Source: Membranipora membranacea (taxonomy: Eukaryota; Bryozoa; Gymnolaemata; Cheilostomatida; Membraniporidae). From it: a stretch of DNA of 64,000 nucleotides. The stretch spans positions 1,674,001-1,738,000 of the forward strand of contig OU612072.1 of the NCBI GenBank assembly GCA_914767715.1. The letters are read 5' to 3'. The position numbers and the translations under genes were made by a program. The notes under the pieces were generated by a model, which was not told the origin of the DNA, ran no database searches, and worked only from the letters and a program-made list of their open reading frames with translations. Shown here piece after piece: positions 1-64,000 of this stretch; positions within the stretch are counted from its first letter, which is position 1; each line of letters starts with the position of its first letter.

Positions 1-1897
1 CTCTGCCTGATAGTAAAATCTCTACTATAAAATCACAATCATTGGGAATGTTCCGTTTCAAATTTTTAATAATGGGAGTTCCATATCCCAATTACAGGCT
101 GCAGCATTCCCTTTAATTCTATTCGACATCATTCACACTGTGCAGTCACTGTAAAATTCCCAAAAATACCTGTTAAATAACAGTGACTCATTGGAAAACT
201 AAGGAATTGATTTCAGAGGCCTGCATTGCTGCATATCCATTTCAACAATTATTGAATATGATATCAATCATTGTTGTTACTGTTATTGATTTGTGAAATA
301 ATGCATTGCTGTAAAATTTATATTTTAATATATAGCATGACACATGAAACTATTTTCACTTCCCCTATTAACAAGTAGCCAACTCTTCATCCGATTAATG
401 TTTCTGATTTCCTCTATACTTGAGGCGCTCACCAGGCTATGGCCATACATGCAGATGAGGATTGACATTCTGGAAATGTCAACCCTGCATCGCTCACCTC
501 GTTAGAATCATATGTTGAAAGTTAAAGTTGAGTGGATAGATCACTGGCCCTGGGATTTACATGACTTTACTTTGCCAATGTCCACTGAGATTGCAAGGTT
601 GGTTGTAAACAAGATTTATTTTGTGTCTGACCCTGCTTGGTGTTTTGAGGGTTTGTTGATACTGGACTTTGGCATGTAAGTTCCAGGGGTTCATGGGATA
701 AATATATCTTAGTTACATTTGTGTCAGGAGAAAGATATCCCCCCGCCCGCCCTTGGGAAACAGCTTATTTTGTATGCACTCTGTGATCTATTGAAATAAC
801 AGTGGCTTGTCCCAAACTCTCATCTTTGTCTTATTATACATGGGGCATGGGGGTTATATTTTATATAGTTATTTTTGATATTAAGGGAGTTGTTGCCCCA
901 CTTCAAATGGGGCGACAACTCATCGTAAGATCAAATGAAAATTATTACACCCAATCAGGGAGTTTGGGACAAACACTTCCCACCAATCATCGGATGCTTC
1001 AATTATCTATTTCACACTGAGTCAACTTTTTCATGAATTTAAAAAAAAATCTGCATTGCAAAAAAAGAGACTAGAAAAAAGAATTCTGTATTCATGAACC
1101 GCTCTTTCATTGATTGATGTTGTGAGTTGCATTTTTTTTTAAAAGGTTTCTCAGAAAACTCATGTCTGGCGATTCTCTTAAATGGGCATGTCCAGTGGCT
1201 ATCAACAACATAGGCCTTTTAATTTTCCCTACCCACCTGACCTGCTACTGCTATAGCAACTTCAAGGAGAATTCTCCCTGCTGCTAGCTACCCCTGACTA
1301 TCTACTGGAATATATTGAGTCCGACTAGGCTATTAGCAAGGAGCAACAGCTGAGCTTCATGCGAATCCTTTCCTTGGCCCCACAGTGTGCTGCATCATGG
1401 ACCTCAGAGCCAAAAATGGAATTTACTATGACCGTTGCGTTGACGTGTTCTTGCGTTCATTAATCACACTGGTGGGCGGCAGGCGCTCCATGATCGTGAT
1501 ATGTGTCTAGGCTCCACAGCAGCAGCAGTGTTACAAGAGTTAGTGAGCGGTGATTAGCAGGTTGTAGCGAGCTGACTACCACGACTTACTAAGGGCAAAG
1601 CAAGAGTAATCGGGGGAGCTGTTACTTAGGATTGGTTCGGGCCACCAGAAACTTTGAGTTGTTATGTTGTTAGACGATAAGCAAGACTGTTAGTAATGAC
1701 AAACATGAACTCAGTAGATTGTAGTTAAATTTACAGTTATGTGTGTTTGCGCCAACGCATCAGGGTTTGTTAAGTTATGCATTATTATGGAACAGTAATG
1801 AATAATAATTGAGTGACAATAGTGGGGCAGGTCAGCCGGGATAGTTTCGTTTGCTAGTCGGTATTGTAAATGCAGTTATCCAGAGGTTTAAAATACA
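1..1897. other. Non-coding stretch, no gene seen
   Basis: I see no exon with matching splice sites and no similarity to a known family here. The reading frames present are short and of low complexity. The part from about 1500 to 1900 directly follows the 3' end of the retrotransposon fragment and could include its untranslated tail, but nothing in the sequence proves this. Confidence 0.5.
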
Positions 1898-2820
1898 TCA
1901 GGCAGCTCTGAAACCCCTATTTTGGAAGAAGAACTTCTTCACGTCGGTGTTGATGACACCCTTAGCGGCTCCGTGTTTTGTATCATGCTGTTCGCTTTGG
2001 TGGGGCGTAAATTTGTCTTTGTCGCCAGGTGCTTGATCTGAAAGTATACGCATGTACATATCTAAATCACGTTCGGCCCGCCTTGTTTCCAAGGTGGGCC
2101 AGTTGTTAGCAAACATGTGATGACTAATGATATCATACTTTCTGTAACAAATGCACCAGCGGAAAGCTTTCCTGTTAATAGCTTCAATGAGGTTTTTATG
2201 TTTCAATAGATGGGGAGACCGCGTATGGGAGGCATATTCAAGTTTTGGTCTACATAAAGTTTTGTATGCTAATAGACGGGTTTTTGTTCTTGCTTTCTTA
2301 AGACTACGCATAAGCATGATCAGAGTTTTGTTGGCTCTGCTACAAATATCTACAATATGACTATCAAATGAGAGCATCTCGTCTATAATAACCCCTAGAT
2401 ATTTTACTTCATTAACTGTGCTTACTGGTTGAGAGGACATATAACAAACATCAGGGTAAGAGGATTGAGGCTGTCTAGTAATTCGCATGTGTTGACAATT
2501 TTTTAACATTGAAATTGATCTGGGAGTCCTTAGACCAAGTAACCAAGGAATCCAGGTCGGAGTGGAATGTTGCGATATCAGCGTTATTCTCGATTGGTCG
2601 ATATAGTAGAGAATCATCGGCGAAAAGCTTTAATGTGCTTGATGTTATACGGGTAGGCATATCGTTCATGTAGATTAGAAATAAAAACGGACCCCGAACG
2701 CTCCCCCGGGGCACCCCAGAGGATACTGTAATTGGATCGATGACCATTGACAGTGACGAAGAGTTTACGGTCGCTGAGCCACGAGGCAATCCACTCTCTT
2801 GTAGAACAATGGATACCCAT
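1898..2820 (-). pseudogene. Decayed non-LTR retrotransposon reverse transcriptase (3' part)
   Basis: This minus-strand stretch reads as the C-terminal half of a reverse transcriptase of the jockey/CR1-like LINE type. The pieces come in order but in different frames. First (about 2820-2720) is the block with EWIASWLSDRK before the active site. Next (about 2720-2560) is the GVPRGS block, then LFLIYMNDMP, then FADDSLLYR, which carries the catalytic aspartate pair, then the FNVKK block. Last (about 2480-1898) is the C-terminal region with VKYLGVIID and LEYASHTRSPH. At least two frame changes break it. The usual GVPQGS is GVPRGS here. The endonuclease and the N-terminal half are missing, as expected for a 5'-truncated LINE copy. 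It is not intact and is unlikely to move. The superfamily is known from motif order only; the exact clade is not determined. Confidence 0.88.
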
Positions 2821-3113
2821 GGCTGCTATCTTGGCTAGAAGTTTGGTGTGTTAATTAATTTAGTTTCATGTTGAACAGTGAATCCCAACCAAACACTGCA
2901 AATTTGTATTTTCTATGAATACTCAATGATCTGGGCAATAACTAGAGGAGTAAAATATCTAGCAGGCTTGAAATAGTGAAACTTTTGACTAGCTAAAATT
3001 CTCTCAGCTCATCTCCCAATTGTGGTTAAGTCCTTTGCACTTATCTAGTGCTCTTGCTTTTAAAATATGCTATGTATTTATTATTCATTTAGTAGATTGG
3101 TCCCCCATACACA

Positions 3114-4893
3114 ATGCTATCAGATGCAGCTGTATATGTTACCACAGTACTACTCATGGTGGTCGGTTGTGTTATCTGCCAAGAGGATCCAAACTCTATC
3201 GTACATGACATACCAATACCAATAGAAGATGTGAAACTGGACTTCAAACAGCACATAACTAAAGAGTGAGTAGCAATGCAATATAAAACCCATACAAAAA
3301 ATGTGTGCAGATATTAATAGTGTAGGCTACAGAAAACTCAATTATATTTCTGCATTCATCTCTGCATCTCATAGTCACATAGTTTTATCATAGTTTCTAC
3401 CAAGGCGTTACACTGCAGCACTGTGGTTGATTGATTGATTTGTATTTTTACATACGATATCATGGCGAGGATGATAAAGAAATGTATGCATATGACAGCT
3501 CTGGTAAACTTGTTTATGCCTGATGTTGATTGTTCATGTTATAAAGACTCTGATTTTTTTTATTACTATCACCTATGTATATATTTACTTAGTCATGTAT
3601 TGGAGGAGCTACAACATGAGATAAACACTAAGGAGAGATCAGATATGTCAGATAGAGAGCTACAGTTTCATTACTTCAAACTACACGACTACGATAATAA
3701 TAATCTACTGGACGGTCTGGAGATTGTTAAAGCTCTCAAACACAACCACGAGGAAGGTTGGTGATTGATCGTGTATTGTTGATTTGTATCACATATGGTG
3801 TATTATCAGAGACTATAGATATATCTATAGTCTCTGGTATTATTACACCCTCTTATATTAACATGTGACGCTCTGGAATGAATTCCACTAAATAAAAAGC
3901 TAGAAAAGGCTAAAAGATATTATCGACTTTGTAGTCTAGAAAGACAATTTTTATTATATGTAGCAGAGAAGCTATTGATGCTCTGCAGCCGTCCCTGCTG
4001 CAACTAAAATGCAGTAATGGCAAGCAAAGTAACCTGCATTATGAACACAAAATACATGCAAAACAAGCCATATGCTGTGATAAAGTTCAGTTGCATCATG
4101 TTTTGCACTGCTTGACAATAGATTAAACTCACTGACTATTAAAGAATTGGTGAGGAAGTATGGTTTATATAATGAGTCGAATATCCGGTCCCATAATCGG
4201 TAAGATGTATCATCAGCACACTGATCACGTGATATACTATTGCATGTATATATCTCTGATCGATAGAGAGTGAATTAATTCACTTAGCTTGAGTGCAGCT
4301 GAAATGTAGTGTTAAGGAGATGTATGGGTGATTACCCAAACTTTTGGATATACACTTATCATTTTCTCATTTCTTATTGAAATATTTTAATTTAACTTTG
4401 GAAAATCTTATCTTACCTATTTCCAGTTTTAGAAGAGCATAAAGTACATATTTTTGACAAACTAACTTACATCGAAACTGTGTATTGCTAGCCTAAGCTC
4501 AGAAGAGAGAATGAAAAAATTGCTAATAACGCAGAGCTAGGAATATCTTTTTCGATCATGTCTGTTTGATAAAATCAGAGTTGTCCTCTCTTTTAGCCTG
4601 ATGTAGGTGCAAATTATTTACGACAGAGGCTCTATCGATCAGAGATACACATGTTAATAGTGTAATCTCGAAATCAGTGTGTATCATCAGTGTTATATTG
4701 AGATGTTATTACGTTGCGTATTACAGAAGGAGATCTGACAGCCGGACAGCCTCAGAGTGAGGATGATCTTATATCTATAGTAGATGGAGTGCTGGACAGT
4801 GATGATTATGATAAGGATGGATATATCAGCTTCTATGAGTTTATATCTAGCCAGGGTGATTTAGATGATGGTGAGGAGCCAGGAGAGCAGTAG
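3114..4893 (+). CDS. MCFD2: MCFD2-like secreted EF-hand protein
   Basis: The three coding exons are 3114-3265, 3593-3756 and 4727-4893, giving 160 residues; the human protein has 146. Exon 1 encodes a signal peptide (hydrophobic run VTTVLLMVVGCVIC, residues about 8-22). Exon 2 carries HYFKLHDYDNNNLLDGLE, a canonical EF-hand loop almost identical to the MCFD2 family. Exon 3 carries the second loop DYDKDGYISFYE. Introns have GTGAGT and GTTGGT donors, and all phases close to the TAG at 4891. In vertebrates MCFD2 binds calcium and pairs with the lectin LMAN1 as a cargo receptor carrying glycoproteins from ER to Golgi; the same role is inferred here. The start is the only ATG placed directly before the signal peptide. 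The large second intron holds two repeat elements. Confidence 0.92.
3807..3836. repeat. 30-bp perfect palindrome with 7-bp direct repeats
   Basis: The sequence is a perfect inverted repeat with arms CAGAGACTATAGATA and no loop. It is flanked on the left (3800-3806) and right (3837-3843) by GTATTAT. The flanking repeat is what a transposon target-site duplication would leave. It lies in intron 2 of the MCFD2-like gene. It resembles the other short palindromes listed in this window in size and in starting with CA and ending with TG. Confidence 0.75.
4205..4695. mobile_element. MITE-like inverted-repeat element in MCFD2 intron 2
   Basis: The left end (about 4207-4270) and the right end (about 4629-4693) are imperfect inverted copies of each other over about 60 bp. 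The best-matched core is CTCTGATCGATAGAG on the left against its reverse complement on the right. The interior, about 360 bp, encodes nothing recognisable. Long terminal inverted repeats around a short non-coding middle fit a miniature inverted-repeat element. I could not find a clean target duplication, so the exact ends are approximate. Confidence 0.6.
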
Positions 4894-5140
4894 GTCTTTT
4901 CTCCCGCATACTCTTATAGTGAAGGTAAGAACGGATACCTCACTCAAGCATTTCTGGTATATTATTTATGGGTATATTGTAACCCAAGACACTCCGACCC
5001 TCTATTATGTATTATATATACCTCAGTGAGCTGGCTTTAATAGTTTTCCCTATTTGGTAACTAAACGCTCATCTGCAGATTTACATATTGTTATTTCTCT
5101 TCTAACAGCGTTTTGCTTATTAAGACTTGACTATCACTAA
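4894..5140. other. 3' flank of the MCFD2-like gene
   Basis: This holds the presumed 3' untranslated region of the MCFD2-like gene. No canonical AATAAA is seen soon after the stop codon. It ends at the TAA (5138-5140) that forms the left target duplication of the next element. Confidence 0.4.
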
Positions 5141-5361
5141 AGCTGTAGCTCCACGTAACGATTTTTACATCGATTTGGGGTCACGAGTGGTTAATCGGTG
5201 GATCTGCACGAGTGATTACTGGTGTTAAGTGGACATCGAACTTGTTGGTCTTTTGCCCGAGTGATCTAGACGATCCTCTATGCTGATTGGTTGTTGATTG
5301 CTTGCTTAAATAATTACGCGGTTAAACACGTCATCTATCAAATCGTGACAGGTTATCAAAA

Positions 5362-5523
5362 ATGGAGGAGTTGATAATATCTGTAGTTAAATCACATCCT
5401 CCTATTTATGATAAAAAAGACCATAACTACAAAGATAGGAGTGGTGCTGTAGTGAAAATATGGAAGGTAATAGCTGTATCACTTGGAAATGGAAGCTGTC
5501 CTGACATGACATCCATAGTATAG
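5362..5523 (+). pseudogene. MADF-domain fragment (53 aa) inside the Harbinger-like element
   Basis: The ATG at 5362 opens a 53-residue frame ending at TAG 5521-5523. Residues 1-40 match the first two thirds of a MADF (Myb/SANT-like) domain: MEELIISVVKSHPPIYD, then KKDHNYKDR, then VKIWKVIA, with the domain's conserved Pro, Tyr-Asp, Tyr-Lys-Asp-Arg and Trp-Lys positions. The last helix, with its usual RW..LR signature, is missing; the frame drifts and stops. A GTAATA after IWK could also act as a splice donor, so the rest of the domain could once have been on another exon. In Harbinger elements such a protein binds the terminal repeats and helps transposase enter the nucleus; this copy looks broken. 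Confidence 0.65.
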
Positions 5524-5771
5524 CATAGGAAAATCAATTTTACAGAAGAATGAAATTTTATTTGGTGAAGATTCTAAGTGACAAAGACCCGGATTTAATA
5601 TGACAGCTATATCCGGTCATTTGTTAACACGCCCATTAAATATCATTGGTCAATCGATTGAACTGAGGGAGTTAATTGGTCAATCTAGGCACCTGATTTA
5701 TTACCCCACTATGACTCACTAAACCATCGAGTACTAACTCATAGGCCTGTGTAGCAGTGTGAGATCGGCCT

Positions 5772-5789
5772 AGCATGTCTAGACATGCC
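5772..5789. repeat. Short palindrome with 8-bp direct repeats
   Basis: AGCATGTCTAGACATGCC contains a perfect 16-bp palindrome and is flanked on both sides by ATCGGCCT (5764-5771 and 5790-5797). It sits inside the Harbinger-like element near its right end, so if it is an insertion it is nested. Being so short, it could also be chance. Confidence 0.5.
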
Positions 5790-5830
5790 ATCGGCCTGTG
5801 ATTACATTGTTACGTGGAGCTACAGCTTAA

Positions 5831-6945
5831 GTCTAACTGTCATCACATCCCAAGCTGATTATTACATATCAGCTATCTCTGTTACAGATATGATCTCCTT
5901 TCTGTCTCAGCTTCATACAACAGCAATGTCTGCTTATTGGTCTCTTAGTTACGTGGGGATTTATTCTCTGTGCAATAGAATTATGAAGACAATCATTATT
6001 GTAAGATAATCATAATACTTATAAGATTTGATATGGCATAATTAACTGATTTAACTGTTTTATTTCTATGCATAGTTAAAATATTGTTTTGGTCAGTAGA
6101 CTACTAGGAAAAAGTGTTTCACATGGATGATAAGATTATGGGTTTGAATCTAACTATACCCGTACCATCTTCTAATCAAGGGGATGAAGTCCATATTCCT
6201 TATAGGGAGAGTTTGGGAGTTATCTTGTTTTTGGTACAGAGGGCGTAACTCAGTGTTTATTTCTCTCTCTCTTATTACAATGTCTGTTTTTTTCTCTTTA
6301 TTCCTGTTCAGAGTTTTTTTCTTTCCATTTTCTATCTCTTTACTATCTGCACAATCAGTGATCTCACACTTTCTCATTCATAGTACAGTCTTACTATCTG
6401 TTTGCTTGTTTTTTCTCTCAGTTTTACAGCATTGCTCTGTTCAGGTTGATCAACTTTTTGCTATTGTATACACACACTATCTTTCGAATAAAAAGTACAG
6501 TTCAGGAAATAATTACACCATTCCAGTAACACTTACCCACGCCTAGTTGAAGCCAGCTATCTGTTAATTACGATGATTTTAGATCTATTTTTAACATTAT
6601 GATAGAGTCTCATTAGGAACCCCCTCCATATCTGACTTGGATTGTTTTTTAACCTAGGGTAAATAAAGAGCACTCGGAAATGTCATAAAGTGTCACACAA
6701 AGATGGACGGACTATAATATCATTACCAACAATAACTGTCACACTGTCATCATTGTGTCACCTTATATCACAGTATTGTCACCATTAAGCCAACAGGATC
6801 ATGTGTATGAAGGGGGATGTAACGGCGTACACTACACTTGCATTGTACGGTATCCTTGGAAAAATATTGCAAAATTAGGAAGGGAAGCAGTAATGAAGGA
6901 TAGAAAGGGGTGTAGTTCTATTGGAAATAATCGATAGAGCCAAGT
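5831..6945. other. Intergenic, no gene seen
   Basis: The region contains a T/C-rich stretch (6240-6430) and otherwise unremarkable AT-rich sequence. It contains the presumed promoter and 5' untranslated region of the rhomboid gene at its right end. No exon with plausible splice sites was found. Confidence 0.4.
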
Positions 6946-9900
6946 ATGGCTGGCAGTAGTACCAGCCGCAGGGCATCAGCTGCATCCAAGTCTAGATCAC
7001 GGGCTAGTAATGCCAGTCGGGGAAGCGCAGCGAATAATAAGAGCCAACCAAACGACGCCCCCACAGGATATACTGTGCCCTATGGATCTTTATTGGTGGC
7101 CATTCTGTGTTCTCTGATACATTTTAAGCTGATAGACCTGCCGATGTTCTCTGTAAATAATGCCTGCTGCGGTCTGTACCAGGTCTTTTATTACAAGGTG
7201 AGTTCGCTTTTCATCTCTGTAACTTGAGCACCCTATTTGGTAATGGCTGATCTTCCACCATCTGGTTTTATTGAGTACCGTAGCTAGTAAACTGATCAGG
7301 CAAATTATTCATCAACACCTCTCACATACTGTTGTGTCCAATAGTATATTAATCCCAAATGATGAGTTGTACTTTTTTCCCTCAGATTTGATGATGATAT
7401 ATTTTGTTCATACTTGTAGGAATATCTGAGGATACTGACATGTCATTTCGTACATAAGACACCATGGGAGCTGGCCTTCCAACTGATTTCTCTCTTATGG
7501 AAAGGTAAGTACCATTGATACCATCACTGTCGGATCATATTGTAGCAAATACTAGGGAAACTTGTTCTGTTACGTGCTTGATGTTCATCCCCACAAAAAA
7601 ATGTGCTCTTCCAATATATGTATTAAATATTTATATGTTTAATGTTTATATAAAATAATAAATTTGGATTTGATGAATATAATAAATAACGCACCCTGGA
7701 CCAGGCTGCTACTTACCACTAAATTACTCAGTATGGTACTAAAAAATCTTCTTTCATGAAGACTATAATATATTATATATTATATTATATTATAGTATAA
7801 TACCACAATATAATATATAGATTATAGACATCATGTTGTATTTTTGTTGCAGGATACCAGATAGAGAGGCGCTGTGGACCTAAGTATATCCTTATGATGA
7901 TTCTACTCTTTGCTCCGGTGTGCAGCTTGATGTTATTCATTGTACACAAAATCTTAGCTGATGTGTACGATCCGGTCTTTGTTACAACATGCTACTGTGG
8001 CCTAGCTGGTATGTAGTATTTACTTATCTAGAACTGATGTCACCAGTGCTTATACCTGACGAGTGATTGTCATTTACATTAAATCTACATCACAACCAGT
8101 TCAGCTAGTGGGATGTAAGTCTCAATAGATCTGAGGCTATATAGTATTTGAGAAACTTTATTGCTTGCTCAGATGAGTGGCTTGGTTTATCTGTGGGCAT
8201 TTCTCCCCACAAGCCCAGAGTCAAACTTGCCATGACAAAAATAGCTGGTTGCTAGTATGGGCATTTCATTATCAACCACATCATGCCATTACCAGCAACC
8301 CTTGCAGATTCCAAGCACTAAACTAGGGGAATCCTTGTTCGGTTGGGATGGAGAAATATCATTTCTGTAGTATGGTACCCTTACTTTATGAAGAATAGCT
8401 CTAAAATTACCCATCTTACATCTCTCGAATGTTTAAGTTTATATTTTGATAATTAGGTGAAAAATTAATCATCGAAAACATCATTTGTTCAAGCCATTCT
8501 GCCTAATTCACACAAAAAAAAACCCAGAAAACTCTATAGACGCTAGACAAGCATCATTTAAGACAATGAGACTTGTCTAGTGAAGCTATTGTTCAGGACG
8601 ACGCAGTCAAAAGTTGGCTGTGCATCTGGGAGGTGCAGTCACTTTTTGGCGATTGCAGGGTATTTTCAGCATTTTCACCTTTTATGACATTTCTGTTGGT
8701 AGGAAAGTTTCTGAGATTATTTGAGATCAGTATGGGTGCTAATAGATTGATGGATGTATGAATATTTATTTTGGTGTAGATTTGATCACTGAGAGTAGGC
8801 CTACATTGATTAAGCTAGAAGGTCCATGTTTACCACTCCGAAGTTTAGCCAGACTGAAGTTGTGTCACCCCATTCGTTGTCTTTGATTGTTGTAGCAATA
8901 AACCTGGCGATGAAGATTGTCAACCAGTATCAAGACACTGATAATGGTCCATCATGCATCTATCAGAATTATTGCGTCGAAATGAAGTATATGTGCTGGT
9001 TTGAGGTACTTCTTGCACACTTTGTCAGCGACCAAAGCACTCTACCAGGTGTGTTAAAACAAGATAGAGAACATAAAACAAAGGCACTGAAACTTGCAGT
9101 ATTATATATATATTTGTTTTTAAACTAAAAACACTAACCATAGGGCAGATATTAAAATTATAATTTATCAGCCTTGGTCTTCAGCGTCCTGCTGCACTCC
9201 GAACAATATCCTATGACACTTGTACTTGTTAGTTGTTACCAATGTATGAATCATGATTGTACAGACTTGCTCAGATATCATATCACACTAAGTGTGGGGA
9301 TGATGAAATTCATAAATACCCGAGACAGTTAGAACCTGCTGGTGTTTTGAGGTCTACCACCATGTGGGTCCTTTCCTCAATGGGGGTTACATTGAAATAT
9401 TTCTTTTTAGAAATAAAGATATATTCCCCATCCTATTGCGGGCATTGAATTAAAAATTTTATTATCAATATTATAATTTGTTTACAGCTAATGTGGCAGG
9501 TCTGCTGGTCGGTCTTCTGTTTATATCTGGTGTGCTGAGTAAACCTCTCAGTCTGATGATGAGCTGTGCTTCAGGTACCGGGTAATGTGTCTAATTAACT
9601 ATGCAGTTGTTTTGTATTTCATTTATGATTGATTGGTGACGAAGATATGCACATGTTGCTTTCTTGCCAATTGAATGCCTTATCGGAAATCAGTTATTTT
9701 TTGCTCTGTCTTTCTCATTAAACTCCCGCTGCAAAGAAAATAATCATTCCACATAATACCTGAAGTCCCATTGAACTTATAAAATAAAATTCTCTTTGAC
9801 GTATTTACAGAACAAGTTAGGTATTAGCAATAGAACACTCTTCAGCACAGGGAGCGGTTTCAATTAGAGATTTAGCCGTCATTTAGCCAACCTTGGATGG

Positions 9901-10369
9901 ATGGGTTTCAATTTGCTCATATCCAGCAACATTTTGTCTGTCTTGCTGAGGACAGTTGAAAAATTTAAAAGTCGAATGAGAACTTACGGAAAGGTGGAAA
10001 GTTCGATTGACCATTCCCAAGATTCCCAGATTTCATATTACAATATTTTTAATGTAACATATCGGGATGAGATTAGGCCAGAACTAATTGACACATGGGT
10101 GGAGGCATGCTAGATTCTACATCCTACAACCAACTCCATTGATTTAATTATTTAGGCTCCAGTGATAATTTAACGCATTTTTAAACTGATTTTTTTCCAT
10201 TTTAGGCGAAGTGAGTTTCAGTTTCTCACCGGCTGGCTGGTTGAGCAGATCTCCCAGCCATGGATTTGGAGCTCCTGTGAAGACGAAGCCGAGTGCTCGA
10301 TCATCAGAACCTGCTGTGTCAGGGGAAGATCACGAACTGGAAGGCGAAGACGGGGCCGCAAGTGAATGA
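6946..10369 (+). CDS. RHBDD1-like rhomboid, predicted proteolytically inactive
   Basis: The six exons are 6946-7197, 7420-7504, 7853-8008, 8896-9048, 9488-9574 and 10206-10369, giving 298 residues; human RHBDD1 has 315. The N-terminus (1-40) is Ser/Arg-rich. Residues about 46-230 form a multi-pass membrane domain. Family landmarks are FVHKTPWELAFQ, LWKGYQIERRCG and VAGLLVGLLFISG, which align with RHBDD1 without gaps over the core. RHBDD1 is an ER-membrane serine protease in membrane protein quality control. Here the catalytic GFSG reads GLAA (residues 162-165), so the serine is alanine. The catalytic histidine in AGHLAG reads AN (Asn217) before VAG. The splice phases force both substitutions. 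It should therefore be a pseudoprotease that still binds clients, as iRhoms and Derlins do. The C-terminal tail is Ser/Pro- then acid-rich. Confidence 0.85.
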
Positions 10370-10567
10370 GACAATATCATAAGTGAAAGCTGTAGCATGT
10401 TATGACGGTTTTTCTAATATGTATCTTATTTGCCAGGAAAAACTGTCAAGAGGATAAAAGAGACTATCATCCAAACCCGGCATCCGGTCTGATGCTAGCA
10501 AATGATCATTTGGTGACAAGTTCTGGTGTTTTTTCTGTCTTGGAGAATCCTCTACCAAAGAATGTCA

Positions 10568-10573
10568 AATAAA
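10568..10573 (+). terminator. Polyadenylation signal of the rhomboid gene
   Basis: A canonical AATAAA lies 199 bp after the rhomboid stop codon on the same strand. No other copy occurs earlier, so it is the likely 3' end signal. Confidence 0.6.
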
Positions 10574-13500
10574 GCAGTGAAAGGTGTGGTGTGGTTGATT
10601 TACATTAATAATGATAAATATATGAACATAATACGAATATACAAACAGTTTATTTAGCTTGTTCTTCCATATTGAGCCAATTCTGTAAAAAGGGAGATAG
10701 ATACTGAATTATCCATTGTCAGAACTGGACCATCTCACAACACAAAATTTAACCATTAGTAAGGATCTAATTGCTAATCGTAATGTAATTAGCATAAATA
10801 ACCATAACAAACCATCAGTTTTGTTCACTTGATGCACTGATCATTTGCACCAATGATGAGTAATGGATACAATGGGTGGAAGCACACCACATCCTTCCCT
10901 GTACCGACAGGGTATCAGAGAGACAGCAAACTGTGGCAGCTGATGTATGAACTGATAATCTGTTCCTGTTAATATTGAGCTAGTTATAATGTACCTAAAG
11001 CTAAGCTACCTTGACCTAATACACCTGCATGTCTCGTGTAATGGGAGACCATTTAGCTTGCTGTTGTTAATGAGGGTACCTGACTGAAGCGTTTGCTTTG
11101 TTCTACTATTACACATGCTAAATAACAGAAACTACTACATTTCGGAACATATATCAAGCAGGTAAAAATGAGCAATACTTTGTAATTTGCTGGAATCTGG
11201 AAGCTTAAATTCCCATGAACGAGGTGGTGCACTTTAGCTAGTTATCTGAATATCATGACTTGAACTCCTGCCATACCCTGGATACCCTAAATAGGTGAAT
11301 TCATATTCACACGATATGTGTGAGTGTACAAAGAGTAGACGATTTATCACATAACAGCCATTAGATAAAAATCAAATCGAATGCTTCCTGTCGTTGAATC
11401 TGTTCTATCAATGGCTACATCATTTCCTGATCCCATCAAAAAGTCCAGATTGTTGACAAAAATCGCTTGTTTACTGCTGCGACTATTATAATATCAAAAG
11501 TAATGTTTCATGGTCTCTCAATGACCCCTAATAATAAAGTATATACCATCGATGTGTGATATGAAGAAAAAATCATTCATCCTTTAGCTGCAGTGGAGAC
11601 ACTTTCCACTAGATAACAACATACAGGTCAACATAATCAATTTCTCGACATAATTCTGATGTTTCTTTCTATCAAAGTATTATGTACCATCAAAGAAAAT
11701 ATTTGAAACCACAAAACAAAATGAGAGGACAACATCATTATTATCTAATGCATGCTAGGCCACCTGAAACAAGGGGTTGACTCAGCCGGCTGATATATTT
11801 ATTGTTGTCGGTAGCGATGATGCCTTATGATGATTATTTATACTGACAGGATCAGTAGTGCTGCATAAGTAGACTGATTTATCAGTCGGTGAGATCACAG
11901 CATCCTGTGTGGTGAGATCATTCATCACCATCCTAACCTCAGTATGGTACCTTGTATCTCCTATTGGTCACACAGGTTTCTATCAACCCAATCCATTCTA
12001 TGGATGACTTATTTGGTAATCTCAACAATAATGGTGTGAGGGTTGAGACATGAGATACAATATTCCCCAGCATAATTGCTATGCTATGCTTTGGGCAACA
12101 TGCAACAGGCCACACCAGCAAAAAAATCACCTTTAATTATGGTGTATGCAGTTAATGTCTTATACAATCTGAAGTGTAAACCACATCAGTCATCAATACC
12201 TTGCTGACCAAAAATACAAGTGTTTACATTATATAGTACACCCTTGTCTAGGAGCAATCCTGAGTCCTGAGAGCCTAACAGATAGTCTACAATTTTGACT
12301 AAATTCTCATGAATAGAACACTCCTACAGAGTGCATTGCAAAAAACTTTCAACCCCAATCATAAAATGCCTGTAATGTACAAATAAAAATTCATAAATGA
12401 AAATATACATATGAACATGTTATCAGTTCTGTCAGAATCAAAGACTTAGATCAGCTTTATGTTTCTGTCGGAGGTTATAGGGAGGGGGGTATTATATACT
12501 ATCCTGCACAAAAATCCTCGATATCATCTGGCTAGAGAAACTGTACACCAAATATCACTTTACCAGCTCTCCTTGCCTCACAGTAGGCTGCAAACCATGA
12601 TTCATAATATCCATAGAAAAAACCTTTGTATGAGAGATTATTTTGTATGTATTATTGACCACCGGGTTCTAAAATTATTTCCATTATCACATCAATTCTG
12701 TCATTGGTATAATCGATGGGAGTGCAAGTAGGCAGGTAGGCAGTAGGATTATCAGGGATTCTCTATATCCTTTGTTCGCACTAAGTCACTGTGTGTCTAA
12801 AATTAATACCGGTATGGAAATTGAACTTTCCTGTATAATTGAGGCCATATTCATAATCACCAACAGTTTTTCATCCCTGTCATGATGCCACAAATTATCA
12901 TACAGCAGATCTTAATGTTCTCTATTTGAGCTGTCTAAGGGCTGTGTATCAGTCCCCTCCTACTTCCTTCTGACAGAAACAGTAAGCCTGAGGCTATGAT
13001 GATTACCGACAAGATTTGCATGTAAGATAATGGTATTGTATATAAAAAGGGAATGATTTGATGTGAGTATTGTTACAGAGGCCAGTACCAGCATACAGAG
13101 TACTGCAGCAGACCTCCACAGCTACTGCAGCTCAGCCACGTATGAGTCTGCTATCTCACTACTGTACATCTAGTAATAACCCTCAGTTAGTCAGCTGAGA
13201 CTGTATAACCTTACATCATACTCACTAACTACTCAGTTCTGTTACCCAGAGACATTCTCAACTCATCTAACAACGAGAAGTCATCAACACATCAGCTGGA
13301 GACAGTGCAGCTCCACTTACAGCACTGATGGTGGTGAAGTTTGGGCTCATGCACAGAACTCAGCTGGCAGGCACTTAGTATCAGACTTGGGTTACCGCGA
13401 GAATATCTGGAATTCCTCGGCTAGTGGTAAGCTTTTGTACATTGGTCTTTCTGGAATTTTGCAAGACTTCGAACTCTTCGCAGTACACAACCAAATTGTC

Positions 13501-16500
13501 TTGATACGAATAAATTTGATTTGCATCAATTTGGTATTCACCGAGGCCGGGGTATGAGCTCATCACTTTCAGAACGTTGTGGGCCGGATAACTGTGTGCA
13601 GAACACGTCCAGCTCCCCTCAAGTGTAATGTAAATCATTAGAACTGAGAAAATTGTGGGTGTTTGCTTTTGGAATTGTTGACCCTACTACTTGTGTGTTT
13701 TTTCATGAGCTTTTTCATCCCTGCCATCCATGATGCTTGTCTGTTGAGATCCCCTTAAAAAATATAAATAGAGAGTTTCAGCTAAGCCTATAGCCTGTCT
13801 ATTGTAAGGCTTAATTAGGGAGCTATTATAAACCTGTAAACTAATTACACTATACTCTATAATCTCTATAATCGTGGTGTAATTTACAATTCAATTGTTT
13901 GTTTCTAAACATTAGAATCTCTGCAAGATACCGTTGCTGCCTTTCTTCTCATTAAGCTGACCTAACGCTGCCGCTCTGAGTTATGTGAATCTGCTAGTTT
14001 AAGTGCATCATCTCTGCTTTATCCATTTATAACTGACCACAGCCTTGGTTTTACGAAGGTACTAAATTGAACAAGTACAAAATTAACAGTAATGTAACGT
14101 AATCTATTGTTACAGCAGCAGGGGTCGGTCAGCAAAATACATAGGATCAAATCAAGGCCAGAGTTACCATAACTTGTTTGTATCTCAAGCTCAATGTCAG
14201 CAGTTTGTGCGATCTCTCTCGCTGACATTTTAACAAAATATACGGAGTTAACAAAGAGCATTACCTTCCTTGACTCTTTATTAGGGCTTGGCCCTTGGCA
14301 TTCACTTCCTGAAAATATATCATTATTCTCTAATACAAAACAGCCTGTTGAAATTAAGACCAACCTAGTCTCTCGCATGGCAGAAGGCAGATGTTATTAT
14401 ATACCGTGATGTGACAGTTAGATTTCAATAGGTCATAATATATGGTGGTCAGTATGACATAATGTGGCTAGTTTATGGTTATTTATAAGTAGACTTGTGC
14501 TCCTGATTATGCTAGCTAGACATGCTGGTCGCTATTATTACGATGGTGTTCAGTTTTTGTCAGTGAATGTTAAACGACCAAGTTACCCAATTACTCCTTG
14601 ATACAACTATCTAAACTGATTTTGCGGTGTCAAAACTTATAATGACAAATTCACTTTTACAGGAATGGCATTAGGGAACGACCCAGTCATACTATCCAGG
14701 AAATATCTCTGACAAAACAGATACATTTCTCCCGGCTTCTGTTATGACTTCTCTTGACTTGAGCTTAATACCAGATATGTTTGATAATTTGGTGATTGTC
14801 TCTCCTGTTCACCACTTGTCAGTCATATCATGTTGAAAAGCACTAAAATTGCATCATCAGCCATCAGTCTCAAACATCATATAGAGTACAGTCTGTCTGC
14901 AGCCTGAAATCACAACCTCACCCTGTTACTTTTACAAGCAGTGATACTGTATCTGTGGTATAGAGATGAGATGTGAGATTGGTCACAAATCTTCAACATG
15001 CCGGTGAGTGATCAGTTACTTGTAAGTGCTTATGCAAGTTATTTCCCTGCAAAATCTCCACATCATGCATTTGTAAGAATTGTAGGGTTAATATTATCAC
15101 TGTATTTTCCTAAAATGACTTTCTAACTATAGGAGATCAATGTCACTCAAATTGTTAAATACGAGTTGCCTCCCTTGTTGCTACGTCATTGTTTAGTTGC
15201 TAAACTCTAACTAACCAATCACAGCTTGCTTGGACTCTGACTAGAATTTGATATTCAGAATACTACAATTTAGCTTAAGAGCTTTGCCGTATTGACCTGA
15301 TAAGATGGCCTCTACCCCCTGATCATGCACACTCTATTGTTATAGTTTGACCTGGTGGTTAGCAGCGTGCAGCTTAGTCTAGTACCAGATAGTTTTCTAT
15401 CATCCTTCAATGGCTGGAAGTGACTCTGCTTACTGCCATATTTAATTTAAAGATGGTATACCTAACACTGTATCAATCTCCAAATGTATACTTGATAAAA
15501 ATCTACCTATCATCAAGTTTACCTGAAGCCTGTAAAATAGACTATTTACATAAACCTTGCATAAACAGTGGAAATGATTTTGGCAGTAGCTGACAGCTAC
15601 ACTTTCATTTCGGGTAGTTGTTAACTTGACAACCAAAGTAAGGTAAGTTAAGATCAATTAATCTACTTTCCATAGCCATGTCCCATCCTACCTTGCTAAG
15701 TTACTGATCCGATCTGATAGCAGAGTTTTGTGGCAGCACAATCCCTAAAGATAGTTTTGCGTTTAAATGTTATGGAATGACTTATCCAGATTCCTCCAGC
15801 ATTTGGTCTGGTATACTACATATAACCTTCCATGTGACCTTCATCTGCAAAAAATTGATGTTGATTCGTATTTTCAGTTTTATAACAAAGCTGGCTGGGT
15901 TTGCAGGTCAACCAGTCGAAGGTGATTACGAAGATTGCAAAAATGTCACTGAGGCCCAGCTTCATTTTGTATTCTTGAATTATATTATTTACTGACTTTA
16001 CTCATAGTGGAATTTCCCCATCTTCATTGTAAAAGGATTCATCTTCCCATCATGTTAACTGGATTCACTTTGCTTGGCACAGAATGCATAGAGAACGCTG
16101 CCTCTGTGTTTTTATGGTATCTATTTGTATTAATATTCATATTCTTATCATGCAACCACAAAAAAAGTAATAGTTTAATCAATACTGTATTTACCATAGT
16201 AGCTAGCTGCCAGTTTGGCTACACATAGACAATATGTGGAGCCAGTAGTGCTGTTAGAGTGAGAAGAGAAATATGTAACTGCAGCGGATGTACCCTCGTC
16301 AATAGCTCTAGTAAGTCCGTTTTAATGTAGGTCCAGTTGCCTGCATTCAGAATCGGCCCCCTCCACTGATAAGGCTCACTGGTTGTGGGGGAGTAATTAC
16401 AAATGCAGGCAAACTGGATCAAACTTGATCTAGTTTTAATGTAGCAAGAAGTCATTTATATGTGTATCATATATTTAGATACTTCTGTTGTTTGTTACAG

Positions 16501-16525
16501 CACAATAAGATTTAAATAAACAGTT
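10574..16525. other. Gene-poor region
   Basis: No gene is supported. A possible minus-strand exon at about 13381-13638 is listed separately. The rest has scattered short frames without credible splice sites or family motifs. The plus strand at 13080-13370 is less AT-rich than its surroundings but is closed by stops in the frames I checked. Confidence 0.4.
13381..13638 (-). CDS. Possible exon of an unidentified minus-strand gene
   Basis: An open minus-strand frame of 85 residues contains LEGSWTCSAHSYP and then DNLVVYCEEFEV. That cysteine spacing is faintly like one Ig-type domain ending and another beginning. A candidate acceptor (TTTTCTCAG, exon starting near 13642) precedes it, and GT donors occur at its 3' side. 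I do not recognise the product, and no partner exons join it in phase with confidence. It could be a chance frame. Confidence 0.18.
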   Translation of the reverse strand: MIYITLEGSWTCSAHSYPAHNVLKVMSSYPGLGEYQIDANQIYSYQDNLVVYCEEFEVLQNSRKTNVQKLTTSRGIPDILAVTQV

Positions 16526-16696
16526 TTATCCATAAAGGTAATCATAGCTCTGAGCTGTGATTTGTGTCCCCTTGATTTTATCATATACTTTGATACTGAG
16601 GGGGACGATTCCTCTGGTTTTGATTCTGTAGACCAGCTTTCCAGTATGTGAACAGTCCTGAATGTCCAGACTCCCTTTTGTTAGCTGATATGATAT
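16526..16696 (-). CDS. Probable last coding exon of an unidentified minus-strand gene
   Basis: A strong acceptor (TTTTTGTTATTACAG) leads directly into a 56-residue frame that ends at TAA 16528-16526. The sequence reads GSLDIQDCSHTGKLVY, then RIKTRGIVPLSIKVYDK, then TAQSYDYLYG. It alternates polar and hydrophobic residues like a beta-strand protein. I do not recognise the family. An upstream exon must end in phase 0. The exon at 17454-17722 may belong to the same gene, but the piece between them is not resolved. Confidence 0.35.
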   Translation of the reverse strand: MSYQLTKGSLDIQDCSHTGKLVYRIKTRGIVPLSIKVYDKIKGTQITAQSYDYLYG

Positions 16697-17453
16697 CTGT
16701 AATAACAAAAATTCAGTGAAATATAACTTTGGGTTGTAGCGTACCATCCCTCTAGAGTTGATAGCCATAAAACCTGTCGATATATGATATAATGTTACAC
16801 TATATGGCTACTATGAGTAAGTAACTTGATTACTATGTAAGGGCTAGTCATCTTGAGCACTGCTTGTGGAGTTGTCATTGCGATCTCATAAGACCGATAA
16901 CTTCTGTAACTGCCCATTGACAATTCCATTTTAATTCTTCTTCATTGATCCGGTCCAACTCTTGGATGTTGACACTCAAATATATGATTGTATTACCCAG
17001 TTTTATGCATATTTTTTCATTTTGGAATTTTTCATCGACGATGACCCTCCTACTTTGGGTAGATTTGAGCAAGACCAGCAATCTGTTTGGCGTGAGAACT
17101 TTGCTTCAAACTTGATCCACATATTAATGGCTTTAGCGGTCAAATTTTGCAGAAATAACCAGTGAAGGTGATATTGTATAATATACCAACAACCTTCTGT
17201 CCTGTTTGACCAAAAGTGCAGCAAACACCTACTTTAGACTGAGGAAACCGCAGGATCAATCAAAAGAGAGATCCTGTTTAGGCGTGAGATAGCTCTGTGT
17301 ATATCAGAAATACTTTTGAATTCCCTCTTGACTCGAATCATGAGAATTGGAATAGATCTTTCTACATGCAATACATGACGTCATAAAAAAAAGATCTAAG
17401 GAGACTCTTTAGATGTTAGAATAGGTAGGTATTGTTTGCTTTTGTTTACTCAC

Positions 17454-17722
17454 TATAGAAGTTCTCCCCACGCTGTTTCTCTGATGGCTGTGTGGGTAGT
17501 TGTCTCTCTCGGGGATGCTTCATTCTTGTATATTGATCATATTGGTAGCCTCTATTTAGATAATCTATCAGCTGTAATAGTTCTAAAAGTGTCGCTTTCT
17601 GATCAGAGTCGTGCTCTGACAGTAGGTCTGTCTGGTCAGTTTGCGTTAATTGCCGTGAAGCAATTCTATAATTTGTTGTTGGATAGTAACGGGATGTCCT
17701 GCCGGGAGTCTCAGGAGGTGGT
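17454..17722 (-). CDS. Candidate internal exon of an unidentified minus-strand gene
   Basis: The 269-bp minus-strand exon starts after a T-rich acceptor (CATTTTTTTAG) and ends at a consensus donor (A|GTGAGT). It enters with two carried bases and leaves with one. It encodes about 90 residues: a proline-rich start (RPPPETPGRTSRYYP), a Gln/Thr/Asp-rich middle, a short leucine-rich helix (KATLLELLQLIDYLNRG) and a charged tail. No known domain is recognised. The next exon could lie in 16875-17165, where two overlapping frames are open, but I could not choose between them. Confidence 0.3.
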
Positions 17723-17724
17723 CT

Positions 17725-20700
17725 AAAAAAATGAATTACAAAATTAAAAGGGCTATTATTAAAATTCTCTGCCAAATAAAAACAAAACAAATATTTCCAA
17801 CACCCGCAATGTGATTAAGACATTGTTATTGAGGATAAATCGCGCCTACAGGTAAACTATTGGTCATTCAGAGTTTTTATTTGCAGATCAAATGAGTTTG
17901 AGGAGAGATGTAACATTAATATTGTGGGCGCAGAGTAAGATTACACCCTGGGGCATCATTCATACGTGCCGTATTGTAAGGTAAGGTAAGTTGGTCACCA
18001 ATGAGGCTTGTTAATTTCAATGATGTCAGTATTACAACATTCACTTTAGGACTCATAAGACATTAAACTCCTACGCCACCTTTACAATCATACTGAGTTG
18101 CATAAGGTAAATGATTATTTTTCGATCACCTCTAGGACAAACTGTCCTGATTCCACTTAGACATACAAAGTTTCAGAATTAATACAGTGTTACGAACACC
18201 TTCATTTACAATAACTATGATCTATGATCATTTTGTCCTAACCTCATTGATCTAACAAACAAATTTACGTCTGAGCTGAGAGGTCGTGGACATAGACTGA
18301 CCTTGGACAGAGCGATTATAATTACTCAACTCTTACACAAATCAATAACTATAATATGTGGATGTTTAGGGAACAGGATCACATAAGAACCGATTACAAT
18401 AACTGGCTATTTTTGGTGATTATTTGGTCCATTGCCAAATTATCTTCATCTACACGGCAACATCAGAGGAAAGATCTGTGTAAGATTGAAAAAAATTATC
18501 CTATGGATAGGTGGCATCGATTTCCAAACGGTACGCTCATGCAATGGCATACTAAACGATTGAAAGATTTTACCCTATCTCTATGTCTTCGGCGGTGCTA
18601 TTTTAGACAAAAGTATTCATAGGATAAGGCCTTGAGACTAATAAGCATAAATACCAATCAAGATTGACCCCTTCTTTTATCTGATTTCAATCTTCTTATA
18701 CTAAATCTGGTATTGATGTGTTTATATCTAGTATCTGATTGGCGTCACTGAGCTTTAGGACTTAGCTATCTCTGATGTACCAGGTACTTTTCTCAAAGGA
18801 ATGCTGACCTAACATGGGTTGTGCTTACGACCCATACATAGTTAATTGGAAATAATTTAGATATATACAAAATATATATAAATATAGTAGGCTTTCTGTA
18901 TAGTAGGCTATCTCTATCTTCTTTTTCCTCTCTTTTTTATTTTTAATCACATGGCTTTTATACTTTTTGAGCTGCGTCATACAAAGCAATAATAATTTTG
19001 ATGGTGATATATCCTGATCTCATCGTATGTGAGGCTTAGATTCGCAAAGATTACAGCATAAATAAAACATATCTCTTGGGATAATATCGCTGGTGTCAAT
19101 AAACTACGATGGTGACATATCTCATCAACCATTTAAATTTGGAAAAAAAATCTTTGTTAGGCGATACTCAACTTTGTCTGTTGAACTTTACGACATTATT
19201 GGTCTGTTGAATGCCTCAGTGCGTCTCCTGGGGCCTAAGTACACTCATAACATTGATGCTCTATAGCTAGTGGACCAGGATAAAAACATATTGACCAACG
19301 TACCAAAAAACATAAAAGGTCATGTGAAAAATAAATAGAATACTAATTTATGGTAATTATCTCGAAACACCTTTGAGCAAAACCCTCAGACGCATTGTGA
19401 CCTAAAGTTCGTTTGTGAGCCTCATCAGCAAGTACGATACCATAATATAATAATATTTGATATATATAATAATAATATAACTTTCAGTGAGAAAAGATAA
19501 ATTAATATGTAATAAGAAGGTCATATCAAGGTCATATCATACCTCGATATTATATTCTGTACACTTGAACTCTCTCGTCGGGCTAACTCTGCGTCCACAA
19601 GATCCAGCAACTCTGATTTATTTATCTAAAAGTAATAAAGTTTATAACAATTAACTTCAGATTGCTTTGTCAGAGTTTGATTGTAAAACAATCTCCCGCA
19701 CGTTACATTATGGTGAAGACTATATTATTTGTGTTCAATGCATCTAATATTGTAAAGGATTCAGTGTTAACGGAATATAATACCACATTGCACAGCATTA
19801 TAACTACCAAAATATGTTTCCTCAATTCCAGTGAAGTGTGTTCACAGACGCTCTTTAAAAACCCACATTTTCTAAAATTGAAATTGAACCAATAGACTTT
19901 TTGAATCCTTTGATATTTAAAAGTGTCCATTATTTTATTCTTTGGAGTTTAGAAAGTTGTTGCCCATTTCATTTAGAATAAATTGGCTGGTTACCTCAAA
20001 TTATCTACAAATTCTACAAAATAAATATAAGCCAAAGAATTATGACCTGAAAGCAGATTACATCATTATGGACATACCTCTAGCTCGTCTGCTGATGATA
20101 ATCCTGTTGCCGACTTGTGATGTAGTAATGAGTTACTATCCTGTTGACACAATGTGAGGGTACAGCATAACGTCAGCAGAAAGTACATCTGCAGAAACAT
20201 TGTGGGTCTGAGACTCCAGCCGATACTTTTATCGGGTTATTACTCAAGTGGTGGCAGTCTCACAAAACGATCTGTCTGAATCACTATTTTGTGCCCTGTT
20301 ACTGGTGGTCAATTTGGTTTTTATGTTCACTTAGAGGTAATAACTCCTTTCCGATGCTTTGTAGGTAGCTAATGGATTGATGAACTCTCACTGCTAGCCA
20401 TTACCATCTCCTGATGTTATTATATACTGTCAATAAAATCTGTTGGACAAATAATAATTGATTGACACAAGCGCAGCTATAATTGTGTGTATACACAAAT
20501 AGTACTAATAATATTAATTATCTAATTCTGTATACAGAGGCAGCAGCTACAGCGGCAGCGTGTAGTCATTATCATATGATCTCGCTGTCCTGACATCATA
20601 TAGTGTTGTAATATTTATTGACTATCACTTAAACACATAAAAGAAAGTCATCACTGCACTTAAAAATGAATGACGGTGCCTAAACGCCTTCCGGCTAGAA

Positions 20701-23657
20701 AGCTTCATTTTTAATGCAAGTTTATGCAAACATGTTATGAATATTTGTGATTTTTGTTGATCTCAATGAGTGGTGGGTGATTTGTGACATTAATACTGTA
20801 TGATGGTCAGCCACCGGGTATTAGATGGCACTCTGATTGAATGAGCAAGTCTCATTGTTAATTTGATATCCAGAATAATTAAGAAGAAAGAGTAATATGG
20901 TTGTAACTTTTGAGGTTTCTTGGTCAGGGTCAGTTTACTTCCGCTTACATGTTTGTGATTGGTGGTGCAAAATAAACCTGTAGATAGTTAGTTTCCTACT
21001 ATCCAGAGAAAACTAATTATTTTTCTCATTTTTAAACGTTAACGCAGCAAGTAACAATATATTTTCATTGCGAATCCAATATTTCAGCACAGGAAAAAAT
21101 TGTATACAAGCAAAGAGTAATTGTCCTCATATCATGAAATAACAAAATGGCAATGTGATTAAAATTTGTAAGGGAGATTACAAAATAATACCATCACCAG
21201 CGCTTATAATAACTAGAGCTAGTGTAGATCGCTGTTCTACATAAAAAATATCAGTCATAAAAAAAAAGATTCTTACAAAATAGTCATAAGAAAAATTCAC
21301 AAATACCCGCTCACAGTAATTCTTTATACACCTTTTACAAAAATAAGAATTCAAACCAATGAAAACAAACCGGGTGAAGCTGATCTATTTGATGTTTCCC
21401 AAGGGGTAATTATTAAATAGCATAGGCCAGAGAAGCACATGGATAAGCAGGATGGGGGGATAAATCACTACAACATAACTACAAATCTTCTGTCTGGTTC
21501 AAATTCCCCAATTTTCTTTTATTAATCGGTATAATATAATACGAATATAATCAAATATCTGGTTTACAAAATTATCTACCATGTTGTCTAACCATTACGC
21601 ACATTTTGATAGATTTTAAAAGACAGTCCTAAATTTGGCAACATAACCACTCCTAAGTGTTTACATTACACCATTTACATCCGAAAACACCATCGTTTGG
21701 TTCATAAATAGCTCACTGGACAGTTACCAATATAGCTGGGAGGCCATCCGGCCGATAACTGGGCCAGTCCTGCTCTACTTGAGCCTACACACTTAGCCTA
21801 GGTAATCATACAAGTACAGACACTACGCAGGATCAATACAAGCTTGGGTCAAAGCCTTCACCAAAATGACCTATTCCTGTAAACTTCAAGTGTCATACAC
21901 TTTGAAAGAGTACATATTTAGAGAATTAGGCCATTGTGCATAAAGTACTTATATATCAGACCAGTGGCAGTGACGTGTAATCTCCATGGTAAAGGATACG
22001 GTTCACGATCTATTCCAAGAATATAAAACAACAAATTTATTCTGGTGAGAAGAATGATGTTGCACTTATGTTTTGGCCCCCACTTGAAGGCATTTAACAA
22101 TAATGCGGACATGCGGTGTCAAATGAGCTATCAAGGACCGACTCACTCGCTCAATGTGTAACACAAAACGAGGTATCAACATTTGGAATAGTTTGTGCAT
22201 CCTTGAGCAGACAATGCTTTTACGATGATGACCTGATGTTAACACAGGATGAGAGGATGAAGGGTACCGGCTTGGTGCTCTCTCAGGACCAGATATTAAT
22301 AACCTCACTCTGAACTGTAAGGCGAGGGAGTGCGTTGAACTTAGCCAAAGGAGAGTGGAAACAATTAAATCTATCTCAATCAAAGCAAGCCTCCCAACCA
22401 AGTCCAGCGAGCATAGAGAACAGCTTGTTGACTATTGGTTAAATGTAATGACCTAATTAAATCCTTATCTACACCCATGGTATGGCAGACAGGTGGCCTA
22501 TTACTTTCACTGACATAACTCACTGAAAGCGGTATCTACTTCTCCAGTATTGAGCTTTGATCTGCAACAGTTAACAGGCAATATATTCAGTGGATATAGT
22601 GTAAACAATTATCAAGTGAATAAATATGAATAATGATTACGTGATAACTCCAAGTGACTAAAAGTCGTCACTGCTGTCTGCTGCCTTCCGTGGCCTTGAG
22701 CTATCACTAACCACGCTATATATGCTGATGGGAAGTTGTATATGATTATAACATATACTTATGATATTGTAAAACAAAAATAAGGTTAATATCAGAACAA
22801 TAAATAATATGCAGTAGCGGAGCTGAAAACCCACAGAAAAATGCAAGTATTGACTTTTTCAATTTCTAGTATGAAGAGGTAAAAATGCAACAAATGAGAT
22901 AAATACATAGACTTTGTTATTATTAGGTCTACATATATTTATAAGAATCGTCCCACAATACTGTAATTGACAGCAAGCACTCCATCTAATTTGACCGGTG
23001 AAATCAGCTCTTCAAAACCATTGGAGCAGTAATTGAATTTCAATGTGGTATTCTGTATTCTAGTCTGATGCCTATTTGCTGTTGCTGAGTATGCTGATAC
23101 TTTCAATAGCTAGTATTATTAGTTCTATTTCTGAGCCAATTTAATCACATTCACGAGCTTATCAGGGTATTGTAATGATAATTTATTGAAAAGCCGAGAG
23201 ACAGATATAAGATAATGAAATATTTGTCAATGAGATGCCTGGCATCTAAAATAATACTAACTTTACATAAATTAGTAACGGAAAAAGAGCTGATTGTAAA
23301 TACAAGTACCGGTAGTAGAAAAATAGTAACTGAAGTATGTCGGAGTAGACCACAGAGTAGAGCACAGATGGGGGGGGGGGTAGGTGTGGGTGTCTGTAGA
23401 TGACGGGTTCATTAGAGTAACTAGTGGGAGGCGGACTTTACCTAATTCTACCAGGCACTTAGAAAGTCAAATCCAGTCGGTAATGTCGCTTCTTCTTCTG
23501 GTTTTTCCTGTAAAATATGTACAGGTACACAGAACTGATACTTTTCCGTTACGTATATATGCACAGTGCGCTTTACAGGAACAGAATTATCTAGAATTGA
23601 GCTGGACTGATTTCATGTAAGGTTGTCCTCCTGAGTGAAATGATATCAATCTTGACC
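17725..23657. other. Gene-poor region
   Basis: Nothing that I can support as a gene. Notable sequence includes AT-rich runs around 18850-18900 and 19440-19470. A hairpin at about 20663-20717 has 11-bp arms (TTAAAAATGAA against its complement). A G-run lies at 23370-23379. Upstream exons of the candidate minus-strand gene could lie in the left part. Confidence 0.4.
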
Positions 23658-23663
23658 TTTATT
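23658..23663 (-). terminator. Polyadenylation signal of the C1orf198-like gene
   Basis: TTTATT on the plus strand is AATAAA on the minus strand, 35 bp after the stop codon at 23698. The close spacing supports that stop as the real end of the gene. Confidence 0.6.
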
Positions 23664-23697
23664 TGAAGCATACAACCATCTGAACTAGTATAACAGA

Positions 23698-25495
23698 CTA
23701 ATGCCATGAATTCTCATTATTAAACTTTAAATTTTGAGAACCATAAGTATTATTTATTATTATTACCTGCTGAGCACCCTCATCATAACCGAAAGTTACT
23801 CCAAACTTAGCTAAAATATCCTCCTCCTGCGCAGGCTTCTCATTGGCTGGTTCCTGAGGAGGCTTCTGATTGGTTACTGGTATAGATACTGGCTCAGGAT
23901 TGGTCGGTAGTTTTGGTGGCTCTGGTGGCTTAGGAGCGGACTGTTTCTTTGTAGATAATTTCTTTTGTTGGACCGGAGAAGTGAGAGGGGCAGGCTTAGG
24001 CTTAGTGTCAGCAGGGAGAGAAGTGTCAGTCATTGTAGCTTCTATCTCCGTCTGTATCTCTGACATCTTAATGATATCATCTATAAAAGTAAAATATAGT
24101 AATAAAGCCTGCAATCAAACCCAGTCTGCCGTGAAGTAACGTGCTAGATCGAGTTTTTTTTTAATTTCCCTATGCTTGGAATTTTCAACCTCTTTCAACC
24201 AGTTTCCAGTTTGACTTGAACAGGCAATCAGTGTTATTTTTTCACAAACCATAATAACACATTACTAATTCATGTAATCATCTCAATATAGTAGTTACTA
24301 CCAGTGATGTGTTCCTATAAAATCAGACTGCCCAGCTTAGAATGATGTGTAAGAACCCAAGCTATAACTGGGGATTGTCTTTTACCTTGAGGTTTGCGCT
24401 AAAACAAATTTGAGAGACTGTGCCTTGGCAACAAGATAACTACCATTTTGTTACTGACCCTATAAGGGAGTGGTGCATAAACTGAATATGGCTTACTCCT
24501 ATTATATACTTACTATATAAATGTTTTAGCATATTACTCAATTATTTTAACATAAACTGATTCAAATTATGATTTAGCAGGATCTGTATATATAATTAAT
24601 GTTTTCATTTGCAAAAAATAATTTGCTTATACCATAATAAAGTTTATGGCTACCACTGATGACACATACCCAGCGATAGCAAGAACCACAAAAACTGGGG
24701 AGGCATATATGAATAGTTTTAGACTGACATAATACTCTGCTCACGTACAGGGGTGTCCCAGGCTGACCTATACCTTAAAAGACTAATACATCGGTCTACA
24801 CATACAGCTAGTGTTAGTCTCACCTTTCATAGACGCCGACACAGTAATATCATCATCATTCTCTGTAGTGGCCAGCGGAGCTACTGGGATTGTCTTCTTA
24901 TTATCTTCAGGTTTAACTGCAAAGCATAGAAAAAAACAGTTTTTATTACATGAACTGGATGCGACCATGGCTGGTCTATCAAATTAGTAGACTTTATTAA
25001 TAATACAATCTAATATGTATTGCTGATGGACGGGTTGGCCAGTAAAATTAAACACAAGTCGGAAAAATTCAGAAGTCAGAGGAACACAGCACATTTTCGG
25101 GAAAGTGGATCGAGAGAATTTGTATGGCTAAATCACTATGTACTCAAAGCTTGATCATGTTCATACTACTACCAAATTGTCTGTTTTTAATAATATCCTA
25201 TGTATTAAACACAGCTGAATACAGATAAGGGTCATTCCATGTTGCAGTGTATCAATCTGCACTTTGTGGCTCGGGTCTAACCTGGTGAAGCATCTGCGGG
25301 TGGATGAGAACTTGTCCTACTAACTGGTTTCAAGTTTGCAGCAAGTTTAGGAGCTGAGGCTTGAGCTGATTCCTCGCTTTCATCCTCTCTTTCCTAGAAT
25401 ACATGAGAACAGTCATGATTTACTATCATGGTTGTCTAAATGTTTCTTCCTCTGTTCTGAGATGTTGGAAGCTTGGGGGTGAAACTATTATTATT

Positions 25496-25526
<31 letters not shown>

Positions 25527-28500
25527 TATATTATTATTATATTATTATTATTAGGCAAATCCATAGACCTACTAATAATAATAATAATTATTATTATTAG
25601 TAAGTCTATGGGCAAATCCAAAACTTCCATGAGTCATTGTAAAAAGGGAAAACTACATTCATGTACATAGTTCAGCTGAGTCTAAGAATGTTAGATGATT
25701 GAATGCAATCACTTTCAGGTTTATACTCTCGAATCACTTATAGAATCACAGCCGCAATGATCATTGCGTCAATTCAACAACGACATTGCCCCCAAAAATG
25801 TTGATGTGTGCAATAAATACTGGGCCATTTTGTAAATAAAGACCAGACCAAACAATACAAACTCAACTGATATTCACACTAACTTAGTTCACACTAGTCT
25901 AAATGACTTAGACATCAAATCAGTTAGAGCAGGGAGTTTGGGACAGCCTGTCTTAAACACCCTGGTTGGAGTGAGTGGAGTTGGAGTATAAAGGACTGAT
26001 AACACTAACGCCACTCGATATGGTGTCTGAGCACTTAGACTAAGTCCACAATAACTCGATATGGTGTCTGAGCACTTAGACTAAGTCCACAATAAATCAG
26101 ACAGTGTGATCACATATAAAGTGTTCAAATAAATTCTGTGCATTGTTGATAATCCTGTATTCACCTTCATAGAAAAACCCGGGTGCCTTAACGATCTGAC
26201 TAAAAACTGAAACAGAGGTAAGTAAGATTTGAGGATTTTTTTTATTAAGATAAGAAGACAACTCAAGGAGTGTGCACCAGGTTTGCTTATAGAACTTAGA
26301 GACAAGGGTACGAGATAAATCGGTGAAATCAAGGAGTTAAATAATTGAATGATTCGTCAGTGAAATCAGGCCTATCTTTTCTGTTGACAAACAAACAACG
26401 CTGAGTTTAATTAGACTAGTAAATTTATGTGATTTAAGTACTTTCTGATTTTGTAAGGATGTATCAACCTATTCGACGAGTAAGGGTTGTGTGTGATGTA
26501 TTCTCTCTTATTAAGTACAGTGAAGTGACTATCCCTTCAAAAGTTTTATAGCAACAGAATAATTAAAACACTTTGCCACTGATAATTTTATCATTCCAGC
26601 CAATCTCCGGTATAAATCACCAGATATAATCAATCATTGATTTAATCACTTTCTGAATATATAATCTTGGAATTAGTAATGGATTTTCACCACAGAGGTG
26701 TGTTGGGAAGGTTATGCAACACAACAAGAGTCTCGTTCATGCTGATAATTTACAAGAAATCAAGATGGGAATTGCATTGTAGAATACTACCCAATTTTTG
26801 TTATGCCTGATGCCATGCTATGATTACTCATCATTATTATAATATCTATACTTACGGCGATGCTATCCACAGAGCTTGACATACGACTTATAGCGGCAGG
26901 TGCTGTGACCGTAGATGGAGGCGTGTCTGATGCTGTATTAAGTGAGTTCTGAGATCGAGATAGAAAAGAGGGCAGTGCTAATAATTCTCCCTCAGGTGAC
27001 TGATGGTGCGCTTCCCATATGTGTCTGAGCTGCTGAAAATCTGAACTACTCGTCCTGCAGATAAAATACAAAAAAATTAATGACCGAGAAAACAAAGATA
27101 GTTAATTAGCTGAACGCTTAATGAAATACTTGCAGAGATAATTTCTTAGCTTTGATGGAATCTTGTGACTTCAGCAACTCTTTTCTCAGCTGATTTATCT
27201 GCATTTATTGGAGTACATATCCACTCTGAGCTCTAACCATTTCGGTATTATGAGATAACAGCCTATGAGGTCAGATCACACATGTCACAACACCATAGAG
27301 AACAGACTATACGCTCTAAGTGACATCTTTGTTAGGTCTTACATGACTGCCTCACTTACTTAGTGAGGGAAACAATCCAATAACTTATAAATATTGAAGT
27401 TGTCCTCTTTTGAACAATTTGCATAGCATGGCAATTGCTAACAGCTTAGCAATGACATTACATGCATAGCGACCATCAATAGTTTGTAAAGTCACAAACC
27501 TTTCTAAAGCTCCGGGTTTTGGAATATCACCGCTGTTACTTCTGATATGACGAGGAGATTTTGGACGTTTAGGATCTTTAGCTCTTTGTTTCACAACATC
27601 ATTGCTACTCATATCACCATCAATATCAAACTCTGACTGACTCTGCAATATATTCAACTCCGAGTCTATTGTCTATTATTGTACCCCACCAATAGTAAAT
27701 TTGTTTAAGCTTTGATGTTTGCCATCAAGCTGCCATGGCCCAATAGATATAAATGAATATAAAAATAAGTATATGGATACCCAGTGACGATGCAAACCAT
27801 TAGGGGCAGCTGGAGTGTTTCTGGGCGTTTGAAGCCCCATCGCAGTGAAAAGCATCGAATACCAGTCTTCATGGGGCCGATAGATATGTGCCTCTTTCTC
27901 GCCATTCATCAACCAAAACAGTTAAGAGGAGTTTAGAACTGACTTTTCTCATCACTGAAATTGAGTTTGTAGAACACAAAACCACTCACATATGTTACCA
28001 ATATAATATTGAGATGTTTATTTTCAATGTAACTTACAGAAGTTTCCCAGCTGAATGGGCCAGAGTGTTCATCTTGCCAAGTTTCTCCCTGCAAACAAGC
28101 GATAGAATTAAGAATCACACTAATGTGTGGCAATCACTAATTAGTGAGTGATCAGAACTACAATTATATTGGTATAGTGCAGCTGCAGACAGTAAATTAA
28201 GCAAATTTGTTCTCATCAATATGTGAAATCTTAAGTATGGTAGTATGAGCACAGGTGTGAAAATTTGGGTGTCTCACTAAGAGTAAGAGCTCTTTGATTA
28301 CTGCAATATCTCTCCTTTTGTAGACTGAAATTCAGTAGAAGTAATAGCAAAGTACACATGGTATGACATAGATACTAATCTCACAAATACCATATGTCTG
28401 TCCGCCTGTATTGAGCGGGCATCAAAATGTGCATCGGTGTGTTATTCTGGTAATTGCATGTATCACAAACATTAATTAGTATTGTCAGATCTGGGTGAAC

Positions 28501-28953
28501 TCTTATAACATTTCATACACTATCTCTAAATAATGCAGAGATATACTTGACGCAATTAAATATATCAGAATCATGATAGAAATGAGTTTCATTCATTTGG
28601 AGCTACTAACAGGCCTAATATAGTCCAGGGTTTGTGTTCTCTAAATCTCCTTACTAACAACTTACTTCATCATCATCCACAACTTTCTGTCCAGATTTAA
28701 TTTTGAGAACAGGAAACATATCAGGTAGAGATTCATCAGTACCTTCACCATATTTTTGCCTGATATGTGGAGCTATAAAGTGTTCATCTAACAAGGCATC
28801 CTGATCCTCTTGAGGCAAACTATTCCACTGATCACCAAGCAGGGAAGAAAAGTTCTTCTTTTCAGTTACTATGCTTTTGCAAAAAAAGTTCAGTGAACTG
28901 AAGTAGTCATTCACAACTTGTTCCATATCCATGTTGTTCTCAAGCTGTGTCAT
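23698..28953 (-). CDS. C1orf198-like protein (DUF4706 family)
   Basis: Well-defined minus-strand exons: 28953-28666, 28088-28038, 27198-27130, 25393-25282, 24916-24824 and 24080-23698. Less certain: about 27897-27781, about 27640-27500 and about 27054-26856. Exon 1 has YFSSLNFFCKSIVTEK and QWNSLPQEDQDALLDE, which align with the N-terminus of human C1orf198, and ends in GQKVVDDDE. Exon 2 is GETWQDEHSGPFSWETS, nearly the same as the family's signature block. The middle is low-complexity, with a short coiled coil (LRKELLKSQDSIKAKK). The last exons are Pro/Lys-rich (KPKPAPLTSPVQQKK). The function of this family is not established. The last exon either reads through to TAG 23700-23698 or uses a GTAATA donor after GAQQ; the nearby polyadenylation signal favours read-through. 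It is head to head with C1D. Confidence 0.85.
25483..25556. repeat. (ATT)n microsatellite
   Basis: An ATT trinucleotide run with a few interruptions, in an intron of the C1orf198-like gene. Its translated frames are poly-isoleucine or poly-leucine and are not genes. Confidence 0.9.
25562..25610. repeat. 49-bp near-perfect palindrome with 8-bp direct repeats
   Basis: The arms are CATAGACCTACTAATAATAA on the left and, read from the other strand, CATAGACTTACTAATAATAA, so they differ by one base. The whole is flanked by GGCAAATC at 25554-25561 and 25611-25618, as a target-site duplication would be. It adjoins the ATT microsatellite, and the centre of the palindrome is itself ATT/AAT-rich, so the microsatellite may have grown from the element or the insertion may have targeted it. 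Confidence 0.75.
26013..26094. repeat. Tandem duplication, 41-bp unit, two copies
   Basis: Two adjacent and essentially identical copies begin ACTCGATATGGTGTCTGAGC. They lie in an intron of the C1orf198-like gene. The identity of the copies points to a recent duplication. Confidence 0.9.
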
Positions 28954-29281
28954 GATACTTTAAAGAAATGATAAATGGCCAATTGCCAGTTTATTTATGG
29001 AAAGAACACCTAGAAGTGCAGTTGCCACTGTGCAGATTATTCCAAGATTGATTTGCAAAACAGGAAGTGGAATCTAATAAGGTCACAATGAGATCTTCCA
29101 AGAATTGTAATGATGCTATTAAAGCAAAACAATGAGGAGATCATTATTTGCTGAGTCAATTTCCAACACATTTTACTGTGGCCAATATAATTAAGCAACA
29201 GGTTAATTTTTTGCTAGATTGAGAACTACAACTCTTAGCTTGCATCTGTGCTTATCTAAGCTTATTAAAAATTTTGTCAGC
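28954..29281. promoter_or_regulatory. Probable shared promoter of the C1orf198-like gene and C1D
   Basis: The start codons of the two divergent genes are only 328 bp apart, so both 5' untranslated regions and any promoter must fit in this space. No clear TATA box is evident. That both genes share control is an inference from the spacing. Confidence 0.5.
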
Positions 29282-32200
29282 ATGACTTCCAAGGAACCAA
29301 GCAAGTTCTCTAACAACATTGATGAGCTCTCTCCATGTCTCAATACACTAGATGATTCAATCAAGGATGCTACTGAGGCTATGCAATTCCTATTCAACAA
29401 TCCTAAGGCAAAGATGACCGATAGAGTGAGTTCAGTATGAGGATTATTGTACTAATTAATATCTTCTACCCACTACTTTTACTCATGGCCATCGATAGAT
29501 AGTGACAGTCACTATGTGACTATAGTCATTACATTTACTCATTAAATTCAGTTTTTCTTATTGGTGTCAAGGATTTACCCTGTTATTCCTTGCTGATATC
29601 TATAAAAAGGTTTTGCCTGCACACAAGCACTTTCTAGTTTCTCAAATTTGTCAGGGAGAATTTTAGATTGAACAGGACAGAGTGAGAGTGGTCTTGACTG
29701 GAATGGACTGGTCTGGTGGTAGGAGGATTGCTAATGATGATTTTTGTGTCATAAACCTTTTGCTTTGAGTTATTAAGGACTTAGTGTCTACTTCTATACA
29801 CGTGTAACTCTAGAGGCATATGGATTAGTTGTTATCTGAATACACCATCACTGATGCTGTGTAAAATCATCTATTCCATTGAACTTAAGTAGGAATTAGA
29901 ATAATCATGTTCGATACCATCTTAGATTAATTGAGATCATATATCATTGTAGTATGTAAACATTAACAAATATTATACAATACCCCATCTGATGTTAATG
30001 TTTATGTTTAATTGACAGGTTTCTAAACTTCACAAGGCAAAAATGGAAATAGTTTCTATGTACTGCACAAACTCGATGTTTTGGGGTGAGTGGTCGCTAT
30101 AAGTAAAGTAGTTTATTGCGCCTAAATTTGGAGAACTTAACATGCTGCAGGCAAAATAGAGGCCTGCTAGCTCCAGGATCTCATTCATGCGGGACCTCGG
30201 AACTATACAAGATATAATTTGCTTGCTAGCCATTGCTGTGTATGAGCCAGTAGCGCGCCAGCAACATGATGAAGACGCACTGAAAAAATGTTTTACAAGG
30301 TTGCACTCTGAGAAATAACAATAATGTATGGTGTGGATTCTGTAGTATACCTAAAGACTCAGGGGGTGAATGTGACAGAACATCCCATCACTAAAGAGCT
30401 GGATCGAGTGAAAGCATTACTCAGGAGGCTCAAAGAGATAGAAGATAAAAAATTAGCACCAAAAATCAACACTGATGCAAGCAAGAGGGTAAGGCAACTG
30501 AGATGTTGTGATATAAAGTTGTAGTTCGAGTAAGAGTTTAGTATAGTTGTGGCGCTTCTAAGCAGGGAGGGTGGGATATACCCACCCTCCCACCCTCCCT
30601 CCCACCCTCCCTGCTCCCTCCCACCCACCCTGCTCCCTCCCTGTTCTAAGTAGTTAAAATAGTTTGCAGAGATTGAGTTGTCCTCTCCCTGATGTTAAGG
30701 AGACAACTATGAAATAAATGGAAACAACATAGCCTATTTCATTGTTATTGAGATTTATTTATTGTTGTGTGTAAATGGTGTAAACTTCGTCACCAACATG
30801 TCGTGTCGTTATGTCAATGGACATCTGATGTCATTAATCAAGATATGTGTGACTTTATATACCGGAAATATCATTCTTATACACAATTATTGTGTTGTAT
30901 CACCACCTATAATCCAATTCTGTCTGGTGTGTATATAATATGTATTATTCTGTGTAATATTACAGGTAATGAGGAACGCTCTGTGGACAGCAGCTCAGAA
31001 ACGTAAACCTGACGATAAGACAGGGGAGGGTGACGCTGCCGGCAGTGATACAAGATACGAGATCACCGACAGTGAGTATTATCACTGTGTATACGTGGGT
31101 ATCACAGAGTACTATCACAGTATGTATACGTGTATTATATACTGTGTATACACTGATAGTACTACCACCATGTATACATGGGTACTAGAATTATTGCTGT
31201 GGGTACTGTGGCATGCATCTCTCCTCTAACAGAGAAGAGTGCTGCAGTTTTCAAGACCTATGTTCTATCATTGAATTCCCTAGGTTTAAAATTGTTTATA
31301 TGGGAAACTAGTACTGGACACTGTCGGGTATTTAACTTACATTTATTGGAGTAGAAGTGTTCGTATCTCCTTAGGTATGTCGGTATGTAAGTGTCTCTAG
31401 CCTCTTCTTCTCCAGTCCACACTTATTGTAATCCCCCCTCTCTCGCTCTCTCGATATATCTTTCACCTGCTGTCTGAATCTCTTATTCTAATATCCGGTT
31501 CCACCACAAACACTACTGGTCAGGTGATGATCTGTCGCCGAGTGACCTCACATCAGGATATCTGTTATCAGCTGATCTAATACTAGATCCGTCAAACTAA
31601 CTTACAATAAAAAATAGTCAATTCATGATAATTATTATATCTCTGATCATGTGCTTAGATAGGACAGGACAGGAGTCTCCATCAACCAGAGTAATCATCA
31701 CATCAGTTTGTGATGTCTGAGCCCGCCGAACGATGTATGAGGAGCTATGTATGAGGGTACTCTTGTCTCCCCATGTTGGCAGCGGTGATGAAGTTTCAAG
31801 TGTTTAAGAGATGATTTTTTTGCTATTTTCACTCATTCATCAATGAATGGGAAAAATTGGTGCCTGGTCAGATATATTTACGTAAAAAAAGGCGTTCCAT
31901 ATGATAAAAAGGGAAGTGGTGGCCAATGTCACTGTCACCTCTCTGACTGACACTTTGTGGAAATTTTGCCTCGCTATCATATGTCGGCGTGTTTTTTCTG
32001 GTAAACATAATGTCACTCATTTAGTGGACATTCCAATGTCAGGAATTATTGCATGTTTGAAATAAAGATATTGTCTGTTTTCAAACAGATCCACCCATAT
32101 AATACGTATAATATAATTGGTATCATCAACATTAATCAAGTATGCGGTTGCCGCTTTAAAATCAAATAGTTTGTAATAAGTTCGTAAAAGCAAATATTTC

Positions 32201-32812
32201 TAATAACAGGTATATCAAGGTAGATTTTATGCAGCTGCTTCTATAACTTTTCTTTGTTATAATATGCTAAGCCTGATTGAAGAGATTTTTAATGTACCAT
32301 CTTTACCATCTCAGATATTGACCTTCCGTTCGAGAAATGAAACGAATTTCAAAACGAGAAATTAATTGACCCCTCCCCTCGTCAAAAAATGAATTGACGC
32401 GGGTTAACAATGCTGTGTAGTATTCACTTCATGACTCCATATAAAGTCGTGTCATGTAACAATTAATTTTTCTGGTAGTTTTAATTGAAAGTCCTCAGTC
32501 TAAGTTTCATATCGCAGAAGAAACTCTTGCCTTAACTCTGCCAGGAGGTTATTCTTCAACTCTGCTACGAATCAAAGATATAACGATAAATTATGTTAAT
32601 TTCATGGACTGTATGTTGTATACCATGATATACCCTATACAGTGCCGTTATCTATACTTATAGGGATAACAGGAGAGATGACTGCTGTAAGCAAAGAAAC
32701 ATCCACAACAACAGCAGGTTCTTCTGTTGTTAAAGCTGAGAAACTCTCACCTAAACAGTCAGCTAAACGAACATCGGGAGGCCCGAGTAAGAAGAAAAAG
32801 AAGAAACACTAG
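29282..32812 (+). CDS. C1D: C1D nuclear exosome cofactor
   Basis: The five exons 29282-29425, 30019-30085, 30346-30488, 30966-31071 and 32664-32812 join in phase to 202 residues. The family core spans residues about 10-125: a helical Sas10/C1D domain, then CTNSMFWVYLKTQGVN across the exon 2/3 junction, EHPITKELDRVK, and RNALW in exon 4. The NSMFWVYL.TQGVN block is essentially the same as in human C1D. C1D (Lrp1/Rrp47) binds the exosome nuclease Rrp6 and RNA in 3' processing of rRNA, and is also reported as a nuclear co-repressor and DNA-PK activator. The tail beyond residue 130 is about 60 residues longer than in human C1D (141 aa). It is Thr/Ser-rich and ends in a Lys run (SKKKKKKH), a likely nucleolar or RNA-binding tail. 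Confidence 0.94.
30563..30643. repeat. GC-rich inverted-repeat element with 7-bp direct repeats in C1D intron 3
   Basis: The 81-bp stretch starts CAGGGAGGGTGGGATA and ends CCCTCCCTG. It is flanked by TTCTAAG on both sides (30556-30562 and 30644-30650). The first 27 bp form a hairpin (GGGAGGGTGGG against CCCACCCTCCC), and the rest is an expanded CCCTCC-type repeat. It shares its arm with the element at 44171-44202. The C-rich runs mean the opposite strand could fold into a G-quadruplex. Confidence 0.75.
31910..32552. repeat. Diverged duplicate, copy 1 (in C1D intron 4)
   Basis: About 640 bp match the stretch at 34497-35147 in the same orientation with substitutions and small indels. Shared blocks include GCATGTTTGAAATAAAGATA, GTCTGTTTTCAAACAGATCC and TGCGGTTGCCGCTTTAAAAT. 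It has no coding content. It could be a dispersed repeat family or a local segmental duplication. Confidence 0.85.
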
Positions 32813-33103
32813 CTCTCATTCATTGCTAAATAGTAAATACATCGATAAGTTTTCCTCCGCATTTTCCAGAAACATATTCAGAAGGTCTCACTTAGATTGT
32901 TATTATTATATATAATATCTCAATGGTCTCTACTGTCAATATCAAGGTGAATATCTAGTATTCCCCGTGTGTTACAATGCTGATCAAAATAACTGAAATG
33001 GAAGACATATAGATGACAACTCCCGGATTAGATTGTCATTGTTAATATTGATTAATTTTATCTTGTCTCCGCTTGCTACCAACTGCCCACTGAGTTTTTT
33101 GCT

Positions 33104-33120
33104 AATAAATTAGAAATAAA
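33104..33120 (+). terminator. Polyadenylation signals of C1D
   Basis: Two AATAAA hexamers (33104-33109 and 33115-33120) lie about 300 bp after the C1D stop codon on the same strand. Confidence 0.5.
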
Positions 33121-33710
33121 AATTGTACCATAGTGGAAAATACACTGAGAAGACAACACAGGGTGTTAAATTTTTTTTTTCATATCGTGTAATTATACTC
33201 ATAAATTATCTTACTCAAATATAATGATATAAGCTGGTAAAGGGCTAAAGGCTGGTATCTGGTTGCTGAAGTACACTGTACCTGCCTGTCTATATTATAT
33301 GCAAAAACTGCAATGCCATAAAACTAATAAGAATAAGAGGCCCTGGTTTTGCTTTCATATTTGAACTCTTTGTAGCTTGGCTTGACAAAGTTTTTTTGCG
33401 AATAGTGGTTGCGAATTGTCTTCTTTTTTTACTAATAACTGCAAGTAAGTAAACTGAATGTAAATTTAGAGTCTGGGTAGTTTTTTAAAGTGAGGCAATC
33501 TCAAAATGATGTCGAAGATCCAGACAAGGAGATTAAGTACATGGGTTTCTAAATGAGCTATCTTCAAGTGCAAAAGATGGATTATAATCCCGGAACTCTG
33601 ACCGGTTTTGTCATGATTTGGCATATTGTGTCGAATCTAAACATTGGAAGGTTACCATAGCAAAATCAAAGACCACTTTGACAAAATAACCAAAATAGCT
33701 ATAATCTCCC

Positions 33711-33832
33711 GTATGTGGCCTGGTTTGTATACGTATGTGGCCTGGTTTGTATACGTGAGGTAATGGTACAACACTAGCCGAATTGGCCTGGTTTGTATAC
33801 GTGAGGTAATGGTACAACACTAGCCGAATTGG
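33711..33832. repeat. Tandem repeat, 46-bp unit plus a 22-bp sub-repeat
   Basis: A 46-bp unit beginning GGCCTGGTTTGTATACGTGA occurs twice (from 33739 and from 33785). A shorter 22-bp unit containing GTGGCCTGGTTTGTATAC precedes it at 33711. The copies are nearly identical, so the expansion is recent. Confidence 0.85.
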
Positions 33833-34465
33833 TCTCAAATGACACCATTGATTTCAGACTTGTAATAATAGATTATAATATACAGCTGCTATTTGAGTGC
33901 TGGTGTCACAGCTCCTGTTCCGTGATTGGACAGTTAACACAAGGTGACATTGTGTCGTTTGCGATAATCCGCCATTAATCCTCTATTCAAATCTATGATC
34001 CTTCTAGCCACAAAAATAATAGCTGATTACATCCAGCGCAGCTTTTGGTGCAATGATATCCTTATGTTATATGTATGAACTCCTAACATGGAAATGTTTT
34101 CATCGCAGGTTTGTTCGCTCTAGTTATTATAGACCCCAAACACCAATATTATAGAGAAAATAACCTGCGTAACAAACATGCAAAGAATGCGGGCATAGGG
34201 CATGTCAGACTACTACAGGCACATTTGATTGCTTCTTATTGTTCTCTCACGCCAATTAAATAGTCACCAATCTACCCACCAGCTGCACTATACCTGACAA
34301 TGATGGGCAAACCGCAGTAATAATACTGACAGACATGTATTCTATTGGGGCTATGGGAGCCGGGTCTTGGCTGTCTCTGGAATGATCACACCCATACGTT
34401 GATATAAGTGTACTTAGCATGTGGTTTTCAGCTCATTCAGGGTCATTAAATGATGAGTTCTCCTC

Positions 34466-35184
34466 GGTAAGATATCATTCAGGCTCTTTGGAAAATATTT
34501 GGTGGCTAATGTCGCTGTCACCTCTGACTGACGCTTTGTGGGAAGATTGCCTCACTATCATATGTCTGCATGTTTTTTCATTAATGGACATTCCGATGTC
34601 AGAAATATTGCATGTTTGAAATAAAGATATTGTCTGTTTTCAAACAGATCCACCCATATAATACTATAATATAATACTATAATATAATACTATAATATAA
34701 TACGTATAATATAATACTATAATATAACTGGTATTATCAACATTAATCAGATATGCGGTTGCCGCTTTAAAATCAAATAGTTTGTAATTTGTGAATAAAA
34801 GCAAATATCTCTGATAACAGGTATAAAAGCTTCAATTTAACATTTTTTATGCAGCTGCTTCTATAACTTTTCTTTGTCATAATAAGCTAAGCCTGATTCA
34901 GGAGATTTTTAATGTACCACTCCTGGGTTTACCATCACAGATATTGACTTTCCGTTCGAGAAATTGACCCCTCTCCTCGTCAAAGAATGTATTGACGCAA
35001 GTTAACAATGTTGTGTACTAATCACTTCATGGCTCCCTGTAATGTCGTGTCGTGTAACAATTAATTCTTCTGGTAGTTTTAATTGAAAGTCCTCAGTCTA
35101 AGTTTCATATCGCAGAAGATTAAACCAAGCAACTCTTGCCTTAACTCTGGTAAGATATCATTGAGGCTCTTTGGAAAATATTTG
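34466..35184. repeat. Diverged duplicate, copy 2, with flanking 36-bp direct repeats
   Basis: This is the second copy of the 31910-32552 sequence. It is bounded by a 36-bp direct repeat (34466-34501 and 35149-35184, starting GGTAAGATATCATT) that differs by one base. Copy 1 does not show this flank. Inside, a 13-bp AT-rich unit (ATACTATAATATA) has expanded to about five copies at 34659-34729, where copy 1 has about one. Confidence 0.8.
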
Positions 35185-38100
35185 TTGTATAATCAATTTC
35201 TAGCTGAGACCAAAAAGACCTTCAAGACCTTGCCCCCCATACACCTTTGAGTGAATTTACTCTTTGGCCCTTCTTCACCGTCTGACCATGATACTGGTGG
35301 TCACTGCACTCGTTGGATCAAATAAATAATCTTTAAATATTTAATAACTTCATTTCCATTGATTTTAATGGCCAAGGTTTCAACTTGAATAAACCTGGCC
35401 CAGCTACACCCCTGTGAACGAGTCCAGTAAAAGAAGAGCATTAGAGCTGTTTATCACTTAAGTATATTCTGTTGATCACACAGCCGAGTCACAACATATT
35501 GCGTCATGACCTTTTTATGTAAGTAAGAGCCTCGTTTATATATCAGCAACGTCAATCTGATCTATGTATGGAATTTCAAAAGATTGGATTCAGACTATTT
35601 CGATATCATTGACACGGTCACTATATCACTTGTTGGTAACATATAGACTTTTTCTAGGATTTATTAATTACTGAAGCCTCACAATTCAAAGCTATTATTA
35701 TGCTAATAACACTGTGAGTACTGTAGGAACAAAATTATCTTTCTTTTCTTTTGGAAATATCTAGAATGGAATAATTTTGCAAAGCGAAATTTATCGTAAT
35801 TAAACATTTATTATTACTTGTTATTGATATCCAATGTACTGAGTGCTGGCGAGAGAGCTGTCAGTGAACGATATGACTACCTCCATATTCATATGTTATT
35901 GAACTCAGTAGTTAGCTCTTGATTGGTTTAATCAAGGATTTCTCTTGAAATCCTTGGTGATATATCGCTTTTTAAAACTTTTTAATATTGTATTGGTGAT
36001 TATGTCTAATAGTTATTTTCACAGTTTAAACCTCCCAAATATTTGACGTTGAGTCGCAGTGACCTCTGGAAGTTCATTTTGGGGCAAAAAGTGCCCTTTT
36101 TAAATTGTGCTCTCTGCGCCTTGTTTTTGAGGTATTTGATTAGTTTATGCTTTCACCATATAGAGGAGGCATGGCACTAGCTGGAGGAGTGATATTTTGG
36201 TGAAACTTTATGATTTTAGGCCTCCTGTCTTCGTGACTTATAATTGATTTTTGCAATAGTAATAGGGCCATTTCTGACCCCTCATTACATGCGACCCCAA
36301 TAATGAAGAAACTAAAATTTCCAATTCACTATACCATTTTGGTCTTGTACTGTCACTTCAATCAATAATCTTACCAGCTTACAGATCCTGGTTGTCACAA
36401 CTGTAACAGATAATAACCCAAATTTTAACTAATTTAGGGCAAAATTTTCCAGCCAAAAATCAGAAATTCAGAAAGATGTCAGTCAAATTTGTTGTCAGCA
36501 TGATGAACAACAGGAGATTGTCTAGGTTTTGATCGAAGCGATTGTTGATTATGGCTTTACATCTTGAGATATTTGGATTTTTGTGGCTAAACCAGCTTTA
36601 TTTGGTCCAAAACATGCACTTTTTTCCAGCCAAAAAACTGAAAATAGGTTAAACAACATGTTATACACACTAGCTTCCATTAAACTAGAGAGAATTTCCG
36701 AGGTTTTGATCTTGGCGTTTGATGATAAATTCAGTAGTAGAGAAGTTATGAGCATAAACATTTCTCTTTCCATGTTAAACAATCACCCAAAAAAGGTGAT
36801 CCATTGTTGTACACAATGTGCTTTGCATGTAATACTGCTTAGATTTTCATAACGCTTTTGCATAACGTAATTTACTGCATCATTTTGCCCATTGCTGCCT
36901 ATATGTATTCAATGTATTTTAGTTAATGTACAATTAATCAAGTCAGGTTCGAAAAAATTTACAATATTAAACACAAGCCAGACTACTAGCAACGTGTCAG
37001 TGAAGGAATTTTTGAAATGGGACAAGTAGTTCCTGAGAAACTGAAAAGGCGATATATCACGTTAATATGTGATAAATATTGATGTTGCATAAGGATTTTT
37101 ATATAAGTCAAATATAAAACCGCCGGCAGAATGCAATTAAACGGCTTGGCCTAGATGTTTATAACTTTAGTTAAACATTCTTGTTGGAGTAATCTTTCTG
37201 ACGTAGTTTTTTTCTCCGTCTTTTTGTCATATTTATACCATTTGACGTAATTTCAAGAGACATGGTATGTGACTAAAATAAGCATACATGGCTATTGCGG
37301 GCCTGGGAGGTAGTGAACTATCAGTGTTTGTTTTACTTTCCAGTTATTAATTTTTTCTTCTTTTCAATTACCGTTTTAATTGAGAATATAGATGCTGTTG
37401 TTTTTCTCTGCTCCCTAAGCTAATGCCTTCTGTGTAGATTAATGAGAAGGGCCCCAACCACTAACCCCCCCCCCCCTCAATACACAATAGAATCACAGGA
37501 CCCCCAAACTGATGCATCCGTTTCTCAAAGATTAGAAAACTGATTCTTTTAAAAGTGATTTGGGTGTTCCTGGAAGTTTTACATGCTTCTAATCACATCT
37601 GTTTTTATCCCTAATCAAACAAGTATTTCCTACCCTGTATTTCCAGTACTGTTTTATATCAAAAAAGAAATGACAGATGTACCTATTTTGTATCATTGGA
37701 ATGGTCCGAATACTGTGAGAAGTAATAAATAGTGAGTTAGTGAGTACCATAGACCTGCCAAAAATTATTAAAATTTTTAGGTTAAAAAATTTGTGGGATC
37801 CTGATGGGGTCTTCCCAGGGTTTATCTCCCCTGCATAAAATGAAAGCAGAAGTACAGAGAAGATTATGGGTATGGGTATGGCGTATCGCCAACAAAAGAA
37901 GAGAGCTAGGATCCATAATGCTTTATACTACTAGATCATTGAGTCTTGAGATTGTATACCATTTCTAAGCTACCTGCCTCCACTGCAGACTTGGAGCCTA
38001 AGGTTGAGGCGCTCTTCACAATTATATGTGCCATGTGGTGACCCTGCACTTGTCATTTCTACTCTAACTAAATCAGTCATAAATACAGGATGCAATGGGA

Positions 38101-40026
38101 AGTTACCTTTTTTTTTCTTCCTAGAGTTCGAAGCTGACCATACCTCTGGCATGTGCTCTCTAAGCTGAGTCACCAAAATCTGACCATAAACATTTATGAG
38201 GGATGAATTAGCATTATGGCAACATTTGACCACCATTGTTGACTGATTGTGGCCACATCTTATCAACCTCTCCCTCAGTGTGTAAGCAGATTATCCTGCC
38301 ATTCAACTGCCTAAGTCCTCTACGATAGGAGTGGGGGGCAACATTATCTCATTGTAAGAATTTAGGAATGAGAAACAGAACTAATAAAGAATTATGTAGC
38401 TTGATCAGGTGGCAGACTTTGTGGCAGTTTTGTGGTTTAGCGACGTGGTAAGATGGTAAACCAGCTTTGTCCTAACTCTACTTATATACATAGTGGCAAT
38501 GAACGGTAGAGAGTATATGGGTTTTGTAAGTGTCACTCCTATTGAAATTCCAGATGGGATGAAAAAAAGCTACATCTGTGCAGACGAAGTGGGCTGACAA
38601 GTATAACCAACCACCGATATGAATATATATATATATATATATACATCAGTGTGTGTGAACATTGCAAACAGGTATCCCATCATGCAATGAAAAATCAAAA
38701 TAATAGTCAACCAAGATTCAGTGGTCACAAAAGAGTCAATGATGAAATTAGTTGTAACATTATAAGTCTATGGGTAAGCAAGACAATCATGTGAGCGATC
38801 AAAAGAAAATATGAAGAAAAAAAACAGTACAGTCATGGGTGTTTGTTGGAGGGGAAGTTGCAGTTTCCGTTTGACAAAAGTATCTCCAACAGCCTAAGGC
38901 ACCAGAACAAAGGACTCCATGTCCTAGAAATGAACTTCCTCTATGCCTAGGTGTGGGAGCCTTCACGGTTTACGCTCAGTTTTGTTCCGTTGTCAATGAT
39001 ATATGCACTCTGACATCACGGCGCCAAACAGGAAGAGATGCTACTTCAACCCACATATATGTCACACCGAGTATTTCCTTAATACATCTCTAACACCTGG
39101 TTCAACTACAACTTGCAGTGTGGCATCTCTCCAGATTTATCTAGTATAAGATGGTAGGGATTAGGGAGAGGGTGATGTCACAATGCTTAGAAAACTGAAG
39201 AGTGTATTTATTCTGCCATTAATCCCCATTTGATATATTATTGCATATTTCAAAGTTCAGCACGTACCATCCCATCTTAGTTGTAAAAAAAATAAAATAC
39301 TTAAAGTGGGTGCCAACAACCTGATTCACAGGTCTCATTAATGAAGTTTTATTTCTCAAGTAAGCACCTGGTATATTTTATAATTTCCTGTACGTTTTTT
39401 GAGTGTATATACCTTTTTGACATACAGATCTGGAGACGGCCATTTATCACTCATGGCATGCCATCAATCTTGATAACTGCTGAAGAGCCTTAATTGGTTG
39501 ACTGGTTCTTTCATGTTTAGCATGCCAACGCGCAGCCATACACAACTAGCCACAAACTATCATCTGGTGGCTCCACCCTTTGAATCATCACCAGCTCGCC
39601 TGTCTAACACATCACAGTAAGGATAGCTGGGTCTCACTTCTTCCCACACGCGTCTCACCCTCACTGTATATATCTGTTTATCTGCACATCGTAGAGAGGA
39701 AAATCTGCATATCGGCATAGAGAAAGGTATAATGGAATCTTGATCTGCCACAGATCATAAGAAGGGATAAAACAAGCTTCAATGAACACATGTCTTCATT
39801 GTAACCTAATCTATTCTTAATAACATAATCTTAAGATCGCCTATTCACATCTTTTTCGATATTAGAAAATAGCTAGCTGAGATTAGGATCACAGTTGCTG
39901 TTGAGCAGTGACAGAGGGTGAGAGGGAGAGAGAGACAAACACACTAGAGTAGTAAACCCACATCTCGCTACAAACATCAAACAAATATCCTGGAAGTAAT
40001 CTTTCACCCAGAACTACAAACTTACA
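35185..40026. other. Non-coding region
   Basis: No gene is supported. A C-run lies at 37465-37477 and a TA dinucleotide run at 38622-38643. Two imperfect copies of a roughly 170-bp sequence, each with a TTTTCCAGCCAAAAA block, lie at about 36445 and 36615. The last 130 bp, including a GAGAGA-rich stretch at 39915-39940, are the likely promoter and 5' untranslated region of the next gene. Confidence 0.4.
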
Positions 40027-43000
40027 ATGGTATATTTGAACGCAGCAGGTGTTTTATTGACACTGTCCATACTCTCTTTGTTGGATAAAGTGAGGTCACA
40101 GGTTAACGCTGCTGACTTTACTCCGACTAGGCCATATCTTGATCCGAGGACAAACTGCGATCTAAGGAACAAGCGTGGCAACAGGGTGAGTTACGTAAAT
40201 ACAACAGTTTTGTGAAGTTATCGGTCAGGGAAATTTTTGGGTGGTTTACTTCGTTACATACTGAAAATAATATACTTAGTATATGCTGAGCCGGAGAGGT
40301 CGAGATTGATAACACGACCAGCTTAGACAAATCAATTCACAATTCCCTCACAATAAAAAGTGGAATATTGAAGATGAAACTAAAATGAAATATCCGTCAA
40401 GTATGACTTATCAAATGTCTTCAAAGCTGAGACATATACATTGTCAATTTGGCATTTTGCGATAGCAGATTTACCTGCTGTCGCAAAATAACAAAATATT
40501 GAGCCCCATGGCCTCCTCCAAGTGTAAGCGTAGATAGTTGCTTGACGCAAGCGCTATTGAGCCTTTTCCCAGGAGAAAATGTAATAAGTGACTGAGGTCA
40601 CTAATCTATATTCATTGAGCATCAGGGAGTTTACTACAGTACTAATCCAGAAACAGGCTCCTATCATCAACATGCTAAAATATAAGCCAGTCACACCAGT
40701 AGCGGCTTATGATCTTCTTAGAAACAAGTAAAATATGATGTGTGGAACTTAGTCCCTGATTGATCTTTATTTGGATACTACAGGGTCAGGTAAAGTACCA
40801 CTATAAGGGTGAAGTAGGTATGTGCAGGATGTATATTAATCCCTTCATAACACTCTGAGATACAAAACAGGCGGGGTGAGAAGGCGATCATCTGTCAGTG
40901 AAGAATTGCAAGATCATGGAATTAAACCTTGATCATAGCTTTGAGCTTTTAAAGTGCCGGCACGCTTTCATTTACAACAATATAAAATTTGGAAGTTTGT
41001 CAAGTTTCACAAGAGTCGGCAGGCAGGGTTACACTGAAATGTCATGTCAAATCTATCATGGGTGTTAGTAACATGCTGAGTATAATCTCGATAACAAAAA
41101 AGGCATAGCTGTTATGAGGAGTAGCTCTGCTGAAATGGTCCAATGCAATTAAAACTCAAAGAATAGATTAGAACTTAGAACAAAAAAACCTAGAAGGGAA
41201 GGTCTCATTACAAACCCGTCATTCAAGGCATGCTTCTTGTTCTATGGATTCGCTAGTTTGGTAGGACATTTTTCTCTGCTCATGAGAACCTAATAACGCA
41301 ATCATAAATAGTAACGCCCGCCTAACATCAGATTCTTTGTATTCATTGTTTTTCTCGACGAGGTTCCTGATAACAAAATCAACCTGTGAACCTGCGTTTG
41401 TTTTTGGAAAGAATGTCACGGCTTCTTGAATATATGAAAGTTAGTTGGAATCTCCCATGATAAGGCCGTTGACTGAAATTGTGACATGGGTAATGAAAAG
41501 ATATTAGGTTTCGTCAAAATTGAATGGTTTCAACGAATCATCAGGCTAAAACCTCCTTGACAGATGAAATCATCCAAGAGCTAGTTTCGAAATACTGGTG
41601 ATAGATGAGAAAGAACATTTAATCTCCCGGCTTGTACCAAGTACTGAGGTGAGAACAGTCACTTGTCACACAATCCAGGGCTTATAAGTCATACTTCTCC
41701 ATCCACTATCTGGCTATGAGTTAGAGTTAAAATCAACAAGAAAATCAGACAAATATAACACCGATTTCAAAAAATTTTAGGTATTGTGTCCACTTGCTGT
41801 GTGTGATAAATGATCATGAATCATTCCCAGTGCAGATGACAGAATTTATTTAATTAATTCCAACTAATGAGGAAACTAAAAGGACACTTAAAGACCCACA
41901 AGATCTGGATTTAAAACCAACTAAGACATGAGAAACTCGGCCAGCCAACAAAATTTGTTTTTTGTATGTCTCTCATCCCAAAAACAGACCTGCAATTTGA
42001 CTCTTTGTCAGTAGATAATGAGCGCCATAGTTGCTTCATGAAGTATTGACACACCAGAGAGCCTATAATACCATGAGCGACATGATGTACCTCTATGTAC
42101 TGATGCTGGTACAGAAAACAGTTAAATTGTCGAAAATTGATGTTTAAAAGTACAATCCTGCTTAGCTTCATAGTGTCACTCTGGGATGCTGACAGGAGTC
42201 TGAGACTTTATTTATCATCATCTGGGCATTTCTATAACCCATGTTAAACATAGATCAAGTAAATTAGGAAAGCTGTAGGCGCTGGCTTTTCCTCTTGGTG
42301 GACAAAAAATGCATTCTGCGCATGCTCAGCTCTGGGCATGACCTGATCTCTGCAAAATTGAGTCTCGGAATTCCGAAGTCATCTGATTGGCTACCTGCTC
42401 TGTTGACATACTCCCCAAAGCGTGCGGATTTGTTATTAAGGTTATGCAGGGGATATCCCATTTCCCCTTTCCAAAGTTGCAATCAGAACCCAAACTAAAC
42501 TCATTGTTCTTGCACATGCACAAATTTAAGTCACGCATGATGCATACTTAGCCTTACGACACCTGCTTTGTGGTAATGATAGCCTAGTTTATCAGTGATC
42601 TACATGCCCTGTCAGATCACGAGAGTCAGTATGCAAAAAATGTAGTTATCGGTCTAGTAGAGTGAGAGTTTTTGCAGACTATGAGGCTGTAATCACAGAG
42701 TAAGGATATATATCCTTACTCTGTGCTGTAATTATGCTAATGCTATTAACTTCCTCGTGAAATTAGTCATTACAAGGAATTTGAATTTGACCTGTCAAAT
42801 CGGAGTAAATGTGTACCGTATAATTAGCATATTATGCAAAAACTTAGAACTGCAACCTTTATCTCAAAGAGCAGCTCATAAAATGTAGGAAGAATTGCAT
42901 GTCATGCATAATTCATGCGTAATTCACTGATACATGGTATGTAACATAATGAATCCCAATAGATAAAAGTGCAGAGAATATAAGTGCGATATCCTTTGTG

Positions 43001-46000
43001 TTGAGTGGGTAAATCTAGCTTGGTGCGTAAACACCATGGCTCTGATGTCACTCTCTTCTGCAAGTTGCTCTGCTCATCCTAAAGTTGTTGAATCTGCTGA
43101 CGCTGTCTGATCAGTGGAATGGTTGAGTTGAACTCTTCCTTAGATTTTATCTGTGATGTCAATTTTACGCTACTCTGCTTCCTATCCATAAACATTTGAG
43201 GAATTTCTGCTTGGAAGTAACAGCTCGATGGGTGAACTACAAACAATTAAACGCAGAAGCCTAAACTCATTGATCGTTTTAAACAGGTTAATTTTACCAC
43301 CACTACCCGCTATAAAACTGTCCAAGCCAGATGGTTCTGATATTGATCTGTCTTAGAACTAATAATTTCATAAGGTGTGTCTGGATAAAAAATAATCTTT
43401 CACCAGTCTGAGTTGAAAAGTTCGATTCGAATGTGCTTTTACACAGCCTAGCTCGTCATTCAACCACTTTTTTGTTTTGTGGTATAATGTGTAATTTTTA
43501 AACAGTGGGAAAAATGGGTGATCTGTGATCCTGATACTAAAGGCATTACACAATGGCTGACAGTATATCATCAAACTATCATTTACTGTATGCTATCAAT
43601 CTGCACGCCTTTGAGATTCAATAATGATATATGTCATATTCAGATAATATATGTCATATGGTCAGTGGCCCGAAATCATGTCATATTCAGATAATATATG
43701 TCATATGGTCAGTGGCCCGAAATCATGTCATATTCAAATAATATATGTCTATAATAACTTTTCCAATAAGATTGAGAATAGGAGAAGCCTTCATATAGAA
43801 GCTCAATATTTTACCTTGTCCTGTCCTGTCCCGTCCCGTCCCATCCCATCCCGTCCCGTCCTGGCCTGTCCTGGCCTGGCCTGTCCTGGCCAAATACGGA
43901 TGAGGGCCTGAAAAATATGCAACATAATGACACAATGTAAAAATAAAATCTCCCAGGATACTTCAGCATACAACAATGCCAGAAAGCGGAGAAAAAAGGG
44001 ACAGCCAACCTTTCACTTCCATATTTGTGACACACGGATCTCACTGAATTTAACCAGTTGATGAATCATACAAGTGCTTGGGTTATATTGAAGGGTCATT
44101 TGCTCTAAATAAGTTCTGCTGCACCCTTTATAATCTCTATAAGCAAAGATTCATCAACGTAAGAGCCAACCAGGGAGGGTGGGATACCTCCCACCCTCCC
44201 TGAGCTAACATGCAAAGAGGAGGTCTGGGGAATATCTAATAATGACACTGTTGAAATATAAGCTGTTATATGGAATGTAGGATATTGTATTAAAATTCAA
44301 TGTTTTATGGAAGCTGAGGTGCTTCAATAATCATTCCTGATAACGATTGCGGTCTATCTGTAAAAAAATGGGAGGTGACAGCTGGCCTTATCAACCGCAT
44401 ACGTCAATTACTTTTTGTGTGACCCTTCTGTTTGGTGACAGGAATGTCACACTCCTCGCTGGTCAAACTCTGGGTCAAGTGTTATTTTTTGTCATTTAAT
44501 GGTTATAATAATGTCAATTCTAAGCACCAACGTTATTGTTAAGCCTACGTATTACTGTCTTGCACAATTATTGTCACGAGCCCGCTGGGCACACTGCTTT
44601 TGAGACAGATGATGAATGTCACAGGTAAAAAATAGCTGATCATCAGTGGAAAATAAGGTGATAACCATAATACAAAATCTGAACATGATCAAGTTGTGGA
44701 ATGACAGGAGCGGAGGTCAAAAACCAACTTAAAATAGTTAACATGGAAATAGGGAAATTGTTTGTGTGATACCATGTCTTATTCAGCTGTATTTCAGTTA
44801 TTTCAGTTATTTCCGATATGGGATTTAATTTATGGGTTCAGGGTTTGCTATAACTCCCATTTTGTAGTTTGACTTGCTTTAATTATACCAGAGGGCGGCA
44901 TATTTTTATGCATATAGTACTCTTACAGACAAAGCATAATTAACCCATAAATGTGTTTTTTACCGAACATAACACATTTCCAAGAATGACTGAGGGTGTT
45001 TTTTTTGTATACGATTTAGAAGGGGGGGGGGGGATAGAGATTTAATTGACCAAATTCACTGGCTATTTCTGGCTCTTTGCCCTAATCCTCACACTAATAA
45101 TAGCTTATTTCATTTCGCCCTAATTTACATATTTTATACATTAATAGTACCTCAAAATTATGCATCTATAAACAAGATAAGGTGCATATTGCATTGGTAA
45201 CCAATTATTTATGATTTAATCCAAGGGTGGGATGAAGAGGAACTCTAGTTCGCTTTCCAGTGATGAGCACTTGTTATTTACCATGACTGAAAACTTAATC
45301 CAGCCTTATTCCTCTCGGTCACTGAAATCTGTTGAACTGTTAAGCTGGTATTTAACAAAATTATCTACTTAGTGAAGGATTTAACCTTAGAACATCACAT
45401 ATAACTGCTAACTAGTGCAATGAGCTCTTTGCAACTTTACAATGTTAGTAGGCTACCATGAGATTGACTGTTACAATGCCATTTATAACCTACAGCATTG
45501 CATCGCAGCCCATAACTTTATGCATGCTGGCTGCAGATGGTTTTTCCGCGGGTTCTCAATCTAAAACAATAACAATCCATTTGAAATATAATTTCATAAT
45601 TAATTAACGCCAGATTCACCAAGCACCGAAATAATGTTGTGTATTTAATATAAAACAGGTAATTATTGCCTCAAGTTTGATGTTATATAAGGGATCTGGG
45701 TGTTACTGTGATACAAGATGAGCACAGATGAGCTGTTAGAGATTAGTGTTAGGCTGTACCAGCGGAGGTAAACGGATTATACTAATTATTCATCATCTTC
45801 ACCAATTAGCCGAGATAAGGTGGATAAGGTGTAAACACACACATCATCAGCTGGGCTAATGACTCTGACATTCCAAGCAGCTGAAGTAAAATGAACCATT
45901 CAGTCCTTTGAATAATCTGATACTTTACCTTCAGTATATCTGGTAATTATTTTGATTAGCCAGGCTGAAAATTATTCCTGCGTTTTCATTCAGGGAGTTT

Positions 46001-49000
46001 ATAAACTAGGTTTTTAGTACAGCCACTTCTAGCAGTTAGACAGCAGACACTGTGTCCTCTAACTGTTAGGCTCCGTTCTCTTATCGATACACTATGTTCT
46101 GGTGTTCTGTTTGTAGATAAAGTTTATTAGCGATGAGGAGACGAGATGTTTTTATTGGGAGTGTACAGGAGGCAGGACTGTATTTAAACAATGTCCTCTA
46201 CAGACCAGAGTGTCTGAGTTCTACGACGCTGATGACTATAACCCATGTACAGGTCAGTATTAGGGCTGGCAGCGTATTTTAAATACTTTGAGCACTTTGA
46301 AGTCTCCATGTGGATCATACGGCATCTTCTTACTACAGCCTGATCACTGTCGGACCGTCACAGTTGTCCTAATTGGACCCATTCAATGACATAGGTAAAT
46401 CAAAGAGAAAAATTGTAAAAAGATAGCCTAATCTGTGATGTGACTACAGTGCACACATGACAAGTTGGCTGGGCTCTATATTTGGTGGTGCATCACCTTG
46501 CGGGCTAGGCTGGTCTGAGGGGACCCTGAAAGCCTACTGCCGGCGGCCCGGAGTCAAAACCCCACCACCGAATCTCTTAAAACTTTTGATTTTTCGCTGT
46601 TTTATTATGAGATAATTATAATTTGCCAAATTCTAGCGGGTGGTTATAGGGTCATCTGGTCTCATAGGGTAATCAGGCCAAATTTCTGGTGTAACCCTAC
46701 CAAATAGGGCTAATTGTCATGTATGTACAGTGTGTCCCTGCTCATTATCCCAGATTACCAACTAAACCTGTTAGTATGAGCTTAGTATGAGGTCAACAAG
46801 TTATTTTTAATTTGCTTTAATTATAAACTTTTAGAAAACCTCAATAAATAAATATGAAACAAATAAATATGAAACAGAAGTTGTGCCCTCAGAACATGGG
46901 GTGCACGAATCCTGTATCAACATTAAATAATTTGTCAGTTCCGCTTCTGCCCGACAACTTAGCTTACTTCTGAGCGTGAATGTTTGCTTTGTACACAGAT
47001 TAAAAAGAGCTCAGCTAATTCAGTTTTTTAAGCTCCTGATAGTGATATTCAGAACAGCTAGAGTCACAGATTGAACCCTAACTTTGCTATAGTATTTCTG
47101 ACCAATTCACAGCGGTTGGTGTCACACATGTGTTTAAACTTTAGTTAACAGTGTTATCAGGACATTTTTATTGACGAGAAGCTATTTATAAAAAGGGCTT
47201 GCGACACGGGTCATGTAGAATCGGTTGACAATGATGAAGCATTTTCTGTCTGACCGCAAAATAATCATTTTAAAATTTTTCATTAATGTACACACAATCT
47301 AAATGATATTTAAGGTATTTTTGATCGGTTGTGATGGAAAAAGTTTTATATTGAAAAAACTTTCTTTAGATTGAGCATCCTTTTAAAATCCCATCGACAT
47401 AATTCATCTCCATTAATCGGTCTTTGGAAGCTGCTATGGAATGCTGGGCTTTCAGAGAACTACCCTGGGAGAACACTATAAAAAGCAAATGAGACAATTA
47501 TGACCAAAATACGGCAACACGTAGTCTGAGTTCTCATTTTCCAAAATAATGGATAAATCAAGGGTGGGCGGGTGGCCGGGTACATATGCTTAACAAACCA
47601 AGCATTTTTTATATCACAGCTTGGTGTTGGAGAAGCATTTTTTAATTGGTTTTATATATATATATATATAAGTATAGGTATTGTGCTAGAGACAAGAACC
47701 ATACTAAATGATGGTTTACCCTCATTTTGCCATCTTATACAGTTTCTTTGATATATTGCATCCTTTTGAGAACACAATCCTTATAGGCTGAGATACCTGG
47801 CATCATCAATGGTGGGACATGATTATTGAGCTCTTGTCGATCATTGGGTCTTGCCTGTCAAATGTATGATTGTTACAACATAGGACTGCCATGAAATATC
47901 ATTTGGAGATTTTAATGGCTATTTTGGATTCCTTCTGATCATTTTCACTCCAATAAATATATAAAAATCACATCTATGAGAATTTACAGAATGTACAGAA
48001 ACACTACTTACCTGGCAGATCAAAGAGAAATGGCAGAGTTAACATGAAATATTGTACTAATAATTAGTAATTCTTTGCCTAGTGTTGGCCAGAGTATATA
48101 AGAATGAATTGAATTACAACTTGTTGCTTAAGTGTAATGTCTGTAATACTCATGAGGTAAAGTGTAATTGAAATTTCAAAATTGATAATAGCTTCGATAT
48201 TGCTACCCATTATGAATGAACTTCCTAAATTGAAACTGCCATCAAGTCAATCTGCTCTCTGCAATAAGTGATGAAGAAATTGTGATTCAGCAGAAATTCA
48301 ACAAACAACCAGATTCTATGTTTAGACCGAGCCAACTCGCGAGTTTGCCAACAATGTCAGACTCAGACATGGTCGTGGTGTCGGTCAGTTATTTAGAACC
48401 TTGTATTGATGGTCAGGAGGGTTCTCTTTCCTCGGCTAGGCTGAGATACCAAACCATTATTAGATCTTTCAATCAATAAACTCTCTTTTTAGGAAGCCAC
48501 CGAAAGTAACAACTCTACATCATCGGGTTTTCAATATTGGACTTGCCCATTATTATATTTTAAAAAAGATAACTACTCTGGGATGGTAGAAGTTGTTGGT
48601 TTTACTGACCCGTTTAGTAGACAGTTTTTAGCTGGCCCTTCGATCAGTTTAGTCAACTCAAACCAGACTTTATCCCACGTTTGATCGTTCCTCTGGACCT
48701 TTGTTGTCAATATTAAACATTATACTTTATTTATAGCCCATACTGTACAGTACAGATAACATTTTATTCATTTTAGAAATATTTACTGATAAGACTAAAG
48801 TTTTTGACTGTACGAGAAAAGGAATAAACTCTGAGGGGGAACCTACCTGTGTGAAACAATATAAAGATAACAGTAAGTAAACTATTCTATACTATAAAGT
48901 AAGTATACTATTCTATACTATACAGTAAGTATACTATTCTATACTATATAGTAAGTATACTATTCTATACTATATAGTAAGTATACTATTCTATACTATA

Positions 49001-51941
49001 CAGTAAGTATACTATTCTATACTATACAGTAAGTATACTATTCTATACTATACAGTAAGTATACTATTCTATACTATACAGTAAGTATACTATTCTATAC
49101 TATAGTATTCGATAAGATGCACCTCTCACCGCGAAATAACATAGAGGAGTAAATGTTAGCTAGAGTTTAGTTTAACTAGTTTGGTGTAAATAATATTATG
49201 TAGCACTAAAATTTGGCTAGTGAGGGAGTCTATATAATGTAAAAAGATATGAGTTGATAGTAGCTAGCTTATAATTTAGCTTTTCGAGCCTGTACTGCAA
49301 ATATTTTACTCCTCCGAGATAGTAGATAGATGGTATTGTCAACAGTTGCTACAACATTCTAAAGATCCAAATCCGCAATTTGAGTGGGTACCTTTCCGCA
49401 TCAATTTTGAAGCCCTTTTAAAACCACCCCAAATATTCTGTTGCTCTTGATTCCCTTTGAATTTTTATAATTAGTTCACATTTAATATCTTGTCTTTGTG
49501 GTCTTTTTTTAGATATTTGCAGAAACGGCGGAAACGTCACATTTCAGGGAAGTCTTTGTTGGTGTATATGCGCTCCCGATTTCACAGGATATAGTTGTAC
49601 ATCATGTAAGTCACTGGTAGCTGTTATAATACTAGGACTACAACTTGTGTGTTAGCTGTACACGCTACCAGTCATTGGCGGCACCATCAGTCTTTGAGCC
49701 TGAATATATCGACATGAATTTATGTAGATAGAAGGTGCAACTGTAAAAACATTCTACATTCACATCCGTCGATTGAAGTCCCCCAGATGTGATAGAATGT
49801 TTTCCAGCTCAGATGACACAAATATTCAAATCATCTCCCTCATTTTATTGTATTTATATCAAAGTATATAACAGATTGAACTCAGTAATCCTTTCAATAG
49901 ATGAAATTCTTCAGGTTCAAAGTCATTTAAACAGTTTCATACCTTTTAGTATCAGACTCCTAATAATGATAACGCCTTCTTACAGTCACTATAATTTTGC
50001 TTCATCATTGATGACAAGCAATAAAACAATCTCTCTCTCTCCATTATCATGGTGACATGACGTCATTACTAAAATCATGAGTAACTTATAAGGATCAGAT
50101 TAAGAATTATAAGGTAGCTGTATCAATGGATTTTGTTTCTTCATCTATCATGATTATCATAGATTCATTTAATGAGACCCACAGAGTTATTTTGAGGCCA
50201 TTGAAATATTTTTACCAGACAGACAGCAGGACAAATTGGACATGTGTAACTTTTTCGTTTGTAGTCATTGGAACTTTGCCACGCCCTACAACAACTACAT
50301 CAACAACAACAACAACAACAGAAGCTACAACAACTGCGTAAGTTAGCAGTCCCTACAACAACTATGTGTATAGCGATCCCTCTAAATAATGTACATCTCA
50401 GTGCAACGAGTTTATCATGAGCTACAATGTTAGCCAAAATGAATCAATGAACGAATACAAATACAAAAAGGCGTATAACTGAAGAGAGATGAGTGAATAC
50501 ATTGGCTGATACTAAACACTACGCTGCTTCAGTCTTATGCCCAGCTAAAATCTCTACTTTCTGTACATCCTTACGTACATAATACATACTGTAAACCCCA
50601 ACACAACTGTATATCCCCAAAAAACACCATATATCCCTGATATAGTGCGTATTAAATGTGATACTAGCTTATTTATTATGTTGTAGGTCTGTACATAGGG
50701 TGACTTTAAATTGTTTTGAACAAACCTCCTGAAGTTATCATGTCTCATTTAAACTTCTTACTATCCGTTTATTACAGAGAGGATGATGACGATTCTGAAG
50801 AGTCGACCACACAGCTAGTGACAGTACCAGCTGACGAGCTGCTCACTGAGAGCCCCGATGTTATCAGCTTCAGAAACTCTATAAACGTTCCTCAGGCTAC
50901 CGTGGATGAAACTGGCAGATTTATATACAGAGATCCATGTAAGCCTACATTACTTGTCTCTGAGAAAAAGAAACCTACCAGTCTATTGTCTTTCTTAGTT
51001 CTAGGATTAATTTGTTTAAGTCTATTTGAAAAGATTACTAACCTGGTTGTTCTCATAGACATTTTACCCGCCTCCTAATTCGGAAATCTACATTGATGAA
51101 TTTCAATACCTCAAACAATGCTCCTATAGACCAAATATAAGGTTTGGTTGTCCCACAGCCGCATTCTTCGAAATATTAATTATGCGGCGGGTTTCAGCAA
51201 GCTTCTTATTTTTCTACTTCCTTGTGAGGTTAGTATCCTTTTGACTACAGTTGAAATACCAAGTTGAGTTGAGTTGGATACCAAACTGAAATCAACAGAT
51301 TTTAATGTACTGTATTATTACCATTACAACAGGTCCACAGCAGGAGGATTTCTGTAGTGCATTTCAGCAGATGACGGGAGGACCTTACTGTATGAATGGT
51401 GGAGAATGTCAGAATCAATGTCTAGGACCTATATGTCTATGTAGAGCTCCGTATATAGCAGGACTACGCTGTGATGGCTGTGAGTATATCAGTCAACTTT
51501 TCCGAGATTCGGGACTATATGTATAATATATTTGGGTAAAATATATCCCAGGAGGAACAACTTCCACCTTTAAATTCCTGAAATTATAGTGAAATTTAAA
51601 ACTATAATGACTCAAATTTCTTCACACATTTTCATTTTTATAAGCTTAGCAAGGAAAGATTTGCGCTGGCTGAAATTCAGTCATATCCAAACTAGCTGTT
51701 GCAGTTGCGTAGGGCTTTTCCCTAGTTCTCCCGTTCAAAGTCATGCTGCCACTTTCTCATTAAAGTGCACTCTACCTGAATGCTGTGTAATGTTTTGTTT
51801 GTAGACCGATGTACGACGAATGTAGAGTGTATGAACGGAGGGACATGTAATCGAGGACCAGACAATCAGAATCCTGTAGCCACCTGTCAGTGTCTGAGTG
51901 AGTTCTCTGGTCCTATGTGTGAGGTCCGTGATGCTCGGTGA
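40027..51941 (+). CDS. Secreted protein: chitin-binding-like module plus EGF repeats
   Basis: The eight exons 40027-40185, 46117-46252, 48777-48872, 49513-49605, 50265-50337, 50778-50938, 51333-51479 and 51805-51941 join in phase to 333 residues. The start has a signal peptide (GVLLTLSILSLL, residues 8-19). Residues about 40-98 hold a Cys-rich module with CFYWECTGGRTVFKQC, like a CBM14/peritrophin-A domain, though one of its six cysteines is not obvious. EGF-like repeats follow. EGF1 (about 125-161) has CRNGG and CAPDFTGYSC. A Thr-rich linker encoded by ACA repeats and an acidic spacer (residues about 165-235) lead to EGF2 (240-288, CMNGGEC) and EGF3 (289-328, CMNGGTCNRG and CQCLSEFSGPMC). 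No membrane segment is seen. It is likely an extracellular matrix or mucus-associated protein. The product is not matched to a named gene. Intron 1 is 5.9 kb and holds several repeats. Confidence 0.85.
42694..42725. repeat. 32-bp perfect palindrome with 7-bp direct repeats
   Basis: The arms are CACAGAGTAAGGATAT with no loop. It is flanked by CTGTAAT at 42687-42693 and 42726-42732. It lies in intron 1 of the secreted EGF gene. The same arm recurs at 62900-62925. Confidence 0.8.
43631..43750. repeat. Tandem repeat, 47-bp unit, about 2.5 copies
   Basis: Units begin near 43634, 43681 and 43728, each starting TCATATTCAGATAATATATG (CAAAT in the last, partial copy). The two full copies are practically identical. 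Located in intron 1 of the secreted EGF gene. Confidence 0.9.
43817..43891. repeat. CCTGT/CCCGT pentamer minisatellite
   Basis: About fifteen degenerate pentamers (TCCTG, TCCCG, TCCCA, GGCCTG variants) in intron 1 of the secreted EGF gene. Open frames across it are translations of the repeat. Confidence 0.9.
44171..44202. repeat. 32-bp GC-rich palindrome with 7-bp direct repeats
   Basis: The arms are CAGGGAGGGTGGGA around a 4-bp loop. The flanks are AGCCAAC (44164-44170) and AGCTAAC (44203-44209), identical at six of seven positions. It shares the arm with the 30563-30643 element. Located in intron 1 of the secreted EGF gene. Confidence 0.75.
48873..49106. repeat. 26-bp minisatellite of nine splice-donor repeats
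   Basis: Nine units start at 48873 and then every 26 bp up to 49081. Each begins GTAAGT, followed by an AT-rich tail with CTATTCTATACTATA. The first unit is the actual 5' splice site of exon 3 of the secreted EGF gene, so the intron begins with a tandem array of consensus donors. Units differ by one or two bases, so the array is young. Confidence 0.93.
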
Positions 51942-53220
51942 CGTCACATCAGCGACACAGCTTAAACGCACTTGCCTTTTGCTTTTTTATCCTGTATTTT
52001 TTTGACTGATACTGTAACATATATGCATGCATCGTAGATGCTTTTCATGAGTTGAAAATAGATTTTTTTGGATATGATGTTATATTATCTGTTGGATCAA
52101 AGTGGCTGGCAGCTCCACATTTCTCACTCCTCTAACGTAGGCTGACATGAGAAGGTGCAGACACTAACACATTGTGACAATCTTAGGCCAGCTCGAAATG
52201 GGTTGATGGATTATGAGTTGTCAGTAAAAAATGTTGTATATATGGTAGAAACAAGTGCCAATTTTTGGTCCAACATTTGTATTCTTGTCAGATAATGTGT
52301 TTTATCTTGTTGTTTGAGAACTTGTCTTTTGTTTAACCAGAAACATGATTTGATTTTCCCTTATTGGATACTTGCACAAATGGCTATTTTTTGTATCATT
52401 TATTTATTATAGAAGCAAAAAAATGACAAGACTTCCAATTTCTTTCATAGTCACGTTTTCAAGTAACACATATCATACAACATTCAAACTAAGCATGGTG
52501 GGTGAAACACCAGACAATCAACAAGGGGAGATAAGTCCTGATACTTGGCTTCCTTTGAGCCATACTCACAACAATCGCATGCTCACCTCGTTTTTCGGTA
52601 GAATACTTAGAACTTACTACGATGTCTAGAATGAGTTGTTTCATAGCCTCTTGAACTAGTTTTGCAAGGACTGAGAAGTCATTCAAGTTTTATAACTTTG
52701 GGCACATCGCTTGTAGAAGAAATCCAGCAGAATATCTAGACAAGTAAATCTCAATAACAGCCAAATACAAGCTAGAATATGTCTAATGTTAGTTTACACA
52801 GGAGAAGAATGTCTGGGAATATTACTTCGGGTGCTTTTGAGCATTGGCCTGGACATGTGTCTCATTCTAAAGTCACAGCTTCCGCTGTTGGGCTTAGGCT
52901 GCTTGACCAAGGTAAAGATTCAATGTAAAAACTACCTCAGTCAGACTTTGGAGATTAATATGCATGTTATTTAATGCTTGGTGCCAAGAGCCATGAGATA
53001 GTAAAAAGATATTGATGGAAATACTGTTATGCAGGCTTGTCATCATACTTATATTTTTCTGACCACCCTGTTTTTGAATGGACCCACTTTTGAACTATCT
53101 CTCCAATTAACACCGGTGGCTGATTGTTATGAAGTGATTATGTTGAATGACCGCTGTGTGGCAGTACATGAGTCTTACTGCTGGATTGTTATAAGTACTT
53201 CTGTTTGTCTGCTGTTTAAG
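51942..53220. other. Intergenic; probably holds the missing first exon of the next gene
   Basis: This follows the stop codon of the secreted EGF gene. The exon at 53221 must be preceded by coding sequence ending with one carried base, but I could not identify that exon. No other feature stands out. Confidence 0.35.
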
Positions 53221-54186
53221 CTGTGGTCGAGGAAGATGCGGGTGGAGAGCAGATTCTGCCCAAATCTGGTGAGTGCCTCCTTAGTTTGTTTGTGGTAGAC
53301 CACCAGAGGGTCATAGTTGTATCTTATGGCAGCCTGTTTCCATCATACTCAGTCTTTGATATACTGCCTCGTCACTGTCCCGATCTAAATCTTTTGCAAT
53401 TCGGAGTTGTATGTTTTTCTGTGAGAGTCGCAATAAATTCATATCTTATATATGTATATAATAATTATGTATACATAGATATAATTATAATATTGCTTTT
53501 TATGATTTTCAGCTGTTTCAGGTACAGTAATCGGTAAAAGACAACACACCTTTGAAAACTACGGCAACTCAAACGTAAGTTTTCTGCCTTGCTCAATTAT
53601 TTCCTTTCACACACGTCTCAACTTGGACAAGAATCGGAGAAGCTGATGATAACTTGCCCTGTGATCTGTTGGTAAAATTTACTCGGATAGACATAATTTT
53701 TACAACTTTGTATTACACGGCAGTAAAATCAATCTTGTAGCCTTCACGACGTTGTGTTTCTAGAAGTTGTTTTTGACAGTTTAGAGGTCCTATATACTGT
53801 TTTCAGGTTGATTTGCCAGATGTATCACCGTATGCTGCCGATGTGGAAGATCGACTTAATCGTGAAGGCAACGAAGAGGATCAACCTGTAGGTATGTCAA
53901 TAAGTGATAATGGTGGCAGCATCTGATGTACTATGATATATAACCACAACCTATTAGGAATATCATGTATGCTTATTACCGGAGTTTTCCTCTCTTAGTG
54001 CAGCGTAAGATAACTACTATAATTCATACTTGATACTCATAATCTATGTCAGTGGGCCAACAAGCTCTATCCACAAATCGAGTATCCGAATTATTGGCAC
54101 AGTTTTGGCTGATTTATATTACAGGTGAGCTAGTAAGGAAGAAAAGAGAGGTGAATATATTCAGTAAATGTTGTACTATACTCTGA
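53221..54186 (+). CDS. Small protein with C-terminal prenylation motif (5' end not found)
   Basis: Four exons (53221-53268, 53513-53574, 53807-53891, 54125-54186) join in phase and encode about 84 residues; the first exon needs one carried base, so an upstream exon is missing. The sequence is acidic and polar (VVEEDAGGEQILPKS, DLPDVSPYAADVEDRLNREG). It then has a basic patch (VRKKREVN) and ends in SKCCTIL followed by TGA. A CaaX box with final Leu (CTIL) predicts geranylgeranylation, and the adjacent Cys could be palmitoylated, so the product is probably anchored to the cytoplasmic face of a membrane. Paralemmins and small GTPases end in similar CC-aaX motifs, but the body of this protein matches neither clearly. 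It could also be an alternative 3' end of the upstream gene, which I think less likely. Confidence 0.6.
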
Positions 54187-54392
54187 TACAGTGAGATACA
54201 ACTGAATTTTGATAATTTATTTTCTTGCATCAAACACAGTATGTTCAAAGACACTATATTAGTTCACACTGTCTGGGTTGGCATTCAATTAATCACAAAT
54301 TGCTAAGAGATTGTGAGCAAGTGCCCTTTGCACAACTCTATTTCAAGCCAAATCGAAATCTTACACATTGTACAAGTGTTATTATGTTTGTA

Positions 54393-54407
54393 AATAAATA
54401 TTTTATT
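54393..54407. terminator. Back-to-back polyadenylation signals of convergent genes
   Basis: AATAAA on the plus strand (54393-54398) follows the prenylated-protein gene. AATAAA on the minus strand (TTTATT at 54402-54407) follows RSPH9. The two are only 3 bp apart, so the 3' ends of the convergent transcripts probably overlap. Confidence 0.5.
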
Positions 54408-54681
54408 TCAGATAACAAATAATATACATGTAATACAGTTTACATAAAATCACAGTAAATACATTATTTTGACCAATGTAATTAATAGATAAACTCCTCT
54501 GGTGAGCTTTTCCACATTATTGTGTTGAGCTTTTTCCAGTTTCGGTATATTATGGATAAAAAGATTGAGTGCATAAAAAGAAAATCCTCCTGACTGACTC
54601 AATTATAATTGTCGGTGAAAGTTGAGTAAAACTCCAACAAATTTTGGCTCACAACAATTCTTTGTTCAGATCCACAGTCTT

Positions 54682-56651
54682 TTACAACATGAAGCAGATG
54701 TCGAAGTTCTTCTCTCCGTTACCGTAGTACACTGATCCGTATTTTTTGGTTCCGGGCACATGGAAGAAAACATATCCCTGCCAGAGGAGAGATCTCAATG
54801 AGACCAATCCACTTCCTCTCTCAAACTGCATACTCCATGATCCTGTAAATAGGTTTTATAGAGTGTGTGAATAAACTAAGCCAATTAGAATATTATCTCT
54901 CTTATGAGAAACAGATAAAGACCTTTGCAAAAATCATTTTTGGTGCTCACATTGTCTATGCGACCCACCAAACTAACACTACATGTCTTTGTCTGAGGAT
55001 TTGTCCATTAGTATTAGTTTTAATATGCAAGTATTACCTTTAGGCACGTCTTCTTCGATGACATCCATGAAGTCAATAGCTTTGTCCAGATCAGCTTTCT
55101 CTAGTAGAGTTTTCTTCTGTAGCCTGAATGGTTCTCTGAAGTGCATGTATGAGGAGAGTTTAGCAGCTTCTGTAATCATAAAGATATCATTAGCACATGA
55201 ACTTTAACATTTCAAGTTAACAAACTTCAGGCTCCCACAAAACTCATGTGAATCGAGACTGGCATATGTTCAACAGTGATAGCATATCTTACAACACCTG
55301 AACTGACATTGCCAACAGGCTTCCAGAACCTCACTCGTATAGTCACAAAATTTATCTTGTATTTTACTCATGATAACTGGTGATCAAACGCTTTGGCTGC
55401 GCTTTGCAGTAAGATCTTGGGTTTGCTTATGATTTGTGTTCTATGACTGATGTGCATACCTGAGACAGTGAGGCCCTCGAATGATCTGTTAGCTACGACC
55501 TCACCAGATGGCCACTTCTGGTAAGCAGCTCGTGGTACAATAGATACATCCTCGTCAATCTCTGCTATGACTGATGTGAGGCGGTCTTCTTCCTTTATCA
55601 TTATCTGTCAATTTAACAGGTGAACTTGTAATTTCATAATAATATGATCAAAATTAAATCCTCTGCTATATCACTATCACATATCTTCACATAACTGAGC
55701 CATTGAAAACTTGTTATGGTTGTTTCAATTCTTACTGCATAAAGTCATAGAATCAGCTGCTCTTGTTAATGATTATCAGCTTCTGAGATAATCAGCCAGC
55801 AATATGATGTTACACCATATCCAAACACTGGATATGGGTACACCAATTCCAATTGAGAAAAAATAGTATTCGATTGGAGGATAACAAAAGTATTACATTA
55901 CAGGTATAGTAACAAACCAATCCTAATATTTGTTAAATTTTAACTAACAAAACATAAAAACATCCGAGGAACATACCGTTTCTTCTTCCTCCTGAACCTC
56001 ATCACCCTCCCCATAGATTTTCTTAATCTCTACATGCTCATATTCGTAAGACGGGTCGCCTGTGAACCGCCCCTTAGCTAACTTAGCCTGTTTCCTCATA
56101 GCCTCAGTGGCTGGTGGGAGCAGAGCCCATGTGATACAGTCCTTACTAAAACAAAAAGTGACAATGAACTGGTTAGCATTAGTCAACACGTCAATCAGCA
56201 TAGTTTTGAGCTTTTAAGAAATGAACATGTAAGGCTGAGACAGGTAAGCAGTGAGTTAATCTAACCAATAATACACTCAAATCATCTGCCATTAACTCAT
56301 GTCCACCATGTTGGGCATTTGTAGCCATCACAATCCATTACATGATTGATGATCCATTATAAATAATAAATACTTAATGTTATCATAATATCCAACAGAT
56401 TAAATCATTATTAACTTCACCTACCTGTAGAGTGTCTTCTTGTCTCCAAAGAAGTCTTTACCATAGCCCTGTGCAATGTAATAATCATCTTTGATACCTG
56501 AGATTTTTCCCCAGAAGATAACTTTCTGGAATTTGTAGTTACTTTTTGTGATGCACAGAGAGGTCATCAAAGCAGACTTCTGTTCAGGATTTAGAATAAC
56601 ACCACTGGTGCCTACATAGTCAATCATGAGGTGGAGATCTTCGGAATCCAT
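54682..56651 (-). CDS. RSPH9: Radial spoke head protein 9
   Basis: The minus-strand exons 56651-56425, 56145-55977, 55604-55460, 55169-55038 and 54842-54682 join in phase to 277 residues; human RSPH9 has 276. Matching blocks run the whole length: FWGKISGIKDDYYIAQG in exon 1, TWALLPPATEAM and GDPSYEYEHVE in exon 2, IKEEDRLTSVI in exon 3, SYMHFREP and TLLEKADLD in exon 4, and GSWSMQ with KKYGSVYYGNGEKNFD in exon 5. RSPH9 is a structural part of the radial spoke head in the 9+2 axoneme and is needed for normal ciliary beating. The ATG at 56651 is chosen because family similarity begins just after it; an in-frame ATG eight codons upstream (56675) is a less likely start. It is in tandem with ATP5F1D and convergent with the gene at 53221. 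Confidence 0.96.
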
Positions 56652-56675
56652 GTTGAAATAGGTTGAATGAGCCAA

Positions 56676-57278
56676 TTACAAAAAAATACTTTCTGTTGAA
56701 TGAAAGTGACAAGCTGCTATGCTTCAAACTTGCTGCTATGTTTATAATTGGTTGCTTAGTTACAAGCCGGAAACAGAGTATCCTCAGGCTTAAAGACTGA
56801 TGACGTCCCTCAACATAACAATGACGGAACTAAGGCTATGCGAAAGGGAAGACAACTACTCGATGTTGATGCTACAATATTGAACGGAACTTTGATCAGG
56901 CTTTGATCACAATGCAAGATCTCACCCGAAACTAATACTAACAACTGTGTGTAACATAATTGACTTTGTGCATGTGGACTGCCAAAGTGAGAGAAGACAA
57001 ACCGATGATATGGGATATAAGGTAGCTCACCTCTTCTACCCCCCCCCCTTCCCCGATCTCAGGGACAGGAAAACAGAATACTTGTAGCTCTTTACCCGCT
57101 GTACACTGATTGTGTGCTCTATATATCTAACAATACCTAATATCACGGTGGTAAGAAGCACTTCCCATGCATGGGCCTCAGAATGATCAGATCTAGGGGG
57201 TTTATAATGAAACTTTTAAACACCACTTTACTTTCATGTATGTGGATTACTCAAGAAAACTTCTTTATCTTGAACAGC
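56676..57278. other. Intergenic between RSPH9 and ATP5F1D
   Basis: The left part is the presumed promoter and 5' untranslated region of RSPH9. A C-run lies at about 57041-57049. No gene is seen. Confidence 0.4.
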
Positions 57279-57284
57279 TTTATT
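57279..57284 (-). terminator. Possible polyadenylation signal of ATP5F1D
   Basis: TTTATT on the plus strand gives AATAAA on the minus strand, about 240 bp after the stop codon. Nearer variant signals cannot be excluded. Confidence 0.35.
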
Positions 57285-57524
57285 CTCACTCTCCGACTGC
57301 CCAGTTGACAGAAAAACTGTCACAAGTGACATAGAAAAGTCAGACAGGAAGGTCTAGTAGTTTGGCACTAGGGTGGAACACCAGTGACAGTTTTATCCAC
57401 GCTGTAGCTGTTTAGAAGGAAACAATAACTTAGAAGTTAGTTTATCCCGCTCTCTGTATATCAGCATACACAAATCCACAAATGGAGAGAAAAATATTTG
57501 AAAATTCTAATAATCAGTCATAAA

Positions 57525-59361
57525 TTACTCTAGAGCTTTCTGCAGCGCCTCGTAACACTCCACTGCTATTTGTGCCTCGGCCTTAGCTTTCTCTGATCCT
57601 GCTGATGTCATATCCTGTTGTGCTTTAGATAATCCTTCTTTAATAGCGGCCATGTCTAACCTGTAAACAAGACAAAGCTCTACTGATAGTTCGTTCTGCA
57701 AAAACACAAAATATTGTGATGATCTAATTTGAAAATGTCACTCTCTTCAATAAAACATCAAGGTAATTTGCAGCAGTTATTACTAAAATTTTCTGGCCAT
57801 CATCACAGAATTTGGGAAATGGTATTGGTAGTTTATTTTTCTTCAGCCTTCTTTCAGTTTCGAATATTTTTACACAATATTATTCAAGCCAAAGAAAAGG
57901 TCAGATCATGACTAGATTGATGGTGCCTTATCAGTATGTTTGTATGTATATCAGTATGTTTGTTACACGAAAGTAAGCAATGCAACCATACACCTTCAGA
58001 GCTCACATTTTCAAGGAACCACATGTTAGCAGTATGGGTTTGCAAAATTTAACCAAGGGCTTGTATACAACCAAACTGATCCCACTGTCCAAGCAGCTTT
58101 GTCAGTACAGCTGGGATGCAATATGACTGCAAACTGACTTTTGGAAGCAAATATACATTTTGCACAACTGAACTCACAAATAGCTTGAAACTTTACCTTT
58201 CAACTGGGGTAGCCTCCTCAGCTAAGATCTGTACGCTGGAATCACTGTTCACAGATACGGTGCCGCTGCTCACAAAGTATTTATTAGCGGCGTCTTCTCC
58301 GTATACTGTAACTACTCCGGGTTTAAGAGCAGATAGTGTGGGTACATGCTGAGCCATAATACCAAAATCACCTGACAATCCTGGTACGTCAACCTGCAAA
58401 GATAAACGGTTCAGGTATCGACGCGAGTATTAGAGAATGTTCTTTGTACAATGTAAGTTTTGAGTATTGTTCAAAAAAAATTTGTATCAAAAGCTATGAT
58501 AACTCCTGTTGCATAATGCTGACATTAACCAACTGCAATATGTAGACTATATCACTTTGAATTGAAAAAAATACTGTAACAGATTATTCTGTAAAGCATG
58601 TTTAATGTTGTGTTCAACCTTCTCCTTGCGTCATAGCTGGTGAGAAAAGTCAGACTGTAATTGGTGACTATTAGAACTCAGGCTGTAGGTTTGCTCTTGC
58701 ACAGGAAGGCTGAACCAATCTTTGGGATTGGAATTTGGTGGATTCAATCAATCTTAGTGCAAGTAAGAAAAAACCCAGTTAATAAATAAATAACCTCTCA
58801 CAGTGCATTGCAAGAGCCAAGCATTTTATGCAATCAAAGGCACGTAAATCCATCACTTATTTGGTCATAAACAGAATGAAGTGACTTAATCAATGCCCAT
58901 TATGATTGTCTTTCGATAAAATTACTAAAAATAAAGCCTGCCCAGTCCTAGCAGTGAGCAGGCCAAATCATTGACTGTGAGTGAGTTCAAATTCTGCCAG
59001 AGACTGTAGTGACCAGTCCTCTTGGTTACCTCAGAGCCAAATACTGTTCTGTCGCAGTTTCTTGCAGCAGAAGAAAAACCAACAATCAGAGATAACACAT
59101 ACTATATAAACAACAACTGGTTCATTATTATTTATAGCAAGCTGGGGAGGGTTAAAATGTCACTAAATGTGTTGAACATTCAATATCATCACTCACCTGC
59201 TTGACTTTAGCATCACTGTAGAAACTCTCAGATGGAGTTGCAAATGTGAAACTCATTTCTGTGGCCTCTGCAGCATATCCTCTTCTGGCCATATAAGCAC
59301 TGATTCGTGCATTTTGTCCAGTAACCTGAGCAATTCGTCCAAGAGTTTTCAAGAGTGCCAT
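57525..59361 (-). CDS. ATP5F1D: ATP synthase F1 subunit delta, mitochondrial
   Basis: The minus-strand exons 59361-59197, 58393-58197 and 57660-57525 join in phase to 165 residues; human ATP5F1D has 168. Residues 1-29 are basic and Ser/Ala-rich without acids (MALLKTLGRIAQVTGQNAR), a mitochondrial presequence. The beta-sandwich domain follows with MSFTFATPSESFY, VDVPGLSGDFGIMAQHVPTL, LKPGVVTVYGED and KYFVSSGTVSVNSDSSVQ. The last exon encodes the two-helix hairpin ending in YEALQKALE, as in human. The protein is part of the rotating central stalk of mitochondrial F1Fo ATP synthase and corresponds to bacterial epsilon. The ATG at 59361 begins the presequence; the upstream in-frame sequence looks non-coding. 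It is head to head with the gene at 59779. Confidence 0.96.
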
Positions 59362-59778
59362 GATGATGTTGAATATTTTTCTGCTATTAACTTGCTGGAG
59401 CTGCAAACAAATGAGAAATTGGACAGTAATATATTTTATTTGGCTTGAAAACCTGATATAAGTGTGGAGACAGGTAAATGTGAAATCTTTTATATTAATG
59501 TGTGCAAAGACTTTCCAAACACTATGGTGTGTACTTTGCAAAAGAAACCGGCTAGACGCATGATTGGTCAATAATGCTATTCATGTCAATAAGCTGGCCA
59601 ATTAAATTTTGGGATTATTTCTGATGATGTCACACCCCGCCAATTCATTTCTTCCTTCCACATGACCCAGTTCAATGGACAGAGCTGACTGCACATAATC
59701 ATTGTAAAACTCACCCTTTATGAACAGAGAGAGTACCAGATACAGAGGATTAGTGATCATAGCTTGGAGCTCACTATT
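59362..59778. promoter_or_regulatory. Probable shared promoter of ATP5F1D and the coiled-coil gene
   Basis: 417 bp separate the two divergent start codons. No TATA box is obvious. Shared control is inferred from spacing. Confidence 0.45.
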
Positions 59779-62700
59779 ATGGATGATATAGAAGTTGAGG
59801 CCAATGGTGAGATGAGCAATGGTAAGTGCAACTTCAGGGACTTACTTACTATGTAAATACCAATTAATAAATGAGATGAGATTGAGAGGGCACTTGTTGT
59901 TGCAAAGAAAGAAAGCTGAAATAGAGCAGTATTATTTTTTATATATAAAGTAGTTCATGAAGATATAATAGAACGAAGTTCATTGCTTTGCATAAGTCAC
60001 TAATAATAAACATTACTTACTTTGTTCTGCTTAATCCAAAGAGTTAAACATAAACATACAATGATTATGATGATAGATAAATAGAAATGACTCTTAAACT
60101 TATTTATTGTTGATATAATTATAATACTTCAGGTGCATTCATTGCAAAGGTAGTACAGTAGAAACAGCAGCAATGCAACAGTTATGTGCTGACTTTATTG
60201 GCAGACATGGTTATTGACAAGCCAAGTGTGTATTATTTATGCATTTATCCTAGCTAGTAAGCCATCCATAGACGGAGTATCATAGGCATCTGGAGTGACA
60301 AGTATGATTGTATGCTTTGCCATGATCATTGACATTGGCAAAATATACTCATGCTTGTAACTCCAGATGCCTATGCTAGTAGCCTAGGCCTAAATTTCAA
60401 AATAGGAATGAGTACTTTCTGGTTATTTCCGACTCTTCAAAGTAAAACCAATCAATCTCTTGCTATCATAGGCCTGTCTTTGACATGATACATGGGCCTT
60501 GATCACTCAGGAACGATTAGGGTACCTCAGTTGGGTATATCCGTCTTTGGCCAATTCTGAGCAAAATAACTGTAGTATGCGTAATGAACAGTTTATTTTT
60601 TTATCTTAGAGCCTACTGCGTGATATGTGTTGTATGTGTACGCGCAGCATCCATGTCCGATTCTCGAATGTCAGTCAGCATAAAATTTTTATGAACTGTT
60701 GTGTTGCAACATTTGCTGCACTGCAGCTGCAAGACCCCAACATCAATGCAGTGCTCTCTCATTGGCAATTAAAAAAAAAAATAATTGACACTATTTTACA
60801 TAAGTTTGTTGTAACCCCATTACTTTTCATACTTAACACTTACCTGTTTACTAATACCGGTGAATGCCTGAGAATACGTTGTGATTATATTTAATATTTT
60901 TATGTTATATATGTAGGCTCAGCAGCAGCAGCCCCACCTTCAGAGATGAATGGTGGAGGAGATGAGGGTCAGCTGACCAATCAGCTCAAGGCTACTATAG
61001 CTCTACAACAAGAGCAGATAGATTCTCTCAACTCTAAACTAACTCAAGTTATGGACAGATTAGATAAACTAGAGGCCAGACCTGAGCCTTCAGGAGGTAA
61101 GCAGATGTAGTTAGAGTATGGATCTATATCATACATCCATCCCTCCCTATGACTAATATCATCATCAGCCCACAACCATTTCCAGAATTCAAGGCCTGTG
61201 GGAGGGGGGGGGGGGTTGGCACAGGCGAGCACACTGGCAAACTTGCCTCATGTCTACAGTCTCAAGCTGACTTATGCAGAATCAAGACATGTTAAAAATG
61301 CACTTTTTAAAAGTTGTGCTGCAAGTGTAAAATAATGGGTTCACTAAGTGAGAATGTTCCACATGGTCTGGTCTCGCTGTCACAAAACAGCTTTTCTGAA
61401 GAAATCTTACACAAAATAAGGCGCAGCTTGCATATTTCTAACCAGTAATTTGTCGAACTGTAAGGTTAGCCAGTTGATAGGTTGGAAGTCACAATCTATT
61501 GATCGACAGTCTGTATAAATTTGTGCAGCCTCGTGCAGCGCAGCTGTGATGGCAGTGAGGGCCGGAGGTATGTGATGCAACTAGAGAAACATGTACTTGA
61601 ATATTAGTTAATTACTAGTATTCATAAATAGTGCAGCCAGAATATCGATGGCTAATTGATATGACAGAACACTTTAATCCTCTTCTGTACAAATGTCTCA
61701 AATCTCATTACAAGACAAACATTGATTATTCAGTATGATGGTACTTGAGCGAGGTCTGGCCGTGTTTAGGCTAGGCACAGAGCTTAGCAAATGTTTAACA
61801 TGGGCTGCGCTATCGCAGCTAAACTCTGGTAATGTCACCCAACACATCAATCATTCCTTAGGGAAGGGTGCATACTGCTACTGAGCACACTGTTAGCATC
61901 ATGCTGCCGTATGTATCAATCTACTGTTAGAAGAGTACTCCTAACCATGACAAAGAATGTTTAGTATCTATGATACTGAATTTACACTCTCATCAGATTA
62001 ACAGAGTACTTGAGATATACTCATTGCTCAGGTTTGAATGAAATGAAAGGTTTTGTGGAATGCAACATGATCACAATCAAATTTTACTATGCCAACAAAG
62101 AAAGCCCACAAAATGGTAGGTGTGAAACAAGGATTTGACAGTATGTGATCCTTCTGACGATGGGTTATCTGATAGGGCATCTCCTATATGAGAGCCCTCT
62201 GAATGTCACACTAACACATACCATAAACCAAACCATACCATAACATGTATGCGAAATACAAGGACAAATTATAGTACTCTTTGGTATAACTAAGACAACA
62301 TAATGCCTATTATAATAAATCAGCCGTCCCTTCCGCCGTCCCATCAGCCACTACTCACCAACAGTACAACATGTAGACCCGTTATATGTAATGCACCGCT
62401 CAGTATGCAGGTGCAAGAATACTGTCAATATTTGAAAGCAACGAACAAAATTGATCACTCCATTTTTGTGCAAACATTAAGACAAATGAAAGCGTCACCA
62501 AGCTGAGTGGCGTAAAAAAAAAAGGGAGGAAGAGGATGAGAAACTTAGGTTACAGGTATTGGATGAAGCTTGGTACAAAGAGCATACCTGGGAGAAATTC
62601 GGACATGATTTATTCACTATGTCACCTCCCTCTGTAGGTAGGTGTGGAACGCTGGCATGGCTACTTCCCGCTTCGATCACTAATATGACAATCTAGAGCT

Positions 62701-63854
62701 AGGCTATAAGGAGGAACCAACCCAATATGTGGTCAATGGCTGTCTAAGATAAATTATAAAAGTCTGATCATTTGGGGTTGCATTATGATCTCCTGCACAG
62801 AGCAATATATAGTAATCGTGAGCACCATGTGTGTGTTGGGCAGAATGATTGGGTCGGATGTTTTCTTTCCTTCCCCATGTCCTATACGTGATCACAGTAC
62901 ACAGAGTAAGGATCCTTACTCTGTGATGTGATAATGAGATAATGGCTGGAGACAGCAATGATAATATGATATGCACAGGATAATTAATAATCAGTCAGAA
63001 TAATTTCAGTGTGTATAAATCTCAAGCGAGCGCCATCTTCTTTGCTCTGCTCTCTCTATGCACACAATCATAAGGAACTCAGAGTGAATGATTCATGACA
63101 GGTGGGGATTTCTGGTAATAATCTATAAACCTGTACTATCTGTGCCCAAGATCACATTCTCTCATTGCCTAGGTGATGAAGCTGTTATATTTTAGTGGAA
63201 GTTAATGGTTACCACTCTTGATTGCTATGTTGTGGTTTTGTATAGCGGTTTTGCGATAAATCTCATCCTAAATAGTCACTATAACTACAAGCTAGTTGTA
63301 GCACTACTAATGGTAGTAAAACTTAAACTTCAACGAACTTCAGCCCAGTACTGTACTTATACTAATACTGGCTGTTATCAGAAAATTTTGAAACCAGAGT
63401 CATAGCTCAGAATTTATGGGGTTTGGTGCAACTGTGAGTGCTATATTCTCTATTCAACGGTCTGACCTATGGCAGTCTGATTGCTGTGACGAAAGTACCG
63501 GGGGGGGGGGGGGGGTTAACCATCTTCACTGTAACCACCACTAAAAACTTGCTAACCAAACCCCATCTCCCCACCTCTCTGACATAAAATAATTTTTTGC
63601 ACTCAACATAATTACAAAATGAATACATCTTGATTTTAAACCAGATATTTTTTTTTTTCAGCGGCTGATAAAACTGGTAAGACTAAAGCACACTGGCCTC
63701 CTCCCCGAAGTGCCCCTCCTGCCTCGTCACGCAGACAGACTCTGGACCCCCGAGCTGTGAGGGGTGATGTGGCTGATAGTAAGCCCAGCAGACGTAGTGC
63801 TATGCCTCCCAGTCTCAGCAAACGATTCACCTCAAGAGAGAGACTACCAGCTAA
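59779..63854 (+). CDS. Unidentified coiled-coil protein, continues beyond the window
   Basis: Four exons (59779-59821, 60917-61096, 62503-62637, 63662-63854) join in phase and give about 184 residues. A GTGAGT donor after the fourth shows more coding sequence follows to the right. Exon 1 is short and acidic (MDDIEVEANGEMSN). Exon 2 has an Ala/Pro start and then a coiled coil (QEQIDSLNSKLTQVMDRLDK, about residues 46-70). Exon 3 has a basic-acidic run (EWRKKKREEEDEKLR) and then VLDEAWYKEHTWEKFGHDLF. Exon 4 is Ser/Arg/Pro-rich and basic (WPPPRSAPPASSRRQ). I do not recognise the family. The acceptor of exon 3 has a poor pyrimidine tract; its choice rests on phase. The start is the first ATG of an open exon with a GTAAGT donor. 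Confidence 0.6.
60281..60375. repeat. 95-bp inverted-repeat (foldback) element
   Basis: The arms start CATAGGCATCTGGAGT and remain about 80 percent complementary for some 45 bp, leaving almost no loop. It lies in intron 1 of the coiled-coil gene. No perfect target duplication is seen, but CTAGTAAGCC (60254-60263) and CTAGTAGCC (60376-60384) occur on the two sides. Confidence 0.7.
61204..61215. repeat. Poly-G tract
   Basis: A run of G residues in intron 2 of the coiled-coil gene. A similar run of about 17 G lies at 63500-63516 in intron 3. Both are prone to sequencing length errors. Confidence 0.7.
62900..62925. repeat. 26-bp perfect palindrome, second copy of the 42694 arm
   Basis: The arms are CACAGAGTAAGGA with no loop, the same as the element at 42694-42725 apart from the shorter centre. 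Outside the perfect part the complementarity continues imperfectly (ATCACAGTA on the left against ATGTGAT on the right). No 7-bp target duplication is visible. It lies in intron 3 of the coiled-coil gene. Confidence 0.75.
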
Positions 63855-64000
63855 GTGAGTGTAAATCATGGATTTATTGTCAAATGTTCTCAGGCTAGCT
63901 ACATATACCAGTCGCTAGTTAACACCGGCTTAGTTAGCACCCATGTATTTGTTATTTTGCTAGGCTTGGCCTTGTTATCGATAATAACTGAATGGGACTG

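What the first reader, a model, noticed from the sequence alone, without database searches (positions are those of the whole stretch)
3800..44209. A class of tiny palindromic elements bounded by 7-8-bp direct repeats
Five separate palindromes of 30-81 bp lie between direct repeats: 3807-3836 (GTATTAT), 25562-25610 (GGCAAATC), 30563-30643 (TTCTAAG), 42694-42725 (CTGTAAT) and 44171-44202 (AGCCAAC/AGCTAAC). An 18-bp case lies at 5772-5789 (ATCGGCCT). All five longer ones begin with CA and end with TG. Matched 7-8-bp flanks at this many palindromes are very unlikely by chance. They look like transposons reduced to two terminal inverted repeats joined head to head, moved in trans by a transposase that makes 7-8-bp target duplications. 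hAT makes 8 bp, P 7-8 bp and Dada 6-7 bp, and CAGGG/CAGAG ends would suit hAT. Elements this short are at or below the size usually thought movable, so either they jump or they are made by an unknown repair or excision process.
Basis: partly seen in the sequence, partly recalled or inferred. Interest (0 to 1): 0.9.

Follow-up and report, generated by a model that had tools for sequence, protein, structure and literature searches.

The report
Scars left by departed P transposons
The short palindromes are most likely repair scars left where P-type jumping genes cut themselves out of this animal-like genome, so they record past jumps and how the breaks were mended, and are not tiny jumping genes themselves.

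Summary
The palindromes are at the stated places. A scan finds CA...TG inverted pairs with matching 7-8-bp flanks 7 times in the window (one lies in a tandem repeat), against a mean of 0.10 in 300 simulations. Tiny mobile elements are not supported. For two of the window's families the arms equal the ends of full-size transposons in the same 339-Mb genome. The 25562-25610 palindrome carries both 17-nt end types of a 4.9-kb P element with THAP and RNase H transposase domains and 8-bp duplications. All 40 sites returned by a two-arm pattern for that element were fetched: 37 have an 8-bp duplication (at least 7/8), with 17 different joints. A second family, with 7-bp duplications, has 541 palindromic sites. 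Head-to-head 17-nt tails between duplications, joined by microhomology or filler, are what P excision leaves in Drosophila, where 30- and 32-bp palindromes occur (PMC2895639, Table 1). So these are best read as P-type excision footprints, here natural and numerous. The transposase of the 7-bp families was not found.

The parts
3800..3843 (.). Footprint: 7-bp duplication GTATTAT on each side of 3807-3836, a perfect 30-bp palindrome (two 17-nt tails overlapping by TATA)
   Evidence: same arm with another joint at L010:7154-7184, duplication GTAGTAC; no full-size element of this family was found or counted
25554..25618 (.). Footprint of the L073/L074 P element: 8-bp duplication GGCAAATC, left 17-nt tail, 15-nt filler TAATAATAATTATTA, right 17-nt tail
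   Evidence: both tail types equal ends of L073/L074; 40 kindred sites
25923..25971 (.).
   Evidence: parent not searched
30556..30650 (.). Footprint with long filler of arm-like pieces: 30563-30643, 7-bp duplication TTCTAAG
   Evidence: the two 17-nt ends agree in only 11/17; parent not found
42687..42732 (.). Footprint of the CACAGAGTAAGGATATA family: 42694-42725, 32 bp (tails overlap by TA), 7-bp duplication CTGTAAT
   Evidence: 541 kindred palindromes; full elements in L033 and L034
44164..44209 (.). Footprint 44171-44202, 32 bp, same left arm as 30563, duplication AGCCAAC/AGCTAAC (6/7)
   Evidence: parent not found
62900..62925 (.). 26-bp palindrome with the CACAGAGTAAGGAT arm joined at a different place; no clear duplication
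46445..46732 (.). 274-bp element (46452-46725), ends CA...TG, 7-bp duplication TACAGTG; possibly a P-type element still in place
   Evidence: copies not searched
5764..5797 (.). 18-bp insert with a 16-bp palindrome between ATCGGCCT repeats; ends AG/CC, not assigned to the class

Best explanation
They are excision footprints of P-superfamily transposons. Shown here: palindromes made of a transposon's own terminal nucleotides, between copies of a 7- or 8-bp target duplication, with varied joints; full-size elements with the same ends and duplication length for two window families; P transposase domains inside the element whose ends match the 25562 footprint. Inferred from the known mechanism: the transposase cuts at the element's edge on one strand and 17 nt inside it on the other, so the donor break keeps two 17-nt 3' tails. 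Because the ends are inverted repeats, the tails meet head to head and are closed by end joining, through short self-complementary overlaps such as TA and TATA or with filler, leaving a short palindrome. Each footprint then marks one departure that was not mended by copying from a homologue or sister.
For: 1) Parent of the 25562 case: L073 and L074 (4,933 and 4,930 bp, 99.76% identical) have exact 8-bp duplications and ends CATAGACCTACTAATAATAAACC; one L074 end has T at nt 8, and the window footprint joins one C-type to one T-type 17-nt end. Separate open frames of L073 carry THAP, P-type HTH, RNase H N- and C-parts and the GTP-binding insertion. 2) All 40 sites of a two-arm pattern for it were fetched: 8-bp duplication exact in 32, at least 7/8 in 37; 17 joints. 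3) Second family: 17-mer 2,183 times, reversed control 0; exact 22-nt element ends 442; two-arm palindromes 541, control 0. The first 20 of 24 short pairs were fetched: 7-bp duplication exact in 14, at least 6/7 in 16. Of 59 arms in the fetched sites (chosen for the 17-mer) 55 stop at nt 17, one at 18, one at 19, two belong to intact ends. 5) Drosophila P products in Rad51-deficient flies: 8-bp duplications around joined 17-nt tails, 30-bp palindrome in 14 isolates (one of the two commonest classes), 32-bp in 5, fillers such as TAATAATAATATAA (PMC2895639 Table 1). Here 18 of 24 short pairs span 30 bp and 3 span 32. 6) PF12017 has at least 78 matches in this genome.
Against: The transposase of the 7-bp families was not identified; near the listed 22-nt ends of that family on C1-C3 I saw no PF12017 match (lists compared by eye). 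The patterns used allowed only 28-35 and 24-35 bp, so the length limits of those 541 and 40 sites are partly imposed. At 3 of 40 sites (L078, L100, L102) the match could run to nt 21. The family-2 sites were chosen by the 17-mer, so shorter tails were not counted. 4 of 20 fetched family-2 palindromes, and 62900, lack a good duplication. One 21-bp product recurs at three loci (L003, L014, L031), as a mobile unit would also give. The count of palindromes with arms of 18 nt or more did not complete. No second individual was at hand, and parents of the CAGAGACT and CAGGGAG window families were not found.
Confidence: 0.88

Rival explanations
1. Tiny mobile elements: two terminal repeats head to head, moved in trans by a transposase.
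For: Real target duplications at most sites; identical sequences at several sites, such as the 30-bp span at 18 of 24 short pairs and one 21-bp product at three loci.
Against: Joints vary within a family (17 kinds at 40 sites), while a copied unit would keep its core; full-size parents exist for two families; P transposase binds sites internal to, next to, the terminal repeats (PMC7776569 passages), which these lack.
Confidence: 0.03
2. Internal deletions of full elements that happened to leave two short arms.
For: Shortened members of 526-1,683 bp exist, and a PMC4168063 passage says gap repair after P excision is not always efficient.
Against: 55 of 57 non-intact family-2 arms stop right at nt 17 (sites chosen for the 17-mer), and 24 of 28 rows of the unselected scan are 20-39 bp; deletion ends should be spread.
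Confidence: 0.02
3. Excision footprints, but the 7-bp families belong to another superfamily (hAT, Dada or unknown) and only the 8-bp family is P.
For: No transposase was found for the 7-bp families; CAGGG ends resemble hAT (recalled).
Against: Same anatomy and joint types as the 8-bp P family; 7-bp duplications occur in the P superfamily (Galileo, PMC4168063 and PMC2775673 passages). hAT excision is recalled not to leave long terminal repeats behind.
Confidence: 0.07

Closest known systems
P element excision footprints in Drosophila (PMC2895639; section 7 with Table 1 read, passages elsewhere)
   Same: 8-bp duplication, 17-nt terminal tails head to head, TA/AT microhomology joints, 30- and 32-bp palindromes, AT-rich filler.
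   Different: Those are laboratory events in Rad51-deficient flies, where another common class leaves only a short non-palindromic remnant; here they are natural, present in a reference assembly, in hundreds for one family, in several families and partly with 7-bp duplications.
P superfamily: P, 1360, Galileo (PMC4168063, PMC2775673, PMC7776569; passages)
   Same: 7- or 8-bp duplications; transposase with THAP, HTH, RNase H and GTP-binding domains; palindromic target preference. Of 31 distinct exact 8-bp duplications here, 22 begin with G and 17 end with C on the genome's plus strand (counted by hand from its list); Galileo prefers GTANTAC.
   Different: Families with their own ends; the 7-bp families' transposase is not identified.
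Zebrafish Pdre2 / THAP9 (PMC10983969; passages)
   Same: CATA... ends, 8-bp duplications, internally deleted copies.
   Different: Other terminal sequence; the passages seen did not mention natural excision footprints.
MITEs (recalled definition)
   Same: Short, non-coding, inverted repeats, duplications.
   Different: MITEs are mobile units with a conserved body; these have almost no body and varied joints.

Membership tests
P-element excision footprint | two copies of the target duplication directly at the ends | tested here: met
   37 of 40 (8 bp); 16 of 20 (7 bp); six window cases
P-element excision footprint | terminal nucleotides of an existing element, head to head | tested here: met
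   L073/L074 for the 25562 family; L033/L034 for the 42694 family; not shown for the CAGAGACT and CAGGGAG families
P-element excision footprint | at most 17 nt of each end kept | tested here: inconclusive
   55 of 59 arms stop at nt 17 but were chosen for the 17-mer; 3 of 40 sites could run to nt 21; the test of longer arms was unanswered
P-element excision footprint | variable joints: microhomology, blunt or filler | tested here: met
   17 joints at 40 sites
P superfamily transposon | transposase with THAP, P-type HTH, RNase H split by a GTP-binding domain (8-bp families) | tested here: met
   all of these in two frames of L073; L029 frames have all but THAP; catalytic residues and splicing not tested
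P superfamily transposon | P transposase in the 7-bp families | not tested
   no autonomous member fetched
P superfamily transposon | 17-nt staggered cut in this species | not testable with these tools
   needs biochemistry
tiny mobile element | constant internal sequence among copies | tested here: not met
   17 joints at 40 sites
hAT | 8-bp duplications throughout | tested here: not met
   five of six window cases are 7 bp

The most novel reading that the evidence does not exclude
P-type excision in this germline has been mended largely by end joining, so palindromic scars of many families have piled up to the order of ten thousand or more per genome and, in at least one family, outnumber the intact elements. 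The genome then holds a readable log of transposon departures and of germline break repair over evolutionary time, and shows that a long stagger of about 17 nt is shared by 7-bp and 8-bp families.
Probability: 0.6. Interest if true: 0.75.

Novelty: new member of a known kind. Interest (0 to 1): 0.6.

Why it matters
The scars count past departures, which surviving copies cannot do, and their joints report which repair route closed germline breaks. They also show a family's ends and duplication length where the element itself is gone, and they warn against annotating such palindromes as MITEs. In the listings of eight literature searches and the parts of five papers seen, I noticed no genome-wide survey of natural P-type footprints; the library lacks most subscription journals.

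Tried and rejected
hAT and Dada as the source: rejected for the 25562 family, because the element with the same ends carries P transposase domains; open for the 7-bp families. Chance palindromes: rejected. Low-complexity artefacts: most TA, AC, AT and TC rows come from tandem arrays. The 18-bp case at 5772: not assigned. Inserts of 2-60 bp between exact 7-8-bp repeats of any kind: too many chance and tandem cases to read. P transposase neighbourhoods: seven of at least 78 were fetched at 8-9 kb; element bounds were found in four (L029, L073, L074, L115) and not in three (L030, L031, L032). L030 and L031 are a segmental duplication. The eight 3.2-kb loci were too short to show bounds (no hit). 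Organism: not identified; the best protein match, 98% identical over 46% of the query, came from an unnamed source.
Full report
What was claimed and what is there. All are in the sequence as stated. A scan for CA...TG inverted pairs of 24-90 bp gives 65 pairs in the window, some overlapping; 7 have matching flanks (one, 43641, is part of a tandem repeat) and the other 58 reach at most 5/7 and 6/8. Simulations give 0.10 such cases on average, at most 2 in 300 runs. Once tandem arrays are set aside, the excess is in the CA...TG class. The scan adds 25930-25964, and a palindrome search adds 62900-62925, which has the arm of 42694 with another joint and no clear duplication.

Not only in this window. 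The window is C8:1674001-1738000 of an assembly of 339,339,785 bases in 18 contigs. Twenty 10-kb pieces from the first 390 kb of contig C1 hold the same kind. In these plus the window, 28 CA rows were kept (21 outside the window) against 25 rows over the 15 other end classes; two rows overlap a third at L016, one row (L020) is a 103-bp palindromic element of another sort, short rows need fewer matching bases, and the tandem mask was lifted by hand for the 30563 case. Of the 28 rows, 24 are 20-39 bp although 20-120 bp was allowed. From the 200 kb alone this suggests some 10^4 sites per genome; the sample is small and from one chromosome end, so this is a rough figure.

Second family and its parents. 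The arm CACAGAGTAAGGATATA occurs 2,183 times, the reversed control never. Among the first 100 places listed, 24 pairs lie head to head within 100 bp: 18 span 30 bp, 3 span 32, and one each 34, 36 and 43; two pairs span 526 and 1,683 bp, and 48 arms are unpaired. The two long pairs are elements whose terminal repeat goes on as CAGAGGGGACA or close to it, with duplications of 6/7 and 7/7. The exact 22-nt end occurs 442 times; 38 of the first 100 such places form 19 pairs, the commonest length being 703 bp. Most exact 17-nt arms are therefore not on exact intact ends; ends with a mutation are missed by this count. A pattern with two 14-nt arms and 0-7 nt between finds 541 sites, control 0. In the 50 sites listed there, counted by hand, 27 have the commonest 30-bp joint, 9 the 32-bp and 5 the 28-bp joint of AT repeats, and 9 have others. 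The pattern itself limits length to 28-35 bp.

Duplications in the second family. The first 20 of the 24 short pairs were fetched: 14 have an exact 7-bp duplication and 16 at least 6/7; 4 do not. Eighteen loci with 19 of the 48 unpaired arms were fetched (29 arms were not). Two are intact ends (L043, L052). Eight (L035-L038, L042, L044, L047, L048) are altered palindromes with a duplication of at least 6/7 in the best register. The remaining eight (L039-L041, L045, L046, L049-L051) are palindromes without a clear duplication, a compound site, or one-sided joins.

The P transposase and the 25562 family. PF12017, the P transposase HTH domain, has at least 78 matches. Around two of them lie elements of 4,933 and 4,930 bp, 99.76% identical, with exact 8-bp duplications and ends CATAGACCTACTAATAATAAACC. 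Separate frames of L073 hold THAP, HTH, RNase H N- and C-parts and the GTP-binding insertion domain; whether the gene is intact was not tested. The window palindrome 25562-25610 is a C-type 17-nt end, fifteen nt of TAATAATAATTATTA, and a T-type 17-nt end; both types are ends of these elements. A second 8-bp P family (5,987 and 5,972 bp, ends CATAGAGTTATCCCCC, exact duplications) is present; frames of one copy have HTH, RNase H and GTP-binding domains and match the solved Drosophila P transposase. A footprint search for it did not complete.

All sites of one pattern. CATAGACCTACT...AGTAGGTCTATG with 0-11 nt between has 40 sites, control 0. All 40 were fetched: the 8-bp duplication is exact in 32 and at least 7/8 in 37; a 7-bp register fits in 1. 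There are 17 joints, 28-35 bp long, the upper limit being that of the pattern. Two pairs of sites share flanks and are probably duplicated segments. Three sites could match the terminal repeat to nt 21. Of 31 distinct exact duplications, 22 begin with G and 17 end with C on the plus strand; with both strands pooled, which makes the counts symmetric, T is commonest three bases before and A three bases after (48 of 62). Palindromic targets are reported for P, 1360 and Galileo (PMC4168063, passages).

How it works. P transposase cuts 17 nt apart on the two strands (PMC7776569, passages). In Rad51-deficient Drosophila the donor break keeps 17-nt 3' tails, and Table 1 of PMC2895639 (section 7 read) lists the products: 8-bp duplications around joined tails, with a 30-bp palindrome (AT overlap, 14 isolates), a 32-bp palindrome (TA overlap, 5 isolates), fillers such as TTATTATTATA and TAATAATAATATAA, and an equally common class (14 isolates) with only a short remnant. 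The window's six cases with duplications are 30, 32, 32, 35, 49 and 81 bp, with the same kinds of joint. The cut in this species and the repair enzyme are inferred; no enzyme was tested.

Limits. The 7-bp families rest on likeness to the 8-bp family and on P-superfamily members that make 7-bp duplications (Galileo). Comparing by eye the first 100 places of the 22-nt end with the PF12017 list, I saw none close together. The test of arms longer than 17 nt did not complete (last try). No relative or second individual was at hand. The CAGAGACTATAG and CAGGGAGGGTGG arms were not counted genome-wide.

Verdict. The tiny-mobile-element reading is replaced by P-type excision footprints, a known product seen here as a widespread natural record.

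Noticed in passing
L016:5038-5115: Two CATAGACC-type palindromes in tandem with three copies of an 8-bp repeat ATC(G/A)CAGT: a second P insertion into the same target after the first left, or a local duplication.
   Followed up: no
window 956-981: CAGGGAGTTTGGGACA, the same 16 nt as the left arm of 25930, with a much decayed partner; perhaps an old footprint.
   Followed up: partly
window 60281-60378 and L020:6230-6332: Inverted repeats with CATAGGCATCTGGAGT ends; the L020 copy is a 103-bp palindrome with exact 8-bp repeat CATATCCC, so a short palindromic element of another sort exists beside the footprints.
   Followed up: no
window 29568-29592 and 35933-35956; L002:1910-1931: Palindromes with CAAGGATTT arms; only the L002 one has a clear 7-bp duplication.
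   Followed up: partly
L003:7399-7419, L014:1760-1780, L031 near 6765: The same 21-bp product CAATGAACTCCCTCTTCATTG between three different 7-bp repeats: a recurring joint or a mobile unit.
   Followed up: no
L010:7154-7184: Footprint with duplication GTAGTAC, the same letters as the Galileo target consensus reported for Drosophila buzzatii (passages).
   Followed up: no
window 24012-24021: AGTGTCAG repeated around CAGGGAGAGA inside an open frame; possibly a short footprint in coding sequence, or chance.
   Followed up: no
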